Shown here one piece after another: positions 1 through 64,000 of a stretch of 64,000 nt of DNA. The stretch lies in NCBI RefSeq assembly GCF_900095175.1, contig NZ_LT606946.1, forward strand, positions 536,058 to 600,057, read 5' to 3'. The number at the start of each line of letters is the position of its first letter. The first letter of the stretch is position 1. A model generated the notes under the pieces. It saw only the letters and a program-made list of their open reading frames with translations. It ran no database searches and was not told where the DNA came from. The position numbers and the translations under genes are program-made. The DNA is from Polynucleobacter necessarius. Its GTDB lineage: Bacteria > Pseudomonadota > Gammaproteobacteria > Burkholderiales > Burkholderiaceae.

Positions 1-31
1 TTAAGTTACTCTATTTACCTGGTTCTCAAAA

Positions 32-226
32 TTATTCAAACCAAAGAAACTGTTTTTTAGTGGCTTGGTAAACTCTGCTACAGAAGTCTTCTTTAGATTC
101 ACCGTCTTGTCTAAACAGGCCCTCTGATTCGGACCAAGTGCAGTCCGCCCAACCCATATAGTAAATTTTCACCTCTTCAGACTTTAGCCCATTGGTTAAC
201 GTTTGTAAGCGAGCTTTAAGCGTCAT
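32..226 (-). CDS. small hypothetical protein of the integrative element
   Basis: A 64-residue protein with no family I recognise. It is acidic and aromatic-rich in the middle (MGWADCTW) and ends KKQFLWFE. Its ATG overlaps the stop codon of the upstream small gene (ATGA), so the two are probably translationally coupled. It is the last gene visible in the leftward cluster that starts at the integrase, so it is likely cargo or accessory function of that element. It is intact. Function unknown. Confidence 0.5.
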   Translation of the reverse strand: MTLKARLQTLTNGLKSEEVKIYYMGWADCTWSESEGLFRQDGESKEDFCSRVYQATKKQFLWFE

Positions 227-492
227 TTACTGCCCTCTAAATTGGCTAACTCGAGGTCTGTAAGACGTTTCTCAATTTCGGTGACTTCAGCCTTGAGGAT
301 ATTAATCAGCATATAGACAAGTTTTGTACCGTTGCTGGGCAATATTTTGTTGCACCGTGTTTCTCGATAAACTTTAGCCATCTCCCGCCTAATATCTTCG
401 GATGTTGCTAAATTGATACGAGGGGTAAGATTATCAAGAACTTAAGTTCTGACTTGATTTATAGGCAGATGTTCTATGCGATGTTCTGTCAT
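223..492 (-). pseudogene. small element gene interrupted by an in-frame TAA
   Basis: Reading from ATG at 492-490 gives MTEHRIEHLPINQVRT, then TAA at 444-442, then the same frame stays open through VLDNLTPRINLATSEDIRRE to a TGA at 225-223 that overlaps the next gene's ATG. The whole would be 89 codons; the 3' part could start at an internal ATG at 381 (52 residues, MAKVYRETRC...). The C-terminal part looks like a short coiled coil (ILKAEVTEIEKRL). The continuous frame on both sides of one stop codon suggests a single nonsense mutation. It sits 8 bases after the preceding gene. Function unknown. Confidence 0.55.
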
Positions 493-500
493 TTGAATTA

Positions 501-1076
501 TCAATTTCTTAATGTAGATGGTAGTTCTAGATGGTTTCCGTCTAAAGGAATAGGCAAGTAGTAATTATTGGGCTTGATAGTTCCGCCTAAAGGAGTAGGA
601 GGTAATGCTTTTATTCCGTTAGCAGGTCCAATGGGCTGTCCCTTTATGCCGTTAGGCGGAATAAGAGCAGTATTTTTGTACCCACTTCGTGCATGCTTCC
701 ATCCCTCCCATGCTCCAGCATCGTAGCGACTGTCTTTATCTAGGTTCTGCCATGTGATTGCATACCAGCTAGCCTTATTTGGGCGATGACCTTTAACGGT
801 TTCATAAATAAGACCAGCTTCCACTAATTCAAGTTTTGCCCTGTGAATGACATCTGCACTGTTCCAGCCACGAGTCTTTAGAAATCTAGTTGATGCAAGC
901 AGTCGACCATTGTTGTCTCTTACATACTGCCTAGCAAATTCCATTAGCAATGAACGAGCGGGGTGCGATAGACCCTTATATGCGTTGCAATCAAGTACAG
1001 ACCACGGCATTGCAGCAAAACCACCGCCATCTCGTCCGCCACCCTTTGCAGCTCTTTGTGTCTTATCTCGAGCCAT
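501..1076 (-). CDS. winged-helix-like element protein
   Basis: A 191-residue protein. Residues about 25-110 look like a winged-helix DNA-binding fold: helices around ARSLLMEFARQYV, a recognition region TRGWNSADVIHRAKLEL and a wing around GLIYETVKGHRPNKASWYAI. The N-terminus is Gly/Lys-rich; the C-terminal tail is Pro/Asn-rich with a repeated NGIK motif. Proteins of this shape occur beside AlpA regulators in integrative elements, often with a replication or regulatory role, but I cannot name the family. It starts 6 bases after the alpA remnant and appears intact, unlike its neighbours. Confidence 0.5.
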   Translation of the reverse strand: MARDKTQRAAKGGGRDGGGFAAMPWSVLDCNAYKGLSHPARSLLMEFARQYVRDNNGRLLASTRFLKTRGWNSADVIHRAKLELVEAGLIYETVKGHRPNKASWYAITWQNLDKDSRYDAGAWEGWKHARSGYKNTALIPPNGIKGQPIGPANGIKALPPTPLGGTIKPNNYYLPIPLDGNHLELPSTLRN

Positions 1077-1082
1077 TAGAGA

Positions 1083-1276
1083 TTACTGATTAATGTCTGA
1101 AAATCTACTTTCAATCCAAGCATCAATCTCCGATTCTTTCTATACATTGACTGCTGATGAAAGTTTGGTTGGTCGTGGAAAGTTACTCTGCGAAATTTTT
1201 AACCAAATAGTGCTTTTTGCAAGCGTTGTTTTTTTGAAACATCTGCTATGCGAAGCAGTTTTATATTTACATCCAT
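1083..1276 (-). pseudogene. AlpA-family excisionase/regulator, frameshifted and with a nonsense codon
   Basis: AlpA proteins are small MerR-like helix-turn-helix regulators that activate excision of P4-type elements. From ATG at 1276 (ribosome-binding site AAGGGG) the frame reads MDVNIKLLRIADVSKK and then shifts at an A7 run (1229-1235). The next frame gives the rest of the domain: TTLAKSTIWLKI, NFPRPTKLSSAVNV, then TAG at 1142-1140 where the family has Trp (VW.ESEIDAWI), then KESEIDAWIESRFSDINQ. The 194-bp span is one base short of 65 codons, which fits loss of one A. Two independent lesions make it inactive. It lies between the integrase side and the winged-helix gene, its usual place. Confidence 0.8.
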
Positions 1277-1316
1277 TTGAACCCCTTAATGATTAGTTGA
1301 GTACAACTGAATCGTA

Positions 1317-1931
1317 TTAAACATGGGTCATTTTTTCATTCGTATCACTTATGTGTTGTGAGTTTTTTTTACCGTAGACTTCAGGCCTGTGATTTCTAAA
1401 AAAGTATCCCCTTAAGGTGCTTGGTGATAGTTTTGTATCCGGAAATTTCGCACGCATCTTTTTACCGAATAACTCGAAGTCCTTATCCTGTATGCTTTCA
1501 AGCACCTGTACTGCAGTACGCTTAATCAAAACATGCTTTTGATTCATTTTGGCTCTTCCAGCGGATTTGCTAGCAGCATTACTTACTCTTTTTTCCAAAG
1601 TCCTGTTGTAGGAGGCTTCTAGGAATTGCTTTTGTTTATAAGTTTCATCGTACAAAAATAGGGCGGTTTCAAGGTGTAACTCTGTGGCGGCTAATTTCAT
1701 CAACATTTCGAAAGGTTGCAAGTCGGCCAAATTAATTGCACGTTCGATAATTTTTTTGTTTCTTGCAACTTCATTCAGAAAATCGTCAGCAATATTTTCT
1801 TGTGACAAGTTATATTTCATCAGGAGCAGAGCATACTTTTTTGCCAAAACTGATTGCTCAAGAGTTTGTCGTTTTGGATTTTTCGGTTTAGGCGTATGCG
1901 GCTTGCCGTCTTTGAATTGCCGTCCAGACAT
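1317..1931 (-). CDS. hypothetical element protein, 204 aa
   Basis: Unrecognised, basic, soluble protein. The N-terminal 25 residues are Lys/Pro-rich (HTPKPKNPKR). The middle (about 30-120) is helical and Leu/Ala-rich. The C-terminal part (about 160-190) contains KLSPSTLRGYFFRNHRPEVY, which could be a small helix-turn-helix-like segment. It begins 24 bases after the integrase stop codon on the same strand, so it is probably co-transcribed. The reading frame is intact. A DNA-related role is only a guess from charge and context. Confidence 0.5.
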   Translation of the reverse strand: MSGRQFKDGKPHTPKPKNPKRQTLEQSVLAKKYALLLMKYNLSQENIADDFLNEVARNKKIIERAINLADLQPFEMLMKLAATELHLETALFLYDETYKQKQFLEASYNRTLEKRVSNAASKSAGRAKMNQKHVLIKRTAVQVLESIQDKDFELFGKKMRAKFPDTKLSPSTLRGYFFRNHRPEVYGKKNSQHISDTNEKMTHV

Positions 1932-1955
1932 CGTCCGCTCCTTTCTAAAACTATC

Positions 1956-3167
1956 TTATGCAGCTAATAGGGTTGTTACATTATTAAACTGCTGGGAGTT
2001 GCAGAAGTCGAGCCAATCATGCATGAGGATGCGTCTACGGTCTAAAAGGTCCTTCCTGCGATATGCTGCTTCAACCTTATTTTTGATGGTGTGTGCCAGA
2101 GCCATTTCAGCAACTTCAGGGGAGTGCTCGGTTTCTTCAGATACCCAGTCCCTAAATGTAGAGCGAAAGCCATGAACAGTAATATTTTGATTAAGCCGTC
2201 TTAATAGCTTTGGCATTGCCATATTGCTTAGGGGCTTACCGTTTCTTGAAAATAGATACTGGCTGCCTTCATCCATAACTTTTGCAATTGCTAAAATTTC
2301 CGATGAGCGACTTGTAAGCGGCACTCGATGCTCTTTGCGTGCCTTCATGCGACTTGCTGAAATAGTCCAGATGCCATCATCAACTTCCGACCGAAGGCCG
2401 CCTAGCACTTCACCAGTTCTTGACGCATTAAGGATGGCAAATTCAAGTGCAAGTGCTACAACACCATCTGTATTGCGTAAGCGTATTAAAAATTCAGGCA
2501 AGGCCCGGTAGGCTAGTGCAGAGTGATGCCGAACTTCCATCATCCTTTTTGGTGCTGGCAAGATTGTTTGTAGATGGCCACGCCAGGGGGCAGGATTCAT
2601 ACCATCTCGAAGTTTTCTTGTACAGGCGGCAGCTAGAATCCATTCCAATCGACCACACAGTCTAGATGCTGTTTCAGTCTTGGATTTTCATATTGAGGTC
2701 AATATCTTCAAAATGTCGTCTGTATCAATTTCATCGAGTGCCATATCACCAATAACTGGATACGCAAACTTTTCTAGCGAGTAGGTCCATTGTGCTGCGT
2801 GCTTATCGCTTGACCACTCGGATTGCTTGTCTTCAATGCATGTAAGAGCAAAGTCTTTAAAGGTTACTTTTTTGCTTTCAAGAGCCTTACGCTGGGCTTT
2901 TTGAGCAAGTCTACTTGTTAGCGGATTTTCGCCTTTGGCTATCAAGGTTCTTGCTTCTTGAGCAATTTCTCGAGCCTCTTTAGGTAAAAGGCCAGGGAAT
3001 GGGCCAATTCCAAGTTCATGACGCTTGCCATTGAAGGCGAATCTCAAAAGCCAATATTTCGTTCCGGATGGCTTATAAAGTAATTGCAGCCCTCTTGTAA
3101 CCGAATCGGTATAGCGACCATGCTTTTTTAGGTTCAGGGCGGTACGGTAATCTAGGTTTGTTGGCAT
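1956..3167 (-). pseudogene. tyrosine recombinase (P4-type integrase) with in-frame TGA
   Basis: A site-specific recombinase that would integrate and excise the element. The frame spans 403 residues but has TGA at 2690-2688 (codon 160), where ILTSI is followed after the stop by KSKTETASRL in the same frame; Trp (TGG) is expected there. The N-terminal part (to about 85) is the arm-binding DUF4102-type domain (GKRHELGIGPFPGL). The C-terminal catalytic domain keeps Arg250 (ASRTGEV), His332-Gly-Phe-Arg335, His359 (LAHTIKN) and nucleophile Tyr369 (EAAYRRKD). Only the stop separates it from activity. It faces away from the 3.2-3.6 kb intergenic region, where an attachment site would be expected, but no tRNA gene is visible there. 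Confidence 0.88.
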
Positions 3168-3402
3168 TTTGTTTCCTTTCTATACCCCACAGTTGTTCCC
3201 ACCACAAATGCTTGGAACAAGCTGGATGGGGCTAGTGACCAATGTAGGGATTTAGAGATGGTGATGCACTTACAACACTTAAGTGATGTAAGTTATCTTT
3301 GGAAAATAAGGTGGTTTTGGGCATCCATCTGCCCATATTCCTACGCATAACCGTCTAAAGCCTACATAGTGGTGATTTGACGCCTCTTCCGCCAGTAGTT
3401 TG

Positions 3403-3426
3403 AAACCACCTTCGGGTGGTTTTTTC
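3403..3426 (+). terminator. hairpin terminator
   Basis: Eight-base stem AAACCACC/GGTGGTTT with a TTCG tetraloop followed by TTTTC. It has the same design as the phasin terminator at 4194-4213. No intact plus-strand gene ends just upstream, so it may terminate a chromosomal gene displaced by the element, or act for transcripts from either side. Confidence 0.6.
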
Positions 3427-3529
3427 ATTGTTTTTGCCTGATTTTTTTCAAAATCGGCCTCAGGAAGCAATTTATTTAGTCCCTCAACCCGCTGTTTTTA
3501 ATCAAAAAATGGTGTTTTTGATCGTTTTG

Positions 3530-3564
3530 TTGCGTTGCCGCAAATAATTGTTGCATCGCAACAA
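3530..3564 (+). promoter_or_regulatory. two tandem TTGC/GCAA dyads upstream of the phasin gene
   Basis: TTGCG-TTGC-CGCAA (3530-3543) and TTGTTGC-ATC-GCAACAA (3548-3564) are inverted repeats, both with TGC...GCA half-sites, ending 32 bases before the phasin ATG. In bacteria that store polyhydroxyalkanoate, PhaR represses phasin genes by binding TGC/GCA-rich dyads. PhaR binding here is inference from that general pattern and the location. Confidence 0.5.
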
Positions 3565-3596
3565 ATTTAACCCATTTATTTATTAAGGAAAACATC

Positions 3597-4169
3597 ATGT
3601 TCCAGAATCAATTAAACAACCAAATCTCACAAGCTCAAGCTAAAGCTGTTGAAAACGCTAAGTACTTGGCTCAAGTAGCTGTTGAAAGTGCAAAAGAATT
3701 AGCTGAAATCAACCAAGCTGCCGCTAAAGATGCTTTAGTAGTTGCTCAAGATGCAAGCGCACAATTGTTGGCAGTTAAAGATGCACAACAGTTGGCAAAA
3801 TTGGCTCAGCCAGAAACTGCTCAAGAAGCTGCTAAGTACACTGCTGCTTACCAAGCTAAGGTAAACAAAGTTGTACGTAACGGTAACAAAGAAGTTGCTC
3901 AAGTAGTTGAGGCTTCTATTGATGACGCACGTGCTGACATGGTTAAGTTTGTTAAAGAAGCTACTAAGACAGCTCCTGCTGGTTCTGAGGCATTTGTATC
4001 TGCATTCAAAACTGCATTCGAAACTTCACTCCAACAGTTTGACCAAGTTCGCGCTTCAGCAACTGACGCTTTAGCAAACTTTGAGAAAAGTGTTGACGCT
4101 GCATTGGCTAACATTCAAGGCCAATACGCTGTAGCTAAGCCAGCTGCAAAAAGCCGTAAAGCTGCTTAA
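3597..4169 (+). CDS. phaP: phasin family protein
   Basis: Phasins coat polyhydroxyalkanoate granules in the cytoplasm and control granule number and size. This 190-residue protein is almost entirely amphipathic helix, rich in Ala, Gln and Lys (VAVESAKELAEINQAAAKDA), with the family's pattern MFQNQ...QAKAVENAKYLAQVAVE at the start and a basic AKSRKAA tail. Length is normal for the betaproteobacterial family. The start has ribosome-binding site AAGGA seven bases upstream. It is monocistronic: its own terminator follows at 4194. The tandem dyads upstream suggest repressor control. The frame is intact. Confidence 0.9.
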   Translation: MFQNQLNNQISQAQAKAVENAKYLAQVAVESAKELAEINQAAAKDALVVAQDASAQLLAVKDAQQLAKLAQPETAQEAAKYTAAYQAKVNKVVRNGNKEVAQVVEASIDDARADMVKFVKEATKTAPAGSEAFVSAFKTAFETSLQQFDQVRASATDALANFEKSVDAALANIQGQYAVAKPAAKSRKAA

Positions 4170-4193
4170 TTCGTTTTAACTGCTTCAAGTGAG

Positions 4194-4219
4194 AAACCGC
4201 CTTCGGGCGGTTTTTCTTT
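4194..4219 (+). terminator. phasin terminator
   Basis: Stem AAACCGCC/GGCGGTTT, loop TTCG, then a T-rich tract, 25 bases after the phasin stop codon. A textbook intrinsic terminator. Confidence 0.85.
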
Positions 4220-4266
4220 TTCCGCTTGCCGTAAGATTGCTGTTTAGGAACTCTTTGGGAGAAAAC

Positions 4267-4572
4267 ATGATCTTTGCAATCCTTTTAATGGATCGGCCCG
4301 GCACCGCAGAGCTTCGTATTCAGGTGCGACCAGAACATCGCGCTTATTTGGGTAAGCTCGCAGACAGGATGGCCTTTGCTGGCCCCCTGACATCTGAGGA
4401 TGGCAAGAGCACAGTGGGTAGTTTGCTAGTGATGGATTTTCCAAGCAAGGCGGATGTTGAGGCTTGGTTAGCGGATGAGCCATTTACAAGGGCGGGTGTC
4501 TATGAAAAGCCAATCATTCATGCATTTAATAATGGTTGGCAGCAAAAGGTAGGATTTCCTCCAGCAGTCTAA
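4267..4572 (+). CDS. YciI family protein
   Basis: A 101-residue ferredoxin-fold protein of the YCII-related family. It starts MIFAILLMDRPGTAELR and contains HRAYLGKLADRMAFAGPL, SLLVMDFPSKADVEAWL and the family's DEPFTRAGVYEK segment, where the conserved Asp and His residues lie (His in PEHRAYL, Asp in ADEPF). YciI-like proteins are putative small enzymes of unclear substrate. I chose the ATG at 4267 because GGGAG lies just upstream and the longer frame runs back through the phasin terminator. Intact; located between the phasin and the DUF748 gene on the same strand. Confidence 0.85.
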   Translation: MIFAILLMDRPGTAELRIQVRPEHRAYLGKLADRMAFAGPLTSEDGKSTVGSLLVMDFPSKADVEAWLADEPFTRAGVYEKPIIHAFNNGWQQKVGFPPAV

Positions 4573-4615
4573 ATAGACTCTGATACTTTCATTCAAGATT
4601 CAAATTACTCTAACA

Positions 4616-7018
4616 ATGATTTCTTTCAATCTTTCAATCATGCGAACCTGGTTACTACGAATTACCGGGGGCTTACTTGCGCTCACTTTTTTGTTCTGGT
4701 GTGCAGCACATCTTTGGGTTCCTAGCGCCATCAAGAGTGCAGTAGAGACTTATGGTAATAAGATTGGCTATCAAATCACCTATAGGGACCTCAGCATCTC
4801 TTCCTTGCGATTGCGTATGGAGATTGATGGTTTGCGATTGGTCAATAAGCAACAAGGACAATTGCTTGACTTAAAGAAATCGGTAGTAATGCTGAAGTGG
4901 TCTCACGTCATTATTGGGGAATTGGGATTCGATGAGATCTTGTTGGATGGGCTCAGCATTAAGCTCGAAAAGACAGCCTCTAAAGGTGCGGCAGGGCCAT
5001 GGAATTGGCAGGAGTTGATAGCCGCGATTACACGTAATTTACCTCCAGTGGATTCAACTGCGCCCAAGAAGGACATCAAAATTTCAGTTGATGAATTCAA
5101 GGTCTCAAACGGTTCTTTTGAGGTGTCCGATCCTCATACCAATTTGCGCGAGCGATTTAAGTCGCTTTCTATCGAGCTGCGTGATATTGCGAACTACGAT
5201 AAGCGGGGCGATGTAAATGGTGTGCGTGGCCAGTATGGTCTCAATCTAGGTGCACTGAGTTTCACTTTGCCAGGCTTGAATAAAAAGATTGCCCTTAAAC
5301 ATGTGGCCATAAAGGGCGCATTAGATAATCCAGCGCCAGATACGCTGGGCGCACAGATTGACCTGGAGGTTGATGATGGGCGCATCAGCTCTCATTGGGA
5401 TTTCAAAGCGGATAAATCAATCGTAGGCAGGGTTCAGATCAACAATATTTCAATTGCACCTTTTGTTACATTGCTTCCGGTCAATAAAGAGCTATTGACT
5501 CAGGGCGGAGCTATTCAGTCTGTTATGGATGTCAGCCTGAAAGATGATGCGCTTGCTATCTCGGGAGATTTGCACTTGCTGGGCTTGGATTTACTTGAGC
5601 AAGGACAAAAGCAATCACTCATGAAGTGGAATTCTGGTGATGTGAGTCGATTTGTTTATCAGAGCTCAAAAAGATCTGGTGCAAGTCTGAGTATTGAGGA
5701 ATTATCGGTTTCTCAACCAGTGCTCCAGTTTGAAATTGATGAAAAAGGCTTCTCTAATTTCAGACGTTTATTTTCTAAACAGGAGAGTGATCTGAAGCTT
5801 GATCCATCTGTTGTGGAGTCAAAAGAAAAGCAGTCGTTTGCCTTGGATATCAAATCATTGCGCTTGCGTGATGGCGAGGTGCAGTTTTCCGACTTAGCGA
5901 TGAAGCCAAACTTCAAGGTCAATCTTAGAAAATTTAATGCCAGGCTCACAAATGTCAACAATCTCCCAGGCCATTCATCAACCATGACCTTAGATGGTAT
6001 GTTGGCCAGATCTGGATCGATTCGGGGTAAGGGTCAAATTTCATTTGATGACCCGCGTCGTAATAACGATGTGACACTGAACTTCAAAAATGTGCCACTC
6101 AACGCCTTTAATCCAGCAGTAATGACTTTTGCCGGATACCAAATCGCAAGCGGTCGGATCAATTTGAATTTGCATTACAGCGCTAAGGATGGAGATCTAA
6201 AGGGAAGCAATCAAATCATCATTAAGAAGATTGGGCTTGGCGAAGAGGTGGCTGATTTTCGGGGTAAAAAATTACCACTGGGTTTAGCAATTACACTTTT
6301 AGAAGATTCTGACGATACGATTGATGTCACCATTAATATTGTTGGCAATGTGGACTCACCTGAGTTCAGTGCAGGCGGTCTAGTGTGGCAGGCAATCAGC
6401 AATGTCTTAACTAATGTCGCCACTGCACCATTTAGAGCTTTAGGCGCGCTCCTCGGAATGGGGGCTAATGAAGGTGTGAATGCGGTCTTGGGCGAGGCTG
6501 TGTATTTGCCTCCAGATCAGGATCGCCTGGAAAAATTTGGCGACTTTTTAGTTCAGAAGCCCCATGCTACATTGGAACTGGTAGGTACTTATGACCCCAA
6601 TGTAGACAAAACTGCCTTAGCGCGGGCCACTGCAGATTTGGCTATTCTGAAGGCGGCTGGAATCAATATCTCTCCGAATGATCCCATTCCCACGCCTGAT
6701 TTTTCTGATCCCAAGGTGCAATCTGGGCTGAAGTCAGCCTATGCTCAATACGTTGGCAGAATCAAACTGGGCCAACGTTTAATTGCCCTACCAGATGGGG
6801 TGGAGCGCAATGAGCAATTACATGCGGAGCTGATTGCCGGCATTCCCGTGACAGAGGAAGATATGAAGAGTCTGGCTAAAAATCGGGCTAAGCTAGCGCA
6901 AAGCTTGATGGTGAAAACTAACCCAGGGCTAAATGATCGGATTAGTTTGGGTGAGGTCAAAACCGTTAGCGCAGCTAAGGAGGGCGTTCCTCTCGAAGTA
7001 GAAGTCAGAATCAAGTAG
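4616..7018 (+). CDS. DUF748 / AsmA-like envelope protein
   Basis: An 800-residue protein with one N-terminal membrane segment (about residues 12-32, LLALTFLFWCAAHLWV) and a long periplasmic part built of AsmA-like beta repeats: GYQITYRDLSISSLRLRMEI near the start, repeated blocks such as SLRLRDGEVQFSDLA, and a DUF748 core around SGRINLNLHYSAKDGDLKG and GLGEEV. The C-terminal part (about 640-800) has an alpha/beta stretch with PHATLELVGTYDP. Such proteins are thought to bridge inner and outer membrane and act in lipid transport or envelope maintenance. The start may be the ATG at 4616 or 4640. The frame is fully intact across 2.4 kb, in contrast with neighbours. Confidence 0.85.
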   Translation: MISFNLSIMRTWLLRITGGLLALTFLFWCAAHLWVPSAIKSAVETYGNKIGYQITYRDLSISSLRLRMEIDGLRLVNKQQGQLLDLKKSVVMLKWSHVIIGELGFDEILLDGLSIKLEKTASKGAAGPWNWQELIAAITRNLPPVDSTAPKKDIKISVDEFKVSNGSFEVSDPHTNLRERFKSLSIELRDIANYDKRGDVNGVRGQYGLNLGALSFTLPGLNKKIALKHVAIKGALDNPAPDTLGAQIDLEVDDGRISSHWDFKADKSIVGRVQINNISIAPFVTLLPVNKELLTQGGAIQSVMDVSLKDDALAISGDLHLLGLDLLEQGQKQSLMKWNSGDVSRFVYQSSKRSGASLSIEELSVSQPVLQFEIDEKGFSNFRRLFSKQESDLKLDPSVVESKEKQSFALDIKSLRLRDGEVQFSDLAMKPNFKVNLRKFNARLTNVNNLPGHSSTMTLDGMLARSGSIRGKGQISFDDPRRNNDVTLNFKNVPLNAFNPAVMTFAGYQIASGRINLNLHYSAKDGDLKGSNQIIIKKIGLGEEVADFRGKKLPLGLAITLLEDSDDTIDVTINIVGNVDSPEFSAGGLVWQAISNVLTNVATAPFRALGALLGMGANEGVNAVLGEAVYLPPDQDRLEKFGDFLVQKPHATLELVGTYDPNVDKTALARATADLAILKAAGINISPNDPIPTPDFSDPKVQSGLKSAYAQYVGRIKLGQRLIALPDGVERNEQLHAELIAGIPVTEEDMKSLAKNRAKLAQSLMVKTNPGLNDRISLGEVKTVSAAKEGVPLEVEVRIK

Positions 7019-7027
7019 ACTTGAGGT

Positions 7028-7254
7028 ATGAATTTACCTACATTGCGCCCCTTAGTTATTCTTGTCTCTTTTGCTGCCATTACTCTGGTTGGATGTGGGG
7101 CTCCATTGAGTCTGCAGCCCAAGATGACTGTACTTCGATAGGCTGGCAAATTGGTAGCAAGGGATACAACGAGTGCTTTAAGGCGCGTGTTTATGAGCGC
7201 AAGTCGGACTACTCACTTCCACCTGGCGAGCAGCCGTCCCCATCAGCTATTTAA
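7028..7254 (+). pseudogene. small lipoprotein, frameshifted
   Basis: ATG at 7028 starts MNLPTLRPLVILVSF, a short signal sequence, followed by lipobox LVGC (Cys is the lipidation residue). This frame hits TAG at 7139-7141 after 37 codons. The next frame continues with AAQDDCTSIGWQIGSKGYNE and ends at 7254. The joined product would be about 75 residues, an outer- or inner-membrane lipoprotein of unknown function. The shift lies between about 7098 and 7135. It follows the DUF748 gene by 9 bases. The two frames could also be unrelated, but the lipobox and the Cys-containing tail look like one protein. Confidence 0.5.
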
Positions 7255-7315
7255 CCTAGAGTTTACCCTGAATATATTCGCTTGAGCTCCGTCAAGGACT
7301 TGAGTGTAGAAATAA

Positions 7316-7339
7316 CCCAAAATCATTCGTGATTTTGGG
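7316..7339. repeat. perfect 10-bp hairpin with TTCG loop
   Basis: CCCAAAATCA-TTCG-TGATTTTGGG between the lipoprotein and the formate dehydrogenase operon. It is followed by AATTTCC rather than a T-tract, so it may be a weak terminator or an mRNA-stability or attenuator element in the formate dehydrogenase leader. A TATATATAG stretch follows at about 7349 and could be promoter -10 sequence. Confidence 0.55.
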
Positions 7340-7455
7340 AATTTCCTATATATAGCGCGGCAAATCATTGCTCGTTATTTCAGGTGTTCTCGAGCCAGGC
7401 TTTATGTACATAAAAACAGCATCATTATTGCGACAAGAAATTAGAGACTAAAACT

Positions 7456-9258
7456 ATGAATCACCCAAAACCCTCTGGAGAAATCAAGGCTGTTGCTATC
7501 GCAACTGCGGATGATTTAAGGGAAACCATTCGTCGCAAAAGCAAGCTCAAAGGCCGTCAAGCAGACGATGTGTCTCTAGCAGAAGTTCGTCAGTTGATTG
7601 GTGATGCACCTCATCGCCGTGATTTATTAATAGAAAATTTACATAAGCTCAATGATGAATATCGTGCTTTGCATGACCGTCATTTAGTTGCCCTGGCAAA
7701 AGAAATGAATTTGCCGATGGCTGAAGTCTACGAAGTTGCTACTTTCTATCATCACTTTGAAGTGGTGCGTGGCAATGATCCCGTTGCTGACATCACGGTA
7801 CGCGTGTGTGATGGCATTGCTTGTGAATTAGCTGGCGCACAAAACCTATTGGCAAAGTTACCAACAATTTTGGGTAATCCTAAAGTCAAAGTAGTTGCAG
7901 CCCCATGTGTAGGCCGTTGTGAGTAGGCGCCTGTAGCGGTAGTGCACCAGTACCCAGTATTGTTTGCGGCCACCGATAAAGTAAGTGCTGCCGTCAAAAA
8001 TAATCTGACGACCCAGCCAATGGCTAAGGACAGCGCCAACTTTGATCCAGCAGCTTTGGCTGAAAAAGGCGTATCTCCTCAAGGTGAAAATCAGGCAGTC
8101 TCCCCAGATTATGTTGGCTATGAGTCTTATCGCGCGCAAGGTGGATATGCTTTAGCCAAAGAAATTATTGACAACAAAAAAGATGCTGAGAGCATCATTA
8201 AGGCCATGGAAAACTCTGGTCTTCGAGGTCTTGGTGGTGCAGGTTTTCCGGCGGGGCGTAAGTGGCGGATTGTGAAGGATCAAGCTGCGCCTAAGTTGAT
8301 GGCGGTAAATATTGATGAAGGTGAGCCAGGTACATTTAAAGACCGTACTTACTTAGAGCATGACCCACATCGTTTCTTGGAAGGTTTACTGATTGCAGCC
8401 AATGTAGTGGGCATTGATACTTGCTATATTTATTTGCGTGATGAGTATCACGGTTGCCGTAAATTACTCGAAGCAGAGTTGGCTAAGCTTAAGGCTAACC
8501 CCCCATTTAAGTTGCCATTGATCGAGTTGCGTCGTGGTGCTGGTGCTTACATTTGCGGTGAAGAATCTGCCATGATTGAAAGCATTGAAGGTAAGCGTGG
8601 CGAACCTCGTATGCGTCCCCCATACATTGCTCAAGTTGGATTGTTTGGTCGTCCAACACTGGAGCACAACTTTGAAACTCTCTACTGGGTACGCGATATT
8701 GTTCAGCGTGGCCCAGAGTGGTTTAGCTCTTTTGGTCGCCATGATCGCAAAGGCTTGCGTAGCTATAGCGTCAGCGGCCGAGTCAAGAACCCTGGCGTGA
8801 AGCTTGCTCCTGCTGGCATCACTATTCAGGAATTGATTGATGAGTACTGTGGTGGCATGCAGGATGGCCACACCTTCTATGGCTATCTACCAGGTGGCGC
8901 ATCAGGCGGTATCTTGCCAGCAACCATGAATGACATCCCGCTTGACTTTGACACTTTGCAACCTTATGGATGCTTTATTGGTTCGGCTGCGGTGATGGTG
9001 TTTGGTGACAAAGACAAAGCGCGCGATATGGCGCTCAACGTCATGCATTTCTTTGAGCATGAAAGTTGTGGTCAGTGCACACCATGTCGTGTGGGTACGA
9101 GTAAAGCTGCCAAGCTCATGCAGTCCAAGTCTTGGGATAAAGAAACTTTAGAAGACTTAGCAACTGTGATGGTCGATGCCTCCATCTGCGGTCTAGGCCA
9201 AGCTGCACCAAACCCCATTCGCTGTATTGCTAAATATTTCCCGCAAGAAGTTGCTTAA
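7456..9258 (+). pseudogene. NAD-dependent formate dehydrogenase beta subunit (NuoE-NuoF fusion) with in-frame TAG
   Basis: This subunit passes electrons from formate oxidation to NAD+ through flavin and iron-sulfur centres in the cytoplasm. The frame covers 600 residues but contains TAG at 7924-7926 (codon 157) inside PCVGRCE-stop-APVAVV, where Gln (CAG) is the obvious ancestor. The first 160 residues are NuoE-like with the [2Fe-2S] Cys pairs CDGIAC and CVGRC. The rest is NuoF-like: the NADH/FMN part GLRGLGGAGFPAGRKW and ICGEESAMIESIEGKRGEPR, and the [4Fe-4S] motif CGQCTPCR with a later Cys in SICGLG. Restart is possible at GTG 7942. It precedes the alpha subunit by 36 bases. Confidence 0.85.
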
Positions 9259-9294
9259 TCAGCAACAAATCACTAAGGGAAAAACGAGACAAAT

Positions 9295-12189
9295 ATGAAC
9301 GCACCAGTAAATCCTAAAGAACTTGAGTTGCAAACCGTAGAGTTCAAGCTAGATGGTCAAACCATCATTTCGTACGAAGGTGAGACCCTTCTCAAGGCGG
9401 CTAAACGCCATGGCATTGATATTCCACATCTGTACTTCAAAGATGGCTATCGTCCTGACGGTAACTGCCGCGCCTGTGTTGTGGAGATTAATGGTGAGCG
9501 TACTTTAGCGCCAAGTTGCTGCCGAAGTGCCACTCCAGGAATGGATGTCAAAGCCAATAGCGAGCGTGCATTGAAGAGTCAAAAGCTCGTGCTGGAAATG
9601 CTCTTATCCGATATGCCTGATGAGGGATTCAAGTGGGTTGGAGATAGCAAGGAAGAGGAGTAAAAAAATCAACATGGTGAGCTCAGTACTTGGGCTGCTC
9701 GTATGGATGTTACGGTGCGCCCTGAGCTCAAGGCATTGCGCCGTGAAAAAGTGAGCAATGACGTATCTCACCCAGCGATGGCGGTGAATTTAGATGCGTG
9801 CATTCAATGTAACCGTTGCGTGCGTGCTTGCCGCGAAGAGCAGGTGAATGATGTGATCGGCTATGCAATGCGTGGTGCGCATAGTGAGATCGTATTTGAT
9901 CTGAATGACCCAATGGGCGATAGTACTTGCGTTGCCTGTGGAGAGTGTGTGCAGGCTTGCCCAACAGGCGCATTAATGCCTAAGGGTTTAATCGGCTCCC
10001 AAACAGTAGATCGCAAAGTGGATTCAGTATGTCCTTTCTGCGGCGTAGGTTGCCAGATTACTTACAACGTTAAAGATGAAAAGATCGTTAGCGTTGAAGG
10101 TTGTAACGGCCCAGCCAACCACAATCGTCTTTATGTTAAAGGTCGCTTTGGTATGGACTACATCCATAATCCTCAGCGCTTAACTAAGCCGCTGATTCGT
10201 AAGGCTGGCGTTGCTAAAGATGAAACCTTGCTTGAAGGCAATCAAGATTGGTCAAACATCTTCCGTGAAGCAACTTGGGAAGAGGCTTTGGAAGTTGCCG
10301 GTGGTGGCCTCAAGAAGCTTAAAGATCAATACGGCAATAAGGTATTGGCTGGCTTTGGCTCTGCTAAAGGCAGCAATGAGGAAGCGTATTTGTTCCAGAA
10401 GCTGGTACGTACTGGTTTTGGTAGCAATAACGTGGACCACTGCACCCGTCTATGTCACGCCTCATCCGTTGCTGCGCTATTAGAAGGTGTGGGTTCTGGT
10501 GCTGTTAGCAATCAAGTGAATGATGTAGAGCACTCTAGTTTGATTATGTTGATTGGCTCTAATCCAACCGCCAATCACCCGGTAGCTGCCACCTGGTTCA
10601 AGAACGCTGCTAAGCGTGGCGCGAAGATTGTGTTGTGCGATCCACGCAAGACCGATATTGCTAAGTATGCCTGGCGCACGATGCAATTCAAGCCAGATAC
10701 TGATGTTGCCATGCTCAATGCCATGATTTACACGGTCATTGAGGAAGGCCTTGCTGATAAGGAATTTATTGCCAATCGCGCGAATAACTTTGAGGCTCTC
10801 AAAGAAAATATCAAGGGCTATAGCCCAGAAGCAATGGCACCAATCTGCGGTATTCCTGCGGAGACCTTGCGTGAAGTAGCACGCGAGTTCGCTACAACTA
10901 AGTCTGCAATGATTTTGTGGGGCATGGGTGTAAGCCAACACGTTCATGGAGCTGATAATGCCCGTTGCTTAATTGCATTAGTCAGCATCACAGGTCAAAT
11001 AGGTAAGCCTGGTTCTGGTTTGCATCCATTGCGCGGTCAGAACAATGTCCAAGGTGCTAGTGATGTTGGTTTGATTCCGATGATGTTCCCGAATTACCAG
11101 CGCGTAGATAACTCAGAAGCGCATGCTTGGTTTGAGAAGTTCTGGGATACGCCGTTAGATAAGAAGCCAGGTTACACCGTTGTAGAGATCATGCATAAGA
11201 TCACTGCTCCGGATAGTGACCCCGACAAGATTCGCGGCATGTATATTGAGGGTGAGAACCCTGCGATGAGTGATCCTGATTTGAATCATGCCCGCCATGC
11301 TTTAGCTTCATTAGATCTCTTAGTTGTACAGGACATCTTTATGACTGAGACAGCATTGCTGGCGGACGTAGTATTGCCTGCAAGCGCATGGCCAGAGAAG
11401 GTTGGTACTGCAAGCAATACCGACCGTATGGTGCAAATGGGTAAGAAGGCAATTAATCCACCGGGTGATGCGAAGCCTGATTTATGGATCATTCAAGAGA
11501 TTGCTAAACGCATGGGTCTCAATTGGAATTACCAGGGTCCAGATGATGGTGTTGCAGCGGTCTATGACGAGATGCGTCAAGCCATGCATGCAGCTATTAA
11601 CGGCATTACTTGGGAGCGCCTGGAAAAAGAATCCAGCGTGACCTACCCATGCTTATCTGCTGAGGATCCAGGTCGCCCGATTGTGTTTGATGATCAGTTT
11701 GCAACACCTGATGGTAAGGTAAAGTTGGTTCCTGCCGATATCATTCCTGCGAATGAGCGCCCAGATGCGGAGTATCCATTTGTGCTGATTACTGGTCGTC
11801 AGTTAGAGCATTGGCATACCGGCAGTATGACGCGCCGTGCAACCGCACTAGATGCGATTGAGCCTATGGCTACCATCTCTATGAATGGCGAAGATATGAC
11901 TCAGCTAGGCGTTTCTGCTGGTGATGTCATTACCGTTCAGTCTCGCCGTGGTGAGGTAGGTATTCATGTGTGTAGGGATGACGGCACACCTCGTGGCGTG
12001 ATCTTTATTCCATTTGCTTACTTTGAGGCAGCCGCCAATCTGATTACTAATCCTGCATTAGATCCATTTGGCAAGATTCCGGAGTTTAAGTACTGCGCAG
12101 TGAAACTTACCAAAGGCGGCCAAGCTTCAGTGTTCATGGGGTACGGTACCAATGATTCCTCAAGGCAATTGGGGAGTGCTACCTCTTAA
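9295..12189 (+). pseudogene. NAD-dependent formate dehydrogenase alpha subunit with in-frame TAA and two lost cluster ligands
   Basis: Catalytic molybdenum/tungsten subunit oxidising formate to CO2. The 964-residue frame is cut by TAA at 9661-9663 (codon 123, SKEEE-stop-KNQHGELSTW). Order: N-terminal [2Fe-2S] domain (GNCRACVVEI, APSCCR); ferredoxin part with ACIQCNRCVRAC and CVACGECVQACP; molybdopterin domain with CPFCGVGC and the metal-ligand Cys in TRLCHAS (Cys, not selenocysteine); C-terminal molydopterin dinucleotide-binding domain with GRQLEHWHTG. Two conserved Cys ligands are Tyr: codon 47 (IPHLYFKD, TAC) and codon 280 (NRLYVKGRFG, TAT; family RLCVKGRFG). Both fit one G-to-A change. A terminator follows at 12207. 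Confidence 0.88.
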
Positions 12190-12206
12190 TAACCTCTTGC
12201 CTGTGT

Positions 12207-12240
12207 AAAAAAGGTTCCGATTGATGGAGCCTTTTTTATT
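12207..12240 (+). terminator. formate dehydrogenase operon terminator
   Basis: Stem AAAAAAGGTTCC/GGAGCCTTTTTT (one G-T pair) with a 7-base loop, ending in a T run, 18 bases after the alpha subunit stop. The rest of the 12190-12403 gap shows no gene. Confidence 0.8.
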
Positions 12241-12403
12241 TCTTAATGCCAAATTGATCATGCCCATTATTGGTGATGCTGCAGTGCATGATAAAAAATT
12301 GAAAAAAATGAGGGGAAATAAGTTTATATAAGGGATTGTAGCTATTGCAATCGCTGATGAAATGACTAAACTACAACAACTATTAAAAATATGAAGATAG
12401 TGC

Positions 12404-13385
12404 ATGTTAAAGATTCTTGTACCGCTATTTGCGTCAGCAGTATTGGCTGCCAATGTTTATGCGGCTGATCCCGTTACCATTAAATTCAGTCATGTGGTCG
12501 CTGAAAATACGCCAAAAGGTCAGGCTGCTTTGAAATTCAAAGAGCTTGCTGAGAAGAAATTACCCGATTTAGTCAAAATTGAAGTGTTCCCAAATTCACA
12601 ACTATTTAGCGACGGCAAAGAAATGGAAGCCCTGTTATTGGGTGACGTACAAATCATTGCACCTTCTTTGTCTAAATTTGACCGCTTTAGCAAACAGGTT
12701 CAGGTGTTTGATTTGCCTTTCATCTTTAAGGATCCTGAAGCAGTGGATCGTTTCCAGTCTAGCGCAGACGGCCAGGCTTTGCTGAAGTCTATGGAGAAAA
12801 AAGGGATTCTTGGTTTGGCTTATTGGCACAATGGTATGAAACAGTTGTCTGCTAACAAACCTATTTTGTTGCCAGACTCTGTTAAGGGTCTCAAGTTCCG
12901 CATTCAGCCATCCGCTGCCTTGGAAGCTGAAATCAAAGCACTTGGAGCAAGCCCTCAAAAAATGGCCTTCTCTGAGGTTTATCAAGCATTGCAAACTGGT
13001 GTAGTAGATGGCCAGCAAAATGCTTGGTCTAACATTTATTCTAAGAAGTTTTACGAAGCTCAAAACACGATTTTGGAAACCAATCATGGTGTGGTTGACT
13101 ATATGGTTGTTGTGAATCCTGCTTTCTGGAATAAGTTGCAACCCAATGTTCGTGATGGCCTAAATTCTGCAATGAGTGAGGCTACCACCTACGGAAATGC
13201 TTTGGCTTCTATCAAAAACATGGAAGCTAGATCCAAAATTGTTGCCGCTAATAAAGCCAAGGTTGTAGCCTTGAATAAAGAGCAATTGGGGCCTTTGGAA
13301 GGCAAAAATGCAGCCAGTGTGGAAGCAATTTGAGCCTCAGATTGGTGCTGGTTTAATTAAAGCTGCAGCTGCAGCTAGCAATTAA
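12404..13385 (+). pseudogene. dctP: TRAP transporter substrate-binding protein DctP, C-terminal frameshift
   Basis: Periplasmic solute receptor of a tripartite ATP-independent transporter, probably for a C4-dicarboxylate or related organic acid. Signal peptide MLKILVPLFASAVLAANVYA is followed by ADPVTIKFSHVV, the DctP family opening. Family hallmarks include KEMEALLLGDVQI, GLKFRIQPS and FSEVYQALQTGVVDGQQNAW with the carboxylate-binding Arg in KFRIQPS. The annotated frame stops at 13333 (SVEAI), but the next frame gives KQFEPQIGAGLIKAAAAASN ending at 13385. The 982-bp span is one base longer than 327 codons, so one inserted base near 13319-13325 (probably a G) explains it. Only the last ~20 residues are affected, so partial function is possible. 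Confidence 0.85.
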
Positions 13386-13438
13386 GCAGTTCTCTAATCT
13401 GAAGAAATATGGAGGGACATTGAGTTGCCCCTTTTTCT

Positions 13439-13978
13439 ATGAAAAATCTATTCAATAACTTTGAGGCATATCTCATCTCGATTCTGCTGGCGTTGATGAC
13501 GACCTTAACTTGTATCAACGTATTTTTTCGTTACGTCCTCACTCAAAGTATCGACTGGGTCTTTGAACTCAATACTTTTTTGTTTGCTTGGGTGATTTTC
13601 CTTGGGGCAGCTTGGGGAATTCGGATTGGCTCGCATATTGGTGTTGACATCATCGTGAAGAACTTGCCTCAAGAAAAAAAGCGGATTGTGGCGATTATTG
13701 CTACCTTAGCTTGCATTTTGTATTCCGGCATTGTTCTCTATGGTGCAAGCATCTATGTTCATAAAATGTTCGATATCGGTATTGTTTGTCAAGATATTGA
13801 ATGGCTGCCTCAATGGGTTCCTCGGATGGCGCTTCCCATAGGCTATCTCTTTATTTTGATTCGTTTTGTAGAGATTTTGTTCAAACTCATTAAGCGTGAG
13901 CAATATAACTTTGGACTGGCTGATGAAGCCGCTGATGCTTTGAAAAATTTCAAGGCTGATGGGGAGGCTGCATCATGA
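13439..13978 (+). CDS. dctQ: TRAP transporter small permease DctQ
   Basis: A 179-residue inner-membrane protein with four predicted membrane helices: YLISILLALMTTLTCINVFF, a second around FLFAWVIFLGAAWGI, a third around IVAIIATLACILYSGIVLYG and a fourth around MALPIGYLFILIRFVEILF. The DctQ family signature RYVLTQSIDWVFELNTFLF is present. It forms the membrane part of the TRAP transporter with DctM, whose ATG overlaps the DctQ stop (ATGA), giving translational coupling. Its frame is intact although both partner genes are broken. Confidence 0.88.
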   Translation: MKNLFNNFEAYLISILLALMTTLTCINVFFRYVLTQSIDWVFELNTFLFAWVIFLGAAWGIRIGSHIGVDIIVKNLPQEKKRIVAIIATLACILYSGIVLYGASIYVHKMFDIGIVCQDIEWLPQWVPRMALPIGYLFILIRFVEILFKLIKREQYNFGLADEAADALKNFKADGEAAS

Positions 13979-15264
13979 GCGCGGCTATATTGGTTATCTT
14001 GTTATTTGCCTTGATGTTCTTGGGGGTACCTATCGCGATTGCATTGGGCTTATCGAGCTTGCTGACCATTATTATGTTTGGCCAAGATTCTTGGCCTCCT
14101 TAGCACTCAAGCTCTTTGAGACGTCTGAGCATTACACCTTGATGGCCATACCTTACTTTATTTTAGGCGGCGCCTTAATGTCGACAGGTGGGGTAGCAAA
14201 GCGTTTAATCCGTTTTGCGATTGCTTGCGTTGGCCATATCCGTGGGGGTTTGGCAATTGCAGCCGTTTTGGCGTGTACATTCTTCGCGGCTGTTTCTGGA
14301 TCTTCGCCGGCCACTGTAGTGGCAATTGGTTCGATCATGATTGCTGGCATGGTCAAAGCGGGTTACGGAAAAGATTACGCTGCGGGGATTTTATGTAATG
14401 CTGGAACACTTGGTATTTTGATGCCGCCCCTCGATTGTGATGGTCGTGTATTATTCCGTGATAGAGTTGTCAGTGGGCCGCATCTTTATTGCTGGTGTCA
14501 TCCCGGCGGTTCTATTGGCAGTTGCGTTAATGGTGGCAATTTACATTAGTGCTCGAGTTATGAATATTCCTGCTGCACAAAAGGCTTCTGCGAAGGAGTT
14601 TTTTGAGTCTGGTAAGGACGCTATTTGGGGTTTCTTATTGCTAGTTATCATCATGAGCGGCATTTATGGTGGCGTCTTTACCCCAACAGAAGCAGCAGTT
14701 GCGGCTTTATACGCTTTGCTGGTATCGGTATTTATATACCGAGACATCAAATGGAAGAATATTCCAGAGGTGTTTAAGGATGCTTCGAAAACAACAGTGA
14801 TGCTGATGTTTATCATCGCCAATGCTATGTTGTTTGCCCATGTATTGACGACCGAGCGAATTCCGCAAATTATGGCAGAGCAGATTTTGGCTTATGGCAT
14901 GCCACCCTGGGCTTTCTTGATTGCGATGAATATCATTCTCTTGATTGCAGGTAACTTTATGGAGCCAACGGCCATCATTTTGATTTTAGGCCCCTTGTTC
15001 TTCTATATAGCTACTCAGCTTGGCATTGATCCAATTCACTTAGGCATCATCATGGTGGTGAATATGGAGATTGGAATGATCACGCCATCAGTTGGACTGA
15101 ACTTGTTCGTAACTTCGGGAATTACGGGTATGCCTCTAACGAAGGTGGTGCGCGCTGCAATGCCTTGGTTAGGAGTATTGTTCTTATTCTTGATTGTGAT
15201 TACCTACGTTCCATCAATCTCCACTTATCTACCGAATTTAATTATGGGTAAGGAGCTGTCTTAG
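13975..15264 (+). pseudogene. dctM: TRAP transporter large permease DctM, two single-base indels
   Basis: Twelve-helix membrane subunit that performs Na+-driven transport. The ATG at 13975 gives MSAAILVILLFALMFLGVPI, but the frame ends at TAG after ..GQDSWPP. One missing T at about 14091 would restore DSLASLALKLFE. The second frame (to 14549) carries the signature AVSGSSPATVVAIGSIMI and then derails at a C4 run (14427-14430); removing one C restores MPPSIVMVVYYSV in the third frame, which runs to 15264. The two shifts compensate, so the total is 429 residues, normal for the family. Residues GFLLLVIIMSGIYGGVFTPT and GNFMEPTAIILI are typical DctM. Confidence 0.88.
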
Positions 15265-15283
15265 CTGCTTAGCTTAGACTCAA

Positions 15284-15310
15284 AAAAAGTCCCGCAATGC
15301 GGGACTTTTT
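15284..15310. terminator. bidirectional terminator between dctM and the rhodanese gene
   Basis: Twelve-base perfect stem AAAAAGTCCCGC/GCGGGACTTTTT with loop AAT, with T runs on both strands. It ends dctM on plus and the rhodanese gene on minus. Confidence 0.85.
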
Positions 15311-15326
15311 ACTTTGTTAATGACGA

Positions 15327-16880
15327 TTAACCAATCAAAAACATATTTTTTTCTTGTTCATCTAGTTGCGCCACCAAGCCAGTTTCCCATTCTAGGTATC
15401 GCCTTGCTGCCTCCTTGTTGCCATCATGGCGGTCGTGTACAAAGAATAGGTAATCAATGCACTCAGAATCTGCTGGCACTGTTGGGGTAGAGACGATATC
15501 TAAAGACTCGGGGAAGAGATTGTTTTTGCACAAATAGATTTGAGGATTTTGTCCGCTAGTGGCTAGTTGAGCATAAGCACCTTGCGCAACGATGCGATCT
15601 TCAGCAATACACACAATGGGGCCTTTATGATCTTGGATGGATTTCAGAAGGTGAGGTCGAATTGTCCAAACTGCCCCTGCAATATGCCCTTTACGATATT
15701 GCATGCTTGATCGTAGATCTAGAAAAAGAGCATCGCCTTGCGCATGTGCGCTGACTAATTCGGAGTCGGTCAGTATGTGAGTACCCGTGAGGTTGGCGCC
15801 AACAATTTGCGGTAGGGACACCTTGCTTTGAATTCCATCCTTTAAAACAGATACATCATGCCCCATTTGTTTAAGCCAGCTAGCTACGGTAATTGCTCGT
15901 GTCCCATCTGAGTCATATAAGACTATTCTGGCATTGCGCACCCCGATAAACTGATCGGTTGCTTGAATCAATTGGCCGCCTGGTGTGTGCTGCGCTCCTG
16001 GCAGAGATTTTTGTTTGAATTCTTCCGCAGTACGCACATCACATAGATAGAGTGACCGATCCATTTCTGTTGCCCATTCATTAAATTGAGCATCGCTAAT
16101 GATGGGAACTTGGAAGCGGTTTGCCAATGCGGCGATATTGACTAACCACTGATCATCAACCTTTGCTTGTGGGTAAGGGTGGGATTTGCCGCGTTCAAGC
16201 GGAAAGTCTTCTAGGTACCAGTCTTGGGTGCCATTTTCCAGGGCAAATACAGGATTACGAATGCCTAGATTAATTAAGGTTTGCGCACCAATGATGCTCC
16301 GTGTTCGGCCTGCGCAATTTATCACAATAGGGGTGTTTGAATTGCTGACTATGCTTTGAATGCGATAGCTTAGTTCACCATTAGGACAGCATGATGCCCC
16401 TGGAATACTCATCTTCTTAAACTCACTTTGAGGTCTGCCATCTAAGATGATGACATCCTCAGAAGATTGAATTTTTTTCATTAATGCTGTGGCTGTAATA
16501 CGCGGCGTCTGAAAATGATGCTCGATTAATTCACCAAAGGTTTTCGACGGCAGGTTTACACCCGCAAATAAGGTAAAGCCGGCATCAGACCATCCTTTTG
16601 TGCCGCCATCCAATATAAAGAGATTGCTGTAAGCTATTGCATCTAAAGCTTTAGCAGCTTGTTGGCAAATACCTTTCCCATCATCATCGTATAAAACAAC
16701 CTTGACATCTTTGCGGGGAACTAAGCGAGTGATCTCACCCTCGAGCCGACTAAAAGGTAAGGACGTAGCTAGAAATAAATGGGATTCGCCGTATTGACCG
16801 TGCTCACGAACATCGAGAACTGCCAGCTCTTGAGTGCTATGCAGCCATTGTTTTAAGGTCTTAGCGTCGATATATTGCAT
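15327..16880 (-). CDS. four-domain rhodanese-like protein
   Basis: A 517-residue cytoplasmic protein made of four rhodanese domains (about 1-110, 125-235, 260-360, 375-465). Only the second has the catalytic Cys loop (NCAGRTRS). The equivalent loops of the others lack Cys: LYDDDGKG, LYDSDGTR, IAEDRI. One sulfurtransferase site with three structural or docking domains is the likely arrangement. It starts 9 bases after the cupin gene, so the two form an operon, and the pairing with a thiol-dioxygenase-like protein suggests sulfur-compound conversion, for example sulfite to thiosulfate. The frame is intact. Domain 1 begins YIDAKTLKQWL with LDVREHGQYGESHL. Confidence 0.85.
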   Translation of the reverse strand: MQYIDAKTLKQWLHSTQELAVLDVREHGQYGESHLFLATSLPFSRLEGEITRLVPRKDVKVVLYDDDGKGICQQAAKALDAIAYSNLFILDGGTKGWSDAGFTLFAGVNLPSKTFGELIEHHFQTPRITATALMKKIQSSEDVIILDGRPQSEFKKMSIPGASCCPNGELSYRIQSIVSNSNTPIVINCAGRTRSIIGAQTLINLGIRNPVFALENGTQDWYLEDFPLERGKSHPYPQAKVDDQWLVNIAALANRFQVPIISDAQFNEWATEMDRSLYLCDVRTAEEFKQKSLPGAQHTPGGQLIQATDQFIGVRNARIVLYDSDGTRAITVASWLKQMGHDVSVLKDGIQSKVSLPQIVGANLTGTHILTDSELVSAHAQGDALFLDLRSSMQYRKGHIAGAVWTIRPHLLKSIQDHKGPIVCIAEDRIVAQGAYAQLATSGQNPQIYLCKNNLFPESLDIVSTPTVPADSECIDYLFFVHDRHDGNKEAARRYLEWETGLVAQLDEQEKNMFLIG

Positions 16881-16889
16881 CGCGATGCA
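16876..16889. repeat. 14-bp perfect palindrome at the rhodanese start
   Basis: TGCATCGCGATGCA lies between the cupin stop and the rhodanese ATG, overlapping the start codon. It could be fortuitous or affect translation of the second gene. Confidence 0.4.
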
Positions 16890-17393
16890 TTATTCAATTA
16901 AAGTAAATCGGTCTCGGGTCACATGAGCCATATTCGTGCCCTCAATGCGAATGAGGCTGGTTGGCTCTACTCGCGTTGGCGAGTGGATATCACCCTCGTT
17001 ATAAACATGGGCAACTCCTGGTGTTAGGCGATAGGTGTCCGTCATGCGTACTATTCCGAGCTTTTCACCATGCGCTTTTTCTACTAAGACGTAATCATGC
17101 ATTTGTGTCTCACCACTAGCTTGACCATAGATTGCCCAAGAATGTGCATGGTCATGTGGTTCAGATGTTTTGGGGCCGGTATAGCGATATGCCACGATAC
17201 AAAAACCTAGCTCAGGATCTTCATAGAGTACTGCGCGTTCGGGAGTGTCTGGGCCAAGATAGCTTTTGACGGCCTCAGCATCTTGTAGCACTTGGCGTAA
17301 GAGATTAGCCACTTCAATTCGACCCTTAGGCCCACCATCTTTTTTGAGGATAGCATGGCATTGTGCGGCAAAGCTTTTTAGGCTCAAATCCAT
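16890..17393 (-). CDS. cysteine-dioxygenase-like cupin protein
   Basis: A 167-residue cupin of the thiol dioxygenase type, which uses non-haem iron to oxidise a thiol to a sulfinate. The metal-binding motif is PHDHAHSWAIYG (His80, His82, His84 region), with E in GET and a second cupin motif around TPGVAHVYNEGDIHSP supplying the third His. It lacks obvious secretion signals. Substrate is not fixed by the sequence: cysteine, 3-mercaptopropionate or a related thiol are possible. It is the first gene of the operon with the four-domain rhodanese. GGGGA upstream is a good ribosome-binding site. Frame intact. Confidence 0.8.
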   Translation of the reverse strand: MDLSLKSFAAQCHAILKKDGGPKGRIEVANLLRQVLQDAEAVKSYLGPDTPERAVLYEDPELGFCIVAYRYTGPKTSEPHDHAHSWAIYGQASGETQMHDYVLVEKAHGEKLGIVRMTDTYRLTPGVAHVYNEGDIHSPTRVEPTSLIRIEGTNMAHVTRDRFTLIE

Positions 17394-17480
17394 TAAATTG
17401 TCCCCATTAATTGGTTTATATTTATGAGCATTATTCTACAAGGGCGCTGGGTTTTGCCGCTAAGTCATCCTCTACGATAG

Positions 17481-17497
17481 GGCTCGAAATTCGAGCC
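17481..17497. promoter_or_regulatory. inverted repeat upstream of nadB
   Basis: GGCTCGAA-A-TTCGAGCC, an 8-bp perfect dyad 31 bases before the nadB ATG. The spacing suits an operator. I found no clear copy in front of nadA, so a common nad regulator is not shown. Confidence 0.4.
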
Positions 17498-17528
17498 TTG
17501 ACTCATTTGCCCTTAGAATGAGTTCTCC

Positions 17529-19190
17529 ATGGCTAGTTCAAAACCCTCAATACCCCAAGCTGATAGCAAAGCAGAGCTTCCTGTTCTCATTATTGGCGCA
17601 GGCTTAGCGGGTCTCACTGTTGCCCTTCACATGGCCGAGTCCCAGCCGGTCATTCTCATGGCCAAACGTGGCCTTGGCGAAGCAGCAACGGCTTGGGCAC
17701 AAGGTGGCATTGTGGGGGTAGTGGATAAAGAGCATGACAGTATTGATTCTCATGTAGCTGATACCTTAGATGCAGGTGCAGGTCTCGTAGTGGAATCAAC
17801 TGCACGTTATATTGCTGAAGAAAGTGCCGAAGCCATTCGTTGGTTGGTAGAGCAGGGTGTCCCGTTTACTGCTGATGAGTCAGGGCCAATGGGTTTGCAT
17901 TTAACTCGTGAGGGCGGTCATAGCCACCGTCGTATTGCGCATGCTGCAGATGCTACTGGTAAAGCCATCCATGAGGTTCTTCTGGATAAAGCTAGGGCAC
18001 ATAAAAATATTCAGATCTTGGAGCATTGGATTGCTTTGGATCTCATTACCAATCGCCATCTAGATGCCAAGACGCAGCGCACTAAGCCCAATCGTTGCTA
18101 CGGTGTGTATGCCTTAGATATTCAAAACAATCGTGTAGAAATGATTGAAGCCAAGTCAGTGGTATTGGCTACTGGTGGCGTGGGTAAGGTCTATCGCTAC
18201 ACAAGTAATCCTGATACTGCTACTGGCGATGGTATTGCTATGGCTTGGCGTGCGGGTTGTCGTGTCGGCAATATGGAATTTATTCAGCTTCATCCAACGT
18301 GCTTGTATCACCCGAGTGATCGCACCTTCCTGATTACCGAAGCGATGCGGGGTGAGGGCGGCTTACTCAAACTGCCAAACGGCACGCGCTTTATGCCTGA
18401 GCACGATGAGCGCAATGAGTTAGCTCCCCGTGACATTGTTGCCCGAGCCATTGACTTTGAGATGAAGAAGCACGGCTTGGATTATGTTCATCTTGATGCC
18501 ACTCATTTAGGTGAAGCATTTATTAAAGAGCATTTCCCGATGATCTATGCCCGTTGCATGACTCTGGGTCTAGACATTACTAAAGAGCCAATACCAGTCG
18601 TGCCTGCAGCGCATTACACCTGTGGCGGTGTGGTGACAGATCTCAAAGGAAGAACGGACTTGCCAGGCTTATATGCCGTTGGTGAGGCTGCTTACACTGG
18701 CTTGCATGGGGCCAATCGTTTAGCCAGTAACTCATTGTTAGAGTGCGTGGTGATTAGCAAGGCTGCTGCTGAAGATATTTCTCAACTCAAAACACCATTA
18801 ATGCAAAAACTGCCGCTCTGGGATGAGAGTCAGGTAGAGGATGCGGATGAGCAAGTCGTGATTGCCCATAACTGGGATGAACTGCGTTCGTTAATGTGGA
18901 ACTACGTTGGTATTGTGAGAACCAATCGACGCTTAGAGCGTGCACTGCATCGTATTAAGCTCCTCAGATATGAGGTGCAAGAGTATTACGCCAACTTTAA
19001 AGTCACGCGCGACTTGATCGAGTTACGCAACCTCCTGGAATGTGCAGAGCTGATTGTGAGATCAGCGCTCATGCGTAGAGAGAGCAGGGGCTTGCATTAC
19101 AGTCGCGATTACCCAGGCACTTGGGCGGTTTCTTATCCAACCATTCTGACGCCTCAGGCTGAAGGCACTTCAGAAAATCCTGAGACCTAA
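17529..19190 (+). CDS. nadB: L-aspartate oxidase
   Basis: FAD enzyme oxidising L-aspartate to iminoaspartate, the first step of bacterial NAD synthesis; the product goes to NadA. 553 residues, normal length. The FAD-binding Rossmann motif is VLIIGAGLAGLTVALHMAE near residue 20. The substrate/catalytic region has LTREGGHSHRRIAHAADATG, and HPTCLYHP and HYTCGGVVTD are present, as is the C-terminal FAD contact region TGLHGANRLASNSLLECV. The C-terminal helical domain (LRSLMWNYVGIVRTNRRLE) is complete. It is transcribed towards the nadA-nadC pair, separated from them by toxin-antitoxin remnants. Frame intact. Confidence 0.96.
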   Translation: MASSKPSIPQADSKAELPVLIIGAGLAGLTVALHMAESQPVILMAKRGLGEAATAWAQGGIVGVVDKEHDSIDSHVADTLDAGAGLVVESTARYIAEESAEAIRWLVEQGVPFTADESGPMGLHLTREGGHSHRRIAHAADATGKAIHEVLLDKARAHKNIQILEHWIALDLITNRHLDAKTQRTKPNRCYGVYALDIQNNRVEMIEAKSVVLATGGVGKVYRYTSNPDTATGDGIAMAWRAGCRVGNMEFIQLHPTCLYHPSDRTFLITEAMRGEGGLLKLPNGTRFMPEHDERNELAPRDIVARAIDFEMKKHGLDYVHLDATHLGEAFIKEHFPMIYARCMTLGLDITKEPIPVVPAAHYTCGGVVTDLKGRTDLPGLYAVGEAAYTGLHGANRLASNSLLECVVISKAAAEDISQLKTPLMQKLPLWDESQVEDADEQVVIAHNWDELRSLMWNYVGIVRTNRRLERALHRIKLLRYEVQEYYANFKVTRDLIELRNLLECAELIVRSALMRRESRGLHYSRDYPGTWAVSYPTILTPQAEGTSENPET

Positions 19191-19194
19191 AAAA

Positions 19195-19466
19195 TTACAA
19201 ATCGCCTTTCAAAACAGCATCTTTAATATATTTGTTGAGGCGGGTTTGCCAGCCTTTACCGCTTGCTCGTAGTTTCTCCAGCACATCGAAGTCCATTCTG
19301 AGGCTTAACATTTCTTTAGTATTTTTAATGGGTGGTCTCCTGACACCTCTTTTGATTAGAGTGTCGCCAACATAGACATGTGCATCTTTTTAAACCATTG
19401 TTCATCTAACTCTGGTGCATCATCTGGATCAACCCATTCTTCCTGCGTACTTTTTAATTTCTTCAT
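19195..19466 (-). pseudogene. BrnA-family antitoxin, frameshifted
   Basis: A CopG-type (ribbon-helix-helix) antitoxin of the BrnA type, too disrupted to appear as one frame. From ATG at 19466 it reads MKKLKSTQEEWVDPDDAPEL, DEQWFK, then shifts at an A5 run (19387-19391 on plus as T5). The next frame gives DAHVYVGDTLIKRGVRRPPI and the DNA-binding part LSLRMDFDVLEKLRASGKGW, QTRLNKYIKDAV. The 272-bp span is one base short of 91 codons, consistent with one lost A. No BrnT toxin gene precedes it, so it is an orphan. It lies convergently against the nadB end. Confidence 0.7.
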
Positions 19467-19510
19467 CGATTTTGACCTCGGAGTTTGTGATTTGCAGCCA
19501 TCTCCTATTA

Positions 19511-19522
19511 TTGTATATACAA
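19511..19522. promoter_or_regulatory. palindrome upstream of the BrnA-like gene
   Basis: TTGTATATACAA, a perfect 12-bp palindrome 45 bases upstream of the BrnA-like start. Antitoxins of this class repress their own promoters at such sites, and the TATAC core could also be a -10 element. The role is inferred from position. Confidence 0.45.
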
Positions 19523-19601
19523 ATATTGGGTTCTAAACAACCCTAATCCATTGTCAATTACAATGTTATAGCACTGAGTGCAATAGTTTAAAATTTTGAC
19601 C

Positions 19602-19979
19602 ATGAAAATAGTCATGAAAACAAAAACATTTGATCGCTGGGCAAAGAAGATTATTGCGGTCAGCGCACTGTGTAATGCCGCAAGAGAGATTGATTGAGGT
19701 ATTTATGAGGCGGACTTAGGTGATGGCGTTTGTAAGAAAAGGGTACCTATTGCAGGTCAAGGTAAGAGCGGGGGTATTCGTACGTTAGTGGCGAAGAAAA
19801 ATAGATACGCAATTATTTTTATTGTTGGTAGAGAGAAAAGTAGTCCTGGGTCAGACTTTACGGAGAGGGAGCAAGAAGCGGCGGGAATTATTGCCAGGTC
19901 TTTTGGGAAAGCAGATGTAAAAACACTACGAGAGTTAGCCTTTTTGGGGGCGTTAAAGGAGTTAAATTGCAATGAGTAA
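19602..19979 (+). pseudogene. RelE/HigB-type toxin with in-frame TGA
   Basis: Toxin half of a type II toxin-antitoxin pair of the RelE/HigB2-like family, which cleaves mRNA on ribosomes. The frame of 125 residues begins MKIVMKTKTFDRWAKK and has TGA at 19695-19697 (codon 32, AAREID-stop-GIYEADLGDGV), most simply CGA to TGA. After the stop it reads VCKKRVPIAGQGKSGGIRTL, then VAKKNRYAIIFIVGREKS, conserved for the family. A fragment starting at 19788 is open but lacks the N-terminal helices. Its end overlaps the antitoxin start by 8 bases (ATGAGTAA). Confidence 0.82.
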
Positions 19980-20310
19980 GAAAATAATTACTGAAGAAAA
20001 TCGAGTGCTGGATGAATTGCTTGAAATGGCTTTGGCCTTGGATGACCATGGCCTTCTAACAAAGCATGACCTCGTGAAGATGAAGACACTTTGCTTAGAG
20101 AAGCCACCAGTTTTTACACCAAAAAAGGTGACAGATCTCCGAATTCATCGCGCCAAAATGAGTCAATCTATTTTTGCCGCTTTACTCAATGTCAGTGTTT
20201 CGACTGTTCAGAAATGGGAATCTACGGGGTCTGGAAAGCACCCTAGTGGAGCTGCAGCTAAATTACTTCAAATCATTGATATGAAGGGAATTCAGTCTGT
20301 ACCGTTGTGA
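19972..20310 (+). CDS. HigA-like antitoxin, helix-turn-helix
   Basis: A 112-residue antitoxin with an N-terminal toxin-binding part (EENRVLDELLEMALALDDHG) and a C-terminal XRE-type helix-turn-helix (about 65-105): IHRAKMSQSIFAALLNVSVS followed by TVQKWESTGSGKHP. It would neutralise the upstream toxin and repress the shared promoter. The frame is intact while the toxin is not, the expected direction of decay of an addiction module. It ends 4 bases before the convergent nadC stop codon. Confidence 0.85.
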   Translation: MSKKIITEENRVLDELLEMALALDDHGLLTKHDLVKMKTLCLEKPPVFTPKKVTDLRIHRAKMSQSIFAALLNVSVSTVQKWESTGSGKHPSGAAAKLLQIIDMKGIQSVPL

Positions 20311-20314
20311 ATTC

Positions 20315-21169
20315 TTATTGGATTCTCATCGAAAAATCCACTGCCTTAATGTTTTTAGTCAGCTTTCCAAGAGAAATGCGATCAACGCCGGTAGCAGCAA
20401 TCGCACGCATCTGATCTAAGTCGATTCCACCAGATGCCTCAAGTAGTGCGCGTCCTTTGGTAAAGGCAACGGCTTCCTTCATCTGTTCGGTGGTGAAGTT
20501 ATCAATCAGAATACTTTTGGCGCCAGCATTTAAAGCTTCTTCTAATTCAGAAAAATTCTCCACTTCCACCTGAATATCTACTCCTGAGTTGAGGGCTTGT
20601 GCAGCTTTAATGGCAGCAGCAACACCGCCTGCTGCGGCAATGTGATTTTCTTTAATGAGGATGCCATGCCACAAAGCAAGGCGTTGATTTTGACCGCCGC
20701 CCACTAACACTGCGTACTTCTGAGCGCGACGTAAGCCCGGAATAGTTTTACGAGTATCTAGTACTGCGCAGCCTTTAGGATTGGGGCTCACACCCTGAAT
20801 CGCATCCACATGCTGACGCGCAATACTCGCAGTCCAAGAGAGGGTTTGTAGGAAGTTGATACAGGGACGCTCTGCAGAGAGCAGGGCACGCGAGTCAGCC
20901 TCGATATCGCAGACTTTGGTATCGGCCTTCATGAGATCGCCCTCCAAATAATGCCAGGTGACTTTTGCATTGGGATCTAGTTTCTTGAGTGTGCCCTCAA
21001 ACCAATCTACTCCACATAGCACCGCCTCTTGGCGAACAATGAGCTGAGCATGAACAGGCTTACTGGGAGCCAACATCGCAGTCCAGTCACCGGTGCCAAT
21101 ATCCTCCATCAAAGCATCATGAATATTGCGTTGACGGGCTTGCTCTAAGGTCTCGTTGTACTCAAACAT
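20315..21169 (-). CDS. nadC: nicotinate-nucleotide diphosphorylase (quinolinate phosphoribosyltransferase)
   Basis: Converts quinolinate and PRPP to nicotinate mononucleotide with loss of CO2, the third step of de novo NAD synthesis. 284 residues. The N-terminal domain has DIGTGDWTAML and ERPCINFLQTLSWTAS. The barrel domain has the substrate-binding DTRKTIPGLRRAQKYAV, then GGGQNQRLALWHGILIKENH and VEVENFSELEEALNAGA. The final motif LEASGGIDLDQMRAIAATGVD is typical. It lies 49 bases downstream of nadA on the same strand and is presumably co-transcribed. Frame intact. Confidence 0.95.
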   Translation of the reverse strand: MFEYNETLEQARQRNIHDALMEDIGTGDWTAMLAPSKPVHAQLIVRQEAVLCGVDWFEGTLKKLDPNAKVTWHYLEGDLMKADTKVCDIEADSRALLSAERPCINFLQTLSWTASIARQHVDAIQGVSPNPKGCAVLDTRKTIPGLRRAQKYAVLVGGGQNQRLALWHGILIKENHIAAAGGVAAAIKAAQALNSGVDIQVEVENFSELEEALNAGAKSILIDNFTTEQMKEAVAFTKGRALLEASGGIDLDQMRAIAATGVDRISLGKLTKNIKAVDFSMRIQ

Positions 21170-21218
21170 GAATAAATCGATCTACATTAAGAAAAAATCA
21201 AAAGATAACAACAAGCAA

Positions 21219-22352
21219 CTAAGCCACACCGATATTCTTGACAAAGCCATGCTGTGCTTTGGCCAAGAGATCGGGATGATTTGTAGTGAAGTCGAGCATG
21301 CGTTCGATACAGTCCAAAGCTTCCACCCGAATAGCTTCATCAACAAAGATTTCACCAGAAGCATTCTCTAAACACTCCAAAATTCCCTGCAAGCCATTCA
21401 TGGCCATCCAAGGACAGTGGGCGCAACTCTTGCAGGTGGCGCTATTGCCAGCAGTAGGGGCTTCAATCAATACTTTATTGGGTGCTAGCTGGCGTATGCG
21501 ATGCAAGATGCCATTGTCCGTGGCCACAATATATTCGGTGGCAGAACCTTCTACTACAGCCTTAATCATGGTAGAGGTAGAGCCGACAACGTCTGCAAGG
21601 TCGACCACTGCTTTGGGGGATTCTGGGTGAACCAGAACCATGGCATTGGGATGTACGGCCATCAATATTTCCAATTCAACCGCTTTAAATTCGTCATGAA
21701 CAATGCATGCGCCATTCCAGAGCAGCATATCAGCGCCAGTTTGCTCCTGAATATAACGACCTAAATGACGATCAGGTGCCCAGAGAATTTTCTTACCTTC
21801 AAGATTTAATTGATGCACGATCGCTAAGGCGCAAGAGCTAGTGACCATCCAATCAGCCTGTGCTTTAACAGCGGCGCTGGTGTTTGCGTAGACAACGACG
21901 GTACGATCTGGATGTAATGCTTTAAAAGCAGCAAAGTCAGAAGCATTGCAACCCAAATCGAGCGAGCAGGTTGCCTCCAGATCCGGCATAAAGACACGCT
22001 TCTCAGGGCTGAGGATTTTGGCAGATTCGCCCATGAAGCGAACACCAGCAACAATCAAATTCTTGGCTGAATGATTCTTGCCAAAGCGTGCCATCTCTAA
22101 AGAGTCAGAAACAAAGCCACCGGTTGATAAAGCCAAATCTTGAATATCACCATCGACATAGTAGTGAGCCACCAATGCAGCATCTTTCTCAACCAGCAAT
22201 TGCTTAATACGAGCAATCACCACAGATTTATGTTCTCCATGCAATGGAGGGGGTGTTTTAGCCCAGGCTTGGGCCGTGCAGGTCACACCAGCAGCATTTT
22301 GCTGGAGGTAGTCAAAAGCAATCGGGGCGCTAGCAGTAAAGGTCATGCGCAA
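21219..22352 (-). CDS. nadA: quinolinate synthase
   Basis: Iron-sulfur enzyme condensing iminoaspartate (from NadB) with dihydroxyacetone phosphate to give quinolinate. 377 residues. The three cluster Cys appear in [17 protein letters not shown] and the [10 protein letters not shown] region near the C-terminus. [20 protein letters not shown] and [17 protein letters not shown] are family motifs. It is the first gene of the nadA-nadC pair. Start ATG at 22352; the 22353-22464 gap separates it from the divergent tpsB gene. Frame intact. Confidence 0.95.
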
Positions 22353-22464
22353 TTTTAGCCTTCTTGGGCGGCTCGCTATTAAGGTAATTTCTATAGTTTT
22401 TTCTGCGCTCAGTTAGCTCTAGAGCCAATCTAACTTTTATTCGTGCTTATAAAACCCATATAAA

Positions 22465-24261
22465 ATGACGCAATTACTTGAATTTATTGATAAAAGAATG
22501 AAACTTCAACCAATTATGAATGTATTTGAAATAAAGGCACTTCGCCTCACATTCGCATTTCTGAGTGTGGCTTTTGGGGGTGTGGCTATAGCTCAGACTC
22601 CGCCACCCTCTACAGGCGAAATTGATGCCGGTGCATTGCAGCAGGGACTCGAAAGACAGCTCCCAAGCCCATCCCCATTGACATTGCTTGAGCCAACAGA
22701 AAGAGATTCGCAGCGTGCAGCTCCTACGTCTCAGAGTGCGGTGACGTTTGAGGTGAAGCCATTTGTATTGGAGGGCGTGAGTATTTTGCCGGCAGATACG
22801 GTGCAGGCTGTTTTGAAATCTTGGCTTGATCGCGCGGTGAGTTTTGATGACCTACAAAAAGCCTGTGATGCGGTTGTTGAGCTCTACCGTAAAATGGCTA
22901 CACAGTCCAAGCTATATTGCCCCCACAAAAAATTGCCAATGGTGTTGTGAAGATTTTGGTAACAGGGGCAAAGCTGAGTAGTGTTTTTGTTGATACACCC
23001 AGTGGACCAACTCGTTTTAGCAAAGAAACTGCTGCTGAATACATTGCTTACGCCAATCCTATTGGCGAGCCTTTAAATACCCGGGCAATTGAGCGCGCCC
23101 TGATCATTCTGAATGAAACCCCGGGCGTAATGGTTTCGAGCCAACTCGAGCCAGGGCAAAAAGATGGGGAAACTGCGCTGCGTTTACAGCTTACCCAGCC
23201 ACAGTGGTATCAGGGAAAAGTAGAGGCTAATAACTACGGAAGCCGATCTACTGGTGCAAATCAAGGTGTTATTGCTCTTAGCGCCATTAATCCGACTGGC
23301 ATTGGAGATTCTGCATCTGTTAATAGCATCTACTCAGAGGGTTCTCAATACGTGCAAGGCGCTTATTCCCTGCCAGGGTCTAAAGATGGATTGCGCCTAG
23401 GTTTGTCTAGCACGTTTTTGAACTACAAAAACGTCAGCAACTATGCAACTAACGCTGGTGGTGGTTATGGTGATGCATGGACGGGTGGTGTTAGCGCAGC
23501 TTATCCCTTAATTCGTCAGCAGGGCACTAACGTGAACGTGACGGCGAACTATGATGTGAAGAGCTACCAATAAAAACATGTTGACCTTATCAACAATAAG
23601 CGCTTACACAATCAATAATGCCTCTCTTGGAATTTCTGGCAATCATTATGATACTTTTGGAGGTGGCGGTGTCAGTGCTGGCTCTGCGACTCTCGTGCTG
23701 GGTAACTTGAACATTGCTTCAACTAGCGTAGAGGGTTATGGCGAGTACACCCCGCAAAGCTTTACGAAATTTACGTTTGCAGGTAATCGTACGCAGCAAC
23801 TATCAGAAGATGGCACAACCACAGCATTTGTATCCGTGAGCGGCCAGCTTGCTTCTGTCAATCTAAACTCTGCTGAGCAAATTTATATGGGTGGTCCCTA
23901 TGCAGTCCGAGCTTATCCAGTAGCACAAGGTGGTGGCTCGCAAGGGGGTATTGGAACTGTTGAATTACGTCAGCAATTTCCAGAGCGCATTATTGCAAGT
24001 ATGTTCTTTGATGTGGGCGTTGTACAGCAATATAAGAATCCGTATCCTAACTGGCAAGGTCAAACCAATGCCAACAATACCTATTCTTTGATGGGTGCAG
24101 GTTTTGGCTTAAAGTGGGATTGGGAAGGCTGGAACTTAGGTGGTATGGTTGCTTGGCAAGCAGGAAAGAACCCTTTGTATAGCACTTCCGGGCAAGTAGT
24201 TAATACCGATGGAACTACAACAAATCCGCGTGGATGGTTAACTGCAAGCTACCAGTTTTAA
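22465..24261 (+). pseudogene. TPS outer-membrane transporter (TpsB, FhaC/ShlB family), broken in three places
   Basis: TpsB proteins are 16-strand outer-membrane barrels that secrete TpsA exoproteins. Start is ATG 22465 or 22498, with signal peptide LTFAFLSVAFGGVAIAQ. A POTRA domain follows (VKPFVLEGVSILPADTVQAV, VELYRK). A missing A in the run at 22891-22894 breaks the frame; with it the text continues NGYTVQAILPPQKIANGVVK. The second frame (to 23573) covers POTRA2 and first barrel strands (YGSRSTGANQGVIALSAINP). TAA at 23571-23573 and a further shift between 23583 and 23618 lead to the third frame, with IYMGGPYAVRAYPVAQGGGS (the VRGF-like motif region) and the terminal strand ending in Phe (TASYQF). 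Confidence 0.87.
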
Positions 24262-24296
24262 CTCTAATAAATTGATCTTTTGAGATAGGCTTACTG

Positions 24297-25139
24297 ATGC
24301 AAATGAAACGCTTTTTACCCGCTACATTTATTGCATTAGTTGGCTTAGGTCATTTCAATGCAGCTCTAGCCCAATCGAAGCTGGATGCCAAAGATGCTAA
24401 GCTTGATTATGAGTTTGTAGCAACCGTCAATGGGGCTGCAATCACTCAAGGATTGCTCAATCTTAATATTCGCGCATTAGTTGCGCAAGGTCAGCGTGAT
24501 ACACCAGAGTTGCGCCAAGCAATCAAAGAAGATTTGATAAATAAGGAACTTATCGCTCAAGAGGCCACAAAGCAAAGCCTTGCGAAAGAAATTGATTTTC
24601 CAGATCAGATCACACAATTAAAGCAAAATTTACTCCTGCAGGCTTTTTTAGAGGATCACTTTAAGAAAAATCCCATCTCTGACGCAAAGTTACGTGAAGA
24701 GTATGACCGTCAGCGCAAACTCATGGGTGAGGGTGCAGCAACCAATCAATATCGCCTCAGTCAGATTGTGGTTTCCACAGAAACCGATGCGCTGGATTTG
24801 ATCCGCAGAATACAAAAAGGCGAGTTATTTGGTAAGTTGGCACAAGAGTACTCCATTGATCAAGGATTCAAGGCTCAGGGTGGTGCATTAGGCTGGGTTA
24901 TGCCGGGGCAGGTGATACCCGCTGTCGCCAATGTATTGCCAGGTATGGCAAAGGGCTCTGTTACTGTAGCGCCTATCCAGACTTCATCCGGCTGGGTAAT
25001 CTTGAAGTTAGATGACAAACGTCCATTCAAGGTTCCTGGTTTTGAAGAAGTCAAACCGCAACTTAGGCAGGCAATTGTGCAGCAATACTTAGCTGAGGCA
25101 GTTAAAACCCTAAGAGCTAATGCGAGGATTGTGCAATGA
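24297..25139 (+). CDS. periplasmic parvulin-type peptidyl-prolyl isomerase
   Basis: 280-residue PpiC/SurA-like protein. Signal peptide ends around ALAQ (MKRFLPATFIALVGLGHFNA). An N-terminal chaperone part with long helices (LRQAIKEDLINKELIAQEAT) is followed by the parvulin domain (about 160-255): YRLSQIVVSTETDALDLIRR, LAQEYSIDQGFKAQGGALGW and SSGWVILKLDDKRPF. It lies between tpsB and tpsA. Bordetella Par27 is a parvulin that assists filamentous haemagglutinin in the periplasm, so the same job is likely here. The frame is intact even though the export partners are broken, perhaps because it serves other outer-membrane proteins. Confidence 0.88.
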   Translation: MQMKRFLPATFIALVGLGHFNAALAQSKLDAKDAKLDYEFVATVNGAAITQGLLNLNIRALVAQGQRDTPELRQAIKEDLINKELIAQEATKQSLAKEIDFPDQITQLKQNLLLQAFLEDHFKKNPISDAKLREEYDRQRKLMGEGAATNQYRLSQIVVSTETDALDLIRRIQKGELFGKLAQEYSIDQGFKAQGGALGWVMPGQVIPAVANVLPGMAKGSVTVAPIQTSSGWVILKLDDKRPFKVPGFEEVKPQLRQAIVQQYLAEAVKTLRANARIVQ

Positions 25140-25667
25140 GACTCATTAAAGCGCTGGGAGTAATCTGTCTGTTATGTATAGCTATCACGGTTAATGCGGA
25201 AAGATTGACCTCTCAAAATTGGGCTGTCGACCTGAATGGTCAAACAAATGAGGCTCATACCGCTAATGACTCTAAATCCTCTTTTGGGATCTTCTGCTCT
25301 GGTGAAAAATGCCTTTTTACTTGCATCAAGGCCTTAATTGCACTCCAGGGACCAAATACTCAGTTTTGGTCAATAGTCAGACGGTTTCTACCGCTCTAAG
25401 CATGGAATGCACCCAGATTGGGGGGGTAACTTATTCCAGATTTTGGACCCCTTTGAGGCGGTTTTAAGGGCTACCCAAACCGGGGAAATGATCGGTTTTG
25501 CGGTTGCCCTCCAGTCAGGCGCTTTTGCCGTCAATCGCTTCAGTTTGGTGGGGGCAAAACCGGCTATCGAAAGGGTGCTTTTGGAGGCCACTAAAAGCAA
25601 ATTTAGAGAGCAAAAACGAGCACCAGAAAGTGCTCCAAAAACACAGCTAAAAGATATCCAAATTTAA
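25136..25667 (+). pseudogene. exported protein of the TPS locus, two frameshifts
   Basis: Its ATG overlaps the parvulin stop (ATGA). It opens with a signal peptide MRLIKALGVICLLCIAITVN-A, then LTSQNWAVDLNGQTN. A lost C at about 25312 breaks the frame; the corrected reading is CPFYLHQGLNCTPGTKYSVL, with further Cys in MECTQIGG. A G7 run (25420-25426) then shifts it again, and the last frame gives NLFQILDPFEAVLRATQTGE and GFAVALQSGAFAVNRFSLVG. The corrected length is about 178 residues with several Cys, so a disulfide-containing periplasmic protein. The layout faintly recalls invasion-associated IalB proteins, but I cannot assign it. Confidence 0.6.
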
Positions 25668-26560
25668 ACATTCAAATTGCATTACTAGCGAGTTCTTACG
25701 AGGTAAATTATCTGTCCTTCATCTGCAACAATTTCTTAATTTTTTAATGCAATCAACTACATTGCAACGTGATGCAATGCATAGTTCATGTAACAAATGA
25801 AATATAAAGTGCGATATTTACACACACTTAAAGTAATGCATGAACATATAAATTAGTTAAATCACAAATATTTTTAACTCTTAATCGATCGAAAAATACA
25901 AAGAAAAGATCGCTCAAGGCCGGCAAGAGTAAAGCTCAAAATAGTGCTACTGGCGTAGAAAAAAGCATCGCAAAATTGCACCAAAAAAGAGCGTATTTTC
26001 AGGGGGTAAAAATTGAAAAATATTGCCATGTTTGAGACATCAAAAAATCTCGATTTCCAATAAAAATGAACTCAGATTTTGAGGTCAAAAAGGACCAACA
26101 TTAGCTCCAAAAAATGCTGAAATTATGACGTCAAAAAATAGCGCATTTGCCAATCAAATACCGTCAATGAAATAGCGATGAAGCGACCTTCAAAATGCGT
26201 AAAAAAGATCAGATTTTGGTCAAAATTTAGCATTAAGAAATGAAAAATCAGGCGTAAAAAAGCGCTCAATTTGAGCAAATTTTGGGCCTAGTTTTGTGCC
26301 TACTGGTGTGGTCAAAATTTCACAAAAAACGATAAATCACAGAAGTCAATAACCCCATTAATTCACTCAAATGGAATTGGGTTTCTCTAAACCCTTGAAT
26401 TTACAGGGCTCAAATTGCACCAAAAAAGAACATAAAAGAAGGTTGGCTTTAGGGCTAATTGTTGGGCATACTACCTGACCCGAAGCCATATAAACAAAGG
26501 GTTTCAGGGAAAAAAATAAAAGTAAGAGAGACAATTTTTAGTAATCATTTCGCCGCAGTA
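25668..26560. other. long A/T-rich leader upstream of the giant tpsA
   Basis: About 0.9 kb with no credible gene. It carries many A-tracts of four to seven bases (repeated TCAAAAAAT-like words) at short intervals, which suggests intrinsically curved DNA. An 18-base direct repeat and a GGGTTT-CTCT-AAACCC hairpin (26379-26394) lie in it. It probably holds the tpsA promoter and regulatory region or a long 5' untranslated leader. Confidence 0.45.
25973..26429. repeat. 18-bp direct repeat pair in the tpsA leader
   Basis: AAATTGCACCAAAAAAGA occurs at 25973-25990 and at 26412-26429, 439 bases apart. Possible paired regulator sites in the leader of the giant tpsA; no family recognised. Confidence 0.45.
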
Positions 26561-26699
26561 AACGTAGTAACAGTGCGAAAAAATAAAACGTAATTTTTTT
26601 GAAAAAAGAGCCGCAAAAATTCTTCAGCAGTTTGCATTTTCGTTTGCAAAAACGAAGGGGATTTTTGTCGTCAAAAAATCGCAAATCTTTGCTGGATTT

Positions 26700-27506
26700 A
26701 TGGTTCTTAGCCAATGCAATTTTGTAGTCGCGCAGACTGCAGCAAATGCACCCCCAACTGGTGGAAATGTTGTCGCTGGAAGCGCGACAATTTCGCAGAC
26801 TCAAACAGCGAATTCTGCGACGATGAACATCAACCAAACTTCACAACGTGCAGTCGTGAATTGGAATGGTTTTAACGTCGGAAAAAATGCCCAAGTCAAT
26901 TTCAATCAACCAAATGCACAGGCGGTAACTCTCAATCGCGTAACTAGCGCTAGCGCATCGATGATCGATGGCGCAGTGCGAGCAAATGGACAAGTCGTAC
27001 TCGTAAATCCGAATGGAGTGACCTTCGGTAAGGGTGCAGATATCAATGCAGCGGCTGTAGTTGCTACCACCATGAACATTGCAAATAAAGATTTCATGGA
27101 AGGTAAATCAACCTACCGTGGCAATGGCAAAGGGGCAGTTGTAAACGAGGGAAAAATCAGCGTAAATGACCCCAATGGATACATTGCCCTTTGGCCCCAG
27201 AAATTCGTAATGAAGGCTACCTTTTGGCCAGAAAAGGACCCAATAATGGGGTGGCTTTGGCGGCAGGGGGGTAGATTACCCTCGATTTCCGGGGTGACCA
27301 GCTCATTTCGGTCAATGTGGACAAGGCGACCTAACGGGGCCCTGATCGAAAATAAGCGGGTAGTAGAGGTAAATGGGAGTCTGATTGTGGTGGCTGCCGG
27401 ATCCGCTAACCAGCTCATGGGGTCCGTTATTAAGAACACAGGCCGTATTTCAGCCTCCACCATAGTGAACAACGGCGGCGTTATCGAATTGGTCGCCGCT
27501 AAGTGA
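26700..27506 (+). CDS. tpsA1 segment 1: TPS secretion domain
   Basis: After a hydrophobic leader (QCNFVVAQ) the haemagglutination-activity/TPS domain runs to about residue 160: VVAGSATISQTQTANSATMN, INQTSQRAVVNWNGFNVGKN, AQVNFNQPNAQAVTLNRV, then RANGQVVLVNPNGVTFGKGA. It closely parallels tpsA2. Between 27190 and 27341 the displayed frame is the wrong one; restoring one T gives LLAPE-like paralogue sequence, and the correct frame holds TAG and TAA before an extra C returns it to GLIENKRVVEV. Only the N-terminal ~165 codons are read correctly. Confidence 0.85.
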   Translation: MVLSQCNFVVAQTAANAPPTGGNVVAGSATISQTQTANSATMNINQTSQRAVVNWNGFNVGKNAQVNFNQPNAQAVTLNRVTSASASMIDGAVRANGQVVLVNPNGVTFGKGADINAAAVVATTMNIANKDFMEGKSTYRGNGKGAVVNEGKISVNDPNGYIALWPQKFVMKATFWPEKDPIMGWLWRQGGRLPSISGVTSSFRSMWTRRPNGALIENKRVVEVNGSLIVVAAGSANQLMGSVIKNTGRISASTIVNNGGVIELVAAK

Positions 27507-28594
27507 CCCAGGCCGGCACAGTGGCTGCAAATGGCAATGGAGCCAATTCCAAGGGTGGCCAGGTCAATATCGTGGGTGAGAACATCACCTTGGCAGCCAA
27601 TTCCACAACTGCGGCCACGGGTAAAGCGGGTGGTGGTAGCGTTCAGGTGGGCCTAGGAAGAACTCAGGCTACCAACACAAATCAAGCGCCAGTACAGGAA
27701 GTGGCAAAAGTGGCTAGCGCACTCACAACGACAGCAAGCATGGATGCTCGTCAAGCGGTAGCAAAGCAAGTTGCTAGCGTGGCCAGTCAGCAGAAACAAT
27801 TAGCAAAGACAGTAACTGTCGAGAGCAATGCATTAGTAGACACTTCAGCAACACAAACTGGTGATGCTGGAAATATTGTGATTTGGTCAGAAGTAAAAAC
27901 GGCTGTTAATGGGATTTTAAAATCCGTTGGCGGTTTGCTCTCGGGTAATGGCGGCTTTGTTGAAACTAGTTCCAAAGGGACTGTTGCTCTTGGTAAGCAA
28001 TTTACTGTCGATACCAGTGCAACAAATAAAAATAATGGCAAGTCTGGTTTGTGGTTCTTAGATCCAATTGATTTAACCATTGATGCAGATGCGGCCAACA
28101 TCATTGCTGCCGCTCTCTCGAACAATAACGTGACGATTGAAGTCAATGGCAATACTTGCCCAAGCCTTGGTGGCTGTACTCAGAACGGCAGTGGCAGCTT
28201 GACAATTGCAAGTGGCGCCGACATCTTGAAGCAGGGCAATACACTGACAACATTGAAATTAAATTCTTCAGGAATCTTTAATCTCAATGCAAATATTTCT
28301 GGTGAAAATCTTAACGTCATCATCAATAGTTCCATTGCATTCTTGAACGTTGGTACAACGATTAGCGCGTCGCAAGTAACAGTACAAGTGCAAACGGTTT
28401 TTGCGAACGGCACGATCAATGCGTACGGTGCAAGTAATGCATCAACACCATTAGGTGCAGCGATTCAATTACTTGCACAAGCACCCTATGTTTCTGGAAG
28501 ATTGAATGTTGTAAGAAATGTAAATACAAGCAACAACACAAACACGAGCACAAACAGCAACACAATTACCTATAACGGTAGTGTGATTCGTTAA
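27503..28594 (+). CDS. tpsA1 segment 2
   Basis: Continues the helix after a one-base loss near 27502. Contains SKGGQVNIVGENITLAANST, an Ala/Gln-rich linker (VASQQKQLAKTVTVESNALV), and the motif GLWFLDPIDLTIDADAANI that recurs in segment 3 and in tpsA2. A CPSLGGC pair could form a small disulfide loop. The segment ends at an in-frame TAA; the same frame continues in segment 3. Confidence 0.8.
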   Translation: MTQAGTVAANGNGANSKGGQVNIVGENITLAANSTTAATGKAGGGSVQVGLGRTQATNTNQAPVQEVAKVASALTTTASMDARQAVAKQVASVASQQKQLAKTVTVESNALVDTSATQTGDAGNIVIWSEVKTAVNGILKSVGGLLSGNGGFVETSSKGTVALGKQFTVDTSATNKNNGKSGLWFLDPIDLTIDADAANIIAAALSNNNVTIEVNGNTCPSLGGCTQNGSGSLTIASGADILKQGNTLTTLKLNSSGIFNLNANISGENLNVIINSSIAFLNVGTTISASQVTVQVQTVFANGTINAYGASNASTPLGAAIQLLAQAPYVSGRLNVVRNVNTSNNTNTSTNSNTITYNGSVIR

Positions 28595-28600
28595 GAAGAC

Positions 28601-29824
28601 TTGCCAACGTTCTTAACAGCGCAAAATAATTCAAGTAACAACGCAAACAACACAACAAATGCACTCGATTTAGTGTATTCAAGTACTGCAGCAAATGATG
28701 CAGTGGCGGATCGCGCCAATACACAGACAAATATCATCTATTCGAATGCAGTAAATGACATCACCCTCTATAGCACTGCAGAAATCAAGGCAAATGGCAC
28801 CAATGGTGGCTATGTCAACATCACTGCACAGGCCTTCAATGCACAAAGTGGTTCATTAATTCAAGCCAACGGCAACAATGGCCCCGGTGGCGTAATCACC
28901 CTAACAACTAGTGATGTACACCTTTCGGGAGCGATCAGCGCCAATGGCGCAAATGGTGGCTCTTTTGCGCTTTCTGCCCAAATCGCACAAATTGACGCTC
29001 AAGCAGTTATTCAGACCAATGGCTCGAACGGCCCTGGAGGCCATATAGATATTTATGTTTCACAAGATATTGATTTTGTCAATAGTGGTTTATACGCAAA
29101 CGGCACAACGGACGGCGGCAGCATCCGAATCCTCTCTCGTGCGGGGAATTTGAGCCTCTTTAACTCAATTATTCAGACGAATGGCGGCAATGGTCGCGGT
29201 GGCAGTATCGGTATTTCAGCATTCAATAACACGACCCTCACAAACACAGCAGTAGAAGCAACGGGTTATAACCAAGGCGGGCACATCCTCATTGGTAATG
29301 ATGCCCAAAACCACGCGCTCCCGTTCTCGATCTTCACGAACTTAGATACCAACAGCATCATCAGCGCAAATCAAACCAATGCGCTAAAGACCACCGGCGG
29401 TGGTTTTATTGAAACCTCCGGACAAACCATCAACCTACTATCAAGTATTAATGCTGGTAGAGGCGGGATGTGGTTGATTGATCCGGTGGATATCACGATT
29501 GATGCAACTTTTGCAGCTGCTATCGTAAGTGGGTTGAGTAGTAGTAACGTCGTTGTGTCTACAACATCGAACGAATGCAGTGGAGTAACGTGCCCAAGCG
29601 GCTCTGGCTCAAGCGGAAATATTTACATAACTAATAGCATTACTACGAACACAAACAACAGCCTCTATATACAAGCCGCTGGTGCAATTGTTGTGAATGG
29701 TGGAGTGAAGATCTGGCTCAACCATTTCAACGATTCTGATCCAGGAACCTATCAAGCATCATCTGGTACAGGCTCGCTTTATATGGGCGGTGCCAATATT
29801 TCAAGTATCACTAGTTCGAATTAG
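28601..29824 (+). CDS. tpsA1 segment 3
   Basis: In the same frame as segment 2 across TAA 28592-28594. Consists of short beta-helix repeats with ANGxNGG turns (IQANGNNGPGGVITLTTSDV, IQTNGGNGRGGSIGISA), then GGFIETSGQTINLLSSINAG and GGMWLIDPVDITIDATFAA. Ends at TAG 29822-29824 in the middle of a repeat, and the frame carries on in segment 4. Confidence 0.8.
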   Translation: MPTFLTAQNNSSNNANNTTNALDLVYSSTAANDAVADRANTQTNIIYSNAVNDITLYSTAEIKANGTNGGYVNITAQAFNAQSGSLIQANGNNGPGGVITLTTSDVHLSGAISANGANGGSFALSAQIAQIDAQAVIQTNGSNGPGGHIDIYVSQDIDFVNSGLYANGTTDGGSIRILSRAGNLSLFNSIIQTNGGNGRGGSIGISAFNNTTLTNTAVEATGYNQGGHILIGNDAQNHALPFSIFTNLDTNSIISANQTNALKTTGGGFIETSGQTINLLSSINAGRGGMWLIDPVDITIDATFAAAIVSGLSSSNVVVSTTSNECSGVTCPSGSGSSGNIYITNSITTNTNNSLYIQAAGAIVVNGGVKIWLNHFNDSDPGTYQASSGTGSLYMGGANISSITSSN

Positions 29825-31132
29825 AATTCTGCATGCAGCGGTTGTTTTGCTTCGGCAGTGCAGGGTGGCGCTAATGGTTCAAATTATTCTGGGATTAATC
29901 TAGGAACGCTGAATGCAGGTACCTCTGCAGTGGACATTCGTGTTGGTGGAGATGTGGTGATGGCGGGGCAAAATGCCACTTCATCCAATGGCTACGCAGG
30001 TATAACGCTTTACTCTGGGTCGAAAGTATACGGCCGTAATCTCTCTTTCTATGGGGTTAGTTCTGCTGGTGTCGGTATGCAGTTAGGATGGGGCAGCTCT
30101 GTCGCTGTTGATCTCCGGGCTACATCCTCTACAGGAACCCTATTAATAGCTGGATCCTCCAGCTTTATTGATGGTGGTGCGACTGGTTCTGGTGGATATG
30201 GTGTTTTTGCAAACGGCTCTGTGCTGAGAGCGCCAACAATACAAATCATAGGCCTAAACACCAATGTATCTTGTGTGCAAAATATTGCCTGTGCTGGAAT
30301 TGGTCTTGGTTGGTATACACGTTCTTCGCAAACTACCAATATCTACACCAACAATTTCAAGTTGGTTTCTGACAAGGTGGTGCTCGGCCTAAGTCCAGTT
30401 GCTGTAAGTTTGTGTGATTCAAATTGTGGCGGTGGCTCAGGTAGTTCATTTGGGATCGACTTTTCAAGCTATAACTCATCAAGTCCACTGACTTTTTATT
30501 ACCCAAGCACATCGTCAACAGCAATAGCTCGTTTAGGAAGTAATTACGGTGGCTATCTGGTAATGCCGTCTACTGGCACCACTTTGAGTTCTTATACATA
30601 CAGTCACAATGCCGATATCACCATCGGCTCAGATCTGCAGATAACGGGATCCATTTATTTGTCAGGGGCTACAGTTACATTTGGCGCCAATTTAACCACT
30701 ACTGTTGCAGGTGGTGATATAACCGTCCTGGCAACTAATCACATACAACAAACTAACGCTACAACAATTACAACTGCTGGTGGAGATGTTTTATTTTCAT
30801 CCAATAGCGATGGTGGGGTAGATGGTCGCATCAATCTTTCGAATGGTTTGACTGTGACCACCAATGGAGGAAATATTACTCTCGGTGGTGGTAATTCACT
30901 TGGCTCTGGATATGCTCAAGGTGTAGGGACCTCGGGTTTATCTGAAGGGCTCCGCATTGATGGCATCGTCAATCTTTCATCGGGCAATGGAAATATTTCT
31001 CTTCGCGGTAAATCAGGCGCAGTCGCAGAGTGGATTGATAATGGCGCATGGGGAGTGGGTTTTTATAATGTTTCGCCCGGTGTAGTAATCAATAGTGGAA
31101 CAGGCGCTGTACTTATTGATGGCTACAGCTAA
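29825..31132 (+). CDS. tpsA1 segment 4
   Basis: Continues in frame after TAG 29822 (residues NSACSGCFASAVQGG, then GSNYSGINLGTLNAGTSAVD). Beta-helix repeats with several Cys (NVSCVQNIACAG, SLCDSNCGGGSG). Ends at TAA 31130-31132; the frame is open beyond it (TTGSYYSSGIHVHQ). A GTG at 29858 is not a credible translation start. Confidence 0.75.
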   Translation, partial: NSACSGCFASAVQGGANGSNYSGINLGTLNAGTSAVDIRVGGDVVMAGQNATSSNGYAGITLYSGSKVYGRNLSFYGVSSAGVGMQLGWGSSVAVDLRATSSTGTLLIAGSSSFIDGGATGSGGYGVFANGSVLRAPTIQIIGLNTNVSCVQNIACAGIGLGWYTRSSQTTNIYTNNFKLVSDKVVLGLSPVAVSLCDSNCGGGSGSSFGIDFSSYNSSSPLTFYYPSTSSTAIARLGSNYGGYLVMPSTGTTLSSYTYSHNADITIGSDLQITGSIYLSGATVTFGANLTTTVAGGDITVLATNHIQQTNATTITTAGGDVLFSSNSDGGVDGRINLSNGLTVTTNGGNITLGGGNSLGSGYAQGVGTSGLSEGLRIDGIVNLSSGNGNISLRGKSGAVAEWIDNGAWGVGFYNVSPGVVINSGTGAVLIDGYS

Positions 31133-32230
31133 ACTACTGGAAGTTATTACTCTTCTGGTATTCATGTTCATCAGGCAATAACAATAACCTCGGCCAATAC
31201 CACCGCTGACGCTATTAAATTAATCGGTAGGGCAACTGGTACGTCGGGCGATGCATGGGGTATGAGGTTTGTTTCAAGTCTGAAGCTGTATGCAACAGGT
31301 GCTGGCGGCGGCATTACCCTGAATTCATCCCAAAATCTTTCCTCTGGCACATACTATGATGTGTATGTAGGTAGTGGTTTTGAAATTCTCGCTAATGGTG
31401 GTGCTATACAGCTGCTTGGTGGTCAAAACAGCGGAACTAGAAATGGATTGCTTTACACAGGAGCCACTTCCTATTTAGGATCGAAAGCATCATCTAGTGT
31501 GGCCACTTCATCAAGCAACATCACAATTTCTTATGATGAGTATGAATTTAATTTTTATACGCCAAAAGTTGCAACTACTGGACAGGTAGCTTGGAAAGCA
31601 GTTGGGGCGGACTTCAAAAGGGCTATGAATACTAGCTGGTTCGACTGGAACCAGAACGGTCAAACGATGACCGGCTTAACTATCGGTAGTGAGACAAACT
31701 CTAAAACAATTACAGTTGGTGCAGCAATATCTGTAAATGGCCCAATCACTTTGAATGGTCCAGTGGTTCTTACCTATGGATTAACAACTAGCAATACAGC
31801 TACGGGGGATATCACAATTGCTGGTTCAACGGTAACTGGCTCGGGAGCAATCTCAATTGCACCTGGAAAAAACCTGACCTTTAATCTTTCAGGAAATGAT
31901 ACTTTTGGCGGAATCATTTCTGGATCTAGTTCAACCTTTACAAAGCAGGGCGTCGGCTCACTCTATTTAACAGATGTCAGCACCTACACCGGAGGCACAA
32001 CGATTAGTGGCGGCTATTTAGAGCTAAACACAACTGGAGGACTGTATAGCTCTGGCAACATTGTTAATGATTCACAACTGGGCTTTAATCAAAATGCAGA
32101 TATAACATTTAGCGGTACCATCAGTGGCACAGGATCCATAATCAAATATGCCACGAACACTCTCACGCTTTCTGGCCTCAATACATATGCTGGCTTAACC
32201 ACTATTTCTGCTGGAACTCTTGCTTGGTAA
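31133..32230 (+). CDS. tpsA1 segment 5
   Basis: In frame with segment 4 across TAA 31130. Contains LKLYATGAGGGITLNSSQNL and the start of the autotransporter-type repeats (LYLTDVSTYTGGTTISGGYL, LTLSGLNTYAGLTTISAGTL). A shift near 32222-32229 breaks it just after the second repeat; the next segment resumes with LGNTAALGA. Confidence 0.75.
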   Translation, partial: TTGSYYSSGIHVHQAITITSANTTADAIKLIGRATGTSGDAWGMRFVSSLKLYATGAGGGITLNSSQNLSSGTYYDVYVGSGFEILANGGAIQLLGGQNSGTRNGLLYTGATSYLGSKASSSVATSSSNITISYDEYEFNFYTPKVATTGQVAWKAVGADFKRAMNTSWFDWNQNGQTMTGLTIGSETNSKTITVGAAISVNGPITLNGPVVLTYGLTTSNTATGDITIAGSTVTGSGAISIAPGKNLTFNLSGNDTFGGIISGSSSTFTKQGVGSLYLTDVSTYTGGTTISGGYLELNTTGGLYSSGNIVNDSQLGFNQNADITFSGTISGTGSIIKYATNTLTLSGLNTYAGLTTISAGTLAW

Positions 32231-35200
32231 TACAGCCGCCTTGGGAGCTACTGCAGCAGGTACTTCTGTTACTGCTGGTGCAGTACTTGATCTAAACGGT
32301 CAGACAATTTCAAGTGAAGAAGCCTTAACCATTAACGGCACTGGTATTAGTAGCGGTGGTGCTGTGATTAATAGCAGTTCTACAGCAGCCTCTTATGCCG
32401 GCCTTGTCACCTTAGGCAGTTCAAGCTCTATTGTCGGCGGTAGTGGCACGATTGCTTTAACAAATATCGGAACCATTGCCGGCGGGAATTATCTATTAAC
32501 ACTTGGCGGTTCAGCTGGTGGCTCTATTTCCTCCATCGTTGGCAATGGTTCCGGTGGCCTTACTAAATCAGAATCTGGAGCTTGGACCCTATCTGGTGTC
32601 AATACATACACTGGTAATACAACTGTTAGCGCAGGTACTTTGACTATTGGTGGTTCTGGTTCTTTAGCATCTGGTGCATATACAGGCACGCTTGCTGTTA
32701 GCTCTGGCGCCACCTTCCAATATTCAAGTTCTGCTGATCAGGTCTTTGGATCTGGTGCAACCGGAATACTTGGCTCAGGGGCTGGAACAGTGTTGCTAAA
32801 TGGCTCAGGAGTGGTAACGATTAATGGCAATAATGCTTTTACTGGAACCTTGAATGTTGCTCAAGAAGTGACGATACAGAATGGAACAAATGATCAATAT
32901 TCTGGATTGGGTTACGCAACTACTATTGAAATATTGAATGGCGGAACTATTTCTATTGCGGGTACGACTTCCAATATATTTATTGGAGTTTCATCTTCTA
33001 CTAATATCATTATCAACACAGGTGGTAAATTAACCAGCACTGCTTCAACGAATGCTACGTTCCACTTAAAAACTATTACCTTAGCTGGCGGTGAATTAGC
33101 CTGGGCTAATCCAACTTGTATGTCAAGCGGGGAGTGTGCACAGTATGGCACTTGGATGCTTGATTCCACAGTGACCCTTACCCAAGACTCTACAATCAGC
33201 GCACAAGGCATCACTCTCAACGGATCTGGTGGCAATACGTTCAATGTAGCCTCCGGAAAAGAGCTTACCATGACCGGTAGTTTCTATAAGGCTGGCTACG
33301 GAAATGACAATGGATTTACGAAGTCTGGCTCTGGAACAATGGTTCTCAATCCTACGGGTAGCTACCATACGTACGTCGGAAATACTGTAGTAGCCGCTGG
33401 TACCCTGAAGCTTGCTACTGCAAATGCATTGGGCTCTACAGCGGGTAATACCTCGATTACATCTGGCGCTGTACTCGATCTCAATGGTCAAACAATTGTT
33501 AATGCTGAGGCATTAACAATTAATGGCACTGGTATCAGTAGCGGTGGTGCCGTGATCAATAGTAGCTCTACAGCAGCCTCTTATGCAGGCCTTGTTACTT
33601 TGGGTAGCGCAAGTTCTATCGTTGGTGGTGCAGGATCAATTGCCTTAACTCATAGCGGCACCATTTCAGGCACCTACGGCTTAACTTTAGGTGGTGCGGC
33701 GGGCGGATCTATCGCTTCAATTATTGGCACTAGTACTGGCACCTTAACGAAAGTAGACGCAGGTACCTGGACTTTGACTGGCGTAAATACCTTCACGGGA
33801 AATACCACTATTTCTGCCGGTATTCTAAAAATTGACGGCTCTGGTTCATTAAGATCCGGAAATTATGCTGGCAATATTTCCATCGCCTATGCTAATAACG
33901 GTACTTTTGAATACGCTTCAAGTGCAACACAAACCTTATCCGGGATATTGAGCGGAACTGGTTCACTCACTGTTTCTGGAACTGGGGCGCTAACTCTTAC
34001 TGGAAATAATAGTTACTCTGGAACTACTACGGTTAATAGTGGCAGCACTCTTAATTTAACGCCATCTTCACTTGTTGATACGACTCTAAGTGGTAACTTT
34101 GTTAACAATGGCACAATTAATTTCGATGGATCAAATGGGGAAGATGCTGGAGTCGGTAGTACAGCCCTATATGTTGGCAATGCATCTGGATCAGGCCTAT
34201 GGAATATCACCAGCGCGCAAAATCCAAGCACTTGGAATAACCGTTTCGTGTTCTATAAGGATGTCACTACGAACGGACAAATTACTGTTAACAACTACGG
34301 AAACTTATGGCTTGTTCCTGGTTACAGCACAACAGCAGTTAATTCAACTTCGGCAATCAATCTCAATGGCTCTAATACATACCTACGTTTATATGGTCTA
34401 GAAAATGCGGTCATAAAAGTGGGAACGCTCACTGGAAATGGTAAGGTCGATTTTTCAGATGGCGGTGGTGGAAAAGCACTTACATTAGCAGTTGGAAATG
34501 ATGACGGAACGGGTACTTTTAGTGGCGTCATTTCAAACTCTTGGGTCGCTAACGGACCAACTACGCTCTCATTGCAAAAAATTGGAAGTGGTATTCAAAC
34601 TCTATCTGGTGCCAATACCTATACTGGCGGAACTGGCGGAACTTATGCAGGTGCCATTACCCTAGGTAGCGATTCCTCTATCGGAAGCACATCAGGCGAA
34701 ATTTCTATTACCGGCGCTATTGATGCTACTGCGAATAATTACGGTTTAGCGCTAGTGGGTGATCAAACAATCACCATGAGCAATGCCGACAATGCCTTAA
34801 GAACCATTGCCTCTGGTTCTTCATTGGGTGCTCTGACTATTGTCAATGCTGGAGATCTAGAAATTGGAGCTGTAACGGCAGGGGGTAGCACTTATACCGG
34901 ACTGGACTCTACAGGCCTAATTTCAGTAAAGACTACGGGTGATTTGACGATTTCACAGAACGTGGCAACAGTCAGCACTTCAGCAACAGCTTCTGCACCA
35001 GCGTTACTCTTGGCTGCTGGTTACGATCAGGCTGCAGGAATGACCACTAAAAATATCAAACTCAGTGGCTCTCCAACATTTACCGTCGGCTCCGGTGGAA
35101 TCGCTGACTTCTATTCAGGTGATACCGATGGCAGCACTGGCTTATCGACCTATATTGGTACGAAGCCTCTAAAGTCCTATACATATAGTGCGGATATCGA

Positions 35201-38200
35201 TAATCAACCAACCGCAGTTGGCTATAACGTCATTTATCGTGGTGCTCCACCATATATCTATTTGACGATTGTGGATGATCAAACTGGCACCTATGGCACA
35301 GCTTCTGCTCTCAGCTATTGGTACTCCACCAGCCCAACCTTGTACGGTTCAGATTACTTACCATCTTCACTCTCTGCATTTGATTCTGCTCAGATATTTA
35401 CCGCAGAGCAGAGCACCATCAATATTAGCTCTGGTGATCTTAGTGGTACTATCACGATTACATCGAATTCATTAAATGCATTGACTGCATTAACCTCTAC
35501 CACCAATGCGGGGACTTACAGCCTGTCACTTACTCCAATACTGACATTGTCTGGATCAAGCGTCACTTTTGTTGCTGGAACAGCCAAGAATTTCGTAGTT
35601 AATCCAAAAGCACTCAATATCACCATCTCCAAAACCTATGATGGCAATACATCGTTTACTAAAGACAATACCTACGACTTAACTGGTATGGCTAATAGTG
35701 AGAGTGCTCCTACTATTAGCTCAGGTGCCGCAACACTTTCTAGTCCGAATGTGACTTCAAGTGCAGCAACTGCATTTTTGACAAATAGCCTTGCTTTAAA
35801 CAATAGCAACTACACCTTAACGGGTGGAACAATTAGCGCATCGATTTCTCAGTTGTCTTCTGTGACTTATAGCAGTGCTGCAGGTGGTGCATGGTCTGAT
35901 GGCGCTAACTGGACAGTGACAGGCGGGGTAGCAACGGGCGCAACTCCAACCCTGGCAAACGTCGCGACTGTAGTGATTCCGGATGGCTATTTAGTATCGT
36001 ATGGCGATGCCATGGCTGGCCTTGCTCCAACCAGCGCAGTTGGCATTACGAATAATGGCGGTATTAGTTTTGCTAATACTAGTGCGGTAACCATGCCGGC
36101 GACCATTAGCGGTAGCGGTACTGTTACCATGGCAGGCTCTGCTGCACTTACCCTAACTGCTAGTAATAACTTCACCGGTGCAACTACGGTTGATGCGGGC
36201 GCCACTCTCACATTAGGTGTCGCCAATGCGACATCTAGCAGCTCAGCTTTAGTGCTTAATGGAACCCTCGATTTAGCTGGTTACTCAACTGCTGTTGGTT
36301 CCTTAGCGGGCGATAATGCTGGTCTAGTTACCAGCACTGCAAGCGGAAATCCAGTATTGACTGCTGGTGGTGATGACACTAGCACCACTTATGATGGTGT
36401 CATTCAGAATGGTTCTGCATCAACTGTAGCCTTAACTAAAGTCGGTACCGGCACCTTAACTCTGTCTGGCACGAATACGAATACCGGTGTTACCAGCATC
36501 AATAGTGGTGCGATCAGCGTTGAAGATGACGTCAACCTGGGGGCTGCAAGTAGCATAGCAGTCAATGCGGGTACCTTGATTATTGCTGGCACAGGAACCT
36601 TTACCTCTGCAAAAGATGTCACCCTCAATGGTGCAGCCACTATCAATAACACCAACACTGCGAATGCTTCTACATTCAGCGGTAACTTTACTAATGGCTC
36701 TAATTTATTGACTATTAGTGGAGCAGGTAACACCATCCTCTCCGGAATCATTGGAAGTGGCAGTGGCGGTCTTACTAAAGATGGTAGTGGCACCTTAACC
36801 TTATCGAACTCCAACACCTATACCGGTGCGACTACCGTTACAGCCGGTACATTCAGTCTGTCAGGATCTGGTGCTATTGAAGATTCCTCTTCAGTAGCAG
36901 TAACAGGGACATTTGATATTAGTGCAGCAACTAGCGGTGCATCGATCACTACCTTGTCTGGTGCTGGTGGGGTCAATATTGCTGGTAAAGCCTTAACGAT
37001 TACTAACGGTAGCACGACGTATTCTGGCGTGATGACTGGTTCATCTGGTACCTTAACCATCTCTGGAGGAACTCAGATTTTCTCAGGGGCTAATGATTAC
37101 ACCGGAACAACGACTGTCTCTGGCGGCATTCTCAGATTGACTGGCTCTGGTACCACAGGTGCCGCTGGTAATAACTTAACTTTGTCTAGCGCTGGTACCT
37201 TGGCCATGGTAGATGCGGACTTGGTGGTGAATGATCTGAGCTTGGCAAGCGGTGGCGTCATTTCAGCACCATCAGGCTTGTCTACCTTGACTGCAAATGG
37301 AACTAGCTCCATTGCCGGCACTATTACTACCTCTGGCAACCAAAGCTATGTTGGCGCAGTGACCTTAACAGCAGATACCACGCTCGTTAGCGGCAGCGGC
37401 AATATTACTTTTGGCTCAACTATTAATGGCACCACTGCGAATACAGAATCATTAACCTTAAATGCTGGCAGCACAGGTCTCATTAGCGTTGATGGCTCGG
37501 TAGGATCAACAGTAAGTCTCCAGAACTTAACTATTACTAACTCAGGTGGTGTGACATTTAGCGACGCAGTGATCGTTGGAACGGAAGTCATTTTGACTAA
37601 TACGGCGAGTGCTCAAACGATTGCTTTCAATGCCGGGCTTACAACACCGACCTTAACAACTACATCTAATCCATATAACGTCAAAATTGCTGGTGGTACA
37701 AGCACTATTACTAGCGCACTGACTTTCTTAAATACTGGATCCTTGCAGCTTGGAGCTTCGTCTAGTGATAGTTTCATTGTCGTTAATGGATTGACAGCAA
37801 ATGTGCAAGTAGGCGGAATTAGTTTGGCTGGAACGATTTCTAGTGGTGATGAACTTGAGCTTGGTGCATCTAATGTTGCAATTACTTTACTAGCTGCGAC
37901 TACTTTAGACACTACCAATGTCGCTTCAGCCGGCACTCCTACAACCACTACCTATACCTCCGACACATCATGGGTTGTGCCAACAGGAGTGACAACGATT
38001 GCTGTAGACATGGCAGGTGCTCAGGGTGGTGGTACTAGTGGTGGCTTGGGCGGACGCTTACAGGCATCTAGTGTTTCAGTGACAGCAGGATCCACGTTAA
38101 ATATTTATATCGGCGGAGCCGGCTCTTCAGGTGTTGGTGGGTCTGTAGCTGGTGGTGCAAATGGCGGCGGTGCCACTACTAATCCAGGCAATGCCACAAA

Positions 38201-39443
38201 CCTTAACTCTGGTTCAGGCGGGGGTGCAACTGATATTCGCCTAGGTGGAACATCATTAAGTAATCGCATGTTGGTTGCCGGTGGTGGTGGCGGTCAGGGT
38301 GGATATGACTCAAGTCTTAGCAGTACTCCTGCGGCCGGAGGAGCGGGTGGCTTATTGATTTCTGCCAATGGCGCAAATGGAACTTCGGGTGGACACGGTG
38401 TGAGCACTGGTGGCGATGGAGGCTCGCAAGTCGCCGGCGGCGATGGTGGAACTGCATCACTTTATGGTGACAATGGTTCATCTGGATCAAGCGGTTTAGG
38501 TGGGGTTGGTGGCGATTCCTTAAATTGGACTATTTATGTTGGCGGCGTTGGAAATGTCCAAACATGGGGTCAGTCTGGCGGCGGCGGAGCGGGTTATTTT
38601 GGCGGCGGCGGTGCAAGTAATAACTTGTACGGACCCAATTGGGGTGGAACTGTTGGAGTAGGCGGTGGTGGCGGCTCATCCTATGCTGATGGTACCTATG
38701 CATCGGGCATCACTAATACAGCTGGATATCAGGCAGGTGCTGGATATGCCACGATCACTTACAGTGCTGCAGGTAATAAAGCTGCTAGCTCCATTCGTTT
38801 GGCGGGGGCAATTAACGGTACTTTTGCTCTTACGACAAATAGTGGCACTGAATCCACTACTACAGCTGCAATTGGTCAAAGCACGGCAGTTGCCAGTTAT
38901 AGCTCAACGGGAGCAGGTACAAATGTGATTGGCGGTAGCGTCGCTACTACTGGTGCGCAGTCTTACACAGGGCCAGTCACTATCTCTGGTGCGACACGGA
39001 CATTAAGTTCTAGTGCTGATGGCGCAATTTCACTTCCTGCAGTAAATGGTGCAAATGGCTTAATTATTAGCAATGGCAGCGGGGCAATCAACCTAGGTAC
39101 AGTAGGTGGCAGTACACCGTTGACTTCTTTGACCCTGGAAGGCACAGGCCTGAATACTTTAAGTGGTGACATCGATACTACTGGAGCGGTGGACCTAAAG
39201 GGAACTTCACGTCAAACTACGTTTGCAGCGAACCGCACAATCACCACAACCAATGGTAGTGGTAATGGCGACATCACCTTAGGAACTACGAATAGTGCTT
39301 ACAGTCTGACACTCAACCCTGGTAGCGGCACTGTTGCATTGAATGCCGTTGGCGTGACTGCCGATGGACAGTCTGGTGTGCCGCTGGCCGCATTGACGAT
39401 TACTGGTACCGGTAGCAAAGCTCAACTGGTGATGTCAATTTAG
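32220..39443 (+). CDS. tpsA1 segment 6: repeats, MBG/YDG domains and Gly-rich domain
   Basis: Longest undamaged piece, 2407 residues. Autotransporter-type beta-strand repeats fill most of it, including two near-identical copies of AVINSSSTAASYAGLVTLGS (about 32360 and 33550). An MBG-like domain (about 35170-35600, GTYGTASALSYW) is followed by a YDG domain (about 35605-35860, ISKTYDGNTSFTKDNTYDLT). Near the end (about 37950-38775) is a domain matching the glycine-rich ligand-binding module of ALK-type receptors: SWVVPTGVTTIAVDMAGAQG, then GGGATDIRLGG and RMLVAGGGGGQGG. A lost base near 39421 ends the frame. Confidence 0.8.
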   Translation: MLGNTAALGATAAGTSVTAGAVLDLNGQTISSEEALTINGTGISSGGAVINSSSTAASYAGLVTLGSSSSIVGGSGTIALTNIGTIAGGNYLLTLGGSAGGSISSIVGNGSGGLTKSESGAWTLSGVNTYTGNTTVSAGTLTIGGSGSLASGAYTGTLAVSSGATFQYSSSADQVFGSGATGILGSGAGTVLLNGSGVVTINGNNAFTGTLNVAQEVTIQNGTNDQYSGLGYATTIEILNGGTISIAGTTSNIFIGVSSSTNIIINTGGKLTSTASTNATFHLKTITLAGGELAWANPTCMSSGECAQYGTWMLDSTVTLTQDSTISAQGITLNGSGGNTFNVASGKELTMTGSFYKAGYGNDNGFTKSGSGTMVLNPTGSYHTYVGNTVVAAGTLKLATANALGSTAGNTSITSGAVLDLNGQTIVNAEALTINGTGISSGGAVINSSSTAASYAGLVTLGSASSIVGGAGSIALTHSGTISGTYGLTLGGAAGGSIASIIGTSTGTLTKVDAGTWTLTGVNTFTGNTTISAGILKIDGSGSLRSGNYAGNISIAYANNGTFEYASSATQTLSGILSGTGSLTVSGTGALTLTGNNSYSGTTTVNSGSTLNLTPSSLVDTTLSGNFVNNGTINFDGSNGEDAGVGSTALYVGNASGSGLWNITSAQNPSTWNNRFVFYKDVTTNGQITVNNYGNLWLVPGYSTTAVNSTSAINLNGSNTYLRLYGLENAVIKVGTLTGNGKVDFSDGGGGKALTLAVGNDDGTGTFSGVISNSWVANGPTTLSLQKIGSGIQTLSGANTYTGGTGGTYAGAITLGSDSSIGSTSGEISITGAIDATANNYGLALVGDQTITMSNADNALRTIASGSSLGALTIVNAGDLEIGAVTAGGSTYTGLDSTGLISVKTTGDLTISQNVATVSTSATASAPALLLAAGYDQAAGMTTKNIKLSGSPTFTVGSGGIADFYSGDTDGSTGLSTYIGTKPLKSYTYSADIDNQPTAVGYNVIYRGAPPYIYLTIVDDQTGTYGTASALSYWYSTSPTLYGSDYLPSSLSAFDSAQIFTAEQSTINISSGDLSGTITITSNSLNALTALTSTTNAGTYSLSLTPILTLSGSSVTFVAGTAKNFVVNPKALNITISKTYDGNTSFTKDNTYDLTGMANSESAPTISSGAATLSSPNVTSSAATAFLTNSLALNNSNYTLTGGTISASISQLSSVTYSSAAGGAWSDGANWTVTGGVATGATPTLANVATVVIPDGYLVSYGDAMAGLAPTSAVGITNNGGISFANTSAVTMPATISGSGTVTMAGSAALTLTASNNFTGATTVDAGATLTLGVANATSSSSALVLNGTLDLAGYSTAVGSLAGDNAGLVTSTASGNPVLTAGGDDTSTTYDGVIQNGSASTVALTKVGTGTLTLSGTNTNTGVTSINSGAISVEDDVNLGAASSIAVNAGTLIIAGTGTFTSAKDVTLNGAATINNTNTANASTFSGNFTNGSNLLTISGAGNTILSGIIGSGSGGLTKDGSGTLTLSNSNTYTGATTVTAGTFSLSGSGAIEDSSSVAVTGTFDISAATSGASITTLSGAGGVNIAGKALTITNGSTTYSGVMTGSSGTLTISGGTQIFSGANDYTGTTTVSGGILRLTGSGTTGAAGNNLTLSSAGTLAMVDADLVVNDLSLASGGVISAPSGLSTLTANGTSSIAGTITTSGNQSYVGAVTLTADTTLVSGSGNITFGSTINGTTANTESLTLNAGSTGLISVDGSVGSTVSLQNLTITNSGGVTFSDAVIVGTEVILTNTASAQTIAFNAGLTTPTLTTTSNPYNVKIAGGTSTITSALTFLNTGSLQLGASSSDSFIVVNGLTANVQVGGISLAGTISSGDELELGASNVAITLLAATTLDTTNVASAGTPTTTTYTSDTSWVVPTGVTTIAVDMAGAQGGGTSGGLGGRLQASSVSVTAGSTLNIYIGGAGSSGVGGSVAGGANGGGATTNPGNATNLNSGSGGGATDIRLGGTSLSNRMLVAGGGGGQGGYDSSLSSTPAAGGAGGLLISANGANGTSGGHGVSTGGDGGSQVAGGDGGTASLYGDNGSSGSSGLGGVGGDSLNWTIYVGGVGNVQTWGQSGGGGAGYFGGGGASNNLYGPNWGGTVGVGGGGGSSYADGTYASGITNTAGYQAGAGYATITYSAAGNKAASSIRLAGAINGTFALTTNSGTESTTTAAIGQSTAVASYSSTGAGTNVIGGSVATTGAQSYTGPVTISGATRTLSSSADGAISLPAVNGANGLIISNGSGAINLGTVGGSTPLTSLTLEGTGLNTLSGDIDTTGAVDLKGTSRQTTFAANRTITTTNGSGNGDITLGTTNSAYSLTLNPGSGTVALNAVGVTADGQSGVPLAALTITGTGSKAQLVMSI

Positions 39444-42400
39444 GTTCTGGCAGAGCAACGACGATTGCTAGCTCATTGACTATTGGCTCTGGTTCTGGCG
39501 CCATGACGCTGGGCGATTTAACTTTGGCTACTGGCATTGACTTGGTGTTAGGTGACGCTGGATCTAGAAATATCTCTGTAGCGAGCATTACTGGTCCAGG
39601 CAGTGGCACTTCAAATGTTACATTCAGCAATAGCGGAACTGTGAACGTTAGTGGTGATTTCAAAACCGGTATTGGCACCCTGTGGCTCAATAAAACTGTA
39701 GGAGCTGTGACTTTTGCTGGATCTACCCAGATGTCTCAATTGAGAACTGATGGCAGCGCTGCCTACAATTTAAGCTTGACTGGTGCAAGCAATAGCATTG
39801 CTTCTTTCTACACAGCCACACCATTTGAGACCACTGGCACATTAATCCTAGGTGATGAATCCACTGATGTCTTTACTTATTCTGGTGGACCATTTAACCC
39901 AAGTCGTCCCGCAAGCTTAAGTTTGGCTGGAAGCATTATTACAAGCAATACTACTGCGGGTAATGGTGCGGTAACTTTAGGTGATGCTAATACTGCCGTC
40001 ACATTGGGCTCAGACTTCACGATTGATACCAGTGCAAGTAATTCGAATATCACAGTTGCGAGCTCAGCAACCATCGCTGGGGCAGGGAAGGCGATGACTC
40101 TCAATGCGGGTACAGGAACGATTGCTATCACTTCTGCGCTCAGCGGCATGGGTGATCTTGCCTTTATCGCTAACGAAATTAACTGGAGCGCTGCGATTGC
40201 TGGTACCGGCACACTCAGTCTCAAGCCAACTACTGCTGCAAATGTCATCAACGTCGGTGGGGCTAGTGATGCTGGTGCAAGCACCCTAGATATTCTTGCG
40301 GCAGAGATTGCCTTCTTGGGCAATACATTCAGCGGAGTGACTATTGGCGGCGGTATACAAAGCGGCAATATCAATATTTCCGGAAACACTACGTTTACAG
40401 CGCCAGTGACGTTCACCACTTCTGGAAAAACAGTTCTTTCTGCTAACTTGTTTGCCAGTGGTTCAGCTGACATTACCGTCACGAATGACATGCAGGTTTC
40501 TGGCGCCAATCGCACGATTACTACCGCCAGTGGAAACCTCACCTTGGCAGCGGTAGATGCAATTGGAACAGCCTATGGTTTAACACTCACCACCACTAGT
40601 GGAGTGATGAATATCGGTAACGTTGGTGCATCCGCTGCTTTAGCTTCTTTAACAAGCTCAGCTGGTGGTACTACAAACTTCATAGGCAGCACGGTAACGA
40701 CCACTGGAACCCAGACCTATAACAATGCAGTGACATTGTCAGCCAACACAACATTTGCCACTACAAATAGTGCCATCGTATTTGATGGAACAGTGGATAG
40801 CGCAACGGGCTTAACTAAAAACTTAAGCGCTAACGTAGGCACTTCAAATATCACCTTTACTGGAGCGGTTGGTGGTTCTCAAGGCTTGGGCAACATTTCA
40901 TTGACTAGCACTGGAATTACCACGATTAGTAGCACCATTAGTGCCAGCGCATTTACGCAGAACTCATCAATAGGTACTACAGCTATTAATGGTGGCAGCA
41001 TCACAACATCAGGCGCTCAAGCATTTGGCAATGCCGTAACGCTAGGTGATGCAACAACATTAAGCACTACAAATAACAACATTACCTTTAGTAGCACCCT
41101 CAACAGCAGCACCACTGCCAGAAACCTAACACTCAACGCTGGCACAGGTGCGGTGAGCTTTGGTGGAATTGTTGGTGGTGGACTTGCGCTCGGTAATTTA
41201 AGTAGTACTGCAGCAACTACTGCCAATACTGCTGCAATCTCAGGAATCGGCGCTTACAGTATTACTGGTGCAGCCACATTCACTGGTGCGGTAACTGGGG
41301 TGAATAGCATCACTGCCTCTGGACTGGCAACGATTACCAACAACATCACCACCACTGGCGCACAGACTTATAACGGTAATGTGGTCTTGGCTGCAAATAC
41401 GACCTTAGCTACTACTGATAGTGATGTGAGTTTTGGTGGAACATTGAATGGCGCTTATGGACTGACCGTTAATAACGGAAGCGGTACTGTGACCTTCAGT
41501 GCTGCTGTCGGTGGGTCTACGCCATTAACAAGTCTTAATATTGCTGGAAGTGGGGAAGTTGTTATTAATGCAAATATTACGGTTTCAGCTTCTGCTGGCA
41601 CTGGTGGTTTGATTGGTGAGATCTTTATCGGCTATTTTGCTGATAACTTGACCTTCTTTGCAACAGCATCAACATATACCGCTTATCAGAGTCGCTTCAA
41701 CAATACGTTTAAGGTTGTTAATTGCACTACCCCTGGTTGTGATTTTGCTGATTATTATTCTGTATCGTACAAGGGTTATTTCTTGGCGACCACTACCGGA
41801 AGCTACACCTTCTACACAAATAGTGATGATGCATCTTACTTATGGTTGGGTACAGCAGGACAAAGCTTTTCTTCATTGATTTCTACAAGGACAGTGGCAA
41901 ATGCTCTTGTAAATAATGGCTCTGTTCACGCCTTTAGCGAACGATCCGGCACTATCAGCTTGGTTGCTGGAAATTACTACCCATTGCTCTCCTATTTTGG
42001 TGAGAACGGCGGCGGCGATGGAATCATTATTTCTTTCACCCCTCCAGGTGGATCCAAAACAACTGACGGCACGAATAACTATTTCAGTAACTCATCTGCT
42101 GCATCTGCGGTGACCTTCGCTGGTAATGTAAAAGTTGGCGCTAACGCAACCATTAGCAGTGGATCTGGAGATATGACATTTGGCGCTGCTGTTTATAGCG
42201 CCGCCAATGGAGGCAATACTGCTTCCGCCGCAAATAACCTTACCGTCTCAGCTGGTGCCGGCAATGTGACCTTTACTGGTGTTGTTGGCGGTGCTACCAA
42301 CGGCGCACTCGGTGCTTTAGCTGTCAATACCACTGGTACTACTATATTTGGCGCCGCAGTAACCGCTGCTTCATTAACTACTAATACTGGCGGCACAGTA

Positions 42401-43120
42401 GCAATTAACGGCGGTGCGATTACTACCTCTGGTGCGCAAACTTATAACGATGCTGTAACTTTAGGTGCTGATACCACCTTGAATACCACTAACAGCAATA
42501 TCGTTTTTGTAAATACTCTTAATAGCACTACCTCAGCTCGTGCCTTAACAATCGGCGCAGGCTCAGGCACAGTAACTTTTACTGGCACCGTAGGTAATAG
42601 TCTGGCTTTAGGTGCAACCAACATTACTGCAGCGACCACTACAAATATGACTACCCTGGTCGGTAGCGGTGTATATGCCACCACGGGTAATGCTGTTGTA
42701 AATGGTACTATTACCGGAGTAACAAATTTATCGGTCTCCGGCATAACAGCGATCGGCGCAAATATTACTACCAGTGCTACTCAGCTCTATAGCGGGGCAG
42801 TGACTCTAGCCACCAATACAACATTGGCTACGACAGATAACAACGTCACCTTCAGCAGTACCCTTAATAGTAATAATGCTACTCCTAAGACCTTAACCAT
42901 TACTGCCGGTGGCGGAACAGTGACTATGAACGGGGCAGTAGGGGATGCTAATGTCCTAGGCGTCACCACGATTACTGCATCCGCCTTCACAACCGGCTCT
43001 TCTGGCACGATTGCTATGGGTGCTAATGCTCTCCAATTAATACTGACGTTATCAGTCTGGGGGCGGCACTTGGTGGCACATCAACCCTGGCAATTGCACC
43101 TAGGACAGCAAGTACTATGA
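39444..43120 (+). CDS. tpsA1 segment 7: repeats with PA14-like domain
   Basis: Resumes with NLGSGRATTIASSLTIGSGS after the shift at 39421. Beta-strand repeats surround a globular insert at about 41605-42100 that resembles a PA14/GLEYA carbohydrate-binding domain: GGLIGEIFIGYFADNL, VSYKGYFLATTTGSYTFYTN, SDDASYLWLG, VAGNYYPLLSYFGENGGGDG, IIISFTPPGG. Ends after a lost A near 43034. Confidence 0.78.
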
Positions 43121-46100
43121 TTGGTCTAGGTAGCTCCATTACTTCCACCTCTTGTGGTGGGGCAGCTTGCTCATTGGCTCTTGATGATGTTGAATTAGGG
43201 CGCTTGGCTGATGGCTTTACTTCAATCACGATTGGTAGCACGTCTGGCACCGGCGCAATTGCCATTAACTACACTACGCCATACACCTTCTTGGATCCAG
43301 TAACGATTCAAAGTAAATCTACCTCAGGCGGTGGATCCATTACTGCTACTAGCACACTTGCTAGTGGTGCTAATAACATGGCCATCAGCACATACGGAGC
43401 TGTCTCTGTAGCCGCTATTACTTCTGCTGGCACCCTGGCGATTACTGGTAACGGTATTACCTTAAATGGTAATATCACTACTAGCAGTACACAGGCCTAT
43501 ACCGGGGCGGTGACATTGGCAACCGGCGACATTGAGCTTACAGGAACCAGCGCTACCTTTAGTACTACCGTAACAGGGGGCGCTAATGCTTTGGCGATTA
43601 CTGGTAATGCAGTATTTAACGGCTCACTTTCCAACGTCACTGATTTGTCAGTGTCTGGTACTGCAGCTATCAATGCATCTAGCATGTCCACAACTGGCTC
43701 TCAATCCTGTACAGGTGCAGTTACAGCTTCAGTGGCTACAACTATTACAGCAAGTGCATTGACTACAGGCTCAACGCTAGCTGTTTCAGCCAATAACTTA
43801 ACCCTGTTGGTTGATGCAATTACTTTAGGTGGAAATTTATCGGGTACCGGCGCCTTGGTGATCGTGCCAAAGACACTTAATAGAGATATTTATCTGGGTT
43901 CAGCAGATAATTCCGCATCCGCTGTTTTAAATCTGAAATCTACAGATATTGACTATCTGGTAGATGGATTTAGCTCAATCCTTATTGGTGGTGCAGGCTA
44001 CTCTGGTTCAATTGCCTCACAGGGTAATACAAGCTTTAAGGACCCAACTACCTTTACCTCATCCTTCGCTTTCACGTTGAGCCATAATTTATTGGCCACA
44101 GCATCCACCAATGCTTCATTCACCGTGGGTGGTTCATTCACTTGGAATGGTGGAGATATCACCACCGGCACAGGTGTTGTAACTCTGAGCGGTGATATGA
44201 CTTTGGGCGGCAGCGGCACTCGTACATTAAGCACTACAAGCGGCATTGTTACGATTGGTGCATCAACAGCTAATACCGTTACTGGTAATGCGGCCAGCCT
44301 GACTCTAAATAGTGGATCAGCCGCAACCAACGTTTATTCAACAATCACCGGTGTGAATGTTTTAGGTTTAGGTACTAGCGGTCAAAGTGGCACCATCACT
44401 CTCAATGGCGCATTTACCACGACCTCTATTGCAACAGGTGCCGCTGCCTACTCCCTCGTCTTTAATGGTGGAGACTCCGGCATATCAACGGTAACTGATG
44501 CTGCTACATTTGCAAATACCAGCGCCTTAACTCTGGGTAATCAAGCTGGCGATATTTTCGTCTTTACAAGTGGCCTCACAGCAACTGCACAGTCCACCGT
44601 GAATTTGGCTGGCGCAATTAGAACGGCAGGAACTGCATTGAGCATTGGTAATGGCAGCACCACTACCTATCTTTCTGCAGATACAGTAATTGACACTACA
44701 AACAATGGCGCAAATTCAGCTGGCGGCGCCATCGCATTGGCTGGATCAGTAGTAAACGTCAACGGCACTTCCGCAGCGTTGGCATCTGGCTGGACTAATG
44801 GCACAGCTTACAGTCTGGGCGTTTGGGGAAGTGTGATTGGTATTTACGGGCAGGGTGGTGAGATCTCTCGGACCTTCACTTTAGGTGGAGCTTCCACTAC
44901 CTTGAACTTTAATTTCTATCGTCTTGATTTATGGGATGGTGAGAGATTCCAAATTTATGCTAACGGCGTTCTCATCGTTAACCAGCAATTCTTCTGCTCA
45001 GAACTTGGTAGCCAATATTTCTTGAGCCCTCCTATTACCGGCACCTCTAACGGCTATAGCTGGACCATTACTCCGGTAGCGGGTGATTCGAATCTCAATA
45101 TGGTTGCCCAAAGCTGGACTGACCAACGCTTTACTGTCGCCTTAACAACACCTAGTGGTTTGGCTTCCGTTCCACTTCGGTTTACCTCTACTTTAGACCA
45201 AGGTAATACCGATGAATCCTGGGCTGTTTCTGGATTCTCATCTGCCATCACTTCTAACGCTGGTCTAACCTTGAATTCTGGCGCTGCTGCAATTAGTGCT
45301 AGCACAAACTTAGGTTCTACCGGCTCCTTAAATTACCTCACTGTTACTAATTCAGGTGGTGCAACATTCTCAGGCTCAGTAAGCGTAGCCAATGCAAGCA
45401 CAGTGTCTAATACTGCTTCAGCAGCAACGGTTGCGTTTACAGGTGGCTTAACTACGGGTTCTTTAGTTACGACTGCTAACCCATACAACGTGAGCATTGT
45501 TGGTGGCTCAAATACGATTACGTCTGCAGCCACATTCCTCAATACTGGCTCCTTAACCTTGGGCAATCTTTCTTCTAGCGCAATTACATTTAGTGCTGGT
45601 CTGACAGCTACCGCTCCAACTACCGTTAACTTAGCGGGCACTATCACTAGCAATGGCCCAGTTACCATTGGCACATCCAGCACCGGCATCGCATTAACTG
45701 CTGCAACCACTATTAATACATCCGGTGGTTCAAGCGCTGCGAATAGGGCGCTTACTTTAGCGGCTCCTCTGACTGGCGACAATATTGCTCTGACATTGAC
45801 TTCGGGTACTGGTGTGATCACTACCGCAGCGATGGGTACTAGCGGCCACGGCTTAGGCGCATTGATCTTTAATGGTGATGAATTTAATCCGACTGCGGAT
45901 GTTTATGGTCAGTCCACTTTGGTAGTCAAGCCATACACTAGTGGTAATACGATGGTAATTGGCGGGGAAAATAATAATTCCGATACTGTGTTGAATTTAA
46001 CCGCAACGGAGATTGCCTATCTTAAGGACGGATTTACTGGAATTACTATCGGATCCTCCACTACTGGTCAGATTACCGTTTCTGCTGAATTGAACGTAGT

Positions 46101-47401
46101 TGATCCATTGGTTATTGATACCAATGGCGCGAACATCTCTGTTGGCGCCGATATGAGGGCATCTGATAATGGTACATTTACTTTCAATGATCCAGCGGTG
46201 ATTTCCGGTAACGTCACTATGATCACGGCTGATCAGGCTCTCTCATTCTCTAGCAACCTCAATGGAACTACTGCAGGTGCTGAGAATTTGATTCTTAATA
46301 CTGGCAATGCCAATATCACCTTCAATGGTTTGGTTGGAAACGTAACGCCTCTAAACGTGATCTCACTGGATAGCTCTGGAACAATTACGATTAATCAACC
46401 CGTCACTAGTAACAGTATTCTGACTGGTACTGGCGGTACAACCGTGATCGACACCCCAACAATTTCCACCGTTGGCACACAGTCCTTTAACAATGCTGTC
46501 TTGATTAAGCGCAATACAATTTTCTCAACCACTAATAGCAATATTACTTTTAATGGAACAGTTAATAGCTATGACAATGCCTCCGCAAGAACAGTAGGAA
46601 TTGATGCGGGTACGGCTGCGGTAGCTATTAACGGGGTGGTAGGGGGCACTAATGTTCTAGGTGCCACCATTATTACAGGCGCTTCGTTCTCTATAGGTTT
46701 AAACGGCTCAATTGCAATGGGGGCTAATGCGATCTCCATTACGACGGATGCAATTAGTCTAGCTGGAGCGATATCTGGCACTTCAACACTCACCATCGCC
46801 CCTAGGACTGTTACGACTACTATCGGTCTCGGAACAACTGCTACAGGATCATTGCACTTTACCGATACCGAGCTCAGTAAGTTAAGCGATGGATTCTCAT
46901 CGATTACATTCGGTTCGCCTACCGCAACAGGCAAGATTACTGCTGCTGAATACACCTATCTTGATCACATTAAGTTGTTGAACTACGGTTCTAGCAGCAG
47001 CGGTATCGAATTTATTGGCGCTGTCAGTGTTGGCGTAAACAATCTGACTCTGTACACCACTGGTCCAGTCACTCAATCTGCTGATATTACCGCCGCTGGT
47101 CTTGAGCTCCTCGGTACTGGCGGTACTTACACCTTAACCAATACTTCTAATGCCATTACTACCTTAGCCGGTAATACAGGAACAATCTCTTTTTTGGATG
47201 ATGGTGGATTTAGCGTTGGCACAGTAAGTAGAGTAGGGGTCACCGCCTCAGGAACAGTCACGCTAGCTAGTGCCGCCAACATTTCTCTTGCTAACAACAT
47301 CACCACCACTGGCGCACAGACTTATAACGGTAATGTGGTCTTGGCTGCAAATACGACCTTAGCTACTACTAATAGCGATGTGAGTTTTGGTGGAACATTG
47401 A
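41339..47401 (+). repeat. 109-bp near-identical repeat within tpsA1
   Basis: 41339-41447 and 47293-47401 differ at only two positions, with the first 78 bases identical. Codes for TTTGAQTYNGNVVLAANTTL. The high nucleotide identity between copies 6 kb apart indicates recent duplication or gene conversion. Confidence 0.8.
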
Positions 47402-48078
47402 GAGGTGATACTGCAGGTCGTACCCTGACTATTGCTGCCGGTACTGGTGCAGTAAGCTTCACGGGTGCAGTCGGCACTACTTACACGCTAGGCGCTACTG
47501 CCATTACTGCGGCGACCGTAACCAATAGCTCTACTTGGATCGGTAACAGCACTTTAGGCATTACTGGTAACGCCGTAGTCAATGGCGCTATCTCAGGCAT
47601 TACTACTTTGAATATCTCTGGTAATACGAGCCTTGGCGCTAATGTCACTAGCTCAAGCACTCAAACTTATACCGGTGCGGTAACCATCACTGGTTCTACA
47701 GTGACTGCAACTACTACCAATAGTGCTGTCATGTTCGCCTCAACCGTCAATAGCGCTGCTACTGCCGCTAAACCATTGACTGTCTCTGCTGGCTCTGGCG
47801 CAGTGACCTTCACCAGTGTTGTAGGCGGTGCTACTGATGGTGTGCTTGGCGCCTTGACTGTTAACTCTACTGCTACAACTACCTTTAGTGCTGCTGTCAC
47901 TGCCGCTTCTGTGACAACAGACGCTAGTGGTACTACTGCAATCAACGGTGGTGCGATCACCACCTCTGGTGCACAAACTTATAACGAAGCCATCACTTTA
48001 GGTGCTGCTACCACCTGTCAGCATCAAGCATTACTACTGGCTCCACCATCACCGGCGGCAGCAATGCAATTACTCTAA
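43117..48078 (+). CDS. tpsA1 segment 8: repeats with a lectin-like insert
   Basis: Begins IGLGSSITSTSCGGAACSLA. Contains several copies of a module with the core EL..L.DGF.SITIGS..GTG (about 43170, 43920, 45980, 46850). An insert at about 44760-45250 has the texture of a beta-jelly-roll (LNFNFYRLDLWDGERFQIYA, NGVLIVNQQFFCSELG, TDESWAVSGF), possibly a glycan-binding or LamG-like domain. One lost T near 48016 breaks the frame. Confidence 0.75.
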   Translation: MIGLGSSITSTSCGGAACSLALDDVELGRLADGFTSITIGSTSGTGAIAINYTTPYTFLDPVTIQSKSTSGGGSITATSTLASGANNMAISTYGAVSVAAITSAGTLAITGNGITLNGNITTSSTQAYTGAVTLATGDIELTGTSATFSTTVTGGANALAITGNAVFNGSLSNVTDLSVSGTAAINASSMSTTGSQSCTGAVTASVATTITASALTTGSTLAVSANNLTLLVDAITLGGNLSGTGALVIVPKTLNRDIYLGSADNSASAVLNLKSTDIDYLVDGFSSILIGGAGYSGSIASQGNTSFKDPTTFTSSFAFTLSHNLLATASTNASFTVGGSFTWNGGDITTGTGVVTLSGDMTLGGSGTRTLSTTSGIVTIGASTANTVTGNAASLTLNSGSAATNVYSTITGVNVLGLGTSGQSGTITLNGAFTTTSIATGAAAYSLVFNGGDSGISTVTDAATFANTSALTLGNQAGDIFVFTSGLTATAQSTVNLAGAIRTAGTALSIGNGSTTTYLSADTVIDTTNNGANSAGGAIALAGSVVNVNGTSAALASGWTNGTAYSLGVWGSVIGIYGQGGEISRTFTLGGASTTLNFNFYRLDLWDGERFQIYANGVLIVNQQFFCSELGSQYFLSPPITGTSNGYSWTITPVAGDSNLNMVAQSWTDQRFTVALTTPSGLASVPLRFTSTLDQGNTDESWAVSGFSSAITSNAGLTLNSGAAAISASTNLGSTGSLNYLTVTNSGGATFSGSVSVANASTVSNTASAATVAFTGGLTTGSLVTTANPYNVSIVGGSNTITSAATFLNTGSLTLGNLSSSAITFSAGLTATAPTTVNLAGTITSNGPVTIGTSSTGIALTAATTINTSGGSSAANRALTLAAPLTGDNIALTLTSGTGVITTAAMGTSGHGLGALIFNGDEFNPTADVYGQSTLVVKPYTSGNTMVIGGENNNSDTVLNLTATEIAYLKDGFTGITIGSSTTGQITVSAELNVVDPLVIDTNGANISVGADMRASDNGTFTFNDPAVISGNVTMITADQALSFSSNLNGTTAGAENLILNTGNANITFNGLVGNVTPLNVISLDSSGTITINQPVTSNSILTGTGGTTVIDTPTISTVGTQSFNNAVLIKRNTIFSTTNSNITFNGTVNSYDNASARTVGIDAGTAAVAINGVVGGTNVLGATIITGASFSIGLNGSIAMGANAISITTDAISLAGAISGTSTLTIAPRTVTTTIGLGTTATGSLHFTDTELSKLSDGFSSITFGSPTATGKITAAEYTYLDHIKLLNYGSSSSGIEFIGAVSVGVNNLTLYTTGPVTQSADITAAGLELLGTGGTYTLTNTSNAITTLAGNTGTISFLDDGGFSVGTVSRVGVTASGTVTLASAANISLANNITTTGAQTYNGNVVLAANTTLATTNSDVSFGGTLRGDTAGRTLTIAAGTGAVSFTGAVGTTYTLGATAITAATVTNSSTWIGNSTLGITGNAVVNGAISGITTLNISGNTSLGANVTSSSTQTYTGAVTITGSTVTATTTNSAVMFASTVNSAATAAKPLTVSAGSGAVTFTSVVGGATDGVLGALTVNSTATTTFSAAVTAASVTTDASGTTAINGGAITTSGAQTYNEAITLGAATTCQHQALLLAPPSPAAAMQLL

Positions 48079-50192
48079 CAACAGATGCACTAGCCTTAGG
48101 TGGCAACATCTCCAGCACTGGTGCGTTGATCATCCAGGCTAAGACCGCAAGTACCACGATTGGTCTAGGAACTTCTGCTACTGGTGATTTACATTTGACA
48201 GATACAGAGTTGGGTCGCTTAGTGGATGGCTTCTCTAGCATTACCTTCGGATCATCTTCTGCTACAGGTAAGATTACAGCCGCCGCCTATACCTATAGCG
48301 ATCACCTCAAGCTCTATAGCTATGGTGCTGGTAGCAGCGGAATTGAACTTACTGGCGCAGTTAATACTGGTTCAGATAACTTGACCCTTTATACGACTGG
48401 CTCGGTATCTCAGGGTGCTAGTGGATCCATCACCGCTGCTGGATTGGAATTGCTCGGTACAGGTGGTTTGTATGTCTTGACTAATACCGCCAATGCAATT
48501 ACTACTTTGGCCGGTAATACTGGCAGCGTTTCCTTCTTGGAGAATAGCGGTTTTGTAATTGGCACTGTCAATACTATTGGCTTAACAACAAGCGGCAACA
48601 CTACATTAAGCACTATCGGCACCGTTACCCAGTCCCAGAAGCTGGCTGTCAGTGGTTTGGAACTGTTGGGAGCAGGCGGAACCTACGCACTGACTAATAC
48701 TGGGGCAGGGAATGCCGTAACTACTTTGGCTGCCAATACTGGTGTTGTGTCATTTACCCAATCTACTGCGTATGCGGTTGGTACTGTTAATACTGCCGGA
48801 ATTACTACGACCGGTAATTTAGCCTTGGTTGGTTCCTCAAGTATGACCATCGGCGCCAATATTAGTACTGGCGCTGGTACTCAAACCTATACAGGTCCAA
48901 TTACTTTATCAACTGGAGCAATCAGCCTTGCTTCTACTGATGCGGCAATTACCTTTAGCGGTTCAAGCTCAACCATTAATGGCGCGCAAGCTCTGACGAT
49001 TAATAACGGTAGTGCCCGTATTACGTTTGGTGGGGTGGTTGGTGCGAATATTGCTATTTCAAGCTTGACTCTCCAAGGTACTGGCGAAAACTACTTGCCA
49101 TCAGCCATTACAGCCACAGGTGCAATTAGTCTGAAGGGCACTTCACGTACCAATCCTTTACAAGCTAACACCACGTTGACTAGCTCATCTAACGGCAATG
49201 TGACTCTCGGCGAAACCACTGGTTTGTACTCATTAGCTATTAGCAATGGTTCTGGTTACATTGATTTGCAGGCTGTAGGTAGCTCATCTTCCAGGCTCAC
49301 TACAGTAACTTTCTCCGGTACTGGTATTAATAAGCTTAATAGCAACATTACTACTACTGGCGTTGTGAACCTTAAAGGCACATCCAGAACTACCGAGTTA
49401 TTCTCTGATGTCACTATTGCTACAAGCAATGCAGATGTAACTGTCGGCACTATTGATGGTGGCACAGGTACTGCTGATGGTAGCTATAGGTTCAATGTGG
49501 ATAACGGTAGTGGCAATATTGTTGCTGGCAATGTTGGTTTAACCATCAAAGTGAAGTCATTAACTTTCACTGGAACCGGAAATACCAATATTGGTACGGT
49601 TGATGCAACAAACGGTTACGACTTAGGTGCGGATCGTGGATTAACGCTAAACGCAGATACCACGTATAACAATCCAAACGTAGATGTCATTCTGGGTGCA
49701 ATTACCTTGGGTAATAACGTCACGTTGACATTGGGTAATGGTGGCCCAGGCTTAATTTCTGCTAAATCCATTTCTGGCACTGCTGGTGGATCAAGTGGTA
49801 GCTTATTAGGTAAGTCCAATGTCACGATTAATTCTGTTGGAACTATCCGAGTTCTTGGCGCCATCGGTACCGATATCGGCACCATCACGATTACCAACTC
49901 TGGTGGCACTACCTTTAGCAGCACAGTGGATGCTGCTACTGTTACTCTAACCAACACGACTGGTGTCATTACCTTTGATGGTGCCCTTACTGCGACTACG
50001 CTCAATACTGCAGCCCAGGCTTACAGCGTGGCACTCAATGCTAGCACTGGCATGATTACCAATGCAGTGACCTTTAGTAATACTGGTTCTCTGACATTAG
50101 GTACTAGCGGTGGCACCTTAGCGTTTAATGGCGGCTTAACTGCCACTGCGCCGAGTGGGTGTTACGCTGAGCGGCACAGTAAGCACCAATAG
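48079..50192 (+). CDS. tpsA1 segment 9
   Basis: Reads in the frame restored after 48016 (GSTITGGSNAITLTTDALAL). Holds a further copy of the DGFSSITFGS module (about 48180-48560) very similar to that at 46850, then beta repeats with LKGTSRT motifs. An extra G in the run at 50157-50159 ends it. Confidence 0.72.
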
Positions 50193-51330
50193 CGCAGCAG
50201 TGACCTTGGGTGCTACTGCCAAGACGCTAACTTTAGCGAATGATGCGGTTATAAACACCTACGCTGATGCTGGCTTAGGTGGCGCCATTACGATTAGCGG
50301 CCCGATTCAGGCGACAAGCGCTGGTTCTCAATCCTTGTCTCTGGCAAGTAAGGGCGGGGCTGTTACGCTTTCTGGCGTGATTGGCTCTACCGCTAAATTG
50401 AATGTCCTGACTTTGGGTGATGCCAATCAAACTGGCACCATCACTGTACACGGCACGATTGTTGCTAACACCTTAACAACCGGTGCAAGCACTGGAAGTA
50501 ACGCATTTGATGTCACTTTGAGCAATTTAGCAACAGTGGCTGGTACAACCACTATTTCTAATGCTGCTACTTTCTATAACACGGGAACTATCCGTTTTGG
50601 TGATTACTACAGTGATGCATTCAACTTCTTAGGTGGTGTAAGCGCCGATGCCTCTTCTGCGATTACCGTCAATGCAGCAGAGATGAACACTACCGCTTCA
50701 GCGATTTCCTTAAATTCACCTACAACCTTTGAAAATAGTATTACCTTGAGCCCAGGAGTAGGGCAGATTACTTTGGGTCAAGCTACTGTTAACCCTGGGG
50801 CTACACTAACTCTTGGAGCTGGTGAAGCTACCCCAGTAACCTTGAGCTCTATTGCCGGTACTTCTGGCGTGAAGTCCAACATCACCATTAACACTACAGA
50901 TGCTGTAATGGTTAGCGGCACAATTGGCACGAACATTGGCACCTTTACGGTTGCCAATACTGGCAGCATTGCCTTCAATGGCTCAGTAAGTGGCACTAGT
51001 GATCGCATCACCAGTCTGATCATTTCTGCTGGTACTGGTGTGATCGAGTTTGCCAATAATCTCTACGCTGCCGCGATGAGCAATGCAGGTGGCTCAGCAG
51101 AGATTAAGTTCTACGGTTCAACCACTGATATTACTAGCGCAGTAACACTCAACACTACCGGTGCTGTTTACTACGGCGATGCGACAACTGATACCCCGAC
51201 CTTCACAAGAGGTATTACTCACGACACGGGTAACACATCTTGTTGGGTACGTTTACTGCTGCTAATCCATCTACCTGCACAGCGGGCACTACTTGCTCGT
51301 TCAACTTGGGCGGTACAACTACCTTCTTGA
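50155..51330 (+). CDS. tpsA1 segment 10
   Basis: Continues with GVTLSGTVSTNSAAVTLGAT. Beta-strand repeats only, with GTIGTNIGTFTVANTGSIAF-type units. Breaks at a lost T near 51240, where TSLLGTFTAANPSTC is expected. Confidence 0.7.
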   Translation: MGVTLSGTVSTNSAAVTLGATAKTLTLANDAVINTYADAGLGGAITISGPIQATSAGSQSLSLASKGGAVTLSGVIGSTAKLNVLTLGDANQTGTITVHGTIVANTLTTGASTGSNAFDVTLSNLATVAGTTTISNAATFYNTGTIRFGDYYSDAFNFLGGVSADASSAITVNAAEMNTTASAISLNSPTTFENSITLSPGVGQITLGQATVNPGATLTLGAGEATPVTLSSIAGTSGVKSNITINTTDAVMVSGTIGTNIGTFTVANTGSIAFNGSVSGTSDRITSLIISAGTGVIEFANNLYAAAMSNAGGSAEIKFYGSTTDITSAVTLNTTGAVYYGDATTDTPTFTRGITHDTGNTSCWVRLLLLIHLPAQRALLARSTWAVQLPS

Positions 51331-51428
51331 GCTCTAATAGCGTGTTCGATTTCGGGGCATCTTCTATCACCTTGAATAACGTATTACTGGGTGATGGTGT
51401 GACTCTGTATCTGGGTGGTGGTAGCTAG
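51240..51428 (+). CDS. tpsA1 segment 11
   Basis: A 60-codon piece between two one-base losses (near 51240 and 51425). Sequence LGTFTAANPSTCTAGTTCSF includes a Cys pair. Restoring one T at 51425 joins it to GSITVASITGTSGGSASNVV in the next frame. Confidence 0.65.
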   Translation: MLGTFTAANPSTCTAGTTCSFNLGGTTTFLSSNSVFDFGASSITLNNVLLGDGVTLYLGGGS

Positions 51429-54400
51429 GCTCCATTACTGTTGCTTCTATCACAGGTACTTCTGGCGGCTCCGCATCTAATGTAGTGATTAATACGACTG
51501 GTGCTGTGAGTATCACTGGTGCCATCGGTACTGATATTGGCACTGTAACGATTACCAATTCTGGTGGCACAACTTTTGGCGGTACCGTTACAGCATCTAC
51601 TGTCACGATTACCGATACTACTGGAACAGTAGCGTTTGACGATGTTGTCAGTATTGCCACCCTTAACACTGATACTCAGGCATATAACGTAGCTGTAAAT
51701 ACTAGCGGTTCCAGTATTACTAATGCAGTGACCTTTAGCAATACCGGTACAGTGGCCCTGGGATCTAGTGGCGGTACACAAACTTATGCCGGTGGTATTA
51801 CTGCAACTGCACCATCCGCAACCACCTTGAGAGGTGTCATTAATACCACTAATACGCCAATGAACTTTGGTGCGATCACTTTAGGCGCTAACACTACACT
51901 CAATACCAACGCCACTACCAATGCTGGTGATATCACCATCGGCTCTGTTACTGGATCTACTTATACTCTGACACTAGCCACAGCCCAAGCAGTTACCGGT
52001 GCTGATGTTACTGGTACTTCGTTCTCCGGTACAGGCACCTTAGCCTTACAAAATATTGGCGGTACAGCTAGCTTTACTGGTGCTCTCACTGTGGCAGATT
52101 TGACCGTAGCTAATTCTGTTAATAACGTTTCCTTAACTGGTAATGGCGGTATGGTTTCTAATGCTGTGACTTTTGCTAACATTGGCACTTTAGTATTAGG
52201 CTCAGCTGGTAATACACAGACCTATAACGCAGGTATTACTGCAACTGCGCCATCTGCAATCACTACAGCAGGTACTTTGGTGTTGGGTGGCACCTCCACC
52301 TTGGGTGATGGCGATAGCGCCATCACTTTGAGCTCCGCAACTACCTTGAGTACTAGCGCTAGTGGAACAACTACAGTTGGCGGTGCTATTGGATCCTCCA
52401 ATATTGATCTAACAGTAACTGGGGCAGGCAACAGCAATATTGATGGTGTGATTGATTTAGACTCCGGCGCATTGACTAAGTCAGGTGCAGGCACACTTAC
52501 TCTAATGGCTGCCAATACTTACGCTGGCTCCACAACGGTTTCTGCTGGTACCTTAAGCTTGGGTGCTAATAATGTGATTTCTGATAGTTCAGCAGTAGAA
52601 GTCAATGGCGGAACATTGGCTTTAGGCGCTTATTCAGATACGGTTGGCGCAGTCACCTTTGGCGCTGATGGTGGATCGATTACTAGCTCGACCGGTGTAT
52701 TGACTGGCACAAGCTACACCTTTAATAACACCAGTGCAGCAAGCATTTCCGCAATCTTGGCAGGTTCTGCGAGCTTAGAACAGGCGGCTTCTGGAACTAC
52801 AACATTAGCCGCTGCCAATACTTATTCAGGTGGCACAACCATTTCTAACGGCCTATTGATGGCTGATATCGACAGCACAGTCGTATCTGGAGTAATCAGC
52901 TCGGGCGCATTTGGTACTGGAAATATCGCAATTGCATCTGGTGCTGCACTTGATCTAAATGGCAGCTTGTCAGCCAATAATATGAGCATTCAAGGTAGCG
53001 GTATTTCCTCAAGCGGAGTTCTATATAACAGTAGCAATTCTCAAGCAATCTATTCAGGACAGCTAACTTTAACTGGTGACATTACTATCAAGTCAACACG
53101 AGCCCTAACCTTAAATAATGATATCAATGGTTCGCATGCTCTTGTCCTTGTAGCTACTGGTGCAGGTGATTTAACTGTAAGTGGCTCTCTTGGAAGTGTT
53201 GCGCCATTAAATAGCCTCTCAACTTCTCAAACAAGTACGGGTCGTGTCTTGCTTACTGGCGGTTCCGTATCAACTTCAGGTAGCCAAAGCTATTCATCAG
53301 AGATCTCATTGGCACGTTCTTTAAGTCTTACTTCTACTGCCGGATCGATTTCTTTGGGATCCATCACATTAAGTGGATCTACATCCAATTTACTCATTCA
53401 GGCTGCCGGTAACATTAATTTGAGTGCATCTAAGTCTATTCAGATTGCTGGTGGAACTATCACCCTTCAGAGTGATGCTGATGAAAGTGGTCTTGGTTAT
53501 ATTAAGCTTGCATCAACATCATCTATTACCTCTAATGGCGGTGCAATTGTTCTTGGTGGTGGGTCGAACCCATTAACTGGGTATGCAGTGGGTTCTTCAG
53601 ATAACGCTGCGGGTATTACTTTAAACAAGGCGACAATTGATGCTGGTGCTGGAGCTGTTACCCTTAATGGTAAAGGTTACAGCCTTGGTGGTATCGGTGT
53701 CTATATCTTAGGTAATGACACCGCTTCATCATCAGCCAATAACTCTGGTATTCAAACTACGACTGGAAATATTTCCATTAATGCTTATGGAATTAGTAAT
53801 CCAGGTTTGTATTTGCTCAAACCAAACACCTATTTACTGTCATCCTCTGGAAATATTGCCATCGAGAGTACGGGCGCTGTAGAGATGTATTACACATCTG
53901 GAGCTAGCGGTACTTCGCCAAGAATCGTTACTGCTGGATCAGGAGGGGTGCATATTAATGCAAGCGGTGCTATCACCATTAATTCCTCCTATATTCAGGT
54001 TGCGAATGGTGATATCGACATCACCGCTAGTGGTGCTGTTACCCAAATCTGGGGTGGAAGATTTGTATCTACAGGCACGGGAGATATATCTATTACTTCA
54101 ACTGGTGGAAATATTAATTTAGGTGGAAATTCTGCGGGTGGTGTGTGGGCTGATGGAACGGGTTCCATTACTGCAAATGCTCAGGCAATTACTATAAGTA
54201 ATGAGTTGAGGTCATCAGTTGGTGCCAATTTAACGGCATCCGGACAAGTGAAGTTTACTTTGGATGCTGGCGATCAAACGAACCTAACAAGTCTGAATAT
54301 TATTGCTGATACATCAAGTACAGTCGGGCTCTCACCCAATGTATTGACTTTGCAGTCCGGTGGCACTTTGTCGGTTGATATTGGGTCAAATAGTTCCATC

Positions 54401-55345
54401 TCCACAGCAATTGGTGGAGATAATGTCTCCTTTACTAAAGTCGGTTCTGGTGCCTTAACTCTGTCTGGTGCAAATACCTACACCGGCACAACAACAGTTT
54501 CAGCTGGTACCTTGAACGTGACTGGCACCTTATCGGATAGCACTGCAGTGACCGTAGCAGCAGATGCGACTTATATCGTAGGTAGTGATGACACCGTAGC
54601 TTCTATTACTGGCACCGGTAATATTGCTTTGACCGCGAACCTCACTGCTGGCGGTGCAGGGGACACCACCTTCAGTGGTGTCATGAGCAGTACTGGTAAC
54701 TTCACGAAGGCTGGCTCGGGCACCACCACCTTATCTAACAACAACACCTACACCGGCACAACCACCGTCTCTGCTGGTACCTTGCTCATTAGCAATGACA
54801 CAGGCTTAGGTTCTACTTTAGGTAGCACTTTGGTCCAAAGTGGCGCTACCTTAGACCTCTATAACGTTGCAGTTGGCAATGAACAAGTGACTCTCAATGG
54901 CGGTACGCTCAAAGATGTGACCAGCTCCTTGTCAGGTAATGTGATTCTGACTGCTGATAGCTTCCTGAGCGCTGATCTGGGTAATACCTTGACCTTGTCT
55001 GGTGTGATCTCTGGTAGCTATGGCATTACCAAGGTAGGTGCTGGTGCGGTTGTCCTATCCAATAACAACACCTACACCGGTACCACTACCGTCTCTGCTG
55101 GTACCTTGAGTGTGACTGGCACCTTATCCGATAGCACTGCAGTGACTGTTGCAGCAGATGCCGCTTATATCGTGGGCGCAACTGACACCGTAGCCTCCAT
55201 TGCTGGCGCCGGTAACATCACCCTCACAGGCAACCTGACTGCTGGCAGTGCAACTGACACCACTTTCAGTGGTGTGATGAGTAGCACCGGTAGCTTTACT
55301 AAAGTCGGTTCTGGTACCTTAACCCTCTCTGGTGCGAATACTTAA
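51429..55345 (+). CDS. tpsA1 segment 12
   Basis: About 1,300 residues of beta-strand repeats. Units of the type GAIGTDIGTVTITNSGGTTF at the start duplicate those of segment 9. The end has three close copies of an autotransporter-type unit with TYTGTTTVSAGTLNVTGTLS, DSTAVTVAADATYIVG. Ends at a lost base near 55345 in SGANTY. Confidence 0.72.
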
Positions 55346-56718
55346 GTGGTGCAACAACGGTATCCGCTGGCAGCCTCCGTATTGCCCATGCTGACGCTTT
55401 AGGCGCTACCATCTCAGGAACTACCGTTGCTTCCGGAGCCATGTTAATTCTCGATGGTGGCGTATCCGGCATTACTTTTGCTGCTGAAGCATTAACCATC
55501 TCTGGTTCTGGTATTGGCTCGGCTGGTGTAATTCATAACTTGGCTGGTGACAATACCTTGGCTGGTGCAAATACTTTGAATGCCAATTTTGTTGTGACAA
55601 CAGCCAATGCTTCAAGCCCATTGCGCTTTACTGGAACTATTAATGGCGCATATGACCTCACTATTAATAGTGAGGCGGATGTTCAGCTCAATGGCGTAGT
55701 TGGTGGATCGGCTGCATTGGCATCGATCACAACTGATGCTGATGGCCGTACTTTAGTTGGGGCCAATATCAATACTGTTGATGCTCAGCTCTATAACGAT
55801 GAAGTAGTAGCTTCAGGTGCAATTACCTTCACATCAGCAGGAATCACTTCTAGCATTACTAACATCCTGACTGGTCGCACAAGTGAGTCATTCTATGCAA
55901 CATCTTCAGGCAGCTCACCAAACGGTGAGTCTGCCCGTAAAGCATTTGATGCAAATGTTGATAGTAAGTATCTAAACTTTGCTAAAGCCGGTTCCGATGT
56001 GTTGATTGATGCAGGAACTTCCTACGTAGTGACTGGACTAGGCTTGAGCACCGCAAATGATTCTAATGGACGCGATCCCGCAAGCTATAGCTTGTATGGA
56101 TCTAATACAGCATTTGTAATTACTCAATTAACTAGTGGAAATGATAGCAATATTGCTAGCGGTGGACTGCCTGATGCAGTATTGATCTCGTCTGGCTCAC
56201 TTGCTCCGCCAACCGATCGTAAGACTGCTTACCCTACGATCTCATTCAGTAACTCCACAGGTTATCGTTACTATCGTCTAGTCTTTGACACCATTAGAGC
56301 TAGCGGTTCCGATGCGATGCAGGTTTCTGAGATCCGCTTGCCAAGTCAATCTAGCAGCGGCTCTGGATCTGCAATTACCTTTGCCCAGAATCTGACAGTA
56401 AATAACAATGTCACTATTAGTTCAGCTGGCACTGTCACTGCGGCTAATATTCAAGTTAGCGGTACGCTGAGTATTTCCAATGGAGGTTCTGCCTCTGTGA
56501 CCAGGGCTATTGGTGATGGCTCTTCTGCTGCATCACTAGTGAAGTCAGGATCCGGCACTCTGACCTTGTCTGGTCCAAATACTTACACCGGAACAACTTC
56601 GGTATCTGCAGGTACTTTAGCCTTGGGTGCAAGTAATGTCATCGCCGATGCATCAGCAGTCACTGTAAACGGCGGTACTCTTGCACTAGGTTCTTACTCT
56701 GATACGGTAGGGCTGTGA
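55346..56718 (+). CDS. tpsA1 segment 13: discoidin-like insert
   Basis: Resumes SGATTVSAGSLRIAHADALG. An insert at about 55850-56350 resembles an F5/8 type C (discoidin, CBM32-like) domain: SARKAFDANVDSKYLNF, VVTGLGLSTANDSNGRDPAS, YSLYGSN, YRYYRLVFDTIRASGSDAMQ, VSEIRLPS. Such domains bind sugars or lipids. Ends after one lost G near 56711. Confidence 0.75.
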
Positions 56719-58754
56719 TTATCGGATCATCAGGTGGTTCAATTACCAGTACTACTGGCGTCCTCACAGGTTCTAGCTACACCTTCAATAACACTAGTGA
56801 TGCCACGATCTCTGCGATCTTGGCTGGTAGTGTCAATCTGACTCAAGCTGGTAGCGGCACAACAACGCTCTCAGGCACCAACACCTACACCGGCACAACA
56901 ACACTAACTGGTGGCACTTTATCTATTTCTACTGATGCCCAGTTGGGGGCTGCTCCATTAGGTGCCAGCCCAGAATCTATCGTCTTTAATGGAGGCACTT
57001 TAAATAACACTGCAAGCTTTACTCTTAATGCCAATCGTGGTGTTGCTATGACAGGCGATGGCATTATCAATGTTAATGACTTAACAATGCTGACCTACAA
57101 CGGTTTGATTGCTGGCCCTGGAGATCTGACGAAGAGTGGGGCTGGCACACTCATTTTGGGTGGAATGAATACCTATACTGGCTTGACTAATGTGTTAGCG
57201 GGAACACTAACAGTGGCTGGTAGCTTGGCTGACACCTCTGCCATTACTGTCGCAAGTGGTGCAACATATAACGTAGCAAGTGCAGATACAGTTTCTACTG
57301 TATTGGGATCGGGAGCTATCAATTTAGGCGCCAATCTGACCGTAGGTTATGGAGATAATAATTTTGTATTTAGTGGGTCATTCGCTGGCGCCGGTTCGCT
57401 CATCAAGATTGGCTCAGGCTCGATGACTCTAGCTGGAAATAGCTCTACGTATACCGGAAACACAATCTTAAATTCTTCAAGCTTGGTCTTGAATAATGCG
57501 AATGCCTTGGGCTTGAGCACCGTAATTTCTAGTGGAGGTTATTTACAACTGGCTGACGGTATTGTCCTATCTAGATTGCATGTGACTGGCCCAGTAACCA
57601 TAACAAGTCACATTATGACTACGGGGGATCAAATCTATGATGGTGCAGTTAGTATTGTGCCAGCTGCTGGTTTGATAATTGATATTGTCAATTATGACAA
57701 TCAATCGATCTCACCAGCTGGAGTTGAGCTGAGCGCTTCTAATGGCAATATCACGCTTAATAGCACTATTGATGCTGTCAACGCTAAGAGTGCTTCGCTG
57801 AAGATTTCAGCCACTTCGGGAGCGGTTGTGATAGGTGACAGTGTTGGCTCAATCACGCCATTAGAGAATCTCTATGTCGTTGGTCAAAGCATCAGACTCT
57901 TGGCGGATGTATTAACTGGGCAAGAGCAAACCTATGTTGGCGCTACCACGATTGGTAGCAATGGTTCCGCTGGATTCCTGTATTCAGAATTCGTCAGAAA
58001 AACTCGCCCAGCAACTACTTTTGCGATCCAAGACCCACTATATACACGCACCTTCATTTCTATGGACCCTACAGTGCGATTTGTTGGTAATGTCAATCCA
58101 GATACCACTGGAATCTATTCTTTGGTGCTTGCGGCTATCTATGATGGATTTGTCAATGGAGATCCAGCAAAAGAGCCTAGGATCATTGTTGATGGTTTGG
58201 TTGGTAACCTCAATCCGTTCTACTCAATTAATTTCCAAACCCTACGGGCTGGAGATCTATTTATGTTGGCTGGAAAAATCAGCGCTATGGGTGTGAAGAC
58301 CATAGCTGCTCAAAATTACAGCACTGACGCCATGACGGTCAGTTTAGATTCAGTTAACTCCGTGGCAACATTTAGATCATCTCGCCCAGGAACCATTAGT
58401 TTTGACTTGAGCATGGTTGACGGTCAAATGAATATGGGCTCAGCTACAGGTGTGACAAGGGTCATTATTGATGGTTTAACAAACCTTACTGGAAGGGGAG
58501 TGGGATTGGCAGCTGTTGGATTCCCAGTTCAAGAGACGGCCGCAGTCGCTGCTGCAGCCGCTGCGGCAGGAGGTGGTAATTTGACTGCCACAGCCCAATT
58601 TGGCAAACAATTTGTCATGAATAGAGACTTATCCGATGCCTCGAGTGTGAGTGTTGTTATGGATGAAAATATACAAGACCCCGGGTCAGATAATAATCAG
58701 CTAAAGAAAGCTCTTAACTGTAGAGAGGAGCTGGATAGCCCTGAATGCGGTTGA
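56715..58754 (+). CDS. tpsA1 segment 14: C-terminus
   Basis: Last repeats, then a non-repetitive C-terminal region (about 57560-58500) without beta-helix periodicity. An Ala-rich linker (ETAAVAAAAAAAGGG) leads to a final 60 residues ending KKALNCREELDSPECG. The two Cys nine residues apart just before the end recall the disulfide loop that anchors HMW1 to its transporter. The next gene starts within the last ten bases. Confidence 0.8.
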   Translation: MIIGSSGGSITSTTGVLTGSSYTFNNTSDATISAILAGSVNLTQAGSGTTTLSGTNTYTGTTTLTGGTLSISTDAQLGAAPLGASPESIVFNGGTLNNTASFTLNANRGVAMTGDGIINVNDLTMLTYNGLIAGPGDLTKSGAGTLILGGMNTYTGLTNVLAGTLTVAGSLADTSAITVASGATYNVASADTVSTVLGSGAINLGANLTVGYGDNNFVFSGSFAGAGSLIKIGSGSMTLAGNSSTYTGNTILNSSSLVLNNANALGLSTVISSGGYLQLADGIVLSRLHVTGPVTITSHIMTTGDQIYDGAVSIVPAAGLIIDIVNYDNQSISPAGVELSASNGNITLNSTIDAVNAKSASLKISATSGAVVIGDSVGSITPLENLYVVGQSIRLLADVLTGQEQTYVGATTIGSNGSAGFLYSEFVRKTRPATTFAIQDPLYTRTFISMDPTVRFVGNVNPDTTGIYSLVLAAIYDGFVNGDPAKEPRIIVDGLVGNLNPFYSINFQTLRAGDLFMLAGKISAMGVKTIAAQNYSTDAMTVSLDSVNSVATFRSSRPGTISFDLSMVDGQMNMGSATGVTRVIIDGLTNLTGRGVGLAAVGFPVQETAAVAAAAAAAGGGNLTATAQFGKQFVMNRDLSDASSVSVVMDENIQDPGSDNNQLKKALNCREELDSPECG

Positions 58755-59353
58755 AAAATACTATGACCATCAAGCAAATAAACGCCTCATATCTTGGCAA
58801 TGAAGACCGGATTCTATTGCGATTTAACACCCAGGATCAATCCGAATATCGCCTTTGGTTAACGCGTCGTTTGACTTTATTTATTCTGACTGCAAGCTCT
58901 CATTTACTCGCGAAAATGATGCAACAGGATCACTCTCCCAACGCTAAAAAGGCAATTGATGAGTTTGAAAAAGAGGCTTTTACTGAGGCTCTTAACACTG
59001 CAAATGCTGGTGCGCGATCTTACGAAGCAGGCATTCAATTTCCGATTGGATTTGATCCATTGCTCGTGATTGATGCAAGCATTTCTCTCATGAAAAATGG
59101 CGAGAAATTTACTGGTGAAGTTGGTTCAAATACCGGTGAATTTGATGATGCACTATCTATTGATTTTATATTGCCCAGTAACTCTAGTTTAAATCTCAAA
59201 TTAGGTAGAAATATGCTCAGGGCTACTTGCCTTTTGTTGGATAAGTTATCTACACAAGCAAGCTGGAGAGATGCAATATTGACTGCGCAATTTGACGGTG
59301 AAACTGTATCGCCAGCTGATGAAATTAACACTCATAAAGTGTCCTTACATTAA
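58745..59353 (+). CDS. hypothetical protein between two tpsA genes, 202 aa
   Basis: Unrecognised soluble protein without signal peptide. ATG at 58745 overlaps the tpsA1 end by ten bases; ATG at 58763 (MTIKQINASYLGNEDRILLR) is an alternative. Residues 1-60 have ILLRFNTQDQSEYRLWLTRR, a helical part follows (KKAIDEFEKEAFTEALN), and the C-terminal half looks beta-rich (FTGEVGSNTGEFDDALSIDF). The tight coupling to tpsA1 suggests a cytoplasmic role in the same system, for example chaperone or regulator, but nothing in the sequence proves it. The frame is intact. Confidence 0.6.
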   Translation: MRLKNTMTIKQINASYLGNEDRILLRFNTQDQSEYRLWLTRRLTLFILTASSHLLAKMMQQDHSPNAKKAIDEFEKEAFTEALNTANAGARSYEAGIQFPIGFDPLLVIDASISLMKNGEKFTGEVGSNTGEFDDALSIDFILPSNSSLNLKLGRNMLRATCLLLDKLSTQASWRDAILTAQFDGETVSPADEINTHKVSLH

Positions 59354-59581
59354 GCAAAACTCATTCGAGTTCTATAAAAATTTTTACTGCTCACTCGTAG
59401 CATCATCTGGAATAAATACTCCCCGTTTATCCAACGCATTGAATATTTGAATGTGGAATGTGATTTTCAGAAAAATTGAGTCAATAAATTCAAGGGTTTA
59501 AGGGTGTTCTCCCTAGGGCTAATTCCATAAGATATATAGCTTTGGGAAAATTCGGTTTCCGGAAAAATCCTTGAATTTGTT
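59354..59581. other. intergenic region before tpsA2
   Basis: 228 bases. A weak hairpin AACTC-ATTC-GAGTT (59358-59371) followed by an A/T-rich tract may terminate the upstream gene. The word TAAATTCAAGGGTTTA near 59489 occurs inverted in the tpsA1 leader (near 26389-26403), and TAGGGCTAATT occurs in both leaders. Probably the tpsA2 promoter region. Confidence 0.4.
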
Positions 59582-62500
59582 TTGAAAATAGCCCTCCAAG
59601 AAAGGTTACCCCTTTCTTTGAAAATTCCTCTAAAAAATATTTTTGCAAACAGTATTTTTGCAGGTAATTTTGCGCGTCTGTTGACCGTCAGCCTTCTGAT
59701 TGTATCCTCCAGTGTTTTTGCAAATCCATCTGTTCCATTGCTTCCCAATGTTCTTCCGGCGGGTGCAAAAGTAGTCGCTGGTACTGTGGCGATTAGTTCA
59801 TCGCAAACAATGAATTCTGCCACCATGAATGTGAATCAAACTTCACAACGCGCAATCATTAATTGGGATAGTTTTAACGTTGGTAAAAATGTACAGGTGA
59901 ACTTTAATCAACCCAATGCAAATGCAGTCACACTCAATCGCGTAAATAGCGCAACACCCTCGATGATTGAGGGTTCCATTAGAGCAAATGGACAAGTGGT
60001 TTTTGTCAATCCGAATGGCATTACTTTTGGCAAGGGGGCTGATATTAATGCTGCTGGAGTTGTAGCAACAACGATGGATATTGCCAATAAAGATTTTATG
60101 GGTGGCAAATCAACCTTTAAAGGCAATGGTAGTGGTGCGGTTATTAATCAAGGGAAGATCGAGGCTAATGTTGAGCATGGTTACATTGCGCTATTAGCCC
60201 CTGAAGTACGCAACGAAGGTTACTTGCTGGCTATAAAAGGAGTGGGTGCAGTTGCAATGGCTTCAGGTGAGCAAATTACCTTAGACTTTAAGGGCAACTC
60301 TTTAATCAGCCTAAAGGTTGATGTGTCAACCTACAAGGGTTTAATTGAAAACAAGCGGGTAGTAGAGGTCGATGGAGGTTTAGTTGTCCTAGCAGCTGGT
60401 GCCGCCAATCAGTTGATGGGCTCAGTGATTAAAAACACGGGCCGAATTGCTGCCAATAGCTTAGTAAACAATGGCGGCGTGATTGAACTGGTGGCCAATA
60501 CCGTCACCCAAGCAGGTAAGGTTTCAGCCAATAGCCAAAGCAAAGAGGGTGGCCAGGTCAATATTGTGGGCAATGACATTACGCTTGCCACAAGCTCCCA
60601 AACTATTGCAACTGGTGCTCAAGGTGGCGGTCAAGTCAATGTGGGCTTGGCCAGCACTCAAGTGACCGGTGGCACGCAAGTCAATACTCAAAACCCAAGC
60701 CTACCCAGCAATTTGCAGGCTGAGGCAGCCATCAAAGCCAATGCTCAAGCAGCATCAAGCGCTAAGCAAATGGCTAAGAAGGTCACCATCCAAGAAAACG
60801 CCTTGATTGATACCTCCGCTACCCAGGCAGGTAATGGCGGCACGATTGCCATCTGGTCGGAAGTAAAGACCACGGCTGCCGGCATCCTTAAATCAATGGG
60901 TGGCTCACAATCAGGCAATGGCGGCTTTATTGAGACTAGTTCCAAAGGGCATGTCAGTCTTGCGCCTACGGTGAGCATCAATACGGCTGGGAATAATAAA
61001 ACCGGCAAATCCGGTACTTGGCTTTTAGACCCAATTGATCTAACAATTGATAGTGGAGCGGCCAATGTCATCTCTGCAGCTCTCGCTAATAACAACGTCA
61101 CCATTGAAGTAAATGCCAATACGGCCTCTTGCCCCATTGGCAGTTGTACTCAAAACGGTAGCGGTAGTCTGACGATTGCCAGTGGAGCCGATATCCTCAA
61201 AAGCGGCACTAATCTGACGACTTTAACCTTATCGGCTTCGGGTATCTTTAACCTCGATGTCATCATCAGATCGTCGATTGCTTACCTCAATGTAGGTAGC
61301 ACCATTGCTGCAAGCAAGGTCACCGTTCAGGCTCAGTCCATCTATAGTGCCGGCATCATCCAAACCAATCGTTATCTGAGTAATGCCAACCCAGGCTCCC
61401 TTGGCAATGCCATGGAGTTATTGGGCCAAGCCATTTACATCTCTGGCAGGCTATCGGCCAGCCCCCTAGCAAACAGTGGAGTAGCTGGTAGCATCAAACT
61501 CACAGCAAATACGATTACCCTCCAGGCTGGAGCGATCCTCCAAGCCAATGGTGATGAGGGCGGCGTAATCACGCTAGCGGCTAATGATGCCCTTTGGAGT
61601 AGTCCAACAATCCAAGCTAATGGTGGCAATGGCAGGGGGGGTACGCTCTCTGTGACTGCAGCAAACGACTTGCACTTTAATCAAGCACTCTTACAAGCGA
61701 ATGGCACTACCGATGGTGGGACTATCACCCTAATTGCCAATCAAGGCGATCTGATCATCCAAAACGCGTTAATCCAAACTAACGGCTCAACTGGCCGAGG
61801 CGGTAGCATTGGAGCATCGGCAAGCAACGAGGTGAGCACTGACAGCAGCACCTTTGAAGCAAGCGGCTATACCCATGGCGGACAAATATTAATAGGCAAT
61901 GATGCACAGCATGGCACATTGCCTTTTGCTTTAGTGGCCAACTTAGATCAATACACCAGCTTTAATACTGCCCAGCTAGATCCGAACCCTGCCAACCAGC
62001 AAGGCGGCTTTATTGAAACCTCTGGCCAAACCCTGAACATGCTCTCTAGCATCAATGCTGGTAGAGGGGGAATGTGGCTACTAGATCCAACCAACGTTAC
62101 GATTAATGCCACTGCTGGCACTTCAACGGGCACTGACCCACTCTCATTTACCAATCAAACTAATATCAGCGCAGCTCAAATTCAGACGGCTATCAATAGC
62201 GGAATTAGTGTGCAAATTATTGCCGATGGCACCATCACCCAATCAGCAAACCTATCTTTCTCAATCGCTTCTGGCAGCAGTGCGAGTTTGACTTTAGATA
62301 ACAGTAGTGGAACGGCTCAAGCGATTACACTGACAGGAACAACCACTAATACAGGCTCGGGAGATCTCAATCTCAATTATTTTTCTAATGGCCAAATCAA
62401 AATTAATGGAGCCATTAATGCAACGAGCGCTGGCAAAATTAATCTTGTTGCACAAACCAGTTATGCAACCAATACCTTAACTAGCTGCAGTCTTGGTGCA

Positions 62501-64000
62501 TGCGCAAGTATTGTGAATGGTGCTTCAGGCAGCATCAATACGAAGGGTGGCTACGTTGTGATGGACACTACTGGTGGAGCGATTAGTGGCACAACAATTA
62601 CCCCAGGCTCTATTTTGAATGGCCCAGTCTATTTAAATGCGGATATTAATACGACTACAGGCGGTGGAGCATCTAGTGGGGCAGGTGGTCATTATTCTGT
62701 AGCGGCTTCAGCAAATCAAGCAAGCGGTATTGGCTCATTTGAGCCGCACGCAGCCGCATTGAATATTGGTGGTGATGTCAATATTCAGCTATAAAATAGT
62801 GCCAGTGTCAGTTATGGTTTTGTAGTAGCTTCATATGGCACGACCTCTCCAATAACTGCATATGGTGATCTGAATATCACGAGTAGCGGAGTAAGTACTT
62901 CTGGGTATGGCTTAATTTACCTAACCTCAGCTTTGACATCTACTACCGGCAATATCACTTTAATAGCTAACTCAAGCAATACAACGGCGACTAATAATGC
63001 GGGAGTAAGCGGCACCTCTAATGGAACATTAACTGCTAATAGTGGATCTATTACGATTGATAGTACATCCAATAAGAGCTCTGCTGTATCTCTTGCTGGT
63101 GCAATGTCTGCACAGGCTATTGGCATCACTGGAAGTTCAACAACTGCTTCAACAATTGTCTCCTTAGGTGCGATGATGATTGTTGCAGGTGGATCTGATC
63201 TCTCAGTCACTGCAATGAATAGTTCTGGCGGGGCTAATACTGGGATTACTCAGACTGGTGCTATTACAGTTAATGCTGATGGAGGTAACATCAGCTTTGC
63301 TTCCAATAACATTATTAGCCAATCTGGCGCCATCACAATGGCTGCCAATACCAGCGGTAATGAATCTACTGTTTTATATGACACAACATCCGGTGCGAAG
63401 ACCACCACTATTACTGCCGGTGCGCTAACAGTTACTTCTGGCTCAACGAGTGGAGTCAATTACATTGTCAAAACGCTTGGCGCCGGAATTGATACGGGTG
63501 TAATTAATGTCCCGGGATCTGTCCTGTTAGATAACACCTATGGTGGAACGGCTGGAGCAGGGGGGCACACCAACTTCTGGATACATTACCACTGCAAATT
63601 CTAGTAGCTATGCTGGTGCAAGCATTGGTGTTTTAGTTAATTCTGCTATTACTGCGGGAACCGGAATTACCCTTAAGGGTGCTTCACTCACTGGTTGGTA
63701 CTCAGTGACATTGCAAGCGGCTATTGCAAGTGCGACTGGATCTATTTCAATCACCGGTACTGGTATTAATTACGCAGTACATAGTAATAGCGCTGGAACG
63801 ATTCTAGCTGCTGCGGGAGCGGTGACAATTACTGGAACGGCTACAACAGGTCAAGCAGTTCAGTTGGCTGGTGCAATTACTGCACATACCGGAATCACCA
63901 TTGATGCCAATGGCACCAGCACATCAACTATCGCTACTGTTGGCGCGCTTACCTTGGGTTATGGATATTACGCTGGCGATAACTCTAATCCAACGGTTAT
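59582..64000 (+). pseudogene. second filamentous-haemagglutinin-like TpsA, partial, disrupted
   Basis: Paralogue of tpsA1, running off the window. The likely start is TTG at 59582 (MKIALQERLPLSLK), with a long signal region ending VSSSVFA. The TPS domain (VVAGTVAISSSQTMNSATMN, INWDSFNVGKNVQVNFNQPN) and GMWLLDPTNVTI motifs match tpsA1. The first 1070 codons are open, then TAA at 62792-62794 (DVNIQL-stop-NSASVSYGF, same frame). A second shift near 63560-63565 (G6, one G too many) moves the reading into another frame that stays open to 64000 (SGYITTANSSSYAGASIGVL). It would share the single TpsB upstream. Confidence 0.82.

Follow-up and report, generated by a model that had tools for sequence, protein, structure and literature searches.

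The accessible portions of two reports describe HMW1/HMW1B and HxuA/HxuB as systems in which a pair of C-terminal cysteines anchors the protein in its pore (PMC3297439, PMC5422565). As far as those portions go, the locus reported here resembles both in its two-partner-secretion (TPS) domain, its ShlB-type pore and its C-terminal cysteine pair. Within the same genus, the available part of one account describes the giant gene region (GGR) of Polynucleobacter asymbioticus as a replacement-type genomic island with a very long gene of up to 42 kbp (PMC5644125). On that partial source our locus is like the GGR in its very long gene, and differs from it in that the giant gene, tpsA1, has decayed and has a second giant and a broken pore as neighbours. 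The terms adhesin, filamentous and hemagglutinin are absent from the main text of the GGR paper (PMC5644125). A search for papers linking Polynucleobacter with two-partner secretion or filamentous hemagglutinin found none; most of the subscription literature lay outside it, and the TPS reading may already be published.

The locus differs from HMW1 in that tpsA1 is about seven times longer than the size HMW1 reportedly has, carries PATR and PA14/GLEYA-type modules, and is only putatively anchored. It differs from both systems in holding a PPIC-type isomerase and two small genes. We conclude that this giant two-partner-secretion locus is very probably at a late stage of losing its function. It adds one clear example to a known kind, because giant genes in the genus and pseudogenes in symbionts have already been published. 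To our knowledge, the role of giant surface proteins in freshwater bacteria is poorly known. Such proteins are long enough to be costly, and a lineage recently left without a working system provides, beside relatives in which the system persists, a natural knockout that could link the use of the giant protein to a lifestyle. The main features in the window (the whole stretch of 64,000 nucleotides analysed) are the following.

20315..22352, minus strand: nadC and nadA, left border of the giant-gene slot
22465..24261, plus strand: tpsB, ShlB/FhaC-type outer-membrane pore gene, in three frames through two frame changes, matching TpsB of the relative L027
24297..25139, plus strand: PPIC-type (SurA-like) peptidyl-prolyl isomerase, intact, 280 aa (PF00639, E 2.2e-15)
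25136..25664, plus strand: orf176, orthologue of a 176-aa partner gene, broken in three frames that match orf176 of L027
26700..58754, plus strand: tpsA1, decayed giant two-partner-secretion exoprotein gene, about 10,670 codons, about 16 lesions
58763..59353 (the listed ORF starts at 58745), plus strand: orf196, conserved short gene between the giants, intact, with sequence matches
59582..64000 and on to genome position 612805, plus strand: tpsA2, second decayed giant exoprotein gene, 17.2 kb, five pieces

The region 26700-58754 is one giant TpsA gene, in ruins, of a freshwater Polynucleobacter. The sequence-only reading had proposed this, and it is borne out by a TPS domain above cutoff, by the presence of repeats and by uninterrupted relatives. 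Where that reading rejoined 14 open segments into one path of about 10,700 codons, we found 13 successive plus-strand segments of at least 100 aa, with two more nested within them, and a path of 10,670 codons whose pieces lie partly in order on the frame of a relative. Lesions were counted on a codon-log-odds frame path with a table trained on four long open pieces. The path carries 16 lesions at penalties 10 and 12, and 13 to 18 across penalties 8 to 20; the 12 shifts agree with the 12 indels proposed earlier, while the nonsense changes number four rather than five, against a proposed total of about 17. The identical procedure, applied with its own codon table to the intact 8,603-codon gene of the relative G018, returned no lesions, and with the window's table again none (two at the lowest penalty). 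As expected of a pseudogene, tpsA1 thus carries multiple disabling lesions that its intact orthologues lack, and these look like real mutations. To call the gene among the longest in bacteria was generous, since intact relatives reach 12,076 aa and the gene of P. asymbioticus, in the available part of its description, 42 kbp (PMC5644125). Read by pieces, the locus resembles some two dozen short genes, a caution for annotation; joined, tpsA1 is a record of a very long gene breaking down. Its parts are listed below, and include the two open pieces that had been given as 7.2 and 5 kb.

26793..27488, plus strand: TPS secretion domain (PF05860, E 1.6e-30, 106.6 bits; TIGR01901 adhes_NPXG, E 1.4e-22)
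27189..27335 (approximate), plus strand: wrong-frame part of the TPS domain between two cancelling frameshifts; relatives match the stop-bearing reading
32220..39443, plus strand: longest open piece, 7,224 bp, 2,407 aa, PATR passenger repeats
41747..42070, plus strand: PA14/GLEYA-type lectin-like domain (GLEYA E 3.2e-13, PA14 E 2.1e-10; piece residues 758-865)
43117..48078, plus strand: second longest open piece, 4,962 bp, 1,653 aa
56715..58754, plus strand: C-terminal piece with PATR repeats, cysteines 11th and 2nd from the end

The two frameshifts in the TPS domain cancel each other, leaving piece 1 open and mis-read from about residue 165 to 212, that is, over some 48 residues of the domain.

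Polynucleobacter relatives carry the giant tpsA as single uninterrupted frames in a slot equivalent to that of tpsA1 and tpsA2; one cultivated free-living strain in which the locus is intact is P. brandtiae UB-Domo-W1. On the left, nadA and nadC hold the same position in L027-L030, and nadA does so also in G018, G024 and P. necessarius PPGSP2 (in G036 this border is unseen, the fetched stretch stopping inside tpsB); on the right, three conserved genes are found in G018, G036 and G024. The reference L029, from Polynucleobacter sp. MWH-Jannik1A5, is a single frame that its contig cuts off at residue 3,191. Pieces 1-4 of tpsA1 lie in order on it at an offset of 43-48 codons, piece 4 with a weak match of 30%. 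At an offset of 9, joined codons 2636-3190, a part of piece 6, match with 73% identity, and for piece 5 there is only a repeat-like match, displaced by about 450 codons. For much of tpsA1, especially beyond about codon 4,600, a close one-to-one orthologue is lacking, so that past this point the order of the pieces is given by codon signal and frame alone.

Several of the pieces are still long and open, and selection on codons persists, as would be expected of separate working genes or of pieces that programmed frameshifting or stop readthrough connects. Such an arrangement is nevertheless barely credible: the relatives carry single frames, the TPS domain needed for secretion is matched in the first piece of tpsA1 only, the pore is broken as well, and at the one break compared both the place and the size of the lesion differ from those in PPGSP2. 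Orthologues in the form of natural short genes, an outcome for which the sequence-only reading had allowed, are rejected on the same single frames.

PF05860 scored above cutoff in both giants. Passenger repeats matched the PATR and autotrns_rpt profiles, PATR (PF12951) reaching E 5.1e-37 over nine stretches in 32220..39443. The C-terminal piece of tpsA1 has its best match, at 34% identity, in the C-terminal region of the intact G018 giant. A cysteine pair lies within the last 19 residues of seven of nine giant frames (it is absent in G032 and G026) and is present at the C-termini of both tpsA1 and tpsA2. By analogy with HMW1, this pair, as a putative disulphide loop, would probably jam in the pore and keep the filament anchored. 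The likely use of the giant protein would be adhesion or cell-to-surface contact through its putative beta-repeats and the PA14/GLEYA lectin-like domain. A CdiA-type contact-dependent inhibition toxin was also considered and is rejected, because Pfam, the one resource used for this, gives no toxin-domain match in the final pieces of either giant. The gene that follows tpsA1 belongs to a 196-aa family found beside giants in four other genomes.

Decay spreads past tpsA1 on both sides. The pore gene, a partner gene and the second giant, all outside the stretch covered by the sequence-only reading, are broken as well. A linked TpsB pore (POTRA plus ShlB/FhaC barrel) is present beside tpsA1, but its gene is broken: the three frames match residues 30-136, 123-347 and 348-578 of L027 TpsB, an orthologue with POTRA_2 and ShlB in one 578-aa frame. 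Among the genus genomes listed with a best TpsB match of at least 60% identity, 43 of 47 have it in one frame. The partner orf176 is a single frame in L027, L028, L029 and G036 and two frames in PPGSP2 (L030). The isomerase is in one frame without a stop, at 87.5% identity to that of L027 over 280 of 280 residues. With breaks in the pore gene, one partner gene and both giants, this lineage can probably no longer export any product of the locus in the intended way.

In tpsA2, joined codons 638-5721 are collinear with the intact 5,796-aa frame of G024 (65-78% identity), and the first piece aligns over its full length with the 9,629-aa frame of G036 at 63%. The gene is thus apparently a mosaic, its start being closest to G036 and most of the remainder to G024. 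This, the great variability of the middle of tpsA1 between species, and the border recombination reported for the replacement island of P. asymbioticus in the available part of that account (PMC5644125) would all suit a silent reservoir in which recombination between giant genes exchanges variation, the locus not being lost at all. We regard such a reservoir as very improbable, given that tpsA1 and the in-window part of tpsA2 have no 20-mers in common and that searches of the genome with TPS-domain and ShlB profiles found no intact cargo or pore elsewhere, its two ShlB matches both being pieces of the broken tpsB.

A broken locus is also seen in PPGSP2 (LT606947), which has the same slot and gene order, both cargoes in many pieces and the 176-aa partner split, and which is likewise pseudogene-rich. 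It differs in that its TpsB is one frame and that its isomerase and 196-aa gene, both intact here, have one stop each. Its break in the TPS domain lies about seven codons away and is of another size; a shared inherited lesion is therefore rejected at this place, and at least the TPS-domain lesion arose independently.

The locus would be functional if the breaks were sequencing or assembly errors in a giant gene that is hard to assemble. Among the alignable non-triplet indels, 11 of 15 are single-base and 4 of 15 fall at homopolymers of at least 4, which cover 3.4% of positions; tpsA1 also has some exact repeats (39 repeated 40-mers). Some indels may still be sequence errors. However, 11 of the 15 lie away from homopolymers, including 2-base events in tpsB and orf176 and insertions of 13 and 26 bases in control genes; there are stops as well as indels, and the lesion rate of tpsA1 is 5.1 times the control rate. 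Repeat-driven misassembly is less likely, since there are few long exact repeats and only a few short tandem ones. PPGSP2, an independent record, is broken in the same locus at another place.

Genes sampled elsewhere bear on the same question. Frame changes, which are unaffected by the stop rule given below, numbered 9 in 122 genes of this genome, none in 164 of G024, whose giant is intact, and 4 in PPGSP2, an excess here that error could also produce. One of the broken genes encodes a FolP-like pterin-binding enzyme, usually needed by free-living bacteria; its loss would fit error, and it also fits dependence on a host. Against error, highly conserved genes are mostly spared (2/71 broken at >=93% identity and 9/51 below, p 0.008), less so in PPGSP2 (10/104 at >=93%). 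It is thus unlikely that sequencing error is the main cause of the breaks, and a locus still functional behind such errors is improbable.

The decay of the locus looks recent, with codon-level selection almost undisturbed. The dN/dS check proposed with the sequence-only reading gave 0.067 for the decaying stretches, near the 0.063 of intact neighbours, and inactivation therefore looks recent. The branch excess of amino-acid changes (57.7 vs 42.1) falls short of significance (Fisher p 0.17) and does not establish relaxed selection.

Broken genes are more frequent in this genome (11/122) than in G024 (2/164; Fisher p 0.0026), and PPGSP2 has 19/146. These counts come from a larger reference, with stops counted at 10%-92% of the gene, a rule chosen after the loose count had been seen. 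With a smaller reference and stops counted anywhere, this genome had 6/46 and then 9/77 broken genes, G024 8/93 and PPGSP2 12/81, so that this genome and G024 did not differ (p 0.61). Six of the eight G024 genes had stops only near their ends, and such stops were set aside because starts and stops near gene ends differ between species; the rule then gave 7/77 vs 2/93 (p 0.08), and 11/81 in PPGSP2. In the larger sample, matches at stretch ends (13 in this genome, 13 in G024, 15 in PPGSP2) and partial matches (2, 1 and 3) were left out, and genes with end-only stops (3, 7 and 2) were counted intact.

The genome is thus rich in pseudogenes, as are those of Polynucleobacter endosymbionts of Euplotes ciliates, and the broken genes elsewhere are mostly for transport, sensing and metabolism, which suggests, though it does not prove, a host-associated lineage. 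The need for the locus may have disappeared through a recent shift in lifestyle, for which association with a host is the likeliest kind. We propose tentatively, as a possibility somewhat short of probable, that free-living Polynucleobacter lose the giant TPS island early and repeatedly as they become host-bound, with pore, partners and tens of kilobases of cargo decaying together, in at least two lineages independently. If so, the giant gene would be a fine-grained clock, its more than 10,000 codons gathering countable lesions ahead of ordinary genes.

The short gene between the two giants, orf196, has no Pfam family above cutoff. It has 95 matches, and all five that bear a species name are from Polynucleobacter.

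Decay in this single-contig genome of 1,907,709 bases spans a two-partner-secretion (TPS) locus of about 54 kb, including the pore gene, one partner gene and two cargo genes, with the following layout.

Left side, minus strand: nadC and nadA
22465-24261: tpsB, outer-membrane pore gene, split
24297-25139: PPIC isomerase gene, intact
25136-25664: 176-aa partner gene, split
26700-58754: tpsA1, giant exoprotein gene
58763-59353: 196-aa gene, intact
59582 past the window end, as far as genome position 612805: tpsA2, second giant exoprotein gene

Three conserved genes (81-94% identity) form the right border and flank the same slot in the genus genomes G018, G036 and G024. PPGSP2, a P. necessarius record, yielded two of these border genes, one of them truncated by the end of the stretch compared. 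The kin of this genome are Polynucleobacter by name in nine of ten loci. A 473-aa histidine kinase gene (L027:4276-5694) lies between nadA and tpsB in the related locus L027 and in G018, and no match to it was found in the window. The kinase may regulate the locus, and was either lost in this genome or gained in L027 and G018.

The tpsA1 gene is divided into 13 successive open pieces, each 100 aa or longer, plus two nested within those, which is close to the 14 segments of the sequence-only reading. Lesions were counted by a frame path scored with codon log-odds, and the penalty per break was varied. At penalties of 10 and 12 the path covered 10,670 codons, near the roughly 10,700 claimed earlier, and contained 12 frame changes and 4 stops; the total was 18 lesions at penalty 8 and 13 at penalty 20. 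The number first proposed was approximately 17 (12 indels, 5 nonsense changes). The intact G018 gene (8,603 codons) gave no lesions with its own codon table, and two, at the lowest penalty only, when scored with the window's table. By the same method, tpsA2 has 4-6 lesions and tpsB has 2. In addition, two cancelling frameshifts are hidden in the TPS domain of tpsA1: the register shared with three aligned relatives is lost over about 48 residues (165-212 of piece 1), the stretches on either side align closely, and the relatives match the displaced stretch in another reading, one containing stops. Because piece 1 stays open despite both frameshifts, they escape a plain ORF scan.

The pieces might instead correspond to orthologues that are naturally separate short genes. 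This is not so, since relatives hold single intact frames (12,076, 10,153, 9,629, 8,603, 8,410, 6,668, 6,437 and 5,796 aa), and the claim of one decaying giant TpsA gene is borne out in substance by these frames and by the order of the pieces. On the frame of Polynucleobacter sp. MWH-Jannik1A5, which ends with its contig at residue 3,191, the first four pieces of tpsA1 keep their order at 43-48 codons from their joined positions, although piece 4 matches weakly (30%). Part of piece 6 matches at 73% identity, 9 codons off its joined position, and the sole match of piece 5 is repeat-like and displaced by about 450 codons. On the 6,457-aa frame of P. brandtiae UB-Domo-W1, which runs off its contig end, the chain can be followed, with unmatched gaps and at 60-74% identity, as far as about codon 4,600, and weakly thereafter. 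The best match of the last piece is the C-terminal region of the G018 giant (34%); the remainder gives partial, repeat-like matches only. In tpsA2, joined codons 638-5,721 lie in order on the 5,796-aa frame of G024 (65-78% identity, offsets of 57-83 codons). The first piece has no match to that frame before codon 638 and aligns end to end with the 9,629-aa frame of G036 (63%). As codons 1-637 match G036 and G018 and the rest is nearest to G024 (59582-64000 and on, L003, L042), tpsA2 looks like a mosaic between species. In the relative G005 (C3:212833-249063; L082-L084), the intact 12,076-aa TpsA frame adjoins a second of 8,410 aa.

To what extent sequencing error contributes was judged from a genome-wide control, in which proteins of G008 (MG-27-Goln-C1) were compared with sampled stretches of each genome. 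Broken orthologues numbered 11 of 122 in this genome (9 frame changes, 4 internal stops), 19 of 146 in PPGSP2 and 2 of 164 in G024, the latter each a single stop near the counting limits with no frame change. In a looser count that included gene-end stops, this genome and G024 did not differ significantly (9/77 vs 8/93, p 0.61), and the rule excluding such stops was adopted after it; the frame changes (9 vs 0) are independent of the rule. Overall, this genome is rich in pseudogenes. The broken genes encode two MFS transporters, a DctP solute-binding protein, a hybrid sensor kinase, an amidohydrolase, ApbE, an M16 peptidase, an FAD oxidoreductase, a ThiD-like kinase, a FolP-like pterin-binding enzyme and a DUF6352 protein. 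The breaks are not readily explained by uniform sequencing error, because they are concentrated in less conserved genes (9/51, vs 2/71 at 93% identity or more; p 0.008) and because of the sizes and sites of the indels. Among 15 non-triplet indels in alignable genes, 11 were single-base and 11 lay away from homopolymers of 4 or more; 2-base events were seen in tpsB and the 176-aa gene, and insertions of 13 and 26 bases in two control genes. On the other hand, the 4 of 15 at homopolymers exceed the 3.4% background, as expected from error and slippage alike, so single lesions may be wrong.

The decay looks recent. Against L027, dN/dS was 0.067 in alignable decaying stretches and 0.063 in nadA, nadC and the isomerase gene, a comparison that the sequence-only reading had proposed; synonymous distances are near saturation in several pairs. 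The branch to this genome carries 57.7 amino-acid and 162.3 silent changes in the decaying stretches, and that to L027 42.1 and 161.9 in the matching ones, an amino-acid excess that is not significant (p 0.17). These figures indicate that nearly all of the branch passed under selection, with no significant sign of relaxation since.

Both ShlB-type matches in this genome are pieces of the broken tpsB. Among 186 genus genomes searched, 76 hold a tpsB relative at E 1e-30 or better, and in 47 the best match reaches at least 60% identity. By frame counts taken from the match listing, tpsB is one open frame in 43 of these (including G141, whose two matches fall within a single 600-aa frame and which was scored intact for that reason), cut by contig ends in two (G028, G180) and broken in two (this genome, G129). 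In PPGSP2, by contrast, the pore is in one frame, and the TPS-domain break differs from that found here; both cargo genes are in many pieces, the 176-aa partner is split, and the isomerase and 196-aa genes have one stop each. The homologous locus thus appears to have broken separately in this second lineage.

TPS secretion is an established process: the exoprotein is bound by TpsB at its TPS domain and threaded outward (PMC3297439, PMC5422565). The tpsA1 gene carries a TPS domain, PATR repeats and a PA14/GLEYA part. The last piece of tpsA2 (L042:3287-6805) has four MBG_2 (YGX) domain stretches, and none were found in the tpsA1 pieces. The giants are cysteine-poor. Of 9 giant frames, 7 have a cysteine pair among their last 19 residues, and so do the C-terminal ends of tpsA1 and tpsA2. 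The intact product would probably be a beta-helical filament used for adhesion. It may be anchored, like HMW1 or HxuA, through a loop formed by the cysteines. The isomerase plausibly aids the chain across the periplasm.

P. necessarius was proposed for obligate Euplotes endosymbionts, and its genome was described as containing many pseudogenes (PMC5018217); that PPGSP2 is such a symbiont is presumed from its species name only. In this genome, the loss of genes for transport, sensing and biosynthesis would be in keeping with a similar course. Because giant genes in the genus (PMC5644125) and pseudogenes in Polynucleobacter symbionts (PMC5018217) are already in print, the locus adds a strong case to a kind already described. 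The spread of the decay over the pore, one partner and both cargo genes, its apparently recent date, the separate break in PPGSP2 and the pseudogene-rich genome are additions to the sequence-only reading. The broken FolP-like and ThiD-like genes (L043:16572-17438 and L044:8791-9673) hint that this genome depends on outside folate and thiamine.

In this genome and in PPGSP2 the 176-aa gene is interrupted at about the same place (residues ~96-105), and here its two indels lie at homopolymers of 6 and 7; the region may therefore be a mutational hot spot. The 196-aa gene is one of a family for which 95 matches were obtained and a Pfam search found no domain above cutoff; members of this family adjoin giant tpsA genes in G018, G024, G036 and PPGSP2.
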